From contig NC_088314.1 in assembly GCF_910592395.1 (NCBI RefSeq), forward strand, positions 16,775,998 to 16,839,997: a DNA stretch of 64,000 nucleotides. Direction: 5' to 3'. A program made the position numbers and the translations under genes. Below, in pieces: positions 1 to 64,000 of this stretch (within the stretch, counting starts at the first letter, position 1; every line of letters starts with the position of its first letter). The notes under the pieces were generated by a model. It had not been told where the DNA came from. It did no database searches and saw only the letters and a list, made by a program, of their open reading frames with translations. This DNA comes from Lineus longissimus. Taxonomy: Eukaryota > Nemertea > Pilidiophora > Heteronemertea > Lineidae.

Positions 1-1168
1 ATCCGACCATATGGTTTTATCACATGGCCAGATACCTGTGCACTTGAAGCCATTGACCGCCGTCTCCATTGACACCGCTCTGATATACGCCTGTCCAAAG
101 ATCTGGCATACATTGGCAACTGCAACTCTCGTCTTCTCTGTCCTCATCCACTTGTCACACTCTTCATTATAGCGGGTCATGAGGGCTTTGTAGAAAACTC
201 TGTCTAATGGTTGCAGGCGATGCGTGGTGTGGGGTGGCAGAGACAACATCACGACACCGTTATCACGTGCAAACTGAATGGCCTGGACATTTTTCGTATG
301 GGAATAGTGTCCATCCAGTATCACTAATGCAGGCTTAGCCTTCGTACATCCGACATGTGCCACGAAGTGCTGCAGCCATTTCAAGAACAGTTCACTGTTG
401 ATCCAACCCGACTCGCTATTCTCAATTATACTCCCTGCGGGTGCCCCACGCTTATAGTAGCCCTTCACTTCTCGTTTGCTTTTGAATATTATCATTGGTG
501 GAGTAAAATTACCTGCAGCACTCATGCAGCAGACAATGGTTGTGGTGGTCCCTCTTTCACCACTCGTGAGAGACCCAACTTGCTTTTTTCCCCGTTTTGC
601 GATGACTTTGCCCGGCCTCTGGACGTTGGTTATCCCCGACTCATCCATGTTATGTATGTTCTCAGGAAGGAAACTGTACCGGTCAATCAACGAGGCTAGT
701 TTTTCATAAAATTCTCCCACGCTTTCCCGATTAAATCCTTCGGCTCTCGCAGTGGAAGTTCCCTCTGATTGGCGTAGGGACAGCGTCGGGTGTCTCTTCA
801 TGAACATTTCATACCAGTGGTGCCCAGCTGATTCCTTCTCTACATTAAAACAGTGTTTTAGTCCATTAGCCTCTGCTAATTGGTAAGCCATTTCCATAAT
901 TGATTTTCTTGATAGACCAATAAGCATGTTTTCCAGCTGCAACGCATAGTCCACCAACATGTCCTCCACTTCAGTTGGCAGAGCACAGGGACGCCCCAAA
1001 ACTTTCACTGTTCCATTGGCATATTTGTTTTTATCCTCCATGTGCCTTTTCAATGTAGCTTTAGGAACCCCATATGTACGGCTGATGGCGTTGATCCCGG
1101 CATCACCATTGTTGTAGGACATGATTGCTCGCTCCATGTCTTCTTTGGTCCATTTCCCATATTTCCCC
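1..1168 (-). CDS. Partial pogo/Tigger-type DDE transposase
   Basis: A continuous reading frame of about 389 codons runs on the minus strand and leaves the window at position 1, so the C-terminus is missing. It begins just after a splice-acceptor-like tract (TTTTTATTTTCAG, AG at 1170-1169). The first residues, GKYGKWTKEDMERAI, lead into a Psq-like helix-turn-helix with GINAISRTYGVPKATLKRH. A CENP-B-like segment follows (WYEMFMKRHPTLSLR). The DDE_1 core then shows NMDESG (Asp near 644), LDGHYSH (Asp near 314) and QPLDRVFYKAL (Asp near 203), about 110 and 37 residues apart. That fits the DDxD triad of pogo/Tigger transposases, which cut and paste DNA at TA sites. No stop or frameshift is visible, so it is either a recently active element or a domesticated gene. 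The upstream exon and terminal inverted repeats were not identified. Confidence 0.85.
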
Positions 1169-1629
1169 CTGAAAATAAAAATCAAACATCACAACTGAAT
1201 TGTTGAAAGAATCGAGTAACATTCAGGGTCATATTTAATTTGTTTCCCAAGAGTGGGAGCAGTGAAACAGGGCACCGAAGGCGCATTTGAGTGGGGGCCT
1301 TCCCCCTGGAAAAATCTGAAAATTTTTGGTCAGAAAATGCGTTTTCCTTTTCCTGCCATTTTGGAGTGAGAATCAGTAATATCTTGCCAAGAAAAAAGCA
1401 CAAAGTTTATGAAGAATATTCCCAAAAATAGAACTTTTTGACATACGATGCTGGAATCTACTTAAAATGAGTATAAATTGCCTGAAAGATGAAGAATAAA
1501 TGTGTCTTACGGGTCAGAATGAGAAGGACAGCTGTTCTATATCAGTTTCAGAATCTGTACTTTTTTCTATTGTGTTGAAAACAAATTCAATATTTATTGC
1601 TCAGGGGAGCAGTAATGAAGTCTTTGGGG

Positions 1630-1899
1630 TCATCGGATAATGTTCCCAGGTGATGGGATGTGTTTTCTGGCTTTCAATTGTTTAAAAGTGCTGGAAAACA
1701 TGCTTATTGGTCTATCAAGTGCTGTAGGTTCATCATTTATCATCATCTGCTTCTCGTAGGCTTTAGCCTTACCTTTTTGGCTTGTTGGGCCCCGTTTCCT
1801 CGTTTTCGGTGGCCATGGCAACTGCGTGCTGTCTGTAAGGGGGCCTAAGCCGGGCTTTTCCTGAAATAATAAGCCTTTGTGTAATTTGAGATGTTCCAA
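1630..1899 (-). other. Short basic ORF with nearby poly(A) signal; possible 3' coding end
   Basis: An 89-codon minus-strand frame has a basic, Pro-rich middle (KTRKRGPTSQKGKAKAYEKQ). A poly(A)-type AATAAA lies about 40 bases past its stop. The composition resembles the charged tail found after the DDE core in pogo-like proteins, so it may be the 3' end of a second, mostly lost element lying upstream of the transposase exon. It abuts a MITE at 1903. I do not recognise a domain and the call is weak. Confidence 0.2.
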
Positions 1900-1902
1900 T
1901 AT

Positions 1903-2341
1903 GTTGCCCTAATTTGGACCACCCTTTCCCTAAATTGGACTACTGGTCCAATTTAGGGCACGCTTGCTGGTCCATATTAGGGCATGCGTGCAGGTGGGTG
2001 TATTCCTGCATGCATTCCAGGGGGCAAAGAGTTATTTTCCAGGCCATGCTTTATAATTGTGTATAGGCTACTAACTAATGTATTTATCACAGAGAGATTC
2101 AGTTCTCTTGTTTCCTGGCGCTGTGGCCCTCCCTGAAACCAGGTTGCAAACTATTAGTTGAGGAGCATAAAACTAATTCTTACCTTTATTCAAAAATTTC
2201 CGCCAAGAAACTTTCTACATTGCAGCCATTTCCATTTTAGTGTGAAACTCATCCCCTAGATGGCTCCACAGCTCACTGGTGTAAATGAATGCTGAGAATT
2301 GATGGTGGTCCAATTTAGGGGGTGGTCCAAATTAGGCGAAC
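1903..2341. mobile_element. MITE-like element with about 35-bp terminal inverted repeats
   Basis: The left end (1903-1940) reads GTTGCCCTAATTTGGACCAC and continues to CTAAATTGGAC. The right end (2308-2341) is its reverse complement with a few changes. Partial copies of the same motif lie inside the left end (about 1945-1985). There is no coding capacity. The structure is that of a non-autonomous DNA transposon of about 440 bp. No clear target-site duplication was found. Confidence 0.6.
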
Positions 2342-4636
2342 CTCCCCTACTGATGATTTTTGGCATCTTTAGTCTCCTCTTATTCAGGGCATTTGTATGA
2401 GATATCATGTGGGTGAACATTCCAGTTAGTTGATGTTGTCAAATGTAGGTACTGTTCACGACTGCTAGACAATGTGCATTCTTTCAGATGCCACTAATCT
2501 GTTTCCCATATGTGACCCGTCACAACAAAACATTGAGGCGGACTGTTTGTTCATTTCTCTATTGTCTGCCTTTTGTGAAATATGAGCACATCAATTTCTT
2601 CCATTATCTCCTGGTGTCATTTAGGCTCATCATGCGCCTGGTTTTGCTCTGATGGGTCACATGTTATTGGAAAACTGATGACATAACCCGACTGGTTTGT
2701 TTACCTTCTTGAGGGTAAAAAGTAGGTGATTACAAACTAAGAAAGCCCACACAAGTCTGTTGGCCAGTAGATGTGATAGGAGTAGTGTGAAATAACCTTC
2801 ACATCACATCAGTTTTGTCAGTGGAACATATGGGTCACACTAAACAGCGTCCACCAGGTTTAAAAGCATATCAAAGTCATCAAAATAAAATGTAATGGTC
2901 ATAAACGATATAAGCAGGACATTTTCCAAATTTCCTGATTGTTTCATGGCATTTGTGTGCTCGATTAGTGAGTTGTAACAGCGTCCACCATCTCTTCGGC
3001 GGCCGTGTTGGATTTGACCTGGAGGAAATGATAGGGCTTCCCAATACAACAGGAGGCCTGTGATTTTAGACAACATCTCCCTTATCTTACACCCAAATGT
3101 CATGAAATTTTCAGGAGATGTGTTTTATGGTGTACTTATTAAGTTTATGGCTACTAAATTTTATTTTTAAGACTTTAAACCCGTCCAGCTGGTTGGCGCT
3201 GGTGGACGCTGTTTAGGATGACCGGCACATACCCCATGTGGCAAGTGCGTTGCGATTTAGAACAATATTGCTAGATGGTTTCTACACAGACGACACTTAC
3301 TGCAAGATGCTCGTGCTCCAGTTGCGTTGGTACGCTGTGGGGGTGGACTCCCGCTCTCCCCTTCCATTCACACCTCATTCGCTCTCACACAAACCTCCCC
3401 CCTCTACGGTGTGTTCTTACTCAATGGATGGGCCCTTTCTAAATATTTCTTGATATTCTATTAATAATTCACAGCCAATTGAGTGTGACCATCTAGTATT
3501 TACCATAACATTGCAGAGATGCAGAAATAGAGGGCCCTAGATTCTGGAATTGAAACGATGTATTATTTTAAAAATTAAGTAGGCATTTCAAATGCTCTTT
3601 TAAATGGCTTTCCGTTTAATAGCAATTTGGTATGGATATCCATGCGAACAAGTCAACTGAGGTAAAACTAACTTGTTAACTCCTGATAAAAAACAGGTTG
3701 AGCATCTGCCAAATACTACGATCACTTAACTAAAACTCCAAATTTCGTTGACCAGCCACATTTTCCTCAAAGTTGATTGTATTCTGCATCTTTTGAATCC
3801 AGGACAGAAAACTTGATACAGACTTTAAATAATGTGGATGCATCACCATATCAAATTGCATCAACCATGGATTGTATGCCTGGTATGGATTGCCATACTT
3901 GTTGTGTTTGAGATAGGTATGGATATCCATACTTAAATAATCATATGACCAAGAATTCAAAATGGCAAACGCTGTGTACATGGACATCCATACCAGAATG
4001 TTTCGCATGGAAATCCATCTTCTTCCAGGCTGTTTTATACAAATGGCTGAGTGTGTACATGGTATGATGTTATACAACTGTATTTTGTGGACCAATCTGT
4101 TTTACATTGTTTTTCTACTGTTTATATTAGGTGTGCCTAGGCTATCTTTTTAATACCAACCTTTTGGTGCATGCATTTATTGATGTACATAAATACTCAA
4201 TAAAATATCATAAAAAACAATGACTGTTTTTTTATGTTGTAGAGCAATATGGCTTTGGCCATACTGCTCTGGGCTCTGTGGTCAACCAACAAGCAGTTGT
4301 GAATGAGTTCGGTCCCCTGTCTGGACAATACATTCATTCGCCAGGGCTGCTCGACTGGATAAAAATACACATGTACATCTTCCGATAATTCACAAAAAAT
4401 AGTGAGATCTCATTGTTCTCGACTTCTATCACAAAATTCGGCCTTGGCCACCTGCACTTGGCCAGCTTAGCAATAACGTAGCAAGTGTGAGGGGTCATAA
4501 TTTGAGGCCTCATACTGGCACCACTAGGGTTACTCTGCCAGTTAGGTAAGGATCTTCGATCTGCGCCGAGTTGGATTTGGAGTTCCTATTTGAGATAAAC
4601 CATCCATTATCTATGTATGCAACTTATTGGTCGACT
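2342..4636. other. Non-coding stretch with a short inverted repeat
   Basis: No convincing gene is seen. A motif near CTAAACAGCGTCCACCAG occurs at about 2842-2860, again in part at about 2976-2990, and inverted at about 3201-3219. It may bound a decayed MITE of about 390 bp. Between 3600 and 4010 the motif TATGGATATCCAT and close variants recur. Short open frames here lack domain features. Confidence 0.4.
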
Positions 4637-5051
4637 GAGAAATTGGAATTCATCCTTGTGATAAACCCATTCAGTGTGAACTCTGTGACTGGGTCATCTG
4701 AGGAATATGGATTCATACTGGTGACAAACTATTCAGTATGAACTCAAGTGATTGTGGCCGCCTGAGAGATTCACACCAGTGATAAACCATTGAATGTGAA
4801 CACAAGGGACTCTGGTCATCTGGGAGATATTGATTCATACTGGTGATAAACCATTCAGTGTGAACACAAGGGACTCCGGTCATCTGAGGGATATGGGATC
4901 ATATCACTGGTGATAAACCATTCAATGTGAACTCCAGTGACTGTGATCATCTGAGAGAAATATTCATACTGGTGATAAACTATTGAATGTGAACGCAAGG
5001 GACTCTGGTCATCTGGGAGATATGGATTCATACTGGTGATAAACCATTCAA
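4637..5051 (+). repeat. Degenerate tandem repeat of about 62 bp that recalls zinc-finger linkers
   Basis: About seven imperfect copies carry ATTCATACTGGTGATAAACC, then ATTCAGTGTGAAC, a GACTCTGGTCATCTG-like block and GAGATATGG. One frame of the first part reads IHTGDKPF, like the TGEKP linker joining C2H2 zinc fingers, and the later part reads DSGHL. A real finger module is 84 bp; these units are shorter, lack the paired Cys and His spacing, and are not in one open frame. It is either a relic of a zinc-finger array or a coincidental minisatellite. Confidence 0.6.
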
Positions 5052-5171
5052 GCGCTCGAGATAATTCCAGAAAATTTGTTTATGTAATGTCCTCTACCAG
5101 CCAACAGAGTCATACTCGCTGAACAGAACCCTATTGCGGGCCCTGTTCTATACATGAGAAGGATGCGAACA

Positions 5172-5391
5172 TTAAAGGGGGGACTATGGGCAGGAGCAGA
5201 GGGGCTAATTTGGCCATTTCAAGCAACTAATATACTCAGTTAGGGGCCTGGGTCATGTCAGATTCAGCACTAAATATATTGTATCATGCATCATTTTGAC
5301 GTACTGTGAGATGTGAGAGAACCCTATTGGCGATCGGACTTCGTGTAACTTTATCTTGCCTGCCTGGCTGCTGCCCATATTGTCCCTTTAA
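5172..5391. mobile_element. Short MITE with TTAA ends
   Basis: TTAAAGGGGGGACTATGGGC at 5172 is mirrored by GCCCATATTGTCCCTTTAA at 5373-5391, giving imperfect inverted repeats of about 27 bp flanked by TTAA, the target used by piggyBac-type transposons. The 220-bp body has no open frame. Family assignment is inferred from the ends only. Confidence 0.5.
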
Positions 5392-5836
5392 CATCTGATT
5401 TCGTCAGGGTCATGAGGATGGTCTATCCATGACAACAAGGTCACTGGTCATGTGGTCAGCTTCGCCTATTTATGAGGAAGTTTGTAGTTTGCTACATTTT
5501 CACATCTCACAAAAAGATAAACATTTGTTTAATATTTGAATGATGCGACCGGTAAATCGCCCCTTTAACTTTAAAAACGGTCCTGTTTACATGATGTCTT
5601 TTCCTGCGATCAGCGATTTTCGTTCGATTACTTGCGCCGCGTCTATACTACCATACTGAACTTCCAGCGGTATTGCATTGCCTCGACAGCACTCGTTTAC
5701 CACCGCCACTATGACACGTGTCGCACGCCAATATTGCCTCTTATCTGGCGCGCCGGGGAAACGCGGCGCGAATAATCGAACACGCTAGGTGCAGCTTACA
5801 GTATATCGCATTGATAGAGTATCAGTGAAATCGATT
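5392..5836. other. Downstream flank of the protease gene
   Basis: No gene is seen. This is the 3' flank of the minus-strand protease gene. An ATTAAA-type poly(A) variant on the minus strand occurs near 5527-5533; a canonical AATAAA was not found. A GC-rich patch (GGCGCGCCGGGGAAACGCGG) lies near 5747. Confidence 0.3.
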
Positions 5837-7147
5837 TCATATCCGACATATTCCGAGTTTCCCTCCAGAGGTTGCAATCATATTGCAAATGTCTTCAATC
5901 TTCCACCAAGTGAGTTTGTTAATAACCGTAAAACTCTGACTACGATTTCTGTTAGCTGTCACAAAATTGGATACAATTCCCACGATCTGTTTAGTGCTGT
6001 CCGCACCGTCCAACAAGACTGCGGCCCCGGAGCTGCCCCTTGCCGTGTCACACTTACTAAAAACAATATTCCCGTTCAGGCCAACATCTCGTGACTCAAT
6101 ATCGCAAGATGATTGCAGGAGAAACGTCCAGCGGTTGGCTGGGTAGAAAAATTGAACACGCCTCTTAGCGTCGATTTCATTAGAAATGAATTGTAAACCT
6201 CCATTGACGAGTTTTGTTGGCGAAGTTAACTCTATCACAGCGTAATCGAAGGTTGTTTTCGCGATAGGTCCATCGGTTTGGATCCATCCCAATGGGATGT
6301 TGATTTTTTTCGCGTAGAAGACGTTATATCCGACTCTGGACGTCACCAAAACTCTGAGCTTTGATGTTGTTGTTTTGTACTCGTCTCCGTCATGTAAGCA
6401 GTGTGCAGCGGTGAGGACGTGGCGAGTTGTGAGAAGGGTTCCAGTACAACCTGTGGACAACATGACCACGTTCGAAAATGGTGGTCGTCTGCGTCGAGAA
6501 TTCGGAACGCGGACAGTGTTGTCGTGGCCGAAGATAAACCGACTCGGACGACTTTTAGGACTTCGTTTTCGACGGTGTTTTTTCTGTCGTCTGCTAAACC
6601 CTTCAATTTGGTTCATACCGTCTGCATCTGCGTTCAAAATTGCCGCGAAATCATCGCGGCTTTTCTGTATCTGATCTCGCAGAGACTTAGACTTCGGGTC
6701 GAACGGAATATTTAGTCGCCTACCATCTCGTAACATACATTCAAATCCAAAAAACAAATTCAAATCGACACTTTTTGCGGGTAATTGCATTTGCCGCTGC
6801 CTACCACTTGCCAAGTTCTTCAAATCTCCTTTCCTAGTGTACGACTTTGAATTGTTCTTCGAGTTTCCCACTTTCCGGCCGCGAAGGGCAGTCCGTTTCC
6901 GCTGTGGTTTGGGCTCTGAAGACCGTGTCCGAATTGATGACTTAAAACCCCTCTGCGTTCGAGCTGCGAGAAAGTCGGCTTGAATATCAATGACATCAGT
7001 GGAGCTCCTTCGTTCTGAAAGGCTACGCTGCAATCGTGGCCAAGGAGAGCTCATTTTTCGAATCGGACCGCAGTCTATGCCCCCGACAAAGAGAGAGACA
7101 AGATGTACAAGTAAAAATAACTTGTCTTTAAACTGTTTGAATTTCAT
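5837..7147 (-). CDS. Secreted trypsin-like serine protease, PRSS23/PRSS35-like
   Basis: This is an intact, intronless frame of 436 residues starting at the ATG at 7147. A basic N-end followed by FLLVHLVSLFVGG (about residues 11-23) looks like a signal peptide, so the product is probably secreted. Residues 30-225 form a basic, low-complexity pro-region rich in Arg, Lys and Ser, ending in RRRR (about 218-221), a likely proprotein-convertase cleavage site. The S1 domain follows, with TAAHC (His249), TTFDYAVIEL (Asp301) and GSSGAA (Ser373), a complete catalytic triad. The GxSGA form in place of GDSGG, the long basic pro-region and the single-exon structure match the PRSS23/PRSS35 group. PRSS35 is reported to lack the catalytic Ser; this protein keeps it. 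The substrate is unknown. Upstream sequence (7148-7400) shows no clear TATA box. Confidence 0.85.
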   Translation of the reverse strand: MKFKQFKDKLFLLVHLVSLFVGGIDCGPIRKMSSPWPRLQRSLSERRSSTDVIDIQADFLAARTQRGFKSSIRTRSSEPKPQRKRTALRGRKVGNSKNNSKSYTRKGDLKNLASGRQRQMQLPAKSVDLNLFFGFECMLRDGRRLNIPFDPKSKSLRDQIQKSRDDFAAILNADADGMNQIEGFSRRQKKHRRKRSPKSRPSRFIFGHDNTVRVPNSRRRRPPFSNVVMLSTGCTGTLLTTRHVLTAAHCLHDGDEYKTTTSKLRVLVTSRVGYNVFYAKKINIPLGWIQTDGPIAKTTFDYAVIELTSPTKLVNGGLQFISNEIDAKRRVQFFYPANRWTFLLQSSCDIESRDVGLNGNIVFSKCDTARGSSGAAVLLDGADSTKQIVGIVSNFVTANRNRSQSFTVINKLTWWKIEDICNMIATSGGKLGICRI

Positions 7148-8885
7148 TTTGATGCGTCTCGGATAATGCGGGGATAATGTTACCCAATCCTATCTTTCTT
7201 GCAAGACGTCTCGGGATTGAATATTGTCGGGCGGCTAGAGCTCTTGTTGCAAGGCATGCACTGCGCGGAATCATCTCGATCTTTCTCATTCGCGCGTATT
7301 ACCATGTAAGCAGCGCGAGAGCCAATCCCATTCCCGTTCTTACATAGAATGTGTCAATTTGTCACATTTTACCGTACGGTAACCACATCCGTCCCCGACC
7401 CGGGACGAGTTCGTTCTCCCCACCATCCGGTGAAAATCACCAACCAATAGGCCTATGCAGGCAGCCCTGGAGGTCGACCCCCCTCACTCTAGCAGATTAA
7501 AGGCGGGCCAGTGCTCGTAAGAACATTCTAAAATGACCCCCCCTTTCTAGGGGATTGCCATCTAAATGTTGACCCCCCCTTTATGGGCGACTTCTTCGTG
7601 AGAAATCACCTTTTTCAACATGTAGTCCTAGGCCCCTATTTCATGTAATTTTCATTATTCATGAGCTTTATACTGAAAACAAGGTAAAATCATTAAAGAG
7701 GCAAATAGGTCACATATATATTTTAATGAAAAAGCACCCCTGGCAGTATGATATGCATTGAACAGGATACGATCCCTCCTTACTGATTGGCTCACACTTG
7801 TTGGTCTTCGTGCAAGGGGCGCTGCCAAACAGTGTTTTTTTTCTGAAATGACACATGTATTGCAGGCATTCCTGGACTGCACCCTCAACATCCCAAGCTA
7901 GTTTATGCACGATAGGATTACATTAGCTTGCCCAATACTATGCCACTTCAAAATATTGTGGGATAATGAAGGCGCGAGGGTATAGGTGGCGTCGAAGTGG
8001 GTGAAAACGTTGAAATCAGTGCTTTTGGGGTCCAATATCTCATTGTGCCAACAAAAAAGCCGTTTCGCGATCCCTCGTCTGCCATTTTGAAAAGATGTAG
8101 AACGCGCAATAATTACATGCCATTATGATCATTGTTGGCCGTCGATTGTTCCCGTTGTTGTAAGCCAACTGTGGCAGAGTCAGTAGGTCGAGTGAGACTA
8201 AGCAACGATGATCACCATTGACGACGCGTGGAGAATGTTGCAATGGAACTGGCCAATTGTGGTTCTGCACGGTTAAAGGGCTCAGTAAACAATTAAATCT
8301 ACTATAGGTTCCGTGTACAATTTGTGTACATCCATTTTCGTGATTTAAAAAAAAATTCAATTCTGCGATTTTCATCAAACTTTGCAGAAGTGTTGTCCTA
8401 TATCTTGTCAATGTCAAAAGTGAATTTTAGAAAGTTCCAATGTTTCTAAATTGTCTTATATTAGCGTTTCGTGAAACATGCCAGAATATGACACGATGCG
8501 GGGCCGTGTTTACTGCCTGTGAGAGAATATCTTTCCGACCCCGTAAAATCTAGAAAAGGAGTTCCTATTTCAAAAGCGACCTGAATCATGTTAGTTGATA
8601 TCATTCAAAATCAAAAAGCCTAAAATAATGTTTGCAAACCAAATAACTAACTTTCCAGGTAGTATTTAGGCATGACAGGGCTTTTTAAAATGTCATCACA
8701 TTTGTCCCTGTACCACGCTACCACTGAACAGTTAAGGTCTCTGAATAATTCATGCAGTAACCATTCTCCCGTGAAAGACAGTTGCTTACGCTACACAAAA
8801 ATCAATACAAAATCGAGGGTCTACCATTGAATTTTGAGATATGTTGAATTTTGCACAAATAAGTAAATAAAAAAAAGCAATAAAA
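7148..8885. other. Gene-poor stretch
   Basis: This includes the promoter side of the protease gene, with no obvious core promoter motif. C-rich patches (for example GACCCCCCCTTT) occur twice near 7530-7585. Several short frames on both strands (7655-7910, 8040-8417) show no recognisable domain. I see no supported gene. Confidence 0.4.
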
Positions 8886-8889
8886 ACAA

Positions 8890-8990
8890 AAAGTGCTTAA
8901 TTGTTTGGGTCCTTCTGAGATTCGAACTCGCACCATTTGTCATTGTGCATCGCTGATCTTGTTTACTGACCAAAAACAAGTGCGTTTCTT
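8890..8990 (-). repeat. Possible tRNA-derived SINE remnant
   Basis: On the minus strand GAGTTCGAATCTC resembles the B box (T-loop) of a tRNA promoter, preceded by TGGTCAGTAAAC as a weak A-box-like motif. The acceptor stem cannot be paired, so it is not a functional tRNA. A SINE head or tRNA relic is the most economical reading. Confidence 0.3.
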
Positions 8991-9486
8991 ACTTGATGAC
9001 GTCAGGCGAAGTCACTGAGCTCTGGTTGGCTGTCAATGTACACAATGGTACGAACCTACCTGTAAAAAAAAAACTCGCCCCAGCCCGTAAACTGAGCCAC
9101 ATCACCGCTTGTAGAAAAGTAGTACTCAATAGTGGTGTTATATTGAAAAGTTTGGTGCTTTATAGTAGCGTAAGATTAAATATTTTTGTTCGAAATACTT
9201 TTATGAACCAATTTATTCTATCGATCTCCGTAAAAACGAATATTTTAGAATTGTTTAAGTAGTACACTGAAGTGGGTTAATATCTAGGGATTCCCCAGGT
9301 TTCGGGGATTCCCAGATCGGAATTCAGCACCACGAGGATGGTGGTGAGGCGGTCAATGCTTGAATATTACCTTTGTTTTGGAGAATATTTCATTATAAAC
9401 ATGCCTCACCCACCTCCTGGCATATGTTTTGGATAATTAATGGTCCTCCCAGTTCCACAGATCATCACCCTAAGGAAATCAGGGGT

Positions 9487-9920
9487 TAACTTTCGCTTCC
9501 CCGGCCCTGCACACAAACCCCTGAGACATTCGCCTTCATTTGGTAAAGTACTGGCGTACATCACCTTTAAGTCAGCGCCGAGATTAAACTATCAACCTCG
9601 GTTCTAGTACCGTACTTCTATGATTTGTATGAATGAAAACCGCACTGAGGTCTCTTAGAATCAAGGTTGCAGTGCCGCACCTCGAAGGAGACACTGCTCT
9701 CTCGTTATGATCAAATCATGCGAGTCATTCTCCAAAGCAGCGATAACATTCAAGCATAGGACTACTATCACTACTACTATCCACTGGTCCGGAGCGAATT
9801 AGGATATCGTTTTTGAAATGTAAGCGACGCTCTGATTGGGCGCACTTACATCTGCACTGGCTACTTCACCAAATGAGGGCGAATATATCAGGGGTTTGTG
9901 TGCAGGGCCGGAGAAGCAAA
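9487..9920. mobile_element. Foldback or MITE-like element with arms of about 65 bp
   Basis: The left arm (about 9491-9556) includes CCGGCCCTGCACACAAACCC. The right arm (about 9856-9920) contains its reverse complement, GGGTTTGTGTGCAGGGCCGG, and the pairing continues inward through the CGCCTTCATTTGGT region. The 300-bp spacer has no coding potential. Outer boundaries and target-site duplication are uncertain. Confidence 0.55.
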
Positions 9921-9939
9921 CATAAAACTGTACGCACTA

Positions 9940-10175
9940 TTAAAGGACTATTGGCATTATCAATGGCAATATTACCCAGCTGTCGGCTGCCCATTCACCT
10001 CCTATTCTACATAAGTAGTTTCCATCAACAAATTGAACGAAAAAAATGAAAAATTCAAACTCCGACTGAATTAATATCACGCTATTCCGATGTTGACTCC
10101 GATGTTGACCCGAGTTAGCTCTCCACGCATCGACTCTTTCCACGTGGAATGATGCACTAGGTCTCACTAGCCAGT
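9940..10175 (+). repeat. Dispersed repeat, copy A
   Basis: It starts near ATTAAAGGACTATTGGCATT and contains GCAATATTACCCAGCTGTC, CATAAGTAGTTTCCATCAAC and a CCACGTGGAA-like motif. The same order of blocks recurs at 21995-22205 with about 85% similarity by eye. Both are non-coding, so this is a dispersed repeat family, possibly a MITE or SINE. Confidence 0.6.
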
Positions 10176-11607
10176 GCAATGGCCGGGCCTACCTGGCTCC
10201 ACAAATGGCGCGACGTCATTTCATGCATACCCCTGTTCAAGTGGCTGTCGACCTTGCAGAATATCACTCTCACACATAAACCTATTCATTTCTGAATAGC
10301 TTGTCGCTTCTAGAATACATCTGGCCAGCTTTCATTGTTATCAAGTAATTCAGTCATGAGTACATGGGGGCAGCACAATACATGAGACACCCTGTACATC
10401 GATGAAAATTTCACCTTGCCGCCTTATAACTTGACAATTAACATGGATGGTGAAATAATATGTTTATAAACTTCTACTTATCACCTTGAGAAAGCCAAAT
10501 AATAACAATTTTAAATTTTGATACCAAAATAGGGTGCCGTTGCGGCTTTTCTTTGAGCATTTTGACCGCGAAGTCTCACCATGAGAACGTGCACTCTGAC
10601 AGGAACCAGTTCATGTCAACATCCGATTGAGCTATAAATAGCATGCGAGGCCTGGTCACTGCGGACGTGCACAGAAGAAGCTGATATTTTCCTCAAATAA
10701 TCGTCAGAGCTACCTCTTCACAAAATACCCAGGACACCGACATTTGAACATGCAGCAATAGCGATATGATAGGCTTATTTGTATCCATGGTAATCACCTG
10801 AGATTGAAAAACTTTTTTTTTAACCCCCCAATGTTGACCTGATCACCACTGGCTAGTGAGACCCTAGTAAGGCGTCTTCCCCTTGACGTCTTTGCGCTGT
10901 GGATTTTTTCCGACGTCACGCTGATAGCGCTTGATAGGTGGCGCTACACAGTGCGGCGGAGGACGGTGTCAAGGGCAGCGTCAAATAGGCCCCAGGCAAC
11001 CGACACGAGGTAGTCTTTCAGTTCCTGCTGAGGCCTAATCATACATCACAGGCACCATAATCCATACCTTTCTGGATTCATATGAATACAGAGAAGAGAA
11101 GTCTACAGCATTTTCTTTGCATTTAATTCACAAGTGCACCGATAGGTGGCGCCACCTTTGACACCACTTGGCTCCTGAAAAAATGGTAAATAATTGACCA
11201 AGAAATGGCATGATGTGTGCGATCTTCAAATGGGCCTCCATCGGTTCAAAATGAATGATTTGGGAATGCCATTACCACCGGCAGATAGCCAAATGCATCT
11301 AGTTTCTTCATTTGATGTGAAAACATGGGGTCATCTCGGCTATTTAATTTGGACGAGCATAATTGACACTGGCACAACTACGCCCAACTTCGCGTGGCAG
11401 ATGGAAGGTATGTTACATAATTATTGAGGATATACTGAGGATTGAAACCCGCTTCAAATGGCACAGATGCTAGGCTCATAAAATCGCCAAAGATCCCTCT
11501 GCACATGGAAACTATGACCAGGGCGTCAAAGTTAATAAAATTTGTAACAGGTTGGACCCATTCATGAACATGGAAACGGCCTGCGTCTTAAGAACTACAT
11601 TTCTCTT
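10176..11607. other. Gene-poor stretch
   Basis: A fragment of the sequence flanking copy A of the dispersed repeat (CACTGGCTAGTGAGACC) reappears near 10848. Two occurrences of GATAGGTGGCGC (about 10934 and 11140) are visible. The 77-codon frame at 11194-11427 has no recognisable domain. No gene is supported. Confidence 0.35.
10633..10640 (+). promoter_or_regulatory. Isolated TATA-box-like motif
   Basis: GCTATAAATAGC matches a strong TATA box on the plus strand, with a moderately GC-rich stretch 30 bases downstream. No convincing coding exon follows within 1 kb, so this may be chance or the promoter of a transposon or non-coding transcript. Confidence 0.2.
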
Positions 11608-11629
11608 GGGGGGGGGGGGGGGGGGGGGG
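11608..11629 (+). repeat. Run of 22 G
   Basis: An uninterrupted poly-G tract sits directly before the first fragment of the 357-bp satellite. Its exact length is likely to vary and is prone to sequencing error. It could form a G-quadruplex. Confidence 0.9.
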
Positions 11630-11630
11630 T

Positions 11631-13254
11631 AGAGTTACAGTTCACGTTCGGGCAAATTCGCTGTAGAGGGAAAATATGTTTTTGGCCGCTCTTGAAAAGT
11701 TGGAAGAGGTGACTTAGATTGTTTTGGCCGGGAGCCCTTAAAATGTTTCAGCGTGAGTTATCAAATTATCCTGATTTGCCAGAAAAATCCTATCGCATTT
11801 GCGCGTTTGCAAAAATCCGGTCTCTTTTGTTACAGTTCACGTTCGGGCAAATTCGCTATTCTATCGGCAGTCCACAATACCTGCCAAGTTCAAGAGGAAT
11901 GTTGCATTTCGTATTTTCGCGATAGTCGACCTGTCCCCAATTGAGAGACGCGCACGTACATATTCAGCAGTGACGAAGTCCTTATGTAGAGTCTTAGAAG
12001 TCCGCAATTTAGGCATATTGTAGAGGGAAAATATGTTTTTGGCCGCTCTTGAAAAGTTGGAAGAGGTGACTTAGATTGTTTTGGCCGGGAGCCCTTAAAA
12101 TGTTTCAGCGTGAGTTATCAAATTATCCTGATTTGCCAGAAAATCCTATCGCATTTGCGCGTTTGCAAAAATCCGGTCTCTTTTGTTACAATTCACGTTC
12201 GGGCAAATTCGCTATTCTATCGGCAGTCCACAATACCTGCCCAGTTCAAGAGGAATGTTACATTTCGTAGTTTCGCGATAGTCGACCTGTCCCCAATTGA
12301 GAGACGCGCACGTACATATTCAGCAGTGACGAAGTCCTTATGTAGAGTCTTAGAAGTCCGCAATTTAGGCATATTGTAGAGGGAAAATATGTTTTTGGCC
12401 GCTCTTGAAAAGTTGGAAGAGGTGACTTAGATTGTTTTGGCCGGGAGCCCTTAAAATGTTTCAGCGTGAGTTATCAAATTGTCCTGATTTGCCAGAAAAA
12501 TCCTATCGCATTTGCGCGTTTGCAAAAAATCCGGTCTCTTTTGTTACAGTTCACGTTCGGGCAAATTCGCTATTCTATCGGCAGTCCACAATACCTGCCA
12601 AGTTCAAGAGGAATGTTGCATTTCGTAGTTTCGCGATAGTCGACCTGTCCCCAATTGAGAGACGCGCACGTACATATTCAGCAGTGACGAAGTCCTTATG
12701 TAGAGTCTTAGAAGTCCGCAATTTAGGCATATTGTAGAGGGAAAATATGTTTTTGGCCGCTCTTGAAAAGTTGGAAGAGGTGACTTAGATTGTTTTGGCC
12801 GGGAGCCCTTAAAATGTTTCAGCGTGAGTTATCAAATTATCCTGATTTGCCAGAAAATCCTATCGCATTTGCGCGTTTGCAAAAATCCGGTCTCTTTTGT
12901 TACAGTTCACGTTCGGGCAAATTCGCTATTCTATCGGCAGTCCACAATACCTGCCCAGTTCAAGAGGAATGTTGCATTTCGTAGTTTCGCGATAGTCGAC
13001 CTGTCCCTAATTGAGAGACGCGCACGTACATATTCAGCAGTGACGAAGTCCTTATGTAGAGTCTTAGAAGTCCGCAATTTAGGCATATTGTAGAGGGAAA
13101 ATATGTTTTTGGCCGCTCTTGAAAAGTTGGAAGAGGTGACTTAGATTGTTTTGGCCGGGAGCCCTTAAAATGTTTCAGCGTGAGTTATCAAATTGTCCTG
13201 ATTTGCCAGAAAATCCTATCGCATTTGCGCGTTTGCAAAAATCCGGTCTCTTTT
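11631..13254 (+). repeat. Tandem satellite, 356-358 bp unit, about 4.5 copies
   Basis: Unit starts (GTAGAGGGAAAATATG) fall at 11663, 12020, 12376, 12734 and 13090. The last copy breaks off at 13254. Before the first unit, 11631-11662 is a fragment of the unit interior joined out of order. Copies are nearly identical, differing mainly by one-base indels, so the array is young. Each unit carries a 64-101 codon open frame with the same peptide, but the frame shifts from unit to unit and ends inside the unit, so I do not call it coding. Confidence 0.9.
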
Positions 13255-14004
13255 GCAATATTATTGGACCAACTTGGAGTGTGATGTAATTTCAAGGTCT
13301 CTAAGGAGCAGATTTGCAATTTAAACTCAAGAAATGCGTCAGGAGGGTGAGAAAAAGATGAATGGGAAAAGGGATTAGGTCCTGCTACTGTAGTGAACCA
13401 ATCAGCTTGCGGGTTGTACTCGAATGGAGTCTCGCCTGAAATCAATGCATGGTCTCAATAAACCAGTTCATGGGTGGTAACTTCAATTTAATGTGCACCA
13501 GTGGTTCGTCTTTTATTGTCAAAGATGTACTTAGGATGAGACAGATCCAGCCCAAAAGACCTTCTGTACGTGGTATTGAGGGTAAAACGAACATGTCATT
13601 CTCAAACATCGATTTGCGCGTTAAAGGCCTCCATGACCCCTCTTAACTTCAGACCCACCCCCACCACAAAATGATCTCCCTCAATGTACAGTACAGCAAA
13701 AATGTCATGGTTTTACAGGCAAAGCAGGTCAATTTGACTGTAAAATAATTCCTCCTTGTGAGGGCGGGGAGAAAAATTATGATAAGGTAGATATTGCCAA
13801 TTTAACTGTGACCATTAGATTCTTTTTAAAATGTTGGACTGACATCAAGAAAGACGTTTGTGAGGGCACTAACATTGGAATAACGCTAAAAGCAGTAGTT
13901 GGTTTTAGGGTTGGCCGTTAGGAGCCGCAGGCTCATGTGCGCGTGTTAGCTGCGCGCACACTAGCTGCCCTGAGACTATGTATTTTAGGTGTAAATAAAT
14001 GCAC
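13255..14004. other. Gene-poor stretch
   Basis: No gene is recognised. Short frames at 13188-13445 (minus) and 13449-13646 (plus) lack domain features. A short GC-rich hairpin (GGAGCCGCAGGCTC) lies near 13921. Confidence 0.35.
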
Positions 14005-15026
14005 GTGTATAAACGGTTTATGCCTGTTTCGCCTATTTCTGTTTCGCCTATTCCTGTTTCGCCTACAAAATTCCTGTTTCGCCTATTCCTGATTCGCCTA
14101 TTCCTGTTCCGCCTATTCCTGTTCCGCCTATTCCTTTTTCGCCTATTTCCTGTTTGGCCTATTTCCTGTTTGGCCTATTTCCTGTTTCGCCTATTCCTGT
14201 TTCGCCTACTTTCCAGTACCCCTACAATAAATCGACTCTCCCACGGGGAAACTTAGGGATGCATGTCCATTTTATGGGGAAAATGTGAGGGGACAATTGG
14301 ATGATGTTAACGATGTGATGACAATTTGACTAATCAAATGCCATCAACTTTGTTAACAAACCATGCCATGACCGTTTTGAAAGAGTCACCTTGAAAGCGG
14401 GGACAGTCTGGGACTTATTTGACCATAGGACCATAGGACCATACTGACACACAGTAAAAACTAATAGATTAAGTAAAGTAAAGCAGTCGTTTATTTTATG
14501 AAAACTGAATTCATGAGTTTTTGATAAAAATACAGAATATTGTACATTCTCATAATTATTTGATCAAAATCAGCTGTAAAACCCATGTCATAATATACAT
14601 GTAGGTACAGCACATATAAAGTCAAACAAGGTGGAAAATACATATCATGATATTATGTCAGACAAGGTAACTGATGGCATCAACGTAACTCATTATGTCC
14701 CTCTCTCCATTGACGTATTGTTCTTTGAGGCGTAACATGCGTTCGTCAATGCGTACATATGTGGCTCTCCTCGGGTTTGGTCGGTCAGTAAGGGACGGTT
14801 CATATTCCTACGTCTGTGGGGAGGTTAGCAATACATTTGAATAGGCGAAACAGGAATAGGCTAAACAGGAATTAGGCGAAACAGGAATAGGCGAAACAGG
14901 AATTAGGCGAAACAGGACTAGGCGAAACAGGAATTAGGCGGAACAGGAATTAGGCGAAACAGGAATAGGCGAAACAGGAATAGGCGGAACAGGAATAGGC
15001 GAAACAGGAATACACCGTATAAACAC
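14005..15026. mobile_element. Foldback-type element with inverted arrays of a 15-bp repeat
   Basis: The left end (about 14021-14213) is a tandem array of CCTGTTTCGCCTATT (about 13 copies). The right end (about 14843-15012) is the same repeat in reverse complement (AATAGGCGAAACAGG). Outside both arrays the sequence is also mirrored (GTGTATAAACGG at about 14005; CCGTATAAACAC at about 15015), which marks the termini. The 620-bp spacer has no open frame of note. Long terminal inverted repeats made of short tandem repeats are the hallmark of Foldback-type elements. It is non-autonomous and possibly mobilised in trans. Confidence 0.75.
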
Positions 15027-15710
15027 AGACATTTTCAACTCTTTGGGCACCATCAACAACCGAGAAAAATGTAAAAGACCGTTGGTCTTGAATTAGATCT
15101 GTGCAGAATTGGGAATATATCAGGAAATTGTCCCAGTGGATGAGGTGATTTTAGGCGTATCTTAGGCGTATTGCATTAAGTCTTATTTTGGCCCTTTTCG
15201 ACCGATCTAATTCTAAGCCTTATATCTTCTGTAATTCACACTGAACATCTTAGTTTTAGTGCATTTCATTATTTGTAATCCCCTAATACCAAAAACAGAT
15301 AAAAAAAACTATAATTCATAATTTTAGGTTTTTCGGTTAACTTTAACTGAAAATCCTTATAGACCCCAACCCTTAGTACTTGATTTATCAGTAGAATACG
15401 GCAAATATACTTTTTTTTGGTGGAAATGATCTGGAAAAATCATTTATTCATATAAAACTGGTATGTCCATCGCACGGTAATTGTTTTTTTTTAATTGACA
15501 TTTTTTGAAAATAGCCCCAAAAAGTTCCCCGCCCAATATTGAAAGGGTCCATTTGAACCCTCCAAACGTAGTCGATTTGCACCGAATGCTAAATTATGTT
15601 GAGATCTATGCCCTACCAACAAAATATGATCAAATGGAAATAATTTCAGCTGTAATTTCAGCCATTATCTAAAGAGCCCCTTCCGCTGCCTCTTTTCTGT
15701 TATATTCCTG
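15027..15710. other. AT-rich stretch without features
   Basis: Several homopolymer A and T runs are present. No open frame or repeat of note was seen on either strand. Confidence 0.4.
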
Positions 15711-16212
15711 ATGGAGACAAATCTTCAGTGTGCTGTCCCAATCAATCAACAAGATAGTCTCATAGAGATGATATTTATAGAGACAAGTATTCAGTGTGCC
15801 CTCCCAATAAGTCAACAAAATGTCGCATGGAGGTGTCACTTATGGACACATGACTGTCTTGTCTCAATCAGACAACAAGATTGTCATAAAGAGATGTCCC
15901 TTTTGGAGGCAAGTCTTCGATGTGCTGTCCCAATCAGCAAGGTGTCCTCATATAGATGTCACTTATGGAAACATAGTCTTGTCTCAATCAGAATACAAGA
16001 TGGTATCAACAAGATGTCCCTTTTGGAGGCAAGTTTTCAGTGTGCTCTCGAAGGGATGCCACTAGAGACCAGTCTTCAATGTGCTGTCACAATCAGCCAA
16101 CAAGGTGTCCTCATACATATGTCACTTATGGAGACATGTCTTGTCTTAACCAGACAACTAGATGGTCTCAAAGACATGTCCCTTTTTGAGGCAAGTCTTT
16201 AGTGTGCTGTCG
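15711..16212 (+). repeat. Degenerate minisatellite of about 65 bp, first segment
   Basis: Imperfect units contain GACAAGTCTTCAGTGTGCTGT, CCCAATCAG.CAACAAG and GGTCTCATAGAGATGTC..TTATGG. The same unit returns at 17170-17580, 18716-18930 and 20195-20240, so one original array has been split by later insertions. A 163-codon frame crosses this part but reflects the repeat and has no independent coding sign. Confidence 0.75.
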
Positions 16213-16559
16213 CAACGTACTCTCTACTATACAACAGTAGAGCATTTCACTGTTGTCGATATCGCATTAATCAGTGAACATTCTACTGTGTGTTTGCTTT
16301 TGCGCACATTCTCTGCGCAACGAAGAATACCATTGAATATTCTGGAATATTGTTGAATGACCACGTGTTTTTAATTTGTACTATATATATAGTTTTTGAC
16401 TGTAGCCGAATAGATAATCAATCAATAAATCAATTTGAATTTGAAATTTTGACTCTTTTATTTCATTTTAGCAGTTAGGATGGGCGGCTACAGGCGGTAT
16501 CATTTCCAACAACATGTCACATTAAGAGACCTTTTTCCCCTATGTGCCAGGAGTATGAG

Positions 16560-17035
16560 GGGTTGGGGCGGTTAGGTCCTCTCATTCCCAGCCGCCAGTC
16601 ACAATCTGGTAAATTTTTGTCTCAAGTATGAATTTTGGCAATGATCATGGGTCGGGGTCCTATCATTCCCAGCCACGAGTCACAATCTGGTAACTTTTTG
16701 TCTCACGTATAAAGATTGGCAGTGGACATGGGTCGGGGTCCCATCATTCCCAGCCGTAAGTCACAATCTGGTAACTTTTTGTCTCACATATAAAGTTTGG
16801 CAGTGATCAGGGGTCGGGGTCCTATCATTCACAGCCACGAGTCACAATCTGGTAACTTTTTGTCTCGCATATAAAGTTTGGCAGTGGTCATGGGTCGGGA
16901 TCCCATCATTCCCAGCCGTAAGTCACAATCAGGTAACTTTTTGTCTCACATATAAAGTTTGGCATTGATCAGGGGTCGGGGTCCTATCATTAACAGCCAC
17001 GAGTCACAATCTGGTAACTTTTTGTCTCACGTATG
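16560..17035 (+). repeat. 81-bp tandem repeat arranged as A/B dimers
   Basis: CACAATCTGGTAA recurs at about 16600, 16682, 16763, 16844, 16925 (as CACAATCAGG) and 17006, an exact 81-bp step. Units alternate between an A form (CTATCATT...CCACGAG) and a B form (CCATCATT...CCGTAAG), so the true unit is a 162-bp dimer. It lies within sequence (about 16213-17165) that interrupts the 65-bp minisatellite. Confidence 0.85.
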
Positions 17036-17169
17036 GCCCCACTCATTGTCTGTTCAAGAAGCGGATAATAGGCGGCGAAAGCATCTGGCCAACTGTAAAC
17101 TGTCTACTGTGTAAGCGGAAAATTGAGACAGTGAAGAGTTCACTGTTTTGTGCGGAGCATGCTCTGGCT

Positions 17170-17580
17170 GTCGAAGGGATGCCACTTATAGAGACAGGTC
17201 TTCAAAGTGCTGTCACAATCAGCCAACAAGGTGTCCTCATACATACATCACTTATGAAGACATGTCTTGTCTCAATCAGACAACTAGATGGTCTCTAATA
17301 CATGTCCCTTTTTGAGGCAAGTCTTCAGTGTGCTCTCGAATGGATGTCTTTTATGGAGACACGTCTTCAATGTCTTGTCACAATCAGCCAACAAGGTGTC
17401 CTCATATAGATGTCACTTATAGAGACATGTCTTGTCCAAGCAGACAACAAGATGGTCTCATAGAGATGTCCTTTATGGACGCACATCTTCAGTGTGCGTG
17501 CTGCATGCAACAGACAACAAGGTGGTCTCATTGAGATGTCACTTATGGAGACTATGGTGTGCTGTCCTGATCAGACAATG
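17170..17580 (+). repeat. 65-bp minisatellite, second segment
   Basis: It carries the same unit as 15711-16212, including CAACAAGGTGTCCTCATA and TTGTCTCAATCAGACAAC. It resumes after the 81-bp repeat block and stops where the 305-bp repeat begins. Confidence 0.7.
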
Positions 17581-17589
17581 AAATGGCCA

Positions 17590-18617
17590 GGGCCATTGTG
17601 CTCACCTCATGCTGTAGGAAAGATGGATAAAGAGCATGGTATTGTGTCATGTAGTGTTAAGTTTGATGTAGGTCCAAGCAATTACAATTTCCCCAAAATG
17701 GCCAATTTACAGTACATTCGACCTCTGTGACCTTGAAAAGTAGGTCAAATCAAAGAAGACCCGGGTGACACATTGAATGGTTGTTAGAATTAGATGTACC
17801 TATGATATAAAATTGGTGCCAATCGGGCAAGTCATTAATAGGAATAATGGCATTTTGAAGAATTTAGGATTTGGCCCCCTCCCTGGAGGCCAATCGGCAA
17901 ATCAGATCGCACCAAACTTCGGTACCTGAGATCACCTGACCAAGGGGTACATGTGTACTTAATTTGTGATCAATAGTCATTGCAGTTAAGAAACGTGCCA
18001 TAGTTACGGCCTGACGGCGAATTTACGCCATTTGACCTCTGTGACCTTGACAAGAAGGTCAAATTAAAAACCTGTGTGACATATACTGTATGGTGGTTAG
18101 ATGTACCCATGATATCAAATTGGTGGCAATCGGGCAAGAAGTTAAGGAATAATCACATTTTTAAGGTTTTTGGATTTTGCCCCCTGGTGGTCAAGTGGTG
18201 AATCATATTGGACCAAACTTCGGTCCCTGAGATCACCTGACTAAGGGGTAAATGTGTACCAAATTTGGTATCAATAGTCATTGCAGTTTAGAAACGTGCC
18301 ATCGTTACATCCTAACGGCCAATTTACACCATTTGACCTCTGTGACCTTGAAAAGGAGGTCAAATCAAAAACCCGGAGGATATATGATGCACCTTTGCCA
18401 GAAGTACCTACCATATTTTTTTCAAAATTTCCCGACTACTATTAAGGGAGATATTGCATATTTTCACTTTTAACGTTTGGCCCCCTGGTGGCCAAACCAT
18501 GAAACGAATCGGACTGAAACTTGGTCTCCAAGGTGTCATTACATAAGGGTACATGTGTACCAAGTTTCAACTCAATAGCTCTAACAGTTACGAAACGTGC
18601 CCTGCTAACGGACGACG

Positions 18618-18652
<35 letters not shown>

Positions 18653-18712
18653 ACGACGGACGCCACGGTATGGGATAAGCTCACCTCTGCTAAGAGGTGA
18701 GCTAAAAAGGGG
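17590..18712 (+). repeat. Repeat of about 305 bp with nuclear-receptor-like half-sites and a hairpin tail
   Basis: Three units are anchored by GACCTCTGTGACCTTGA at about 17719, 18033 and 18333, each followed by an AGGTCA motif and later by GGCCCCCTGG and GAAACGTGCC. The last unit ends in a (GAC)n run (about 18609-18660) and a tail with the hairpin CTCACCTCTGCTAAGAGGTGAG then CTAAAAA (about 18680-18708). Similar tails are common in dispersed repeats of lophotrochozoan genomes; that link is from general knowledge, not a search. It is non-coding and inserted in the 65-bp minisatellite. Confidence 0.7.
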
Positions 18713-18715
18713 GTC

Positions 18716-18930
18716 TCAAATGGATGTCGCTCATTGAGACATGTGTTCATGTGGTCTCAAAGGTGTGTAGGCATGTCTTCAGTGTGGTGTCCCAATCGGT
18801 CAACAATATTTTCTCATAGAGTCTAGAGAGTTCCTTATGGAGGGAAGTCTTCGGTATGCAGTCCTAATCAGACACCAAGATGTTCTCAAAGAGATATTGC
18901 TTATGGAGCCATGTCTTGGTGTGCAGTCTT
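18716..18930 (+). repeat. 65-bp minisatellite, third segment
   Basis: It contains recognisable but decayed units (GTCTTCAGTGTGGTGTCCCA, CAATCGGTCAACAA). It ends at the left edge of the large palindrome. A stub at 20195-20240 (ACAGACAACAAGGTGGTCTC) continues it on the other side. Confidence 0.6.
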
Positions 18931-18933
18931 TTA

Positions 18934-20193
18934 TGAGGCGCCATGTGGGAATTAAATTATTTGACGAAATTATTTGAAATAAGCAAATTATATCGAAATA
19001 AATGAGTGAACGAAGTCAAGATTATTTCCAAACCATAAATTTGCTTATTCCAATTGTATTCAAACCATTTACTGTTCCTATCGATATTGTTTCAAACAAT
19101 GAATTTGCTCTCTTTTGATTATATTCATCCAATCAAACAACGTAACTTTATTGTTTTCAAATAATACATTTTCTGAATATCCGTGGTTTCAAATAATCAA
19201 ACTGTCTCGAAATGATGGTTTGTTAAATAATCAAAATTAAAAAGTCATGGTTTCTCAAACCAGGAAATTGTCCATTGCATTGGATGATAAACAATCACGC
19301 ACAAAATCATTATTTCCAAACCATCACTTTAACAAACTAATTGTTTCAAATCATGAAAGTATGCACGAAATTATTTGTATACAATCTTATTGTACTCATC
19401 TAATGTTGATTATTTGCATCCCAGCAACGTTTTTTCAAACCATGAAAATGCAAACTCTGATTGTTTCCATCCAATCATTTCCAAAAGTCATTGTTTCCAT
19501 CCAAGCAAAACTACGTTCATGGTATGCGCACATGGTTTGCGCAGTAGACGGGTTTGAGTTTGAACTTAATAAAACCCGTCTACTGCGCAAACCATGTGCG
19601 CATACCATGAACGTAGTTTTGCTTGGATGGAAACAATGACTTTTGGAAATGATTGGATGGAAAAATAAGAGTTCGCGTTTTCATGGTTTGAAAAAACGTT
19701 GATGGGATGCAAATAATCAACATTAGATGAGTACAATTAGATTGTATACAAATAATTTCGTGCATACTTTCATGATTTGAAACAATTAGTTTGTTAAAGT
19801 AATAGTTTGGAAATAATGATTTTGTGCGTGATTGTTTATCATCCAATGCAATGGACAATTTCCTGGTTTGAGAAACCATGACTTTTTTAATTTTGATTAT
19901 TTAACAAACCATCATTTCGAGACAGTTTGATTATTTGTAACCACGGATATTCAGAAAATGTATTATTTGAAAACAATAAAGTTACGTTGTTTGATTGGAT
20001 GAATATAATCAAAAGAGAGCAAATTCATTGTTTGAAACAATATCGATAGGAACAGTAAATGGTTTGAATACAATTAGAATAAGCAAATTTATGGTTTGGA
20101 AATAATCTTGACTTCGTTCACTCATTTATTTCGATATAATTTGCTTATTTCAAATGATTTCGTCAAATAATTTAATTCCCACATGGCGCCTCA
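18934..20193. mobile_element. 1.26-kb near-perfect palindrome (long-TIR element)
   Basis: Two arms of about 620 bp are reverse complements with only scattered mismatches. They meet around 19564 with a loop of about 15-20 bases. Outer ends read TGAGGCGCCATGTGGGAATT and its complement. Flanking nonamers are AGTCTTTTA (18925-18933) and AAGTCTTTA (20194-20202), close to a 9-bp target duplication as made by Mutator-like elements. There is no transposase. Mirrored open frames exist on both strands but simply reflect the symmetry. The element sits inside the 65-bp minisatellite. Confidence 0.85.
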
Positions 20194-20240
20194 AAGTCTT
20201 TAACAGACAACAAGGTGGTCTCACAGAGATGTCACTGTGA

Positions 20241-21990
20241 TACAAAGAAGAGTCGTAGAAATGAACTTCAGGTGAAAAAGATAAAAGACAAGGCGATAGA
20301 TTTCAGGTCATTTCACTATTATTATCTGCTCTGCTCATTGCCCACACCAAACCCTTATTCAAGACTTTAAAAGCATTAGAAGTAACAGATTTAAACACTC
20401 AACTACAAATGAAGTTTCTAAACACATTTTTCAATAATTGCGATCCGGGTTACATCATTCATGCATCAAAACAAATGACCAAATACATCCTCACAATACT
20501 AGAAACGGGCAGAAATCAATAATCCCACGATCCCAACTTAACATTAGGAAAAAATACCATTTTTTGTCACTATCTTCAATTCCCTTTCTGCCTTTGAGTA
20601 TCAGGATAAAATTCACACTCAATTCATGACTTCAATGTATAAAAATCATTCACTGGGATTATACAGTTCTCGCTGTGTAATTCCACACTTTTACATAATG
20701 TGTTCACACTTGAACTTTCAATATTCACAACACATTTAATTTTGCCCAACATGATTATCATTTGTGCATATGTGGCTGGGGCATTTGAGATACATTATCA
20801 CGGTGGCAATTGCAGGACAAGGGCTTTTAAAATTATGTCAGTCATTACAAACAACTTGATCTGTCTACTACTCTCATATAATAAGGTCAAATAAGCTCCA
20901 AAAGGCCCAAAAACGGTTGTTGTCAGATAAAAATATTACCGGTACAAGTACTTACTGGAAATTCTTGCAGCCATTCAGTTCACTGTCACGCTGATTTCAA
21001 CTTAACTCAATGAATGTTATTGGATAAAAGGGTACATGTAATTTAAATGTAGTAGATTGTGACTGTCTTCGGACTGTCTCACGGCTGTCCCGGAATTTAT
21101 TCGGGGACAACACGGATTTGTGAAGATGTACAAGCTCGATCTTGGAGAATAAAAGCCGATTTAAGACAAGATTCTTCGTTTAACTCATATGAGAACAGTC
21201 GCAGAACCACCAGTTATCTTGGGACTTGAAGAAATGTGTAATTACCCCACAACTTGGGCATTGTCACATTTCTCAGGAAAGTAAAGTTTTTCAGATAAAT
21301 GCAAGAAAAAGCCATTATCTCTCGTCAAAGGGCTCTAGTTGAGATGAGGCACGAGCGAAGAATGTAAATGTGCTTTATGGACGCCATTTTTCAAAACTTT
21401 CCCAGATTACTCCTACAGAAGATGATTAACGAGTGTCGCGTAAATGAATACACACATGGCTTGATGACACGACACACCTCAATCTTTTATTTTAACTTTA
21501 TATTCAAAACTTAAACATTGTGTTTCTTGCCGAATGACCAATGGACAATGGTGTGCAGTCAACCTCTTGAATCCCGGTGACCGACCAGTCGGTCATTTTG
21601 AAATAACGTTTTTTCCCAACGACCGACAGGTCTGTCTCAGTGATATTTTTATTCCCTTGAGCTGGGACGCTATTTTATTGCTGGTTTTAGCGTGTTTGAT
21701 GTACAGTAGGGTCAGTAAGAGCATGCCTAGGTAGATGGTGCCTCGTTACCGGACTTGGGCGGTTGTATGCGGGCACTACACATCGTGAAATTCGGACCCA
21801 ATTTTGCAACCACGTGACCACCCTGGGATCCCGTGATTTTCAAGTTTTGGGAGTTAAGAGGTTAAACGCAGCAAACCGTTCTAGAATGATCTGGATCGAT
21901 CAAGATCACTGGTTCCGTGTAAATGGCTCTCACGTGTCTGCATAGGTTATGGTATTCCAACCACTTCAAGCACTTGGGTTGGTACCAAAA
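20241..21990. other. Gene-poor stretch
   Basis: No gene or clear repeat is seen. A short inverted pair lies near 21090 (CCCGGAATTTATTCGGGG). Short frames at 20438-20629 and 21534-21734 show no domain. Confidence 0.35.
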
Positions 21991-21994
21991 TTAT

Positions 21995-22260
21995 TAAAGG
22001 ACCATAGGCATTATTAAGGGCAATATTACCCAGCTGTCCGCTGCCCAGTCACCTCCTGTTCTACATAAGTAGTTTCCATCAACAAATTGCACAAAAAAAG
22101 GAAACATTCCAAAGACTGAATTATTGCGCTTTTCTGATGTTGACCCCATTTAGCTCTCCAAGCAGTGACCCTTTTCACGTGGAACAATGCACCAGTAAGG
22201 CGTTTCCTGGAGTTAGGACAATGCACTAGTAAGGCGTTTCCTGGAGTTAGGACCTACCCT
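21995..22260 (+). repeat. Dispersed repeat, copy B, with a 36-bp tail duplication
   Basis: It matches copy A at 9940-10175 block for block (ATTAAAGGACCATAGGCATT, CAATATTACCCAGCTGTC, CATAAGTAGTTTCCATCAAC). At its end a segment with GCACTAGTAAGGCGTTTCC is repeated in tandem (about 22184-22255). Confidence 0.6.
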
Positions 22261-22659
22261 GTGACGTATTGGTACTGATATTATGGCGGGAAAGGTATTT
22301 CGTGCCAGGACTTGTGCTACTAGAAATAATGAATAACACGTTTTTCTACTATCTAAGAGCTGAAACAAAATGGCTAAAGCATCAAACATGATTGGAGATT
22401 GGAAAAATAGTTTATAGGTGAACCAGAGGAAGAACAAAAATACTGCAATAACAAGAGCAACGCAGGGTGTGGCATATGCCTCCCTGAGCACATTGAGTTG
22501 GAGTATTAGGAAAGTGAAGTGTTTTTCAGACAACCCTGGGCAGCTGGTGTCGTAGCTGACTGGGTTTAGTTGACATCGTGAAAGAGTTATTGGTCTGTAA
22601 ATGCCCGCTGTACACGTTATCTTTTTCTACCCATATAAAAAGTTACATGGTTATTACTC

Positions 22660-23080
22660 AAAGCGTTCTTGTTAAAATGAGCGGAAACGAAAAGTTTACA
22701 GACGGCTAATAGATGCACAGACGGACGGACGCATGGACATCGGTAACACATAATGCCTCCGCAATGCATTACGAATTGTCGGGGGCATAAAAATGAATTT
22801 AATCACAAAAATGGTTCTCCTCGCAATTGACGGAAACCGATTTCAAGCACGCCGCCCTGGTGGCCATATATTGACAATCGGGACGAGCCTGTTTTCGAAA
22901 GGAACCTTCCTTTAGTAAAGGTCAACCCACAAAAATGGTTTCGTGGTTATCGCTAAAAGCGTTCTCCTTAAAATGAGCGAGAAAAAAAAGTTTACAGACG
23001 CCTGACGCCTACCGGCTGACAGACATCGGTAAAACCTAATGCCTCCGCAATGCTTTACGCATTGGCGGGGGCATAAAAAG
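22660..23080 (+). repeat. Two tandem copies of another dispersed repeat
   Basis: Copies at about 22660-22792 and 22956-23080 share AAAGCGTTCT..TTAAAATGAGCG, AAAGTTTACAGACG, GACATCGGTAA and TAATGCCTCCGCAATGC, and both end in CGGGGGCATAAAAA. They are non-coding, with an offset of about 296 bp. Confidence 0.65.
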
Positions 23081-23083
23081 CTG

Positions 23084-23757
23084 CCTATTTCTTTAGAGTC
23101 ACACTCCACCAAAAAACATCGAAACCCCAGTAAAAACAGTAGTAGTAGAAGATTCAGCAGAAAGCATCTAAAATTGTTTGGGTAGACACCAGCGATATAA
23201 ATTAAAACTGACCACATTCGGCATTTAAATCAATCGTTCTAGGAACAAACGTCTTGGCGCCAAAACACGATGTTGGCGAAAATGACATAATATCATGTAA
23301 TATCCAAGGAAGACATCAAGAAGTCGCCTACGGTTGGGCACCTGCAAAAATGTCAGTTGCAGCAGGAACTAGTCTAATCCAGAACGTGTGTAATCCATTT
23401 GTGATTGTGTAATTCACTATGAAATAAATCCTTAATCCAAGGTTTCCGTTTTTTCCATGCACCGACACTGCCTCAAGAACATTCCCGCCTCAATTTTGTT
23501 AAGTCCCTCCCATTGTTGTACTAAACAAATCATAGCCTGGAAAATCAAATTATAAAATTTCATCTATGATGTGATGATAATGTTACTTTGATAACAAATT
23601 AAGTGTATTATAAGAATGCAATGGACAATCAAGTGACATATTTTCGTGTTTCCCAACAAAATCAGTCCAAACAACGATAATAACAAGGGGTTTTATATGG
23701 CGTTTTAAAAGAGCTTTCATTACCCAGCCTATCCATCCAGAAGGTAAGCATTACAAA
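23084..23757. other. Gene-poor stretch
   Basis: No supported gene or repeat. The 101-codon minus-strand frame at 22912-23217 partly overlaps the preceding repeat and is not considered real. Confidence 0.35.
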
Positions 23758-23840
23758 GTGGCACCTGCCGGGTATTGAACCCAGGACCTCCCGATCACAA
23801 TGTTGATGCGCAAACGTTGTGCCACTGCGTTCCTCTGAGC
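23758..23840 (-). repeat. tRNA-derived SINE head
   Basis: The minus strand shows an A-box-like GTGGCACAACG and, about 45 bases later, a good B box (GGTTCAATACC at 23781-23771) within GGAGGTCCTGGGTTCAATAC, a string typical of tRNA-derived SINEs. Acceptor stem pairing is poor, so a functional tRNA is unlikely. Confidence 0.5.
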
Positions 23841-24076
23841 ACAAATTATTTCATATGCCTGAAAATGTACCCATCTCTGTACGTAGGTCTTTTATTGTTT
23901 CATAACTATCCACAGGACAATGCATGAAGTGATTCAAAATTATCTCTAGGCACTGTATTTGGTTGCAGCCGGTCAGTTTAAGCCAATTCGCTTCAAGTTT
24001 CTCGCCTGTCATGTGCTGTACTTTCATGGAGAGATACCATCAATTAGGCTGACCATTTGTCAAATTTCAGACCCAC

Positions 24077-24157
24077 CTCTGGCACACAGACATTCATCAT
24101 GGTTTTCATCTCTGTCTGCGGCAACTCATCCCACAAGAAGTTTATGATGGCCTCCAT
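24077..24157 (-). CDS. Candidate exon C of an MROH1-like HEAT-repeat gene
   Basis: An 81-bp open segment is bounded by a good acceptor (GTTATTTCAG) and donor (GAG|GTGGGT). Its 27 codons start MEAIINFLWDELPQTEMK and continue with MMNVCVPE. This resembles, from memory, an N-terminal part of maestro HEAT-like repeat protein 1. The identity is a tentative by-eye comparison. The reading phase is 0 at both ends. Confidence 0.35.
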
Positions 24158-24298
24158 CTGAAATAACATAACATTTGTAAAATGAAAGGTATCTAATTGC
24201 TGTTTGCTGTGCAAATTGTCCATGACGAAGTCGGAAGATGAACTGATGGAGAAGACATGAATGGTTAAAAGGCAATTTAAAAATTGCATGTTTCTTAC

Positions 24299-24373
24299 CT
24301 CCCAGTCCAAGATTGTTGTAAAGCTCTTCTGGCTTCTTGCGAAAGGTTTCTTTACACATGTTTATCACACACG
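24299..24373 (-). CDS. Candidate exon B of the same possible gene
   Basis: A 75-bp segment lies between TTTTTTTGCAG and GAG|GTAAGAAA. Only one frame is open, reading CVINMCKETFRKKPEELYNN then LGLG. It also resembles the extreme N-terminal HEAT region of MROH1-like proteins. Its phase (1 at both ends) does not join directly to exon C, so an intervening exon is missing, undetected or lost. A pseudogene fragment is possible. Confidence 0.35.
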
Positions 24374-25170
24374 CTGCAAAAAAATAACAATTTGAATCCT
24401 TTGAAAACATTTCGACAATCATATTCATCACGAAACCTTTCTGCGGCAGTCTAAGAGTAGACAATGACAGTCAAACCTTTTTTGCCTTTACATATGTAGC
24501 ACGAGAAGTAAAAAGTTTTATGGACTGAATGATGCAGGAGCTGAGCTTGTGATACATCATACATGTATGAATTTTAAGAAAAGAAGTTTGACCCAGCACA
24601 AAGCCCAACTCAGATGAAAAAAAGATTTATTCTGTTTTAACTCTTTAAATCCTTGAAATTTTTTAGTGTTTCCCAGTATTTCAGCAATTTTCACCCTAAA
24701 AGACCTCCAAATGCCCCCCCCCCATGTACAAGACAGCTAATCAATTTCACTAATATTATTTCATCAATAGATCCCTAAACCGCCCGAAACCAGCCTTAGT
24801 TTTATGATGGCGATGGTGTTGCTTGAGATTAGGTACGTACTGGCAGGCAGCTAGGGAACTAGACAAAAATCAGTGGCCGGATATCGGCCGGTTAGGATCT
24901 AAAGGGTCAAATATCACATGCCAAAAAATGACAAGCAGTTTTAAAAAACTAACGACCGATGCCATGACTTTCAATTCCAAGCGATAACAGATCAATTAAA
25001 TCAAAAATTTGTATTGAAAAAGTTTGACCATCCAGTCCACTCGTTTACACTCCATTATCCATAGTCCAAAAACGATGCGGACAAATAATTTATCATGAAT
25101 GGACTTAACAGCAGTGACAGTATTTTATTGTAAAATAAAAGGCTGTATTAAAATTTTAGTAAATACTTAC

Positions 25171-25242
25171 GGATTTTACATTCTTCAAAACACTGAGTGT
25201 GGGCACGAGTGGCATTAAAAACCCCAGGGTGGCACGGAGGGC
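25171..25242 (-). CDS. Candidate exon A of a HEAT-repeat gene
   Basis: A 72-bp segment sits between GTGGCGTTGCAG and TCC|GTAAGTATTT, a near-consensus donor. Its 24 codons read ALRATLGFLMPLVPTLSVLK then NVKS, like a helix of a HEAT repeat. In MROH1 the similar segment lies after the regions matching exons B and C, yet here it is upstream on the strand. That suggests tandem copies or rearranged remnants. Confidence 0.35.
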
Positions 25243-25248
25243 CTGCAA

Positions 25249-27437
25249 CGCCACATTTAAAAAACATGAGTTACCAAGATTTGGTAACCCAATGCAATCA
25301 TAATCTACAAAACAAAAAGAAATACATGTAAGTGGTAGAATTTGTTTTGCAATTGATTTGAAACTTAAACGATATGTGTTGGAGATGCCGAGCCTCTTTC
25401 ATGCCGTCATGGTGATGCTGGCCGATGCTATTGCGTCCCGTCAATCAAATATCCTTAAAAAAATTGTATTTTGTAAAACATCTTGACAGTGCATCATACT
25501 GTGCACACATGTGCTACCCGCTGACCAACTTTCGAATCGTGGTCTCGAGCCAATGTGCATCCTTTTCTGTGAAGATCTATTGTAAACATGGTTTGTTTTG
25601 GCGAACCTAGGTGGTGCCCGCGTACCTGGCAATGCTGCAAAGGGCCTATAAAAAGACGAATTCGAAGAAGTTTGTTTTGGTGATAACCGATTCCTCTTCT
25701 TCAAAAACAGGCCTATCTGGATGAACACACTCCCTCAAGTGCATGCACACAGTCCCTTCACTGCCACAACCTTCTACCAAAATAACATTGCGCAATATTG
25801 TTTCACCACTACTCCTCGTTATCTCACGAGTTACGTCATTACGTTGATGGACGAATTCGAAGAAGTTTGCACTGACCCTTGAACAAAGGATCGCCGTGTC
25901 TCTCTAGGCATCAATTGTCCGAAGTCGGCTTAATACTAGGCCTTCTGACGTATTCTGAGTGTGCGCATTCGATTTGTTTTGGCACCGATTTCGTCTTCTT
26001 CGAATTCGTCTATTCCCTAAGTGGTGATATAGACCTAGGCCTAGTACCGATATATAGAGTATATACTCCACGATGTGTTGGTAATACAATATCATGATTA
26101 ACGCACACCCATTTTTTTAACAGCCACAGATTTAGACTGAGCTGAGAGTGACACTAGGCTAACACAGACATGATGTAGCCTGTAGCCTGAACGCCTATGC
26201 TGTAGTCTTAAGTCTGCACACAATTTAATGACACACACGCCATGCATTGATTGCATGAATGATGATGTAAGCGGCACACACCAGTGGTACCGGTAGGCCT
26301 ACGCCTACAGCTACGGGTAAGCGTCTTTTTCCCACAGAATCAACGAAAAAAACTTGTTCGTCTTCTACTATACTTTTCCCTAAATCATCCAGACCGTAAA
26401 GCAATAATATTTACCGATTACATGATGGCGAACAGCAATCCCAACGCTATTATTTCGGAACAAATAAAATGAAATGGCACAAATTACTCATGCTAGTATA
26501 ACCGCGGCAAAAGCACGAAAAGCAGCGACAAGACAGTGTCCAAACGCAAGGGAAATCGTCGTTAATTTGTAAAGTACGCCCTCTCGCGGAGGACGACTGA
26601 CCCCGTCTCGGCCATTCCAATGTTAGTGCCCTAACATCCGTCGCGTAACAAATTGAGTTGCGTCTTCTTCAGAAGTCTCTCTTCACTTGACTTTTTCGCT
26701 CAAGGGAGTATTCCTCCTACAAGGCGGGATGAGAGATTTTGGTTGCCCAACCCATGTTAAAGTTGCAAACCCGGTGTAAAAGAAATGCAAGTCCTCCCGG
26801 AATCTAAGTCCGGGCCTTTTGTTAAAGTGAATAGAGTCGCCGAGCTCCTCTGCTGAAGATTATGTAGCTAACCCTAACAAAACCATTAACCACATTCGTT
26901 GACAATACACATCTATTGTATGGGGTCCTGCATTCCTAGGACGTCCATTCCTTTTACACCGGGTCAAACCTCTGTGGAGACAAAACTTTGGGACAAAAAA
27001 TGTATAGCCAACATGGGTACGCAGGAAAGATCAAACAAGTCTGTGATTGTGGATTTCTAAAGTTTATAATTCAAATATAAAAACAAGAGACCCTGGACTT
27101 ATCCTAAGCAACACATTTAACAAAACCCAGGGTCTCGCCATCAAAACTGACCAATTGTCTGTGAACTTGCAGGTCAGTTGACTCTAAAACATGGATAATT
27201 ATATACTGCATCGTGGAAAAATTTTGCAGGCGTTTCAGATTTGTGGTCTTTGTGGTTCAACCAGGTCTGCAACTAAACAGACGCAAATTGTAACATTGTC
27301 CATACATCATGCATTACGGCTCCCAAGTTCTGCAAGATATACTCGCAAAATGAATGCTAAAACAAAGGCAACTGCAAATAAAACCTGCCACAAAATTTTT
27401 CAGGGCTACAATAATAACTATCCTACTGACCTACCCT
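25249..27437. other. Gene-poor stretch with short inverted motifs
   Basis: GACGAATTCGAAGAAG occurs at about 25655 and 25850 and inverted at about 25995-26010, perhaps ends of a small MITE. GAGACCCTGG...CCAGGGTCTC forms an inverted pair at about 27088-27136. No supported gene. Confidence 0.35.
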
Positions 27438-27477
27438 GAATCACAGATGGGCCGAGACATTGGCCCATCTGTGATTC
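27438..27477. other. Perfect 16-bp stem-loop
   Basis: GAATCACAGATGGGCC, an 8-base loop and the exact complement form a strong hairpin. It is not a histone 3' stem-loop and is shorter than a typical microRNA precursor. Its role is unknown; it could be the core of a small inverted-repeat element. Confidence 0.7.
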
Positions 27478-27598
27478 CTTTACAAACTACTGACGTAACA
27501 ATAGAAATCCTTTTTTAAAGCCTAAACATTGGTTTTGTAACGCTTGAAATCCCCCTTAAAAGACGTCTGTCGTCCCAATAGTCCAGATGAAAATTAGA

Positions 27599-30500
27599 AC
27601 AAGAGCTTACATGGTCTAAGGGCAATGCATTAAAGTTATATGATTTTGTTATTTTGCCACTGGCCTCTATTAGTCAGGGTTTTCTTATCTTTTTTTAAAC
27701 AAAACTATTTCCTCTGATATACAGCACAAGTCTACATTATTCACAATTTACATAAATGAAATATAAGATACGTTTATACCTGATGAAATATATGTGGCAA
27801 ATAATAATTTCAAACACACTTCTAAAATGAAAAATGAAATGTACAAATGACAAGTCTTAACCTGCAATTGGAAATTGCCTATATTTCATGCTATGGGAAC
27901 GCCTGTCGTTCAGCATGATGCGAATACATGCCCTGTCACTTGCACGAACCAAAATATGAATGGTTTGGATTAGGTGAATCATGTCAACCAACAAGAGCTT
28001 ACATGGTCTAAGGGCAATGCATTAAAGTGAGAGATTTTGTTATTTTTCCACTGGCCTCTATTAGTCAGGGTTTTCTTATCTTTTTTTAAACAAAACTATT
28101 TCCTCTGATATACAGCACAAGTCTACATTATTCACAATTTACATAAATGAAATATAAGATACATTACGTGATGAAATATATGTGCCAAATAATAATTTCA
28201 AAAACATTTCTAAAATGAAAAATGAAATGTACAAATGAAAAGGCCTAACATGCGATTGGAAATTGCCTATATTTCATGCTATGGGAACGCCTGTCGTTCA
28301 GCATGATGCAAATACATGCCCTGTCACTTGCATGAACCAAAATATGAATAGTTTGGATTAGGTGAATCATGTCAACCAACAAGAGCTTACATGGTCCAAG
28401 GGCAATGCATTAAAGTGAGAGATTTTGTTGTTTTTCCACTGACCTCTATTAGTCAGGGTTTTCTTATCTTTTTTTAAACAAAACTATTTCCTCTGATATA
28501 CAGCATAAGTCTACATTATTCACAATTTACATCAATGAAACATAAGATACATTTATACGTGATGAAATATATGTGCCAAATAATAATTTCAAAAGCATTT
28601 TTAAAATGAAAAATGAAATGTACAAATGAACAGGCATAACCCCCAAATGGAAATTGCCTATATTTCATGCTATGGGAACGCCTGTCGTTCAGCATGATGC
28701 AAATACATGCCCTGTCACTTGCATGAACCAAAATATGAATAGTTTGGATTAGGTGAATCATGTCAACCAACAAGAGCTTACATGGTCCAAGGGCAATGCA
28801 TTAAAGTGAGAGATTTTGTTGTTTTTCCACTGACCTCTATTAGTCAGGGTTTTCTTATCTTTTTTTAAACAAAACTATTTCCTCTGATATACAGCATAAG
28901 TCTACATTATTCACAATTTACATCAATGAAACATAAGATATATAAAGTTATGAAATATATGTGCCAAATAATAATTTCAAAAGCACTTCTAAAATGAAAG
29001 ATGAGATGTACAAATGAAAAGGCCTAACCCGCAATTGGAAAGTACCTATATTTCATGCTATGGGAACGCCTGTCGTTCAGCATGATGCAAATACATGCCC
29101 TGTCACTTGCACGAACCAAAATATGAATGGTTTGGATTAGGTGAATCATGTCAACCAACAAGAGCTTACATGGTCCAAGGGCAATGCATTAAAGTGAGAG
29201 ATTTTGTTATTTTTCCACTGGCCTCTATTAGTCAGGGTTTTCTTATCTTTTTTAAACAAAACTAATTCCTCTGATATACAGCATAAGTCAACATTATTCA
29301 CAATCTACATAAATGAAATTATAAGATATATAAAGTTATGAAATATATGTGCCAAATAATAATTTCAAACACACTTCTAAAATGAAAAATGAAATGTACA
29401 AATGACAAGGCCTAACATGCAATTGGAAATTGCCTATATTTCATGCTATGGGAATCCCTGTCGTTCAGCATGATGCAAATACATGCTCTGTCACTTGCAC
29501 GAACCAAAATATGAATAGTTTGGATTAGGTGAATCATGTCAACCAACAAGAGCTTACATGGTCCAAGGGCAATGCATTAAAGTTATATGATTTTGTTATT
29601 TGGCCACTGGCCTCTATTAGTCAGGGTTTTCTTATCTTTTTTAAACAAAACTATTTCCTCTGATATACAGCATAAGTCTACATTATTCACAATCTACATA
29701 AATGAAATATAAGATATATAAAGTTATTAAATATATGTGCCAAATAATAATTTCAGAAGCACTTCTAAAATGAAAGATGAAATGTACAAATGAAAAGGCC
29801 TAACATGCGATTGTAAATTGCCTATATTTCATGCTATGGGAACGCCTGTCGTTCAGCATGATGCAAATACATGCCCTGTCACTTGCATGAACCAAAATAT
29901 GAATAGTTTGGATTAGGTGAATCATGTCAACCAACAAGAGCTTACATGGTCCAAGGGCAATGCATTAAAGTGAGAGATTTTGTTATTTTTCCACTGGCCT
30001 CTATTAGTCAGGGTTTTCTTATCTTTTTTAAATAAAACTAATTCTTCTCATATACAGCATAAGTCTACATTATTCACAATCTACATAAATGAAATTATAA
30101 GATATATAAAGTTATGAAATATATGTGCGAAATAATAATTTCAAAAGCACTTCTAAAATGAAAGATGAGATGTACAAATGTAAAGGCCTAACCCGCAATT
30201 GTAAATTGCCTATATTTCATGCTATGGGAACGCCTGTCATTCAGCATGATGCGAATACATGCCCTGTCACTTGCATGAACCAAAATATGAATGGTTTGGA
30301 TTAGGTGAATCATATAAACCAACAAGAGCTTACATGGTCCAAGGGCAATGCATTAAAGTTATATGATTTTGTTATTTTGCCACTGGCCTCTAATAGTCAG
30401 GGTTTTCTTATCTTTTTTTAAACAAAACTATTTCCTCTGATATACAGCATAAGTCTACATTATTCACAATCTACATAAATGAAATATAAGATATATAAAG

Positions 30501-33500
30501 TTATTAAATATATGTGCCAAATAATAATTTCAGAAGCACTTCTAAAATGAAAGATGAAATGTACAAATGAAAAGGCCTAACCCGAAATTGGAAATTGCCT
30601 ATATTTCATGCTATGGGAACGCCTGTCGTTCAGCATGATGCAAATACATGCCCTGTCACTTGCATGAACCAAAATATGAATAGTTTGGATTAGGTGAATC
30701 ATGTCAACCAACAAGAGCTTACATGGTCCAAGGGCAATGCATTAAAGTGAGAGATTTTGTTGTTTTTCCACTGACCTCTATTAGTCAGGGTTTTCTTATC
30801 TTTTTTTAAACAAAACTATTTCCTCTGATATACAGCATAAGTCTACATTATTCACAATTTACATCAATGAAACATAAGATATATAAAGTTATGAAATATA
30901 TGTGCCAAATAATAATTTCAAAAGCACTTCTAAAATGAAAGATGAGATGTACAAATGAAAAGGCCTAACCCGCAATTGGAAAGTGCCTATATTTCATGCT
31001 ATGGGAACGCCTGTCGTTCAGCATGATGCAAATACATGCCCTGTCACTTGCACGAACCAAAATATGAATGGTTTGGATTAGGTGAATCATGTCAACCAAC
31101 AAGAGCTTACATGGTCCAAGGGCAATGCACTAAAGTGAGAGATTTTGTTATTTTTCCACTGGCCTCTATTAGTCAGGGTTTTCTTATCTTTTTTAAACAA
31201 AACTAATTCCTCTGATATACAGCATAAGTCTACATTATTCACAATCTACATAAATGAAATTATAAGATATATAAAGTTATGAAATATATGTGCCAAATAA
31301 TAATTTCAGAAGCACTTCTAAACTGAAAAATGAAATGTACAAATGACAAGGCCTATATTTCATGCTATGGGAATCCCTGTCGTTCAGATTGATGCAAATA
31401 CATGCTCTGTCACTTGCACGAACCAAAATATGAATGGTTTGGATTAGGTGAATCATGTCAACCAACAAGAGCTTACATGGTCAAAGGGCAATGCATTAAA
31501 GTGAGAGATTTTGTTATTTTTCCACTGGCCTCTATTAGTCAGGGTTTTCTTATCTTTTTTTAAACAAAACTATTTCCTCTGATATACAACACAAGTCTAC
31601 ATTATTCACAATTTACATCAATGAAATATAAAATACATTTATACGTGATGAAATATATGTGCCAAATAATAATTTCAAAAGCATTTCTAAAAGGAAAATG
31701 AAATGTACAAATGACAAGGCCTAACATGCGATTGGAAATTGCCTATATTTCATGCTATGGGAATCCCTGTCGTTCAGCATGATGCAAATACATGCCCTGT
31801 CACTTGCACGAACCAAAATATTAATGGTTTGGATTAGGTGAATCATGTCAACCAACAAGAGCTTACATGGTCCAAGGGCAATGCATTAAAGTGAGAGATT
31901 TTGTTATTTTTCCACTGGCCTCTATTAGTCAGGGTTTTCTTATCTTTTTTCAGCAAAACTGATTCCTCTGATATACAGCATAAGTTCACAATCTACATCT
32001 TATCTTTAAAAAAAACCCCCCAATTCCTCTGATTTACAGCATAAGTCTACATTATTCACAAGCTACATCAATGAAATATAAGATATATAAAGTGATGAAA
32101 TATATGTGCCAAATAATAATTTCAGAAGCACTTCTAAAATGAAAAATGAAATGTACAAATGAAAAGGCCTAACCCGCAATTGGAAAGTGCCTATATTTCA
32201 TAATATGGGAACGCCTGTCGTTCAGCATGATGCAAATACATGCCCTGTCACTTGCACGAACCAAAATATTAATGGTTTGGATTAGGTGAATCATGTCAAC
32301 CAACAAGAGCTTACATGGTCCAAGGGCAATGCATTAAAGTGAGAGATTTTGTTATTTTTCCACTGGCCTCTATTAGTCAGGGTTTTCTTATCTTTTTTTA
32401 AACAAAACTATTTCCTCTGATATACAGCACGAGTCTACATTATTCACAATTTACATAAATGAAATTATAAGATATATAAAGTTATGAAATATATGTGCCA
32501 AATAATAATTTCAAAAGCACTTCTAAAATGAAAGATGAGATGTACAAATGAAAAGGCCTAACCCGAAATTGGAAATTGCCTATATTTCATGCTATGGGAA
32601 CGCCTGTCGTTCAGCATGATGCGAATACATGCCCTGTCACTTCCATGAACCAAAATATGAATGGTTTGGATTAGGTGAATCATGTCAACCAACAAGAGCT
32701 TACATGGTCCAAGGGCAATGCATTAAAGTTATATGATTTTGTTATTTTGCCACTGGCCTCTATTAGTCAGGGTTTTCTTATCTTTTTTTAAACAAAACTA
32801 TTTCCTCTGATAAACAGCACAAGTCTACATTATTCACAATTTATATAAATGAAATATAAGATACATTTATACCTGATGAAATATATGTGGCAAATAATAA
32901 TTTCAAACACACTTCTAAAATGAAAAATGAAATGTACAAATGACAAGTCTTAACCTGCAATTGGAAATTGCCTATATTTCATGCTTTGGGAACGCCTGTC
33001 GTTCAGCATGATGCGAATACATGCCCTGTCACTTGCACGAACCAAAATATGAATGGTTTGGATTAGGTGAATCATGTCAACCAACAAGAGCTTACATGGT
33101 CCAAGGGCAATGTATTAAAGTGAGAGATTTTGTTATTTTTCCACTGGCTTCTATTAGTCAGGGTTTTCTTATCTTTTTAAATCAAAACTATTTCCTCTGA
33201 AATACAGCACAAGTCTACATTATTCACAATTTACATAAATGAAATATAAGATACATTTATACCTGATGAAATATATGTGCCAAATAATAATTTCAAAAGC
33301 ATTTCTAAAATGAAAAATGAAATGTACAAATGACAAGGCCTAACATGCGATTGGAAATTGCCTATATTTCATGCTATGGGAATCCCTGTCGTTCAGCATG
33401 ATGCAAATACATGCTCTGTCACTTGCACGAACCAAAATATGAATGGTTTGGATTAGGTGAATCATGTCAACCAACAAGAGCTTACATGGTCCAAGGGCTC

Positions 33501-36390
33501 ACTTTAAAAAGTGAGAGATTTTGTTATTTTTCAACTGACCTCTATTAGTCAAGGTTTTCTTATCTTTTTTCAACAAAACTGTTCTCTCTGATATACAGCA
33601 TAAGTTCACAATCTACATCTTATCTTTAACCCCCCCCTCCCCAATTCCTCTGATTTACAGCATAAATCTACATTATTCACAAGCTACATCAATGAAATAT
33701 AAGATATATAAAGTTATGAAATATATGTGCCAAATAATAATTTCATAAGCACTTCTAAAATGAAAAATGAAATGTACAAATGAAAAGGCCTAACCTGCAA
33801 TTGGAAATTGCCTATATTTCATGCTATGGGAACGCCTGTCGTTCAGCATGATGCAAATACATGCCCTGTCACTTGCACAAATCAAAATATGAATGGTTTG
33901 GATTAGGTGAATCATGTCAACCAACAAGAGCTTACATGGTCCAAGAGCAATGCATTAAAGTGAGAGATTTTGTTATTTTTCCACTGACCTCTATTATTCA
34001 GGGTTTTCTTATCTTTTTAAAACAAAACTAATTCCTCTGATATACAGCATAAGTTTACATTATTCACAATCTACATAAATGAAATATAAGATATATAAAG
34101 TTATGAAATATATGTGCCAAATAATAATTTCAAAAGCACTTCTAAAATGAAAGATGAGATGTACAAATGAAAAGGCCTAACCCGAAATTGGAAATTGCCT
34201 ATATTTCATGCTATGGGAACGCCTGTCGTTCAGCATGATGCAAATACATGCCCTGTCACTTGCACGAACCAAAATATGAATGGTTTGGATTAGGTGAATC
34301 ATGTCAACCAACAAGAGCTTACATGGTCCAAGGGCAATGCATTAAAGTTATATGATTTTGTTATTTTTCCACTGGCCTCTATTAGTCAGGGTTTTCTTAT
34401 CTTTTTTAAAACAAAACTATTGCCTCTGATATACAACACAAGTCTACATTATTCACAATTTACATCAATGAAATATAAAATACATTTATACGTGATGAAA
34501 TATATGTGCCAAATAATAATTTCAAAAGCATTTCTAAAACGAAAAATAAAATGTACAAATGACAAGGCCTAACATGCGATTGTAAATTGCCTATATTTCA
34601 TGCTATTGGAATCCCTGTCGTTCAGCATGATGCAAATACATGCCCTGTCACTTGCACGAACCAAAATATGAATGGTTTGGATTAGGTGAATCATGTCAAC
34701 CAACAAGAGCTTACATGGTCCAAGGGCAATGCATTAAAGTTAGAGATTTTGTTGTTTTTCCACTGACCTCTATTAGTCAGGGTTTTCTTATCTTTTTTCA
34801 GCAAAACTGATTCCTCTGATATACAGCATAAGTTCACAATCTACATCTTATCTTTAACCCCCCCCCCTCCCCAATTCCTCTGATTTACAGCATAAGTCTA
34901 CATTATTCACAAGCTACATAAATGAAATATAAGATATATAAAGTGATGAAATATATGTGCCAAATAATAATTTCAGAAGCACTTCTAAAATGAAAAATGA
35001 GATGTACAAATGAAAAGGCCTAACCCGCAATTGGAAAGTGCCTATATTTCATGCTATGGGAACACCTGTCGTTCAGCATGATGCAAATACATGCCCTGTC
35101 ACTTGCACGAACTAAAATATTAATGGTTTGGATTAGGTGAATCATGTCAACCAACAAGAGCTTACATGGTCCAAGGGCAATGCATTAAAGTGAGAGATTT
35201 TGTTATTTTTCCACTGACCTCTATTAGTCAGGGTTTTCTTATCTTTTTTTAAACAAAACTATTTCCTCTGATAAACAGCACGAGTCTACATTATTCAGAA
35301 TTTACATCAATGAAATATAAGATACATTACGTGATGAAATATATGTGCCAAATAATAATTTCAAAAGCATTTCTAAAATGAAAAATGAAATGTACAAATG
35401 ACAAGGCCTAACCTGCAATTGGAAATTGCCTATATTTCATGCTATGGGAACGCCTGTCGTTCAGCATGATGCGAATACATGCCCTGTCACTTGCATGAAC
35501 CAAAATATTAATGGTTTGGATTAGGTGAATCATGTCAACCAACAAGAGCTTACATGGTCCAAGGGCAATGCATTAAAGTGAGAGATTTTGTTATTTTTCC
35601 ACTGGCCTCTATTAGTCAGGGTTTTCTTATCTTTTTTAAACAAAACTAATTCCTCTGATATACAGCATAAATCTACATTATTCACAATCTACATAAATGA
35701 AATTATAAGATATATAAAGTTATGAAATATATGTGCCAAATAATAATTTCAAAAGCACTTCTAAAATGAAAGATGAGATGTACAAATGAAAAGGCCTAAC
35801 CCGCAATTGGAAATTGCCTATATTTCATGCTATGGGAACGCCTGTCGTTCAGCATGATGCAAATACATGCCCTGTCACTTGCACGAACCAAAATATGAAT
35901 GGTTTGGATTAGGTGAATCATGTCAACCAACAAGAGCTTACATGGTCCAAGGGCAATGCATTAAAGTGAGAGATTTTGTTATTTTGTTATTTTCCACTGG
36001 CCTCTATTAGTCAGGGTTTTCTTATCTTTTTTTAAACAAAACGAATTCCTCTGATATACAGCATAAGTCTACATTATTCACAGGCTACATAAATGAAATA
36101 TAAGATATATAAAGTGATGAAATATATGTGCCAAATAATAATTTCAAAAGCATTTCTAAAATGAAAAATGAAATGTACAAGTGATTGAAAAGACCCAACA
36201 TGCAATCGGAAAGTGCCTATATTTCATGCTATGGGAACGCCTGTAGTTCAGCATGATGCGAATACATGCCCTGTCACTTTCAGGAACCAAAATATGAATG
36301 GTTTGTATTAGGTGAATCATGTTAACCAACAAGAGCTTACATGGTCTAAGGGCAATGTATTAGAGTGAGAGATTTTGTTGTCATACCAGA
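27599..36390 (+). repeat. AT-rich satellite, modal unit 389 bp, about 22.5 copies
   Basis: Units start with AACAAGAGCTTACATGG at 27599, 27990, 28379, 28769, 29158, 29545, 29933, 30321, 30710, 31099, 31464, 31854, 32302, 32691, 33083, 33473, 33923, 34310, 34702, 35153, 35541, 35929 and 36329 (partial). Spacing is 387-392 bp, except 365 for unit 10, 448-451 for units 12, 16 and 19, and 400 for unit 22. The three long units share an insertion of about 60 bp that duplicates the TTCCTCTGAT..ACAGCATAAG region around a C-rich or C/A tract. Conserved blocks include CCTCTATTAGTCAGGGTTTTC and GCCTATATTTCATGCTATGG. Short open frames inside are repeat shadows. Confidence 0.95.
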
Positions 36391-36834
36391 CAGACCTCAT
36401 CCTGTCCACTGAGTTTCCCTTGGCCTAGTTACATGAAGATTTGATGATGTTGCATCCAAACATCCAAGCAAAAAAAATTACTCGGTTCCACGTTCACGGA
36501 AATGTTTCGAGTAAAATATTAAACCCACATCCAGGAAAATATTGCTATTGAAAGGCCATGTAAAATATAACATTTAAATCAATGTGCATAATTATTCATT
36601 CATCAATTACTTATTTCTTATATACATTTCTTCAACTGAATTTGCGAAAGTTTCAATTTTATTCTCAAATATACAACAAAATAAGAAAATCAAAATCGAT
36701 GTGGACTCTGAAGTCTGTCTGCCTTTGAAGGGCGAATGGTATCAATCGGATGGTACAGGTTCTCAATTGATTCATTGTTTACGTCGCTGTTTTACTCAAC
36801 ATGTCTACTAGCTGCAACAGTGGAGTTCAATAGT
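36391..36834. other. 3' flank of the giant gene
   Basis: No gene. It lies between the end of the satellite and the stop codon of the giant gene, so it should hold the 3' untranslated region. It contains the poly(A) signal listed separately. Confidence 0.5.
36658..36663 (-). promoter_or_regulatory. Poly(A) signal AATAAA
   Basis: AATAAA on the minus strand lies about 170 bases past the stop codon of the last exon of the giant gene, a normal position for its polyadenylation. Confidence 0.5.
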
Positions 36835-38105
36835 CTACATGAACTCGTTGTCAATCACGCCATCAATTTCGTCAGTGATCTTGGACTGTAATATATCAGC
36901 GCCACCTCCTGAGCGAATATCCAAAGGAATAAATCCATTTTTCATGCTGGGTGGTGCTGCAGTAGTGTAGGTAGAACGGAAATTATGGAACTCGTAGTCA
37001 GTCATGTTCGTAATTTGGACATACATCAGGTGGATTTCCTTTTGAGCAATGTTCTCGACTGTTCCTGGCATATCACCTCCCTTGTCAGGATGTGAATCAC
37101 CGAACTTCCCTCCAGTGCACCAGGTACCATGACCGGGGGCATCTGCGATTAGCACCAAAAACTTGGCTCTGTGTTCCCAGGAATAATTCAGAGCAGATTT
37201 CAGAGCCCGTATTTTGTCCTCAGGAGTATCGCCACCACCTGATGGAGACATTTTTGAGACTAATGCAGTGACAGAGTCAATGTGTTCAGTGAAGGGTTGT
37301 TCTTGCGTGTGTCCTGCATCCCCAAAATCTTTGTAACCAATAAAGGCGACACGCAAATCTGTTAACTTGCCACTATATTTCCGAACAGATTCACGAACTT
37401 TCTGAGTCATTTCGGTAATGTATTTCTTGGCCATTTCAATATAGCTACCCATTGAGCCAGTGGTATCCAAAACAAAACAAAGATCAATGCCAAAAGAGTT
37501 ACAGGAAGTACGAATGGGATTTGTGGCCAAATATAGCGCATTCTTTGATCTTTCGACTTGTTCACTGAAAACCTTCCCCATTTCTTCATTCCATATCTGG
37601 TCTATGTTTGTCATCGACTTCCCTTCACTTGTTTTCACCGTCTTCTCTTTCTCTATGAACTGATCAGGGGGCACCTCATTCCGTCCCTCTGCCATGAAGA
37701 GCTTTCGTAAGCCATCAGGAAGAAGTTTTGGGTTATTCACAACAACGTAGTTTGGGAAGTTTGAGAACACACCACCAGTAAAATAACCAATGCCGATGCC
37801 AGTAACCATGATATCATTGCTCTCCGCATAAGCCAGACTTGTCTTCAAGCGCCCTGGTGTAGAATCAAAGCCATCCGTAAGAACGAAGATATATTTTTTG
37901 GCTTTGGCAGCACTGTCGCTGATGATCAATTGAGTGGCATAGAGGACAGCATCGGATATGTTAGAGCTGCGGTCTTTGAATGTGATGGCATTGTAGGCTC
38001 TTGCCTTGGCCACGGCATCCCATTCCTGCTGGAAACCTTTGATAATGAGTGTCTCTGCTCCCGCAGTCAGCAAGTTGAAACGGACACTGCATGCATGCAA
38101 TGCAG
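36835..38105 (-). CDS. Last exon of the giant gene: rest of VWA-2 and VWA-3
   Basis: The exon begins after CCAATTTCTTTTCAG (AG at 38107-38106) in phase 1 and ends in TAG at 36835. Joined to the upstream exon it reads ...FLGLA|ALHACSVRFNLL..., completing a von Willebrand A fold. SNISDAVLYATQLI supplies the middle MIDAS segment and YIFVLTDGFDS the third. A second complete VWA follows near 37480-36840 with LCFVLDTTGSMGSY, GGGDTPED and LIADAPGHG, all three MIDAS motifs kept. This VWA is closest in style to those of alpha-kinase-associated (vwkA-type) proteins, by eye. There is no signal peptide or ATG at the 5' edge, so it is not an independent gene. VWA domains of this kind bind partner proteins through a Mg-coordinated acidic residue. 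Confidence 0.85.
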
Positions 38106-39618
38106 CTGAAAAGAAATTGGCAATTCTCAGGATGTGTGAACAATATCACGCCAACCACAAAGGGAAGTATATAATGCTTACTGCCCTTTTGAAAGTTGAA
38201 AGGCACCATGTGATGTCAAGCAGTTTCCAGCAGTTTGTTTACTGACTAAATTCTTAACACAATGTATAAAGTAACGAAAAAGTTGCAAAGGTATGTATTT
38301 TAAGATTTCACATGCACATACTTATTACGCTTATGAGAAGAAAACATATTCTGCAAAATATTGGAACTATTTCGCCGTCACAGAAATAATTCTGATCCTC
38401 GAAAATATTGAAATGCAGTTATTTGAAAGAGTCAGATTGTTCTGATTATATTGGGCAGGGAAATGTGGACGTGGGGGTTGAATAAATTTATGTAAATTAG
38501 GTTCTTTATACAGCAGAGGTTTGGTCATTTGATTGTTTCCCCTATGGGCGATAGACAGGATACCAACCAAATCTCAATGACTCATGGAAAGATGCAGATC
38601 ACCGAGAGTTTATATTAAACTAGCTGGAGATACGAGTACACTGAATCAGGTCACGGACAGGCTTTAAGCTCCAAGCTTTCATTTAAATACCTAGCTTGGG
38701 GATGATAGACTTATTCAACTCCTTTATTAGCTTTGTAAATCATTTCTACGATGGCCGTGGTTTTGATTTTGTCTCATAAGAAAGTTTGGTAATGATAAGG
38801 ATAGTGGTGTTCAGAATAATTGGTTTAATTGTGTGGGGAACATTGGGAAGAAGCAGTGAAATGTTAGAACCACGGTGATAATGAATATTGTATTTATCTT
38901 AATGTTCACTTTCCGGTGTTCTAAAAAATTTCAGAAGATTTTGTTTTGAAGGTTGTGTTTTGTGTCGCATCCTAAAAAATGATCTTAAAAGTCCAGCTCT
39001 CAACTCAAACCCCACCCGTTACCTGTGAATAATCAATCACCAGCAAGATTTATTGTGTTTTTTTAATGGAAATCGCCGACTCTAAAAAGCCATTTTTGAC
39101 CAAAGGATTTATAAAGGAATATCAACTCGACATAATGTAGATGGCAGACAGGGCACATTGATGAAATCTGAGCAAGAAATGAATATCATTTCTTGTGGTA
39201 TGGTACACTTGATCATCAGCATAGTTTAATTAACGAGGCCAGAAATATCACTGTGTTAGTTTCATGAAAATTCAGGTTTACCGTGTGCCAACTTAGTAAC
39301 ATTAAGCATAACCAACGAGAGTTTTGCCATTTCTGGCAGGTTCACTGAATAGGTTTCCAGTCCCTCTAACTATAAAATCTCAGACAATCTCAGGGACTGA
39401 AGGCTGAAAACAAAGCGATTTTATTTCTGTTCGACTTTTCAATGTCCTTTGGCAACCCTTAAATGAACACGAACAATAAATTCAGTACACAATCAATATG
39501 AGGGCATAGTTGGACCGTCTGCTTCGGGAACCGGCCTCACTCCTGTCGTAGGGTAATTCAGTCGGGCACTGTAATAAAAAAGGTATACGAAACGAAAGCA
39601 TGAACAAAGATAACTTAC
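38106..39618 (-). other. Intron of the giant gene (1513 bp)
   Basis: The donor GCTG|GTAAGTTATC (GT at 39618) and acceptor TTTCTTTTCAG|CTGCA are both near consensus. Removal joins two halves of a VWA domain in frame. No repeat or gene is seen inside. It is the only intron I can support in 27 kb. Confidence 0.85.
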
Positions 39619-42198
39619 CAGCTAAACCGAGGAATCCTTGGATGGCTCCAATGGCAGTCATTCCAGCCATAGACGCAGATGTATCCAGTATGACAGAGAC
39701 CTGGTAGTCTTTCCGTGGGTGTCCAATCATGTTCTCGTAGATCTTCTTATACTGCCCATCCGTGCATATGAATCTGATGAAACCCTTCAAGGAGAATGTC
39801 GGGCCATGGTAATCTTGGAGCGGTCGTGTGGGCCGGTTATTTGGTAGTACAAGTGTATCAAGGACAGTGTCTAAGTCTGTAATCAGGGTCTGAAATGATT
39901 CCTCTTCTGTATTAATTTTCATCGAGCACTTGGTGATGACTGCATTTTCGGCTATGTCAACCTCGTATGCATCAAGTTCATGGGATACTTCTTCGAACAG
40001 TTTTGTGAAATCAGTTATCAGGTCTTCATCCATATCATCTGCTCCCAAGTCCCGGTAGAGGTCGCTAGCATAGATAGACTTGCCCCATTCTATGTCCGCA
40101 TTTGATTTGTATTTCAGTCCGGCCTCATTACCTTGCAGACCAGTCAGTGGTTCTGCCCATTTCAAAGGAGAGAATGTAAACTGCTTGCTTGCAGCCTTTT
40201 TACTTTCAGCGATCACCGCAGACAAGTCATCGCAGATATTCTTGTTCAGCCGATGGGCTATTTTTATAATTTGATCAACAAGGTCATTTTGAGGATCAAT
40301 ACTTTCCCACGCACCAGGTGCAATGTTATCAAGGATGTCCTTTGCTCGATTTACGCTCAATTTGTAGAACTCCAAGTCTTCGTTTATATGAGGGTTGGTT
40401 GTCAAAACAATCATCCTAGCTTTTGCATCATTCTGGTATGTGCCGTAGGCATCTTTACTTTGCTGAGACCATATTCCATCGGTTATCAAGACAACAAATC
40501 TGTGCTCATTTGGATTGATATCAGTATTGAATATTTCTCTTGCTACAAATTTCATTGCATCTGCAGCAAGAGTTTTTTCTGAGGCATCAAAGGCCTCAAT
40601 GATATACTGACCAATTTGGTTGTCTAAGTCTTGTTCGAATGTCTTCAATACTCTTTGGCTCTCCTCTCCTCCGAAGCGTACCACACATGTTTGATACTCC
40701 AAACGTTTCATTGCTTCTAGAAACACTATCAGAATGTTCAATGCTAGAGTCATTTTTTCGCCATTCATACTGCCCGAGTTATCAACCAGGAACACAAATT
40801 TAAAATTTTGTCGGTCCAGCAAATTAGCTGCATGCTTGCCTGTTGTATCATTGAATTGTGTTAAGATATTAACAGCATGAGACTGGTGTTCTTTTAGGAT
40901 GCGAGCCAGAAGTAAATATTTGAGTTTTTCTTGTTTTACAAATGGCAGATCCTCGGGATTTTTGTACTCTGCTGTATTACCAACTTCATCAACTAATCCA
41001 AGACTTAACAACTTTTGTTTACACAACTGCCTCATTTGCTTTTTTTGTTGCTCTGTGAGTGTTATTTTAACTTTTCTACCCGTAGCTGATTTTACATCTT
41101 TACTATCCCCAACAGCAATGTCGATATATTTTGATGGAATAATGATAGCATCTTCATGATCATCTGAGCCATCATGTTTCCTTTCTTGGGGTAATTCCTT
41201 GATTTTCCGAATTTCAGCTAAATGGTCTCTGTCCGTCTCAAGCTTCAATCCATGACTATCCGGTTTATTACTGGTGAAGGGAGAAGCATCAGGCCATTCA
41301 CTAACAAAGGCAAGATTATCTGGTATTTCTCGCTTTGTATGTGGTACCCCCTCCACGGAAAGTGTGCCAATGATATCAAACTCCTTAAAAACTACCTGCA
41401 TATCCCTATGTTTATCCGTCCTGGTATGAAATGGGTTCAAATCCTCCTTTTTGCAGAACTTCACATCATAATCGTCAGCTATTTTGAGAGTTTTTAACTT
41501 TATACCATCTTTCAAACATTTTTCTTCCAAGTTTTTCCCATTCTCACCAAGCGATTCCACCACAGTTTGCAGGACACCATCAAGTTTCTTTTGGAGATAT
41601 CCTACTGTTGTTTCGAGTTTTCCTGTTACGTGTCTTTGTTTCCACACTTGTCTTACTACTCCAAGCACTTTGTGCAAGAAACGGCCAGTGTCAACCACTT
41701 GATTAAGAGTACTAGGATCTAGCCCATCCATTGACCTGCCAAGAGCAAACTGTTGCACAATGTTATCAACAGTTTTCTCCAAATGTGAAACAGATTCAGA
41801 AACATGAGTAGTAATGTTGATAACAGCATCTGGATCAAGGGAGGATATATCCATGCTAGCACAATCTTTTTTAATGGTATCTGCAATACTACAGGCCTTA
41901 TCCAGATCACTTCGGGTTCTCTTTTGCATCTCTTGAGTCTCCTTATTTACTGGTTTTTTTGCGTCACTCCTGCCACCCACAGGTGCCTTTCCATTACCAG
42001 TGCCGCTGACTGGTGCCTTTCCATCGCCAGTGCCGCTGACTGGTGCCTTTCCATCACCAGTGCTGTTGACTGGTGCCTTTCCATCGTAAGTGCTACCGAC
42101 GGGTGCCTTTCCAACACAAGTGCCGCCGACTGGTGCCTTTCCATCGCCAGTGCCGTTGACTGGTGCCATTCCATCACCAGTGCTGCTGACTGGTGCCT
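39619..42198 (-). CDS. Giant gene, downstream part of the large exon: decapeptide repeat, VWA-1, start of VWA-2
   Basis: An open frame runs from the decapeptide repeat (APVSSTGDGK-like units) into a Lys/Glu-rich helical region, then a midasin-like VWA near 40800-40330. That domain has FVFLVDNSGSMNGEK (MIDAS DxSxS), KTLAADAMKF and VLITDGIWS. A spacer of about 250 residues follows, then VSVILDTSASMAGM opens VWA-2, cut by the donor at 39618. The frame would read past the donor to a stop at 39482, which is intronic. No ATG-led start is credible: it is in a different frame from the AAA part only because of two single-base deletions in the repeat linker. The link to the AAA part is inferred from the shared decapeptide and Gly frame and from the midasin architecture. 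Confidence 0.75.
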
Positions 42199-42660
42199 TC
42201 CATCGTAAGTGCTGCCGACGGGTGCCTTTCCAACACAAGTGCCGCCGACTGGTGCCTTTCCATCGCCAGTGCCATTGACTGGTGCCATTCCATCACCAGT
42301 GCTGCTGACTGGTGCCTTTCCATCGCAAGTGCTGCTGACTGGTGCCTTTCCATCGCCAGTGCCGTTGACTGGTACCATTCCATCACCAGTGCTGCTGACT
42401 GGTGCCTTTCCTTCATAAGTGCTGGCGACGGGTGCCTTTCCGACACCAGTGCTGCCGACTGGTGCCTTTCCATCGCCAGTACCGCTGGTGATGCCTTTTC
42501 ATCCCCAGTGCTGCTGACTGGTGCCTTTCCATCGTAAGTGCTGCTGACGGGTGCCTTTCCAACACCAGTGCTGCCGACTGGTACCTTTCCATCGCCAGTG
42601 CCGCTGACTGGTGCCTTTCCATCGCCAGTGCTGCTAACTGGTGCCTTTCCATAACCCGTA
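41982..42660 (-). repeat. Coding minisatellite: 30-bp unit, decapeptide APVSSTGDGK, about 22 copies
   Basis: GCACCAGTCAGCAGCACTGG followed by TGATGGAAAG recurs every 30 bp. All copies read APV(S/G)(S/G)TGDGK-like in one frame except for single-base deletions near 42485-42500 and at about 42199. The antisense strand and the other frames give repetitive, spurious open frames. Confidence 0.85.
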
Positions 42661-43163
42661 GCTAGAGTGCTTCCCTAAATAGTACCAGTTCCACCCTTTT
42701 TGTCACCAGTACCTCCAGCACCTCCCTTTTCACCTCCAGTGTCATCTGTTCTGCCCTTTCCATAACCAGTCTCTCCATGCCCTCCCTTTCCGCCTCCAGT
42801 TTCACCATTTCTGTCACCAGTCCTTCCAAGTTCTCCCTTTCCACCTCGAGTTCATCCTTTTCAAAGTCCAGTCCCTTTCTTTCCCCCACCGTCACTTCCT
42901 TCTCTGCCTTTTTCACCAACACCACCATCCCCGCCGCCACTTCCTCCATTGCCTTTTCCACCACCACCACCCCCGCCGCCACTTCCTCCTTTACCTTTTC
43001 CACCACCACCACCACTCCCGCCGCCACTTCCTCCTTTGCCTTTTCCACCACCACCACCACTCCCGCCGCCACTTCCTCCTTTGCCTTTTCCACCACCACC
43101 ACCACTCCCGCCGCCACTTCCTCCTTTGCCTTTTCCACCACCACTACCCCCGCCGCCACTTCC
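42199..43163 (-). pseudogene. Frame-broken low-complexity linker between the AAA part and VWA-1
   Basis: In the frame of the AAA exon the sequence continues past the stop at 43166-43164 as a Gly/Lys-rich repeat (about 15 residues, GGSGGGSGGGGGKGK-like, 42905-43260). It then becomes a collagen-like Gly-rich segment (GRTGDRNGETGGGKG) and the decapeptide repeat. Stops in this frame are TGA at 43164, TGA at 42861, TGA at 42852 and TAG at 42675 (lowest coordinates). The first three fit GGA-to-TGA changes. Single-base deletions near 42490 and 42199 shift the frame twice and bring it to that of VWA-1. A different frame (42662-43288) is open for 208 codons with VVVEKAKEEVAAG repeats, but that is another reading of the same repeat. 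It is either genuine decay, an unrecognised intron, or assembly error in a repeat. Confidence 0.65.
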
Positions 43164-46100
43164 TCATTTGCCTTTTCCACCACCACCACCACCACCACCC
43201 CGGCCGCCACTTCCTCCTTTGCCTTTTCCACGAACACCACCACCCCCGCCGCCACTTCCTCCTCCCATTCCCAAGCTAAGGCCTCCAAACGCAGCAGTTA
43301 GTGCAAGACCAACTGCTGCTAGAGCAGCGGTGACAGGATTTGAAGCTAGAAGCAAGGCAGTGACTCCCAGAGCCATTTCGATTGCAAAAGACACTTCCTC
43401 TGGTATATCAACTTCTGTGATAACTTTTATTAGGCTAAAGGCAGCAGCGGCAATTCCAAGCATTCCTGAATCAACTTTGCTGGCAGTGATAGCTGTTTTC
43501 ATAGCATCAACACCATGCTTGATATCTTTGACTGCTTCATATACCTTCATACCAGTATCAATATCCTTTGTAACCTCTTCAGGGACACCAAGGTCCTGCA
43601 TCACATCTGTCAGTAAGGACACGGCAGCTTTCTTATTCACCTTTCCATTTTTAGCCAAATCATTTACCAGTCTGTAGCCTTGCTTGCCATAGTCAATTTC
43701 CTTTTTCAATACTGGTGGGGCATTGAATATAACGATGATCTCAGAAGTGGCATCCTTGACTGCAGAACTACTCACTTTCTTTTTCTCAAATACATCTTTA
43801 CCTAGTTTGTAAACCTGTCTGTTGACGTGGACCACATCCTTGACTTCTTTCGGTAGACCTGGTAGATCTGCAATCTTGTCAGCAACATCGAACAGCTTGT
43901 CACTGTCTACTTTTCGATGATACTTGGCGTCCTTTATCAAGCCACACACTTCTTTGCTTATATTGATAGCCTGTTTCGCTTCAGGTGGGACTCCTGCTAA
44001 GTCCATTAGTTTGTCACCTGCCTCAAGAATCGCTGTTGCAGATGGCTTTCTTGTCTTTGCAAATTTAGACCCAACATCAATCGCGCATTCAGTCAGTTTA
44101 ACTATTTCTTTTACTTCTGGTGTTGCATTCATTTCATCCATGATGTCATGGACACAACTAAAAACATCACTTGGTTCAATCTTGTTTTGTTTAGAGATCT
44201 TCTTTCCGGCTTTTACAACATGCTTAGCAATATTTGCAGCCTTAACAGCCTCTTCAGGACAACCTGTTGCATCCAGTATCTTACCCACTCCTTCATACAG
44301 TTTGTCAGGATCTATTTTTCTTTGCTTGTAGACATCTTGTACAACATTCATTGCTTCTCGTGCAACCTTCGCTGCCACCTTCACCTCATCTGGAGCATCG
44401 AGTGTATCACACAGTGTCATGACATGTTTATTTACAGTGTCTGGCTGAAGAAGTCCTGCAGAAACTTCTTGCTGAATGGACATAAGTGTCTGACCAACCT
44501 TAACTGATTTTAGTGCTTCTTCGGGTGCACCATACTTTGCCATCAAATACTCGATCTGATTTAACATTCTAGTGGCATCCACATTTCCTCGCATTGCAAC
44601 AGATCCAATGTTGGCAACATTTGAAACATCATCCATAATGCCTATAACATTACTTGCTTCCTCTGGCATACCAAGGTTCCTCAGTATTTCATCTAGACCA
44701 GCCGTCTTCAGCCCTCCATGTGCAAGGTAATCAGTTGCCAGTTTAGCAAGATTTGATGCTAGGTTTGGGTCTTTTGGTAGCTTTTGAAGTGCCAGTATCT
44801 TTTCTGCTGTGCTTTTGCACAAATCGGTATTTACCATGTTATTTTTCTGAACAACATTGAGAAATCCCATGACATCTTGCGATATTTTGCAAACTGTCTT
44901 CAGCTGAGGTCGAGCGTTTGTCATTTCAAGTAAGTCACTTGATATGCCAAGGAGCTGTACATTACCAAAATCACCACCGTTCATTATTGTCTGAGTAACT
45001 TTGAGAGCAGCGTCTGTAAGTTCAGAACACTTTGGCCCTAAGAGGGTTTTGGCTGAGGAAATCATGTCAATGGAATCAACTTTTTTGTTTGATACGCACT
45101 TTTGCACAACTTGAGACAGTGTACCAGTCATGTTTGATAGATCAGATAGACCCTGTTCACATCCGACCGCCTTGAGCACTGATTCTGTGAGCTCCATGGT
45201 TTGAGGCCTGAACTCCCCATCTTCTATTATCTTTTGACTGAAACTGGATATCTCATCAGCAACTTTACAGCTAACCTTCACTGGCATTTCAGGTAAAACA
45301 TCTCTGACAAACTGGAATGCTGTTGCCGTATCTACAACAGATCTACTTTCCAGAACATTGTCCAGCTTATTCTTGATGTCCCTGACAGTGTCTAGAGATG
45401 TACTTGAGCCCAGCACCTTGCTCACTGTTTCCAGTGTGTCGAATGTATCAGACGAGTCTTCACTAAGACATCTTTCTGAGATCTCTTTCAATTGTTCCAA
45501 CATCCCAACTTTTTGTAGAACTTCTTTAGGAACTTCAGTCATTCTCATGATATCTCTCGTCACATTCATAATACCCGCCAGATCATCTGTCTCCTGGGAA
45601 ATGGTACTTTCGGCGATGTTCTGCAGCGTATCTGTTATGTGTTTTCCCTCTTCAAACTGGCTGCCGCAATTCAAAACGTTTGAAAATTCCTGGGCTGTAG
45701 CATATGTATCAGGAATTGATACAATGCCATAATGCTCCTCTAGCACTCTGTCACCAAATTTCTGCAAAGTTTGATGTATGTATTCCAAGTCTTTGCGTAA
45801 CATACCCCCTGGGCTAAAGGCTTCAACTGAGTCCTTCAGTGTAACTGGATCAAAAGGTATCCCCCGTCCTTTAAGGTATTTAGATACAGCATCTGATGGC
45901 GACATGCTTGTGTCATGGACATCATCAATATATTCCAACAGATCATCGATTACTTCATTAGATGGTAGGTCGTGTCTTCTCATCAGATCCTTTGTTGTGT
46001 CCGCATTTTCAGGACTCTCATTGGTCATATTCTTCAGTATGGAATCCAGGACATTCCCTACATTCCCTATGACCTCAATACCGAAAAAATCAGAGTTCAT

Positions 46101-49100
46101 AGCAGAGGCAAGAGCAGATACCTTCTGAAGGTTCTCATGATACGGTTTGCTCAAACCATTCTTCATAGGACTACGGAGGGACCTTAATCTATCCACTGCT
46201 TCTTTCGGCGCGTTTTCCTGTTGAAGGATGTGTTTTCCAAGTTTTAAGGTTTTATCCAGAGCAACACTGGTGGACTTTTCCTGAGCAGACAATATCGAGG
46301 CTGTGAATGCGTCTGTGTTTTTGAATGTATGAGCTATTTCATCTGCCAGACTCATTGCCAGCTTGAAGGATGCTTCTCTCTGCTCACACGGTTCCAAAAA
46401 CACATTGTTTTCACTAGACAAAGGACGTCTGCCAAGGTATTCTCTGTAGAAATAACCAATGGTTTCTTCCGTGATCTTATTCTGCTTCATCACTGTCATC
46501 AGCTTATCTACATCATCATAGTTGCTTCTCATGGATGCTGCATTCATGAAGGGGGTGAGAAGAGTAGACAGAGGTTCCTCCTCAATGTCTGCTAAATGTT
46601 CTAAAGTTGTTTTGATATCTTTAAGTTTCACTTTCTTTATTGATGATTGTTTCGTGGCAGGCACAATGTCCTTCTCAGCTGCAATGGTCTTTTCTGCATA
46701 TCCTTTTTCTTCCCCTTCCAACTGTCCTATCAAAGGTACAATTTGATCTGCCATGCCTTTCGAGAAAACCCTAATCTGACCTATGAAGGACTTGAATAGA
46801 AAAGGTTCATCCATTGCAGAATTGTCCAGGGTAACTGTACCTTTCACATTTTTTTTATCGCCAGGAAACACTTTGACCTCTTTCCTTTTCAGTTTGACTT
46901 TCAGAGGCTTATTAATGTGACATTTCAACTTGATAGAGGCTTCAACACTGCCTCTGTTCTGTACCGTTAAATTGAACTTGACCTCTGGATGCAGTATTGA
47001 CAGTCTTCCCACATCCAGAACAATTGGGTGAAACGCCAAAGATGGCATACATATCTTTCCTTCAATATTATGCACAATTCTGCCATCTTTGGTGTCAGAA
47101 TCAAACATTATTTCCAACTCAAAACTACTTTTCATTGGTGGAGTGAGTTCCAATTCCAAGTGTTCCTTAGTGTTGGGACAGATTTGTAATGGGAATTTTT
47201 TCAATGGGTTGATAAGAATTTGCCCTTCAAAAGACATTCCATATAGTGTTGCAGTAACTTCACTTGTGTTTTTGAGATCCAACTTCTTCCTGATAGGATT
47301 GGCCGCGTCTGCTATTGAAAATTCCATTCGTTTAGGGGATATTAGCAGTTTGGGCCATTCTGCTTTACCAGTCACTCTAACAGTCACTGTTCGGCATACT
47401 GTGCCATCTGGTGCTGTAGCTGATATCTCTGCACTGCTGCTATAACCACCTTCGACCTCAGGGTTCACATGAATCACCAACTTGATTTCTTCCCCAGGCT
47501 CTAACACATGGTTGGATAGTTCAAAGTCAACTCCATCGCTTACTTTCTCAACTTTGCCTAGCTCAAGTTCAACATCTCCACTATTGCGTAAGGAAATATC
47601 ACTGCAGCTAAATGGCCTTCTTGGGCTGATTGGTGGGAATGACTTCTGCACTTGATTGGTGTTAGAAATCAATCTGTCCTTATCAAACAAACACAACTTT
47701 GGTTTACATACATTGTATTTGATCGTCAACTCGTGGAATGTATCTGCCATATAGTAGATGTGCACATTGATTGCCTTCTCACCATGCTTGGCTTCGTGAG
47801 GCTTGATACTCAGGCTGAACTCCTGTTCCTTCTCTTCGTGTGGTCTAAGCCGTATTTCATCTTTGGAAAAGGTTAAATTTGCCTCGTGAACAAATTTCAA
47901 CCTGATAGGGATGTCGAGTGGATTCTCCAAACTGAATGACTTCGTGATTGATAAGCTACACACCTTCTGGAGGTCAAGAACTGAACAGTTGTTCCCCCGG
48001 TCTTTACATAATCCTGGCAGTAGGCAGAACTTGTCCAAAACCTGGATTTTGAATTTTACAGCCAGCAGGACATCAGTGGTGTTTTTCGGATTTTCACTGT
48101 CTTTCAGAGAAATGTGGAATGAATTACTGTAGGGTTTTGGGGGTAGCTTCTCAAGATCAGGTTGAATTGCCAAGTTTATGAAGTGACCATTGGCTATTTT
48201 ACCCATTGCGTCTGGTTTGATGTCAATGTTCATGTCTCTGTACGAACTGTCAAATGCATAGTCACAGGCGAAGTTGATACTACACAATACAAGGTGAATC
48301 CCTTTAGTTTGGTAGATATCTTTGACCAAGACACCCAAGTCTAGGGCGACAGAAGAGTGTGAACAAACAAGAGAACCCTGAGGGGTTTTCTCCACATCTA
48401 GTCTTGCCACCTTTGGCCGTAGCCTTTTCACATCTGCCAAAGAAAGCATGCACCGCATTGGTTGAAATGCTGCAGCACCTGAGATTAACTTGTTCAGTTG
48501 GCGTAGATGGGACTCATTTACCTTCAATTCATTCAATATTGATATCATTTCTTGTGGACGGTCTAGTGTAGCTGAAACTTGGTTCACAAACTCGGTTAGA
48601 CGAATGTAATCTGACATGGATGAACACAAGGTGTCCTTCATAACCTGTGAGAGTTTTACTACAACCCAAGACAGTTCAGTCTTCAGGTAACACAACACTG
48701 AACGTTCTCCAATTTTATAGGCATTCACGGTTTTCAGAGCTTTTTTGACCGCATTAGGTTGCGCCGGCAGATAAACTTCATTCAAACCTACCAACTCTCT
48801 TTTGAAACCAAACCATCGGTATCTGATGAGGTCTTTTGGATCTTTGATGCAATTTGCAGACTTGAGGAACTTTGAATACTGACGCTCTAACTCATCACGG
48901 TAACTATCCATCATCTTGACTCGTGAGATAATTAACTTGACCAGTGATGCTACTTTGATACAATGATCTATCAACTGCTCAGACACTCCATTCTGAAGTG
49001 ATTTCTCAGCAGAATCCATCAGCTGACCAAGATAATCCCGGAATTCTTTTCCAATCCTTTCGTTATCAGCTACAGTGGATTGAAAATCATCAATTACACG

Positions 49101-52100
49101 TTGCAATCTCTCCGTCATCAAAGTATTCAAAGCAAGTTTTTTCAGGTCATCTGGATCTGAATATCTGAACTCTGATGGTGATGGTAATGTCTCATATTTT
49201 GGTTCTTTTGGTTTTGGTTGTTTGATAGCCTTGACACAATGTTCCAATTTTCCTAACTGCTTTTCACTTTCATAGAAATGATCAAGCGCACTTTTATCCT
49301 CAGTGGGAGCAAACTCCTCATACATGCTATCCTTTAGATCAGCCCCCGATTCTAGACAGAACCGCCTCATTTCATCATGTAATGGAACAAAAGCAACATC
49401 AGAATCATATTCAAAGACAATTGAAGCACTGGAGGCTGGGTTGGTACGTTTTGTCTTCAACTGATGGGCATGTCCATGTTGCAATTCTTCAACATTTATG
49501 ACTGTCTTGAAAAGGGTTTCTCTCTCTCTTTTCGGATCATTTGGTATCATTTCCACTATGATGTCTACGAAGGACACATCGGTATCGAGATCAAGTTGAA
49601 AACTACGAGACGGAAGTTCCGAACGGTGTAGATGAAATGCTTGCTCCAAGTTAGGATAGTTCTTAAAAGAATCACTTTCAACAGATGATGCCTTCCCGTA
49701 ATATTCCACTGTAATACCCAATTTTCCAGTATAGTGTACATCCCATTTACCTTTGTCATGTCTGTAAAAGAAATTCATTGCCTTACGGTTAAATTTGTCA
49801 ATGAATATTTCTTTCATTTTAAGTTGAAGCATTCGGGGCTGTTTCAGGAACAGGCCTTTTATTACTGGTAGTTTTACTTTGTCGGTTTTGAGCAAATATG
49901 ATTCTAATTCGATCATCCGCAGGACAAGTCTGTCAAATTCATGTCGACCAGATGTCCTGCTCGATTCCTTGGTTACTTTGAAATAATATGCAGCTAGATT
50001 ATGAGGAATCGATAATTGAAGTCGCTGAGCCTCTTCTATACTGGTCTGCCGTTGGTTCATTTCTTCCTCATAGATGTTTTTGCGTCTTTCATTTCTTTCT
50101 TGGCAACATTTGACCCCTTCCTCATATGTTGTTGCTGAATCCACTTTGAGATATTCAAGAACCCCTTTTCTCATTGCCAGGAGGGCTTCCATGCCATTTA
50201 ACCAATCAGTGCCTGTTTTTTTCAATTCCTTTAAAAAGCTATCACATTTCTGAATGGCACCTTGGTAACTGTCAAACCTCTTGCTAATGTCTGCCAGTCC
50301 TCCCATGAAAGCTCCAGCTTTCATCATTTTTGTTCCAGCTTCAATATCTGATATACCCACTAATTCATTGATGCTGCAACCTTCCAGGAGCATCTCTTCA
50401 ACATCCTTTGGTGACTTATGTAGCAGTTCACATACCATGTGGACACACCCCTTTGCAAACAGAATGGTTTTCTCAAAGCGTTTGTTGACATCACAAAACA
50501 AGTCATTGCTTCTGAATGCATCAATGGAGAGATTCATGATCTCCTTAAGTGCATGGTAACTATACTGCGCAATGATAGCAGCTGATGTAAAGTGCTGATT
50601 CTGCCGTCTGCCTGTCAAATACTTGCAGATGCAATCCTGAGAGAAATCTAGCTCTTTGATCCTTGTCAGAAACACAGTGCTCAACAGAATACATGCAAGA
50701 GCCAGGTTAACCTTCTCGCTCATGAGTATGATATTGTTCAACCAAGGTTTCAAATGGCACCGACTTTTTGACATTGTCTCCATCAACTCAACAGCACAGA
50801 TTATCAAACCACAACAACCGTATTTACCACTCTCTAACTTTGTAGAGATATTATACAGCTCACTGCACAAATGATACAGAGTATCAGATGATGCGCTGCA
50901 TGCATTGTTTTGTCCTGCGTTCATGATATGGTTGACTCTATCAATGAGTTCTTCGAGAGCATGCTCCTCCTCCTGGGTCAGATGATTGGTACGACTTGCT
51001 TGGAAGGTTTTCAGCAGTTTTGTCAAATGATCTATCATATATTTCATGACAACAGACACATTTATCAGTTCATCAATGCCCTTGGTAGCCCACTTTCTCA
51101 AGTCATTAGATACTTGTGTCTCACTATCTTCGTTGTGTTTGAGGTAATCATCAAAACTCTTTACTTGGTCTGCCAGTACATACAGAGACACTGACTGAAG
51201 ATTGGAGAAACTTCTAAGCTGATGCTTATCAAATCCAAGACTCTTGGCCTCATCACACAATCTTGTCAAAAGGATGGTCAGTGCAGCATTATTTTTTGGC
51301 AATGCTGGCATCTCTGAATACTTTAGAAGAGTGTCTGTATCTTGGCTTGTTTTGCCAGATTTACAGATGTAGAATATCATCATGCGAGCTAAGAACTTTC
51401 TCGAATAAGCTACATGAGTCTGGTATATATCATTGTACAGTCTACTCTCCATCTGATGTATGTCTTTAATACCAGACATAGCTTCTTCCATTTCTCCTTC
51501 TGTCAGTTCACTTCCTCCATGTAATGAAGCATCAGCCGGAATGACTTTGGCCGAGATTAATCTGACCTCTTCCCAAATAGTTAGAAACGCATCTATGTCT
51601 CCTGCGTCCTTTTTCACCTTCATTACATCTAACATGTTATACATGCATGACCTAATGGATGCAGCGATGGAATGGCCCGATAGGAGACACCTGCTCAAGA
51701 CCTCAGCTAACCTTGTTCCTTGACCTAAGAACGAATCCCATTCATGTACATATTTCTGTGTCAGCTTGCTGACCCTTCCTTGCAGTTCATCGAGAAGAAT
51801 ACAGCAACTTTTAATGCATGCTTTATCACCATCGTTAAGCTTTTTCACTTTTTCATAGAGTTCTTTAGTCCTAACTTGTTCAATGAGAGTTTGTTCACTC
51901 CGTGATTGCTCAGGCATGGTATTTCTCTTGTGGAGGATGCTATTTAGGACTAGGGTAGCAATTTCATCAACAATGCCAGAAACAACACCGCCATATTCTC
52001 TCACAGCCTGCAGGAACCTAGTCCAGTGACTTCGAAGATTTTTATGGTGGGCCTCAACAAGTTTGTCAATTTTTGCTCTCCCTGAATTCATCTTCTCTTC

Positions 52101-55100
52101 TAATTCATTTTTCTCCTTTTCATATTGACAAGTGTGTTTTTCCCAACTATCATTTTCTATGTTTTCCTTTTCCTTTTGTTTCAGCACTGGAGAAGGAGCT
52201 GTCATTTTAACATTTCTTAACTCTTTCATCAGGCGTTCATGTGCATCCTTTTTCTCTTGAAAGTGGTTGACCAACCTAGTCAGTTTATCGTTGCTTTCCT
52301 TGATTTCGGTTTCAATCGTACTCTTCTGCAACTGATAGTCTTTGCACAAAGGTCCACAAACGAACTGGGAGATTTTGTTGTCTTCAAACTTGTACATTTC
52401 TTCAAGACCATCACTGATATCAGACCAAAATCTTCCACAGAAATAAAGAAAATTAAGATTTGAAAAGAGAATGAAGGCCGGCAAGTTGTGATCATATTCT
52501 ATGTCTGTTGCACGAACCAGAGCATCAAGTGTATCAGTGAACAATCCGCTCTTGTGCTCAATAAATTTTCTTTGCAATATGCTGTCTCCCTCATCCAGCT
52601 CGAACAGGGTCCTGATCCCTTCCTCTAAGCAAGTTTTGTCAAATTCTCTTGTATTGGCACATTGATTTACCAAATTTCTACAATTGGTAACTTTAGGTTC
52701 TGTAAACGATGTCACAAAGTCTGGGATTTTGTAGAATTCTTGCTGAATGGAATGTCCTTTGGATGCTACCTTATTCAAGTGTTTTGCCAAGGTGACCCCT
52801 GCTTGCTTGATGTTATCTATACGCTGGTGAAGTGTTGCAATGTCGACAGGATATTCATCACACGATATTGTAACGAACTGATTCAGTGCTGCAACCGAGT
52901 TCATATCCATTTGTCCAAGTTGTGAAAAATGTTTCAGTCTTAATGCTTGGAGAACATTCATCAGCTCAGTCAGGCACTTCATGACAGTTTCTTCCTCATA
53001 TTCTTCTTCAGTTTTTGAAAGCACGACTTTCAGTCTGTTTGCCAGAAGCAGAAATTCTGCATCATCAAGGTGATCACGTAGGCATTCTAGCCGAATGATA
53101 GACTCTTCATGGCAGGAAATATTTGCAATCATTTCCCTTGTGATGTCAAGTGCATAGCCCGTGTTTTGCAGATCCCACAGACACCTGACGGTCTTTTCGA
53201 ACGCATCTGGAGTGTGCTGCAGGGATCCAGATTTCATAGAATCAAGCTCTTTGATCATACATGAGAGTGATTTCTTGCTGTCTTCTGAGGTGAGACAGTG
53301 GACGCCAGGGGACGTTAGTTCAATATCCGAATCCTTGATATCATGCATTTCAATTGTGTCCATTATACTTGTTATGTCAATGTGCGATTTCATTTTCCTT
53401 TCTTCTTGTGATGCCTTTTTTTCCTGAAGAAATATTTCCTCCAACCTTGCAACTCGGATCTTCATTTGATGCATGTTGTCTTCAGTCGATTTGGCGAGAT
53501 CCATCTCTCGCAGTCTGGCTAGCTGATCAACTATCTGTTTCTGCATTACATCCAACCCATGTAATTTGGCATCTCTGCCAAGATCCTGCAGAATAGTTTC
53601 CCATTCCTTTACCTGATTCTTCCATTTCTGTAGCTTTGGATTTTTTTGCTTTTCTTGGATCTCAGTAATGCCCTGGACAGGTGCACTTGGCACTGCAATA
53701 AAGTAGCTGTTTAACTTGCTGATATCAAACTGATAATCCTCAAGCAAACTGTCCATATCCCTTGAGGGCAAAAACAACTTTTCCACCATTTCTGCCGAAT
53801 CTTTTGTAATATGTCTGAGAAGTGCAATGAAATCCGAACATGACCCTTCTATTCCACAGCCATCAACCGATATGTACTGTAAAACAGCAGTGAAGTTGTC
53901 TCGTAACGTCTCGGAAGCAGTGCATGCATCCTCATAACTCGTTTCTGTGTTTGAGACCAGGCATGCCTGAAGTGTTTGGTTGATATGCCTGTGACAACAA
54001 TCCAGAAGACATGACAAGGTATGAAATCTGCGTGCCATGTTATCAAACAGATGTTCCTTCAGGTCATCGACCACCCGCATCCAGTTGAGTATATTTTGAT
54101 TATGTTCCAGGATTTGTCCTAGCCGTGCCTTTCCAGCAAGGTTTTCATCTACAATGCTGTCTATCTGTTGTTTTAGCTCATTTTGCACTTTAACGATGAA
54201 ATCTGTGAGGTTGACATCCTCAACTGTACTCAGGAAACTGCTCAAGGCAGCTAAATCGCACTCCTCTTTCTGGGTGCACTCCACTGACTCAAATACCTTT
54301 TGCAAGCCACTCATTACAGTTTTCAATGAGACTGTTGAGGCCTTCGTTTTATTTGTCTTTTGCAAGATATCCATCAGGTTCTGTTGCACTTCTCGTGTTT
54401 GGTTAAGTAGTTCAGCAAGATCTTCGTCCTCTATTTTCATACCTACAATATTGTTCATATCAGTTTCAAGCAGTAGCTTTTGGACAACTAATGCAGTTCC
54501 TAACAGTGGGAATTCCTTTGGGTAATCTGGCAGTTCCACTTTGATATCTCGCACATCCAACTTCATCTGCCTCTTTCTGGACATGTCCTTAAGCTTTACA
54601 ACAGTGTCCTGTAGCTCTGACCCGCCACAATTTGGTATTTCAAGTTTATAGACAGGGATATCCCTGTAGTCAAATGCAAGAAGGTTTTTCCTATCGAAGA
54701 GGATCGATGAACCATCCATGAATACGAGAAGGACTTGAGCATGTGCTTGATCACCGTATAATAATGTCTCTAACTCATCATCAGATACCATTTCCAAGAA
54801 GGCGATCTTCAGAGATGATGTTCGGGCAGTACTACTTGTAAGAACCTTTCCAAACAAGGCCACAATGTCTTTTATATCCCCCTGCTGAACACTTTCAGAA
54901 CTTGTACCCATCAAGAAATTCAACACGTAATCCTTGTCCTTGCTGCCAGAGTTGTACGTTTGCATCCAATCATGCATCAGTTGCCAGCGGAAATGTTTGG
55001 AAAACAACTGCATCATTTCCACGAGCTCTTTATATTCTGAAGCAGCTTTTAGGTTCATTAACCTTTCACATGTCTGGCCAATTTCTCCCTTAACTTTATC

Positions 55101-58100
55101 AATGCCACATCTGAGGGCTTGTAGATCGATCTCCTCTGATTCAGTGTCTTCACTTGCATGCCCCACAGACACAGACCCTTTATGAATCAAACCACATATA
55201 TCAACAGATAATTGAGAGAAGGAGACGGTGTCAAGACTCAAGCGGCGAGAAGTGGCTTTTATGAGTTGCAAATGGTCCTTCAGCTTTTTTAACTCGGCCT
55301 TTTCTGCCGACACCATCCATAAAAACCCATTAAGAACATGGAGAGCATTCATTCTGGATAACAATGTCAGTGTCAGTACTTTGTCAGAAGCAGACCTCTC
55401 CATGAAGATTGCGGGGGTTGCACAACCCAATGCAAACTTGCAAGCAAGAAATTCCATCCTACATACCGTTGCAGTGATAAATTTATCATCCCTAAAGTCT
55501 TCAAATGCCGTGAACATGCCTCCTATCGCATCACACCGCTGTTTTTCATTTCCGATAACTGGCATTTGCAATGATCTCTCCACTGCACTCACAGCAAAGC
55601 TCATGGTTTGTGATATCATGCTAGTACCTGAGTCGGGCAAGTCATCAATAGTGGACATCATCTGCTTCAATATGTCTTGATGGCCACTGTTTGTCAGACG
55701 TTTAAGGTGAGCAGAATACGACTCAGCAATATTCAGCTTCTGCAGTGTGTTTCTTATTTTCTTCAGCTCATCAGCAGGAGAATCAGAGGCATTCTCAAGC
55801 TCTATGAGTTTCCCAAAACACACACAGATCAAATCAAGCTGTCCAACAAGGTTGATAATAGCCACTAACACTTGATCACGATTCTCCGAGTCCAGAAATG
55901 TTGCTGAACTTACATATAAAATAATTTTATCCATCATACGCTTGCAGTCTCCTTCCAGCATCTTGTTTGAGTAGTACATACTGTCATCATTGAGATGTTC
56001 ATGAAGAATTCCACATTGTTTCAATGTACTCAGCCAAAGTGTTGCAGCCTGTGCATTACTTCCACATTCCAACCAACGGCTTGACACAAGGCCATCAAGT
56101 TGAGACGTTTGATCTTGATCAGTCACACTAACTCCTTTGAAAGAGGTTAGTATTATTTGCATGGAATCCACAAACCCCCTGACGGCTTCTTCTATTTCAG
56201 CCTTTTTCATATTACGAGAATACATTTTGGTTGCAGAAAGAAGTAATGCGTTGAGAACCTGCACTGCAATACCACCCATGTTTCTTGCAATATCCTTGTC
56301 AGTGCAAGTGGGCATTTTTACCAGCTTCTCGTTGAAGCTGACGTCGCCTGAACCACCAAATGTCTGGACTTCTGATCTCAGCACACTTTCGTAGATCTTA
56401 AACATTTCAGACCGGCCATTGACAATTGGATCAAGGTAACATCTGAACACTGCTGCAGACAATGCCATCATTGGGTCTTTGTTCTCATTTTTGATGTGGT
56501 GAATCACGATATTTGCTGCAGTCATCAAACTTCTGTAAGTAAACTCATAGCTCTTGACGAGCTGAATCTGCTTCTTCTGGCACTTTTCCTTCATCCTGTG
56601 GTGAAGATTAACAAGGATTCTGACAATGTGCTCACTTCCTTGGATTTCCTGAAGCTGTGCAGCCAAAAGATCATGAGCATCAGTTCCATAAATGTTGTCA
56701 AAGCTGGCCTTGTCACTGACAATGTCAAAGGTATCAATACATTTGAGATGGATGTTGATACACCTATTGCGGAAAGCACTGCTCAGACTTGTTGCTTTAC
56801 TACGATCAGTATTGATGGTTGCAAATAATCTGAACTCTGGATGAATGCCACCACTCTCTCGTGTGAGGACTTCATCAGTTCCACTTTCAATCAAAGCAAT
56901 CTGTGGTTCAGCTTCAGCTACAGAGTTCAGCCTTTTCAAAACATCACCGGGTGCTTGGTCAATGTTATCTAGAAGTACCCAGTCACCGTTGCGAATGGCT
57001 TCGACCAGAGGACCTTCAATGTAGAAGAAGTCAATTTCAGATGATGTGTCTTGTCTCATGCCTATCAATTCATCTACGTGTGCCAAGTCAATGCGCAGTT
57101 GGCTCAAGTGCTTCACACATTCTCCATGTGTATCTTGCTCATGCTGTAGCATCATCGCTGATATATCTGAACAAACCTCCTTCAAATTGTCAAAGGTCAG
57201 GTCAGTGGATTTGTTCAGATAGAGTGATTTGTGATTCCGATAATGAATTGCTAATTCATCAAAGACCTTTGATTCTTTGGCTACTGAGAAGGACAATGTT
57301 ACTAATTTTTCAAAGATCTCCTTAATGTTCTTCACTACCTTTTGTTTCAAGAGTGCTTCATTTGTGACAGTCCACGAACCCAGGAGGTTGCTTGTAGTTG
57401 TATCCTGGTTCATTGGGAATAAGGTTATTTTCCTCTGTGCCAGACGAGCCAACTCTAACACTAGTGATGTCTTGCCAGCAGCATTGCCGCCATGGAGCAG
57501 GATGGTATGACCAGTTCTAGAGGCAGTTGCCAAACAGGCCAAGTTTTCAGTCATTATAGGTGAATGATAAAAGGGCAATTGAACTGGTGATGGATAATTG
57601 CCCTTTGTAAGGTAAACGTGTCCAATCCTTACAAACTGATCAAGATTCTCTTCTATCTCCAAGAAAAACTGACTTGTGTATTCTGTCTGTGGAGGAAAGT
57701 ATTTGTCTATCAAGGCACAAACCTTATCCTGGTCTACAGTTTTCTGTAAATTCTTTGCATATACTATGTTTAACAGTAGACGAATACCTTCAATTGCAAC
57801 AATGTTATTTGTTTTGGTCCTATTTTTCAGACCGACATGTGACAGCTTGTGAAATTCAGAGTTGGTTTCTGCTGCGCGAATGAATTTCACAATATCCCTC
57901 AGATTGAAGCTGGTGTTGGTCATTCTACTTCCAATTTCACGATTTTCTGCTGCTTTTGATACTTCCGTATGAAATGCTAGAATATTTTCAACTTGATCTT
58001 CTGGGATATATCCACAACTCACAGGCCCCTCCATTCCCCCTGGGATCATCTTGTACAAACCAATCTGCCAAATCTCCTCTGGAGAGAAATCAGTTAGATT

Positions 58101-61100
58101 CAAAGTAGTGAAGTGATTTTCAACAGATTCTGGAAGCCTAGTCCTACCACCTCCGATGGTTTCCGGATTTTTGGTGGCGAACAGTGTTATATTCTCTAGT
58201 TTGATGAGTTCTCCTGTTGCACTAAGGCGGAAGGATTTGTGTCCAGCAAAAATGGGAATCAATTTGTCCAAGAGGATTGGCTGAGCTAGATTCAACTCAT
58301 CCAACAGTATCCATGTTGTTGATGAAGCTTCTAGGGCCTTAAGTAATTCACCTTTAACAAATTCAAATGTCCTTTTTCCATGTTGCATTCTTGGTATAAA
58401 TGATCCCATCAAGTCCTCGTAAGTTGTATTTGCACTGAAATTTATTCTGATGCACTTATAACCTAGTGCCCTTGCCAATGTTTGGATGATCTTGGTTTTG
58501 CCTATTCCGGGTGGACCATTGAGGAGCAACTTGAGTTTACACTTCACCGCTGCAAATACCCTGCAGATGTTTCGAAACGTTGTTTGACACAGATGAATTC
58601 CATCCAAGGGATGAATTCCATGGGCACCTGGGGCTAATGGACATGTGAATGGTGTGTTGAGAAGATGCACGGACTTCCCCTGGTCACTGTCTATCAGTTC
58701 TGCCCAATCCCGCTTTTTGTTTGATTCGATGGCAATGCCTTCAGACACCTGTTTTATCCTGTCATCTGGAGCAATGCCTAACACAGCAAGGACTATGGAT
58801 AGTGCAGCTTGGCCTTTAGCTTTATCATGGTACTGGAGCTGATCCAACCAGAGAAACATAATGCCAAATGTTAACGTTTCCTTGAAAGTACTCTCAGTGA
58901 TCACCATAAACTCTTCAAGCTGCTTCTTTACAAAACAACCAAGTCTTGTAATTTCCCGTGGAGTGATGCTGATGTGCTTTTGAAAATGCTTCATGAGATC
59001 TGTCAACATCTTTTGTAACTCTTCCTGAGGAATTCCATGAGGAATCTCCACGAGTTTTGAGAGCGACACCATTGCATTGTCGTCATATGAGGATACCTTT
59101 ATCTCAGTCATTCTGGATCGTATGGCTGGACTCAGATTCAGCTTGCGTTGCTTGGCCTTGGATACATGGACAGTACCAAAAATCATCATGTCTGTGGATA
59201 TTGTCAAATTACTGTGATAATCCTTGTGTCCTCTGTCTTGTGAATTAATGATCTGCTCTTCTTCTCCAATAGTTATGTCTTCAAACACAGCGAATGTCGG
59301 TTCAGTTTCCAATAAACTGTTTAGTCGTTCCGTAACTGCTTGTGAAGGAAGGTCTATGTCATCAAGTACTAAGACACTGCCTTCTTTTACTGCCTTTGTG
59401 CACGGGCCATCTTGGAAAATAAAGACAAAATTTAGAGAATTGTCCGATTGGATTCGTCGAACCTTGTTCAAAACAGTATTGTATTTATCAGCGATTACAC
59501 TCATTGAATTCAAATTGCAGTGTGCCTCAGCTGGAAGGATGTTAAAGAGTTGACGAATGCACCATTCCATAGCGTCTTTCATTTCATCGAAACTTGGGTT
59601 GTTCAATGGATGTGCAGAAAAGGATCCTTCCCTGGACAGTTGAGGTTGTGATTCAAAGGAATACAAGTCATCATCGTCATCAATGTACCATTCCATAGCG
59701 TCTTTCATTTCATCGAAACTTGGGTTGTTCAATGGATGTGCAGAAAAGGATCCTTCCCTGGACAGTTGAGGTTGTGATTCAAAGGAATAAAAGTCATCAA
59801 TTGAAATTATATAAGTATGTGTGTCACTATCATGTTCTTCCTCGAGAGAGGACAGATCTCCTTCCTCATCTATGACCTCCATTTCCCCTAAGGATTCATC
59901 ATCATCATCATCACTATATTCTGAGTCACTCTCAGACATAGACTTGCTCGTCTTATTACTGTCCACTGGATCAATGGTGACTATAGGTGGAAGATCCCAA
60001 ACATCAAGAAGATCTCCCATAGGTTTTTCATCACCATCAGACTCCTCAAAGTCATCATTATCAGACTCGTTTGCCATGTGTCCAAAGTCAGTTGTTTTCT
60101 TAATCAGATGAGCCTTCAGAATGCTTTCAACATTAATGTTCAGATTTTCAACACATTTATCAACGGCCTCCAACCGCACTTCAATCCCCCTGACGCTGTC
60201 TTCATAATGGTTCCGTAGCTGAGACACTGTGTTGCGACTAACGGAGTAGAACTGAGATGCCATGAGAGAGAGAAGACTGACTGTTTCTGTGAAGGAATAA
60301 GGCCTGAGACCACCAATCAAGTCGGCAGAATCCATATCTGGGTAACAGAGCACGTTGAGTTGGTCTGCTTGTCGATCATACAGTTGGCACCATGTCTCTA
60401 TAAGATGGGTCTTGTATGATGTTGGTCCTATGAGCAATACGGGTTCCCTACACATCCCTGCAATACAACAATTCCACAGGTGCTCACGAAATTCTGGTGA
60501 GGATGTTGCTAACATTTTCCATATGTCTAAATTCACACAAGTGTCTCGAACTCTTAAATCTAGTCTCTGGTCTGGATTGTTGGCATCCATCAGTGTGTGA
60601 CTTTTCATGTCCACAATTACACGTGGCCGGATCCTCTTTAAGCCAATTTTCAACCTGGAGCAGGGGAATGCTTTTTGCAGAACTGAGAGGAGCCTTTCTT
60701 GATCATCTTCACATACCCTGTTATAGAACAACTGAAATCCTATCACGCCCCAATCAAGTGAAGGAAAAACAGACTTTCTCCGAATCCATTTGATGATTTC
60801 TCTCATCGTTACCTTGATCCCCTCACCCAAGAGTGGGATGTTGGACTTCTTCTGTGTCTCCTCATTAATCAGTGAGTAAGCGTTAGCTAGTGCCTTAGAT
60901 GTGTCTTTTACTTCCTTTTGAAGATCTAGATTTCCTTTCAAGTCATCGTAATCTCTTGTCGCAATGATGAATTCCAATTCACGTTCTGAGAACTCCTGGA
61001 ATGTGGTCTCGGTGAACCTAGAACGCAATGTAGCTGGTAACTCTTTCCTCCCAGCATACGTAGAACCATTTTGGGTGGCAAAGAAGCGAAAACCTTCTGC

Positions 61101-64000
61101 GGCCACTACAATTGTATTTGTAGCCGGATTCATGATAGAATGGTCTCCCTCAAGCAGAGGATAGAGCATGTTCAGTATAGCTGGCTCAGCTAAATCAAAC
61201 TCATCTGCCAGAAAGAATTTGCCCTCTTGCATTGCCTTTATAAGTGGACCAGGTGCATATCCTCCTGTTGGAAGAAGGGAACCAAGATAATCATTCACTG
61301 ACGTGTTATCCGTATTGTTGACTCTTTCTAACTCTCTTCCAAGACATCGTGCTAAATGGACAACCAAAGATGTCTTCCCAGTTGCAGCAGGACCTTCCAG
61401 AAGGACTGGGTATTTGCATACTAAAGCATTGGCCAGGATACAGGCATTGTCATATCTTGACGTTGTCATACATTTGTCGATGATGTGATTTTTGTTAAAT
61501 TTGCTGTTCTCTTTGATGTAGTTATAGAATTCATCATGATGCGAATTCATCTCAGGGAATGCTGTTTTTAGGCTACGTAATTTCTCCCCAAATTTATCTG
61601 GATGCCTTCGGAATGGTGACAATAAGTTGAGGTCAACAGCTGCACTGAGCGCACCAAGACAGCCTACTTTAATTGCATCTGAGTTGAGAGCTCTGTATGC
61701 GCCATCCACTGTTCGTGCTAAATGATGCAAAGTCAAGGATTGTCCTTCGTTCATTTTTCTGAATGCTGCTACAACCTTTCCTTGGTAGGTCAGCAGCTCA
61801 GAATCTCCGCTAAGGGCACAGTAAATTTCCTCTACCATTTTACTGGAAGTCATCACCTGATTTTCAAAGTGGATCACAGCAAATCTGTTATAGAGTGCTG
61901 GGCTCAATTCAGTATTGGTAGCAATATTGCTACCTTTGAGTCGTTCTGACATCATGTTTCCCTTTGGTGGTGTCATGGTGGCAATGATCCGAAAATCTCT
62001 GTGGGGGCGTATCATCTCTGTGCCTTTTGTAGCATCTTCCGTGATTGTCCAAACTGGCGGATTTTCTAGAACACTGTTAAGCCTTTCCAATATTGTACTT
62101 TGAGCTTCAGAGAGATTCTCAAGTATCAACCAATAGCCCTCTTCAACAGCCTGTGTAACGATACCTCTTCTCCACTCCACACATTTGTTCTGAGGAATCA
62201 GACAACCTACAAGTGTTTCTAGCTCAGTTTGAGGTGTGATATGTAAAGAGACCGTCTTTTTTTCCCAGAGGCGTGCCAAAGCTCTGACAGTTTCTGACTT
62301 GCCGCAACCAGCTTCGCCAGTAATGAGAACTGGCTGCCTTTGTTCAATTGCCCTTACCATTTGGAGCCAGGTTTCTTTCATCAGGTTCGTGATTGCCGAT
62401 ATGGGGAAAGCACTGCTATGTTTTGGATCCGGAAGTAAAATATGTTTGCTCTTGTTATATTTTGCAATGGTTTCAGTGAACAAACGGGTTATTTCATTCT
62501 GCGTATTCTTATCACGTGACAAGTCTACAAATCTTTGATGTATAGATTGCAGCTTATCCGTCTGAGAACGCCTGTCGCAAGCAATTGCAATTATTTCTTG
62601 GAAGAATCCCTGGCCTATGTTAGGAATTTGATCTCGAGGGACATATTTGTCCAACAGTAGCTGTCTTATGGACAAGTAGGCAGCAAAAGAAACTTCACTA
62701 ACAAAATCACCTGATGAGTCTGCACTTGCAGACATGGAATACCTGATACATTCTTCACCAACTCTGATAACTCCTTGATGCTTCTCTTCACCAGGGATCA
62801 CTGCAATATTCAGATGGCCATCAAATGGTGTGAAATCAGGTTCATGAAGACCTTTCCGGATAGCATCTAGAATCAATATTCTGCTACCTTCTTTGCGAAA
62901 CCGCGCCCCATAGATCTGCCATGCTTGTGATGCCAGAGCTCGATTCTTTATGGTAGTCGATTCTCTCAAGATAGGTAGAAGACGATCAGCCCAACGCAAA
63001 GCTTCCCGTAGGGTAATTTCTGCGTAAGGAGTGTTGTTTTCCTTGAAGGTACTGTTTGACATGGCTTGGTGTATATATGTGTGTGTATCCATTATCATCT
63101 TTGCAACTTCGTACCCATTATTTCTAGATATGCCTTTTTTAATAAGTCTGTTTCGAATGATAAGTTTCATTTCATCAGCAGTAGGACTAGCGATGATGAC
63201 TGGCACATATCTTGACAGCATAGATGACGACTGCTCCTCACGTTTTCCTTTGTACAGACCTGTGCTCGGATTCTGCGTACAAAAAAGGCGGAAATCCTGA
63301 TGTCTTTCATACTGTACGCACCGCCTTTCTTCAACCATATCTCCATATTCACTTGAACTTTCTGCAGATTCCGTGGGCAAGAAGAGAATACCAGTATCAA
63401 TGGCATTTTCTATGCTACAAACTACAGATTCAGGAGCAAGATTCATTTCATCAAGAAGGAGCCAAGCACCCTTTCTGAAAGCGAGTGTGAAAGGTCCTTC
63501 CTGGAATTCAACCACCGTTTTGCCCTTTCTTTTTGTAGGTACCGCACTTCCGAAGATATTTCCTATAGTTGTACTACTTGACAGGTTAAACCTGATGACT
63601 GGTTTGTGTAGTCTTCTGGCGGCTTCCATGACTATTGCTGTTTTGCCGGCTCCAGTTGGCCCTTCGAGGAGCAGGTTTAACGGATTCTGCACAACCTCCA
63701 TTATGAGGGTCAAGTTTATTTCCATTGTATTGGTTTCAATCAGTGGCTCCAGGCTGCTTGGTACGAGCTCTTCCAGTTGTTCATCAAGGTTTGACTGTTT
63801 GCAATCTTTTGGTATTCCCAGGTGTTTGTCTCTTTCTGGTTCAAGCAAACTTCTCACTGTCTCTATTTCAGTTCTCAACGCTTCCTCACTAACCCTACAG
63901 TTGGGTAAATTCTGGGATTTCAAATCTTTGTAATACATTTGAAGAAGGTCAATGGTTTTGGCTTCCTCAGTTTGTAAATCAGTTGCCTCAATGTCTGAAG
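43164..64000 (-). CDS. Giant midasin-like AAA+ protein, main exon (5' end outside the window)
   Basis: The frame is open from the window edge to the TGA at 43164, more than 6,940 codons without an intron; the first Met in view is at 63938 (residue 1 below), but the frame is open upstream of it. Six AAA+ modules follow in order. Their P-loops are GPTGAGKT (93), GEAGCGKS (541), GPAATGKT (849), degenerate GPTSYKTH (1171), GPPGIGKT (1808) and GGNAAGKT (2150). Walker B segments include LLLDEMNLAP, LILENLSEAQ, LADEFDLAEP, LVLDDIDLPS, LLDELNLAQP and LLDNIDQAPG. This is the hexameric ring plan of midasin and dynein. Residues of about 2450-5170 are a helical linker with a coiled coil (about 3870-3980). 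About 5170-5750 is beta-rich, Ig-like. About 5760-6830 is helical repeats, then a hydrophobic segment and Gly-rich tail. Function is unknown; midasin itself removes assembly factors from pre-60S ribosomes. Confidence 0.85.
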   Translation of the reverse strand, partial: SDIEATDLQTEEAKTIDLLQMYYKDLKSQNLPNCRVSEEALRTEIETVRSLLEPERDKHLGIPKDCKQSNLDEQLEELVPSSLEPLIETNTMEINLTLIMEVVQNPLNLLLEGPTGAGKTAIVMEAARRLHKPVIRFNLSSSTTIGNIFGSAVPTKRKGKTVVEFQEGPFTLAFRKGAWLLLDEMNLAPESVVCSIENAIDTGILFLPTESAESSSEYGDMVEERRCVQYERHQDFRLFCTQNPSTGLYKGKREEQSSSMLSRYVPVIIASPTADEMKLIIRNRLIKKGISRNNGYEVAKMIMDTHTYIHQAMSNSTFKENNTPYAEITLREALRWADRLLPILRESTTIKNRALASQAWQIYGARFRKEGSRILILDAIRKGLHEPDFTPFDGHLNIAVIPGEEKHQGVIRVGEECIRYSMSASADSSGDFVSEVSFAAYLSIRQLLLDKYVPRDQIPNIGQGFFQEIIAIACDRRSQTDKLQSIHQRFVDLSRDKNTQNEITRLFTETIAKYNKSKHILLPDPKHSSAFPISAITNLMKETWLQMVRAIEQRQPVLITGEAGCGKSETVRALARLWEKKTVSLHITPQTELETLVGCLIPQNKCVEWRRGIVTQAVEEGYWLILENLSEAQSTILERLNSVLENPPVWTITEDATKGTEMIRPHRDFRIIATMTPPKGNMMSERLKGSNIATNTELSPALYNRFAVIHFENQVMTSSKMVEEIYCALSGDSELLTYQGKVVAAFRKMNEGQSLTLHHLARTVDGAYRALNSDAIKVGCLGALSAAVDLNLLSPFRRHPDKFGEKLRSLKTAFPEMNSHHDEFYNYIKENSKFNKNHIIDKCMTTSRYDNACILANALVCKYPVLLEGPAATGKTSLVVHLARCLGRELERVNNTDNTSVNDYLGSLLPTGGYAPGPLIKAMQEGKFFLADEFDLAEPAILNMLYPLLEGDHSIMNPATNTIVVAAEGFRFFATQNGSTYAGRKELPATLRSRFTETTFQEFSERELEFIIATRDYDDLKGNLDLQKEVKDTSKALANAYSLINEETQKKSNIPLLGEGIKVTMREIIKWIRRKSVFPSLDWGVIGFQLFYNRVCEDDQERLLSVLQKAFPCSRLKIGLKRIRPRVIVDMKSHTLMDANNPDQRLDLRVRDTCVNLDIWKMLATSSPEFREHLWNCCIAGMCREPVLLIGPTSYKTHLIETWCQLYDRQADQLNVLCYPDMDSADLIGGLRPYSFTETVSLLSLMASQFYSVSRNTVSQLRNHYEDSVRGIEVRLEAVDKCVENLNINVESILKAHLIKKTTDFGHMANESDNDDFEESDGDEKPMGDLLDVWDLPPIVTIDPVDSNKTSKSMSESDSEYSDDDDDESLGEMEVIDEEGDLSSLEEEHDSDTHTYIISIDDFYSFESQPQLSREGSFSAHPLNNPSFDEMKDAMEWYIDDDDDLYSFESQPQLSREGSFSAHPLNNPSFDEMKDAMEWCIRQLFNILPAEAHCNLNSMSVIADKYNTVLNKVRRIQSDNSLNFVFIFQDGPCTKAVKEGSVLVLDDIDLPSQAVTERLNSLLETEPTFAVFEDITIGEEEQIINSQDRGHKDYHSNLTISTDMMIFGTVHVSKAKQRKLNLSPAIRSRMTEIKVSSYDDNAMVSLSKLVEIPHGIPQEELQKMLTDLMKHFQKHISITPREITRLGCFVKKQLEEFMVITESTFKETLTFGIMFLWLDQLQYHDKAKGQAALSIVLAVLGIAPDDRIKQVSEGIAIESNKKRDWAELIDSDQGKSVHLLNTPFTCPLAPGAHGIHPLDGIHLCQTTFRNICRVFAAVKCKLKLLLNGPPGIGKTKIIQTLARALGYKCIRINFSANTTYEDLMGSFIPRMQHGKRTFEFVKGELLKALEASSTTWILLDELNLAQPILLDKLIPIFAGHKSFRLSATGELIKLENITLFATKNPETIGGGRTRLPESVENHFTTLNLTDFSPEEIWQIGLYKMIPGGMEGPVSCGYIPEDQVENILAFHTEVSKAAENREIGSRMTNTSFNLRDIVKFIRAAETNSEFHKLSHVGLKNRTKTNNIVAIEGIRLLLNIVYAKNLQKTVDQDKVCALIDKYFPPQTEYTSQFFLEIEENLDQFVRIGHVYLTKGNYPSPVQLPFYHSPIMTENLACLATASRTGHTILLHGGNAAGKTSLVLELARLAQRKITLFPMNQDTTTSNLLGSWTVTNEALLKQKVVKNIKEIFEKLVTLSFSVAKESKVFDELAIHYRNHKSLYLNKSTDLTFDNLKEVCSDISAMMLQHEQDTHGECVKHLSQLRIDLAHVDELIGMRQDTSSEIDFFYIEGPLVEAIRNGDWVLLDNIDQAPGDVLKRLNSVAEAEPQIALIESGTDEVLTRESGGIHPEFRLFATINTDRSKATSLSSAFRNRCINIHLKCIDTFDIVSDKASFDNIYGTDAHDLLAAQLQEIQGSEHIVRILVNLHHRMKEKCQKKQIQLVKSYEFTYRSLMTAANIVIHHIKNENKDPMMALSAAVFRCYLDPIVNGRSEMFKIYESVLRSEVQTFGGSGDVSFNEKLVKMPTCTDKDIARNMGGIAVQVLNALLLSATKMYSRNMKKAEIEEAVRGFVDSMQIILTSFKGVSVTDQDQTSQLDGLVSSRWLECGSNAQAATLWLSTLKQCGILHEHLNDDSMYYSNKMLEGDCKRMMDKIILYVSSATFLDSENRDQVLVAIINLVGQLDLICVCFGKLIELENASDSPADELKKIRNTLQKLNIAESYSAHLKRLTNSGHQDILKQMMSTIDDLPDSGTSMISQTMSFAVSAVERSLQMPVIGNEKQRCDAIGGMFTAFEDFRDDKFITATVCRMEFLACKFALGCATPAIFMERSASDKVLTLTLLSRMNALHVLNGFLWMVSAEKAELKKLKDHLQLIKATSRRLSLDTVSFSQLSVDICGLIHKGSVSVGHASEDTESEEIDLQALRCGIDKVKGEIGQTCERLMNLKAASEYKELVEMMQLFSKHFRWQLMHDWMQTYNSGSKDKDYVLNFLMGTSSESVQQGDIKDIVALFGKVLTSSTARTSSLKIAFLEMVSDDELETLLYGDQAHAQVLLVFMDGSSILFDRKNLLAFDYRDIPVYKLEIPNCGGSELQDTVVKLKDMSRKRQMKLDVRDIKVELPDYPKEFPLLGTALVVQKLLLETDMNNIVGMKIEDEDLAELLNQTREVQQNLMDILQKTNKTKASTVSLKTVMSGLQKVFESVECTQKEECDLAALSSFLSTVEDVNLTDFIVKVQNELKQQIDSIVDENLAGKARLGQILEHNQNILNWMRVVDDLKEHLFDNMARRFHTLSCLLDCCHRHINQTLQACLVSNTETSYEDACTASETLRDNFTAVLQYISVDGCGIEGSCSDFIALLRHITKDSAEMVEKLFLPSRDMDSLLEDYQFDISKLNSYFIAVPSAPVQGITEIQEKQKNPKLQKWKNQVKEWETILQDLGRDAKLHGLDVMQKQIVDQLARLREMDLAKSTEDNMHQMKIRVARLEEIFLQEKKASQEERKMKSHIDITSIMDTIEMHDIKDSDIELTSPGVHCLTSEDSKKSLSCMIKELDSMKSGSLQHTPDAFEKTVRCLWDLQNTGYALDITREMIANISCHEESIIRLECLRDHLDDAEFLLLANRLKVVLSKTEEEYEEETVMKCLTELMNVLQALRLKHFSQLGQMDMNSVAALNQFVTISCDEYPVDIATLHQRIDNIKQAGVTLAKHLNKVASKGHSIQQEFYKIPDFVTSFTEPKVTNCRNLVNQCANTREFDKTCLEEGIRTLFELDEGDSILQRKFIEHKSGLFTDTLDALVRATDIEYDHNLPAFILFSNLNFLYFCGRFWSDISDGLEEMYKFEDNKISQFVCGPLCKDYQLQKSTIETEIKESNDKLTRLVNHFQEKKDAHERLMKELRNVKMTAPSPVLKQKEKENIENDSWEKHTCQYEKEKNELEEKMNSGRAKIDKLVEAHHKNLRSHWTRFLQAVREYGGVVSGIVDEIATLVLNSILHKRNTMPEQSRSEQTLIEQVRTKELYEKVKKLNDGDKACIKSCCILLDELQGRVSKLTQKYVHEWDSFLGQGTRLAEVLSRCLLSGHSIAASIRSCMYNMLDVMKVKKDAGDIDAFLTIWEEVRLISAKVIPADASLHGGSELTEGEMEEAMSGIKDIHQMESRLYNDIYQTHVAYSRKFLARMMIFYICKSGKTSQDTDTLLKYSEMPALPKNNAALTILLTRLCDEAKSLGFDKHQLRSFSNLQSVSLYVLADQVKSFDDYLKHNEDSETQVSNDLRKWATKGIDELINVSVVMKYMIDHLTKLLKTFQASRTNHLTQEEEHALEELIDRVNHIMNAGQNNACSASSDTLYHLCSELYNISTKLESGKYGCCGLIICAVELMETMSKSRCHLKPWLNNIILMSEKVNLALACILLSTVFLTRIKELDFSQDCICKYLTGRRQNQHFTSAAIIAQYSYHALKEIMNLSIDAFRSNDLFCDVNKRFEKTILFAKGCVHMVCELLHKSPKDVEEMLLEGCSINELVGISDIEAGTKMMKAGAFMGGLADISKRFDSYQGAIQKCDSFLKELKKTGTDWLNGMEALLAMRKGVLEYLKVDSATTYEEGVKCCQERNERRKNIYEEEMNQRQTSIEEAQRLQLSIPHNLAAYYFKVTKESSRTSGRHEFDRLVLRMIELESYLLKTDKVKLPVIKGLFLKQPRMLQLKMKEIFIDKFNRKAMNFFYRHDKGKWDVHYTGKLGITVEYYGKASSVESDSFKNYPNLEQAFHLHRSELPSRSFQLDLDTDVSFVDIIVEMIPNDPKRERETLFKTVINVEELQHGHAHQLKTKRTNPASSASIVFEYDSDVAFVPLHDEMRRFCLESGADLKDSMYEEFAPTEDKSALDHFYESEKQLGKLEHCVKAIKQPKPKEPKYETLPSPSEFRYSDPDDLKKLALNTLMTERLQRVIDDFQSTVADNERIGKEFRDYLGQLMDSAEKSLQNGVSEQLIDHCIKVASLVKLIISRVKMMDSYRDELERQYSKFLKSANCIKDPKDLIRYRWFGFKRELVGLNEVYLPAQPNAVKKALKTVNAYKIGERSVLCYLKTELSWVVVKLSQVMKDTLCSSMSDYIRLTEFVNQVSATLDRPQEMISILNELKVNESHLRQLNKLISGAAAFQPMRCMLSLADVKRLRPKVARLDVEKTPQGSLVCSHSSVALDLGVLVKDIYQTKGIHLVLCSINFACDYAFDSSYRDMNIDIKPDAMGKIANGHFINLAIQPDLEKLPPKPYSNSFHISLKDSENPKNTTDVLLAVKFKIQVLDKFCLLPGLCKDRGNNCSVLDLQKVCSLSITKSFSLENPLDIPIRLKFVHEANLTFSKDEIRLRPHEEKEQEFSLSIKPHEAKHGEKAINVHIYYMADTFHELTIKYNVCKPKLCLFDKDRLISNTNQVQKSFPPISPRRPFSCSDISLRNSGDVELELGKVEKVSDGVDFELSNHVLEPGEEIKLVIHVNPEVEGGYSSSAEISATAPDGTVCRTVTVRVTGKAEWPKLLISPKRMEFSIADAANPIRKKLDLKNTSEVTATLYGMSFEGQILINPLKKFPLQICPNTKEHLELELTPPMKSSFELEIMFDSDTKDGRIVHNIEGKICMPSLAFHPIVLDVGRLSILHPEVKFNLTVQNRGSVEASIKLKCHINKPLKVKLKRKEVKVFPGDKKNVKGTVTLDNSAMDEPFLFKSFIGQIRVFSKGMADQIVPLIGQLEGEEKGYAEKTIAAEKDIVPATKQSSIKKVKLKDIKTTLEHLADIEEEPLSTLLTPFMNAASMRSNYDDVDKLMTVMKQNKITEETIGYFYREYLGRRPLSSENNVFLEPCEQREASFKLAMSLADEIAHTFKNTDAFTASILSAQEKSTSVALDKTLKLGKHILQQENAPKEAVDRLRSLRSPMKNGLSKPYHENLQKVSALASAMNSDFFGIEVIGNVGNVLDSILKNMTNESPENADTTKDLMRRHDLPSNEVIDDLLEYIDDVHDTSMSPSDAVSKYLKGRGIPFDPVTLKDSVEAFSPGGMLRKDLEYIHQTLQKFGDRVLEEHYGIVSIPDTYATAQEFSNVLNCGSQFEEGKHITDTLQNIAESTISQETDDLAGIMNVTRDIMRMTEVPKEVLQKVGMLEQLKEISERCLSEDSSDTFDTLETVSKVLGSSTSLDTVRDIKNKLDNVLESRSVVDTATAFQFVRDVLPEMPVKVSCKVADEISSFSQKIIEDGEFRPQTMELTESVLKAVGCEQGLSDLSNMTGTLSQVVQKCVSNKKVDSIDMISSAKTLLGPKCSELTDAALKVTQTIMNGGDFGNVQLLGISSDLLEMTNARPQLKTVCKISQDVMGFLNVVQKNNMVNTDLCKSTAEKILALQKLPKDPNLASNLAKLATDYLAHGGLKTAGLDEILRNLGMPEEASNVIGIMDDVSNVANIGSVAMRGNVDATRMLNQIEYLMAKYGAPEEALKSVKVGQTLMSIQQEVSAGLLQPDTVNKHVMTLCDTLDAPDEVKVAAKVAREAMNVVQDVYKQRKIDPDKLYEGVGKILDATGCPEEAVKAANIAKHVVKAGKKISKQNKIEPSDVFSCVHDIMDEMNATPEVKEIVKLTECAIDVGSKFAKTRKPSATAILEAGDKLMDLAGVPPEAKQAINISKEVCGLIKDAKYHRKVDSDKLFDVADKIADLPGLPKEVKDVVHVNRQVYKLGKDVFEKKKVSSSAVKDATSEIIVIFNAPPVLKKEIDYGKQGYRLVNDLAKNGKVNKKAAVSLLTDVMQDLGVPEEVTKDIDTGMKVYEAVKDIKHGVDAMKTAITASKVDSGMLGIAAAAFSLIKVITEVDIPEEVSFAIEMALGVTALLLASNPVTAALAAVGLALTAAFGGLSLGMGGGSGGGGGGVRGKGKGGSGGRGGGGGGGGKGK
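43270..43480 (-). other. Hydrophobic segment in the giant protein
   Basis: After the last helical repeat the protein reads IAAAAFSLIKVI and then AIEMALGVTALLLASNP, followed by VTAALAAVGLALTAAFGG, long enough for one or two membrane-spanning helices with small-residue zipper spacing. It lies directly before the Gly/Lys-rich repeats. Membrane insertion is an inference from hydrophobicity read by eye. Confidence 0.45.
43485..44695 (-). repeat. Array of 45-residue helical protein repeats (135-bp units)
   Basis: At least eight consecutive units follow the pattern G-x-P-E-E-x-K at the start, a basic K(K/Q)xK(I/V)(D/E)P near residue 28, and DxLxDxxxxIxDL near the end. Examples start GCPEEAVKAANIAK, DAPDEVKVAAKVAR, GVPPEAKQAINISK, GLPKEVKDVVHVNR and GVPEEVTKDIDTG. 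Several units are exactly 45 residues. More divergent units appear to extend upstream to about 45250. Each unit is predicted to be two or three helices, so the array may form a solenoid. I do not recognise the family. Confidence 0.75.
46700..48430 (-). other. Beta-rich Ig-like (ASH/MSP-like) modules in the giant protein
   Basis: About four modules show the alternating hydrophobic strand pattern and recurring phrases typical of ASH/MSP-type domains: ISLRNSGDVELELGKV, LVIHVNPEVEGGYSS, LDLKNTSEVTATLYG and LTVQNRGSVEASIKLK. Such modules occur in cilia- and centrosome-linked proteins such as HYDIN. The assignment rests on these motifs only. Confidence 0.5.
59562..59813 (-). repeat. Recent 126-bp in-frame tandem duplication inside AAA4
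   Basis: The block starting CCATTCCATAGCGTCTTTC at 59562 is repeated from 59688 with hardly any change, adding 42 residues (SFESQPQLSREGSFSAHP and the following FDEMKDAMEW) next to an Asp/Glu-rich stretch. It keeps the frame. It lies in the acidic insert between the degenerate P-loop and the Walker B of AAA4. Confidence 0.9.

Follow-up and report, generated by a model that had tools for sequence, protein, structure and literature searches.

A giant gene of Lineus longissimus from an apparently unnamed, widespread family of midasin-related AAA+ proteins

Midasin and dynein are the textbook examples of giant single-chain AAA+ rings. Like midasin, dynein heavy chains carry six AAA+ modules in one chain, and the bacterial MoxR-VWA pairs are separate proteins with homo-oligomeric rings. 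A 64,000-nt stretch of Lineus longissimus DNA (NC_088314.1, 16,775,998 to 16,839,997, forward strand; the window, to which all positions below refer) contains a giant gene that raises the question to which of these machines, if any, it belongs. A preliminary description of this DNA had proposed a lineage-specific machine in which six AAA+ modules precede a linker of about 2,700 residues, then Ig-like modules, a 45-residue repeat array, a hydrophobic segment and finally three VWA domains.

The gene consists of a single minus-strand open frame (43167-63998) of 6,944 codons with zero stops, which is open at the right window edge, followed downstream by two further minus-strand open stretches (42292-39485 and 38145-36838), both with a VWA domain. 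In the encoded protein the six AAA+ modules are followed by a linker of ~2,690 residues, which leads to an ASH/HYDIN-type Ig array; ~10 repeats of 45 residues, a hydrophobic segment and the three VWA domains complete the chain in this order (Table 1). A Pfam search with the long frame provided AAA_5 at 1e-100 in 7 stretches as well as the Midasin AAA lid at 3e-17, and the two downstream ORFs each returned VWA (8e-10 and 2e-15). The length of 6,944 codons without a stop together with the strong homology ruled out a chance ORF. The gene is real and looks intact, and it is a member of an apparently unnamed, widespread, midasin-related family of giant proteins.

Table 1. Features of the giant gene within the 64,000-nt window.
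Feature	Positions	Strand	Description
AAA1	62799..63761	-	residues ~80-400; Walker A GPTGAGKT, Walker B WLLLDEMN; competent by motif
AAA2	61599..62441	-	residues ~520-800; Walker A intact; Walker B WLILENLS, no catalytic Glu; no H2alpha-type insert
AAA3	60699..61511	-	residues ~830-1100; GPAATGKT, FFLADEFD; competent by motif
AAA4	58929..60491	-	residues ~1170-1690; P-loop GPTSYKT, one residue short; Walker B LDDID; ~350-residue partly acidic insert
AAA5	57819..58631	-	residues ~1790-2060; GPPGIGKT, WILLDELN; competent by motif
AAA6	56499..57581	-	residues ~2140-2500; GGNAAGKT; WVLLDNID, no catalytic Glu
Linker	48444..56498	-	residues 2501-5185; no Pfam match among those listed (25 of 52 for residues 1-3500)
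ASH/HYDIN-type Ig array	46674..48443	-	residues 5186-5775; PF22544 and a profile common to rotifer, algal and other family members
45-residue repeats, ~10 copies	43509..44858	-	residues 6381-6830; lag-45 score
Conserved hydrophobic segment	43266..43475	-	residues ~6842-6911; rotifer match and hydropathy
Gly-rich 45-bp tandem array, 8.5 copies	42883..43263	-	end of first open frame
30-bp tandem array, 22.6 copies	41982..42656	-	partly in second open stretch as 10-residue GDGKAPVSST-like repeat
Exon: pre-VWA1 region, VWA1, first half of VWA2	39619..42292	-	MIDAS Asp codons 40783 (VWA1), 39685 (VWA2); 42292 marks where the open stretch starts
Intron within VWA2	38106..39618	-	GTAAGT...TTTTCAG and alignment of relatives
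Last exon: remainder of VWA2, VWA3	36835..38105	-	VWA3 MIDAS Asp codon 37467; stop codon 36835-36837

A GT-AG intron of 1,513 bases (39618..38106, minus strand) with the donor GTAAGT and the acceptor TTTTCAG interrupts VWA2, such that one exon ends at 39619 and the next starts at 38105. The border between exons 1 and 2 falls inside 45- and 30-base tandem repeats (41982-43263), a stretch which may be an intron, a coding array or an indel site. When the second open stretch is counted from its first open codon (42292), the readable coding length amounts to 6,944 + 1,314 = 8,258 codons. The previously claimed 'over 8,500 codons' are therefore only reached with a coding tandem-repeat stretch (42.3-43.2 kb). 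That the gene is incomplete was described correctly: The long frame runs off the right window edge without a stop. Since residue 11 of the Lineus protein aligns with residue 777 of its nearest relative, P0001, probably ~770 more N-terminal residues lie beyond the window edge. At its C-terminus the protein ends with ...EFM at 36838. The final EFM is shared by P0122 of Adineta vaga and by P0044, such that the left coordinate 36835 very probably belongs to the true stop codon. Across the VWA end P0044 is 68% identical to a Rotaria protein.

Given that the exon 1-exon 2 border falls within tandem repeats, the VWA exons might instead be part of a neighbouring gene and the architecture a product of chance adjacency. 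We consider this extremely improbable, because in Apatococcus P0033, in the Mesostigma-labelled P0126 and in P0026, P0030, P0032 and P0044 ring modules and VWAs occur in one polypeptide and in the same order. The proteins of the relatives align unbroken across both downstream open stretches. For P0026, P0030, P0033, P0044, P0126 and P0128 the single chain contains ring modules as well as matches across all three VWAs. P0128, which looks transcript-derived (TRINITY label), is a single ORF of 7,465 residues that starts inside AAA1 and joins AAA2-6, ASH and VWAs; its precomputed domains are AAA_5, midasin lid, HYDIN Ig, ASH and VWA. The rotifer proteins P0121-P0123 also join the hydrophobic segment and the VWAs. 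Some family gene models stop after VWA1 or are without VWA1.

Elsewhere in the window we found several features in addition to the giant gene. A transposase-like ORF on the minus strand (4-1188) runs off the window edge and matches DDE_1 (1.6e-21), Tc5 HTH (2e-5) and Psq HTH (4e-5). A single open frame of 450 residues (5840-7189, minus strand) carries a trypsin-like domain (PF00089, 1.2e-10). Three near-identical tandem ORFs at 12053-13093 on the plus strand, ~350 bases apart, are probably not genes but a tandem repeat. At 19241-19639 (plus) and 19580-19900 (minus) opposite strands encode nearly the same peptide, which suggests an inverted repeat, e.g. a foldback element.

The six AAA+ modules of the preliminary description were recovered: Alignment to the relatives, in addition to the Pfam matches, placed them with Walker A positions at residues 113, 561, 869, 1190 (degenerate), 1828 and 2170. 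Their catalytic motifs were compared over 46 family rings including Lineus, which leaves out those 10 of the 56 family-like proteins whose ring does not cover the profile. The Walker B DE was present in 46/46 rings for AAA1, in 45/46 for AAA3 and in 46/46 for AAA5 and in 0/46 for each of AAA2, AAA4 and AAA6. Since rotifer alleles and vertebrate orthologues make many of the rows near-duplicates, these and the midasin counts below do not represent independent events. The sole AAA3 exception is P0042 with DK for DE. Seven of the 10 omitted partial rings, P0123, P0124 and P0125 not being among them, were read apart and provided the same DE pattern wherever letters exist. P0121 and P0122 were counted as family from their tails. 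At the level of these motifs the family pattern, i.e. DE in AAA1, AAA3 and AAA5, is nearly invariant.

For midasins, of which 153 of the 154 midasin-like proteins were counted (P0043 was left out), DE was found in 153/153 for each of AAA2 to AAA5 and in 0/153 for AAA1 and AAA6. This agrees with the cryo-EM description of Rea1, in which AAA2-5 are functional and AAA1 and AAA6 are without Walker B (PMC6286127). The set of competent motifs is thus AAA2/3/4/5 in midasin/Rea1 versus AAA1/3/5 in the family, where the AAA4 P-loop is broken: A GK[ST] motif in AAA4 was seen in 0/46 family rings versus 153/153 midasins, and in AAA6 in 16/46 versus 149/153. In AAA1 of the family it was present in 42/46 rings (the aligned site is without the motif in 4/46) and in AAA2 in 45/46. 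The Rea1 paper also reports alpha-helical H2 inserts in AAA2, AAA4 and AAA6, with the AAA2 insert being auto-inhibitory (PMC6286127). The spacing between Walker A and Walker B in AAA2 is 62 in Lineus and 60-94 in 31 family rings versus 154-183 in 16 midasins. Long inserts of the family rings are seen in AAA4 (spacing of 274-483) and AAA6 (162-258). Within the AAA4 insert of Lineus, residues ~1402-1480 form a near-perfect tandem duplication of ~40 residues (SFESQPQLSREGSFSAHPLNNPSFDEMKDAMEW twice), from which it appears that this insert is still changing.

A tree of the rings from 31 family and 16 midasin rows placed the two groups on opposite sides of one branch with an SH-aLRT support of 100; it was calculated from 1,805 columns with LG+G4 in a quick search. 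The letter composition deviates in 25 of its 47 rows, and Pelomyxa forms one long branch. The Lineus ring groups with Hydractinia and three unnamed proteins. Scoring 212 proteins with a family and a midasin profile, which were built from 31 and 16 proteins that are also among those scored, provided 56 family-like and 154 midasin-like proteins and 2 without match. The smallest score margin was +214 for the family, obtained for a partial protein, and -1276 for midasin. Tree support and profile margins together set the family apart from midasin as a clade. The AAA modules did not fall inside the midasin orthologues in the tree or with the profiles, the outcome that had been defined beforehand as speaking against a separate machine. 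We are highly confident, on the basis of these sequence comparisons, that the Lineus gene belongs to a family separate from midasin. Ordinary midasin was rejected by the tree, the profile scores and the catalytic pattern. The family is a distinct, probably very old eukaryotic relative of midasin and most likely its paralogue.

The three VWA domains of the preliminary description are present, and each carries the MIDAS motif D-x-S/T-x-S. Among the family rows with letters at this site the motif was found in 13/14 for VWA1, in 15/15 for VWA2 and in 14/15 for VWA3, where the one miss is P0042, a protein ending there. A profile of the VWA cassette, built from 7 of its 19 family matches plus Lineus, matched these 19 family proteins with scores of 142-1572, while 144 of 154 midasins matched weakly with a best score of 74. 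When midasin C-termini were compared with the three VWAs, VWA2 provided the best match (probability 98.8, E 4.8e-17), followed by VWA1 (97.2), and VWA3 did not match (1.9). Judged by this homology, VWA2 is the equivalent of the midasin MIDAS domain, with VWA1 and VWA3 being extra. A PDB search with the VWA exons returned weak matches: a Glr2806 protein at 6e-5, a collagen VI chain at 5e-4, and, with E values no better than 0.09, a microneme protein and integrin I domains.

Between ring and VWAs the proposed order of modules was likewise found. The linker spans residues 2501-5185, in line with the ~2,700 residues given before. An hhalign comparison of the midasin linker with that of Lineus provided a probability of 2%, i.e. 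no detectable similarity, such that any force transmission through the linker is an assumption. The Ig-like modules are represented by the array at residues 5186-5775 and by a HYDIN/CFA65-type Ig match (PF22544, 9.2e-7, one stretch of the long frame) above the curated cut-off. A profile of the Ig array, for which 5 of the 16 matched sequences had served as input (Lineus, P0044, P0121-P0123), matched 16 family sequences, 13 of them at E <= 0.01, and 0 midasins at E < 0.1. A PDB search with the Lineus Ig array gave a single match at E 0.79. The AlphaFold model of the array had a mean pLDDT of 27.5, for which the fragment alignment was smeared over full-length relatives.

The 45-residue period at residues 6381-6830 is real, since its lag-45 mean BLOSUM score of 0.38 lies above the best value of -0.364 in 300 shuffles. 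Its low-confidence AlphaFold model, for which the alignment was smeared likewise, is all-helical with helix pairs at a spacing of 45 (mean pLDDT 41.6). In the rotifer relatives no significant match to these repeats was obtained (about 0 bits). The hydrophobic segment was located by hydropathy at residues ~6842-6911, yet the most hydrophobic 19-mer of the long frame is found at residue 2710 within the linker. Residues 6800-6905 match the rotifer proteins P0121-P0123 at 8e-9 to 2e-11, and a longer match at 1.5e-24 includes the Gly-rich tail. The segment could be membrane-associated. In Lineus exons 2-3 there is no acidic run before the VWAs: The peak D/E fraction per 60 residues is 0.30, compared to 0.42-0.55 towards the C-terminus of five midasins. 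The peak of 0.40 for the whole Lineus protein and that of 0.43 for P0026 are both located in the AAA4 insert.

The Ig array allows for a further reading, in which the protein is an axonemal or centrosomal assembly factor that would be anchored at cilia or centrioles by its ASH array while the ring remodels ciliary complexes. It draws on the HYDIN Ig in Lineus, on the precomputed HYDIN Ig and ASH in P0128 and on the ASH, HYDIN Ig and Cep192_D6 matches in Adineta vaga P0122, where all three are under Pfam's cut-off. As an argument from domain names, the array hints at docking to centrosome, cilium or membrane. ASH domains also occur outside cilia, and we regard a ciliary or centrosomal factor as unlikely. 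ASH/HYDIN/Cep192 proteins, whose Pfam models the tail array of the family matches partly weakly, are not known as AAA+ motors.

How close the protein is to midasin can be judged from these parts taken together. Both have six collinear MoxR-clade AAA+ modules in one chain, a long linker, inserts in AAA4 and AAA6 and a C-terminal MIDAS-type VWA, to which Lineus VWA2 is homologous. A PDB search with the ring returned Rea1/midasin as the best match (1e-91) among 12 sequences at E <= 0.001, followed by NorQ, CbbQ and CobS, and several relatives are labelled 'Midasin' in databases. One may therefore think of an ordinary midasin orthologue that evolves fast in this lineage and still acts in 60S ribosome assembly. 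The family differs from midasin, however, by its separate clade, by a catalytic pattern of AAA1/3/5 instead of AAA2-5, by the missing AAA2 insert, by the missing acidic run before the VWAs and by a linker that is not recognisably alike. It has three VWAs instead of one and in addition the ASH/Ig array, the 45-residue repeats and the hydrophobic segment. An orthologue of this kind is very improbable.

Among other known systems, NorQ/NorD, CbbQ/CbbO and CobS/CobT resemble the family in the fold class of the AAA+ part and in the logic of a VWA partner. The earlier suggestion that the logic of ring plus VWA is reused here was borne out, in that an AAA+ ring is joined to VWAs with the MIDAS core motif. 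Dynein heavy chains, cytoplasmic or axonemal, were not among the 12 PDB matches of the ring at E <= 0.001. VWA8 is shorter than the Lineus giant protein. In a study of bacterial conflict systems dynein is named as an apparent exception to the association with vWA (PMC7159879).

Protein searches, which needed shared 5-residue words and each list the best 120 matches, provided relatives from distant eukaryotes. The best 120 of 1,253 matches of the ring were topped by unnamed proteins and by Hydractinia symbiolongicarpus, for which a segment that covers 41% is 44% identical. These were followed by Adineta, Rotaria, Hondaea, Apatococcus, a Mesvir1-labelled protein, which we take to be from Mesostigma viride, a Prymnesium MAG and Pelomyxa, and true midasins came mostly lower. 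A search with the VWA end of P0044 provided 6 proteins, and one from the Mesostigma-labelled protein, for which 731 candidates were scored and the best 120 of 359 matches taken, added P0128 among others. The labels of the relatives name a hydrozoan and bdelloid rotifers among the animals, and outside them two green algae, one haptophyte, one thraustochytrid and one amoebozoan. According to taxonomy they belong to Cnidaria, Chlorophyta, Streptophyta, Haptophyta, Stramenopiles and Amoebozoa, where records from a single genome may include contaminants; the bdelloids represent Rotifera. Due to this spread over seven groups the idea of a lineage-specific machine had to be given up, and with it that of a lineage-specific invention. 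A common architecture in the relatives was seen in part: The Ig array and the three VWAs are shared, but for the 45-residue repeats no significant match was obtained (rotifers, ~0 bits).

A viral or prokaryotic origin was also rejected. In viral contigs two peptide patterns, with limited sensitivity, detected 7 loci of 483-795 matching bases each that resemble a single MoxR-type ATPase. In prokaryotes, with one genome per species and the same limited sensitivity, two peptide patterns gave 70 pattern matches and no six-module relative by tblastn.

In databases several family members are automatically named 'Midasin' or 'Dynein heavy chain, cytoplasmic'. Checking for DE at positions 1/3/5 separates such mislabelled members from true midasins. 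Among the matches listed from openly licensed full-text literature there was no paper describing the family. Judged by its size and host, a Rotaria magnacalcarata gene of 7,479 residues in Nowell et al. 2021 (PMC7943196) is very probably a member; the available part of that paper mentions neither family nor architecture nor catalytic pattern. The midasin homology in a planarian retrotransposon polyprotein mentioned by Arkhipova and Yushenova 2019 (PMC6431247) looks like something else than the Lineus family.

The protein could also be a fast-evolving immune or conflict effector, akin to bacterial MoxR-vWA ternary systems or to RNF213-type AAA giants, in which VWAs and repeats would sense invaders. 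Several distinct rotifer members in separate parts of the tree as well as the quick divergence of linker and tail among relatives would be expected for such an effector, and in bacteria MoxR-clade AAA together with vWA lies at the heart of conflict systems that have been described (PMC7159879). A catalytic pattern and an overall order that are near-invariant over distant eukaryotes appear more housekeeping-like, and among the Pfam families listed (for residues 1-3500, 25 of 52) there is no death, nuclease or ubiquitin-ligase domain. We thus consider an immune effector quite unlikely.

The DE motifs of the family track an odd/even alternation of the modules. In a tree of single modules (19 proteins with 6 each) all twelve protein-by-position groups were recovered, and odd and even modules were set apart at a support of 85, midasin AAA1 excepted. 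After removing the Walker B columns and the Pelomyxa rows, modules 1/3/5 were separated from modules 2/4/6 of both families, 54 versus 54, at a support of 87 (not starred). The odd/even split in both families is suggestive at this level of sequence. A pairing of family with midasin modules was obtained only for AAA3 (92) and AAA5 (51). Since F2 joins F4 and M2 joins M4 (82 each), this tree does not show a one-to-one kinship of the other modules or a single triplication of a pair before the split of the families.

From the architecture and the motif pattern we arrive at the following picture for the protein, which as a whole mechanism we hold to be moderately probable: The Lineus gene would encode a midasin paralogue that works as an ATP-driven remodelling winch. 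The six covalently joined AAA+ modules would close into a ring. ATP would be hydrolysed there by modules 1, 3 and 5, and modules 2, 4 and 6 would have structural or regulatory roles. If only units 1, 3 and 5 are live, each being flanked by dead units, a three-step cycle is the simplest expectation. Movements of the ring would be relayed via the long linker to the tail, at the end of which three metal-dependent VWAs would serve as grips. In analogy to Rea1 and the bacterial MoxR-VWA pairs, and with the co-chaperone logic described for MoxR and vWA (PMC7159879), the VWAs would bind a target element through a metal ion, on which the ATP-driven ring then pulls. Docking to a particle or a membrane, perhaps at the centrosome or at the base of the cilium, would probably be the task of the ASH/Ig array together with the repeats and the hydrophobic segment, and would replace the docking of midasin to the pre-60S particle.

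A more far-reaching version of this remodelling winch is doubtful, though not implausible. The dynein-midasin branch would then include this family as a third ancient giant, which the last common ancestor of living eukaryotes probably already possessed and which has been overlooked because it is missing from the main model organisms. The ring would consist of odd-even AAA pairs, i.e. a trimer of dimers with catalysis at odd positions only, and the three VWA grips together with the ASH tail would remodel membrane or ciliary-base complexes. The pairing of F2 with F4 and of M2 with M4 in the module tree lowers the likelihood of an ancient trimer of dimers.

The interest of the family rests on its breadth and on the near-invariant alternating catalytic pattern. 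That automatic annotation names several members 'Midasin' suggests a motor class which has apparently been overlooked. From the odd/even split in both families one arrives at the testable idea that rings of this kind originated from pairs of modules. A family member could be tagged or knocked down in animals such as Hydractinia and the bdelloid rotifers. As a second midasin-type family with a different set of putatively live sites, it constitutes a natural experiment on how work may be shared between the subunits of a ring.
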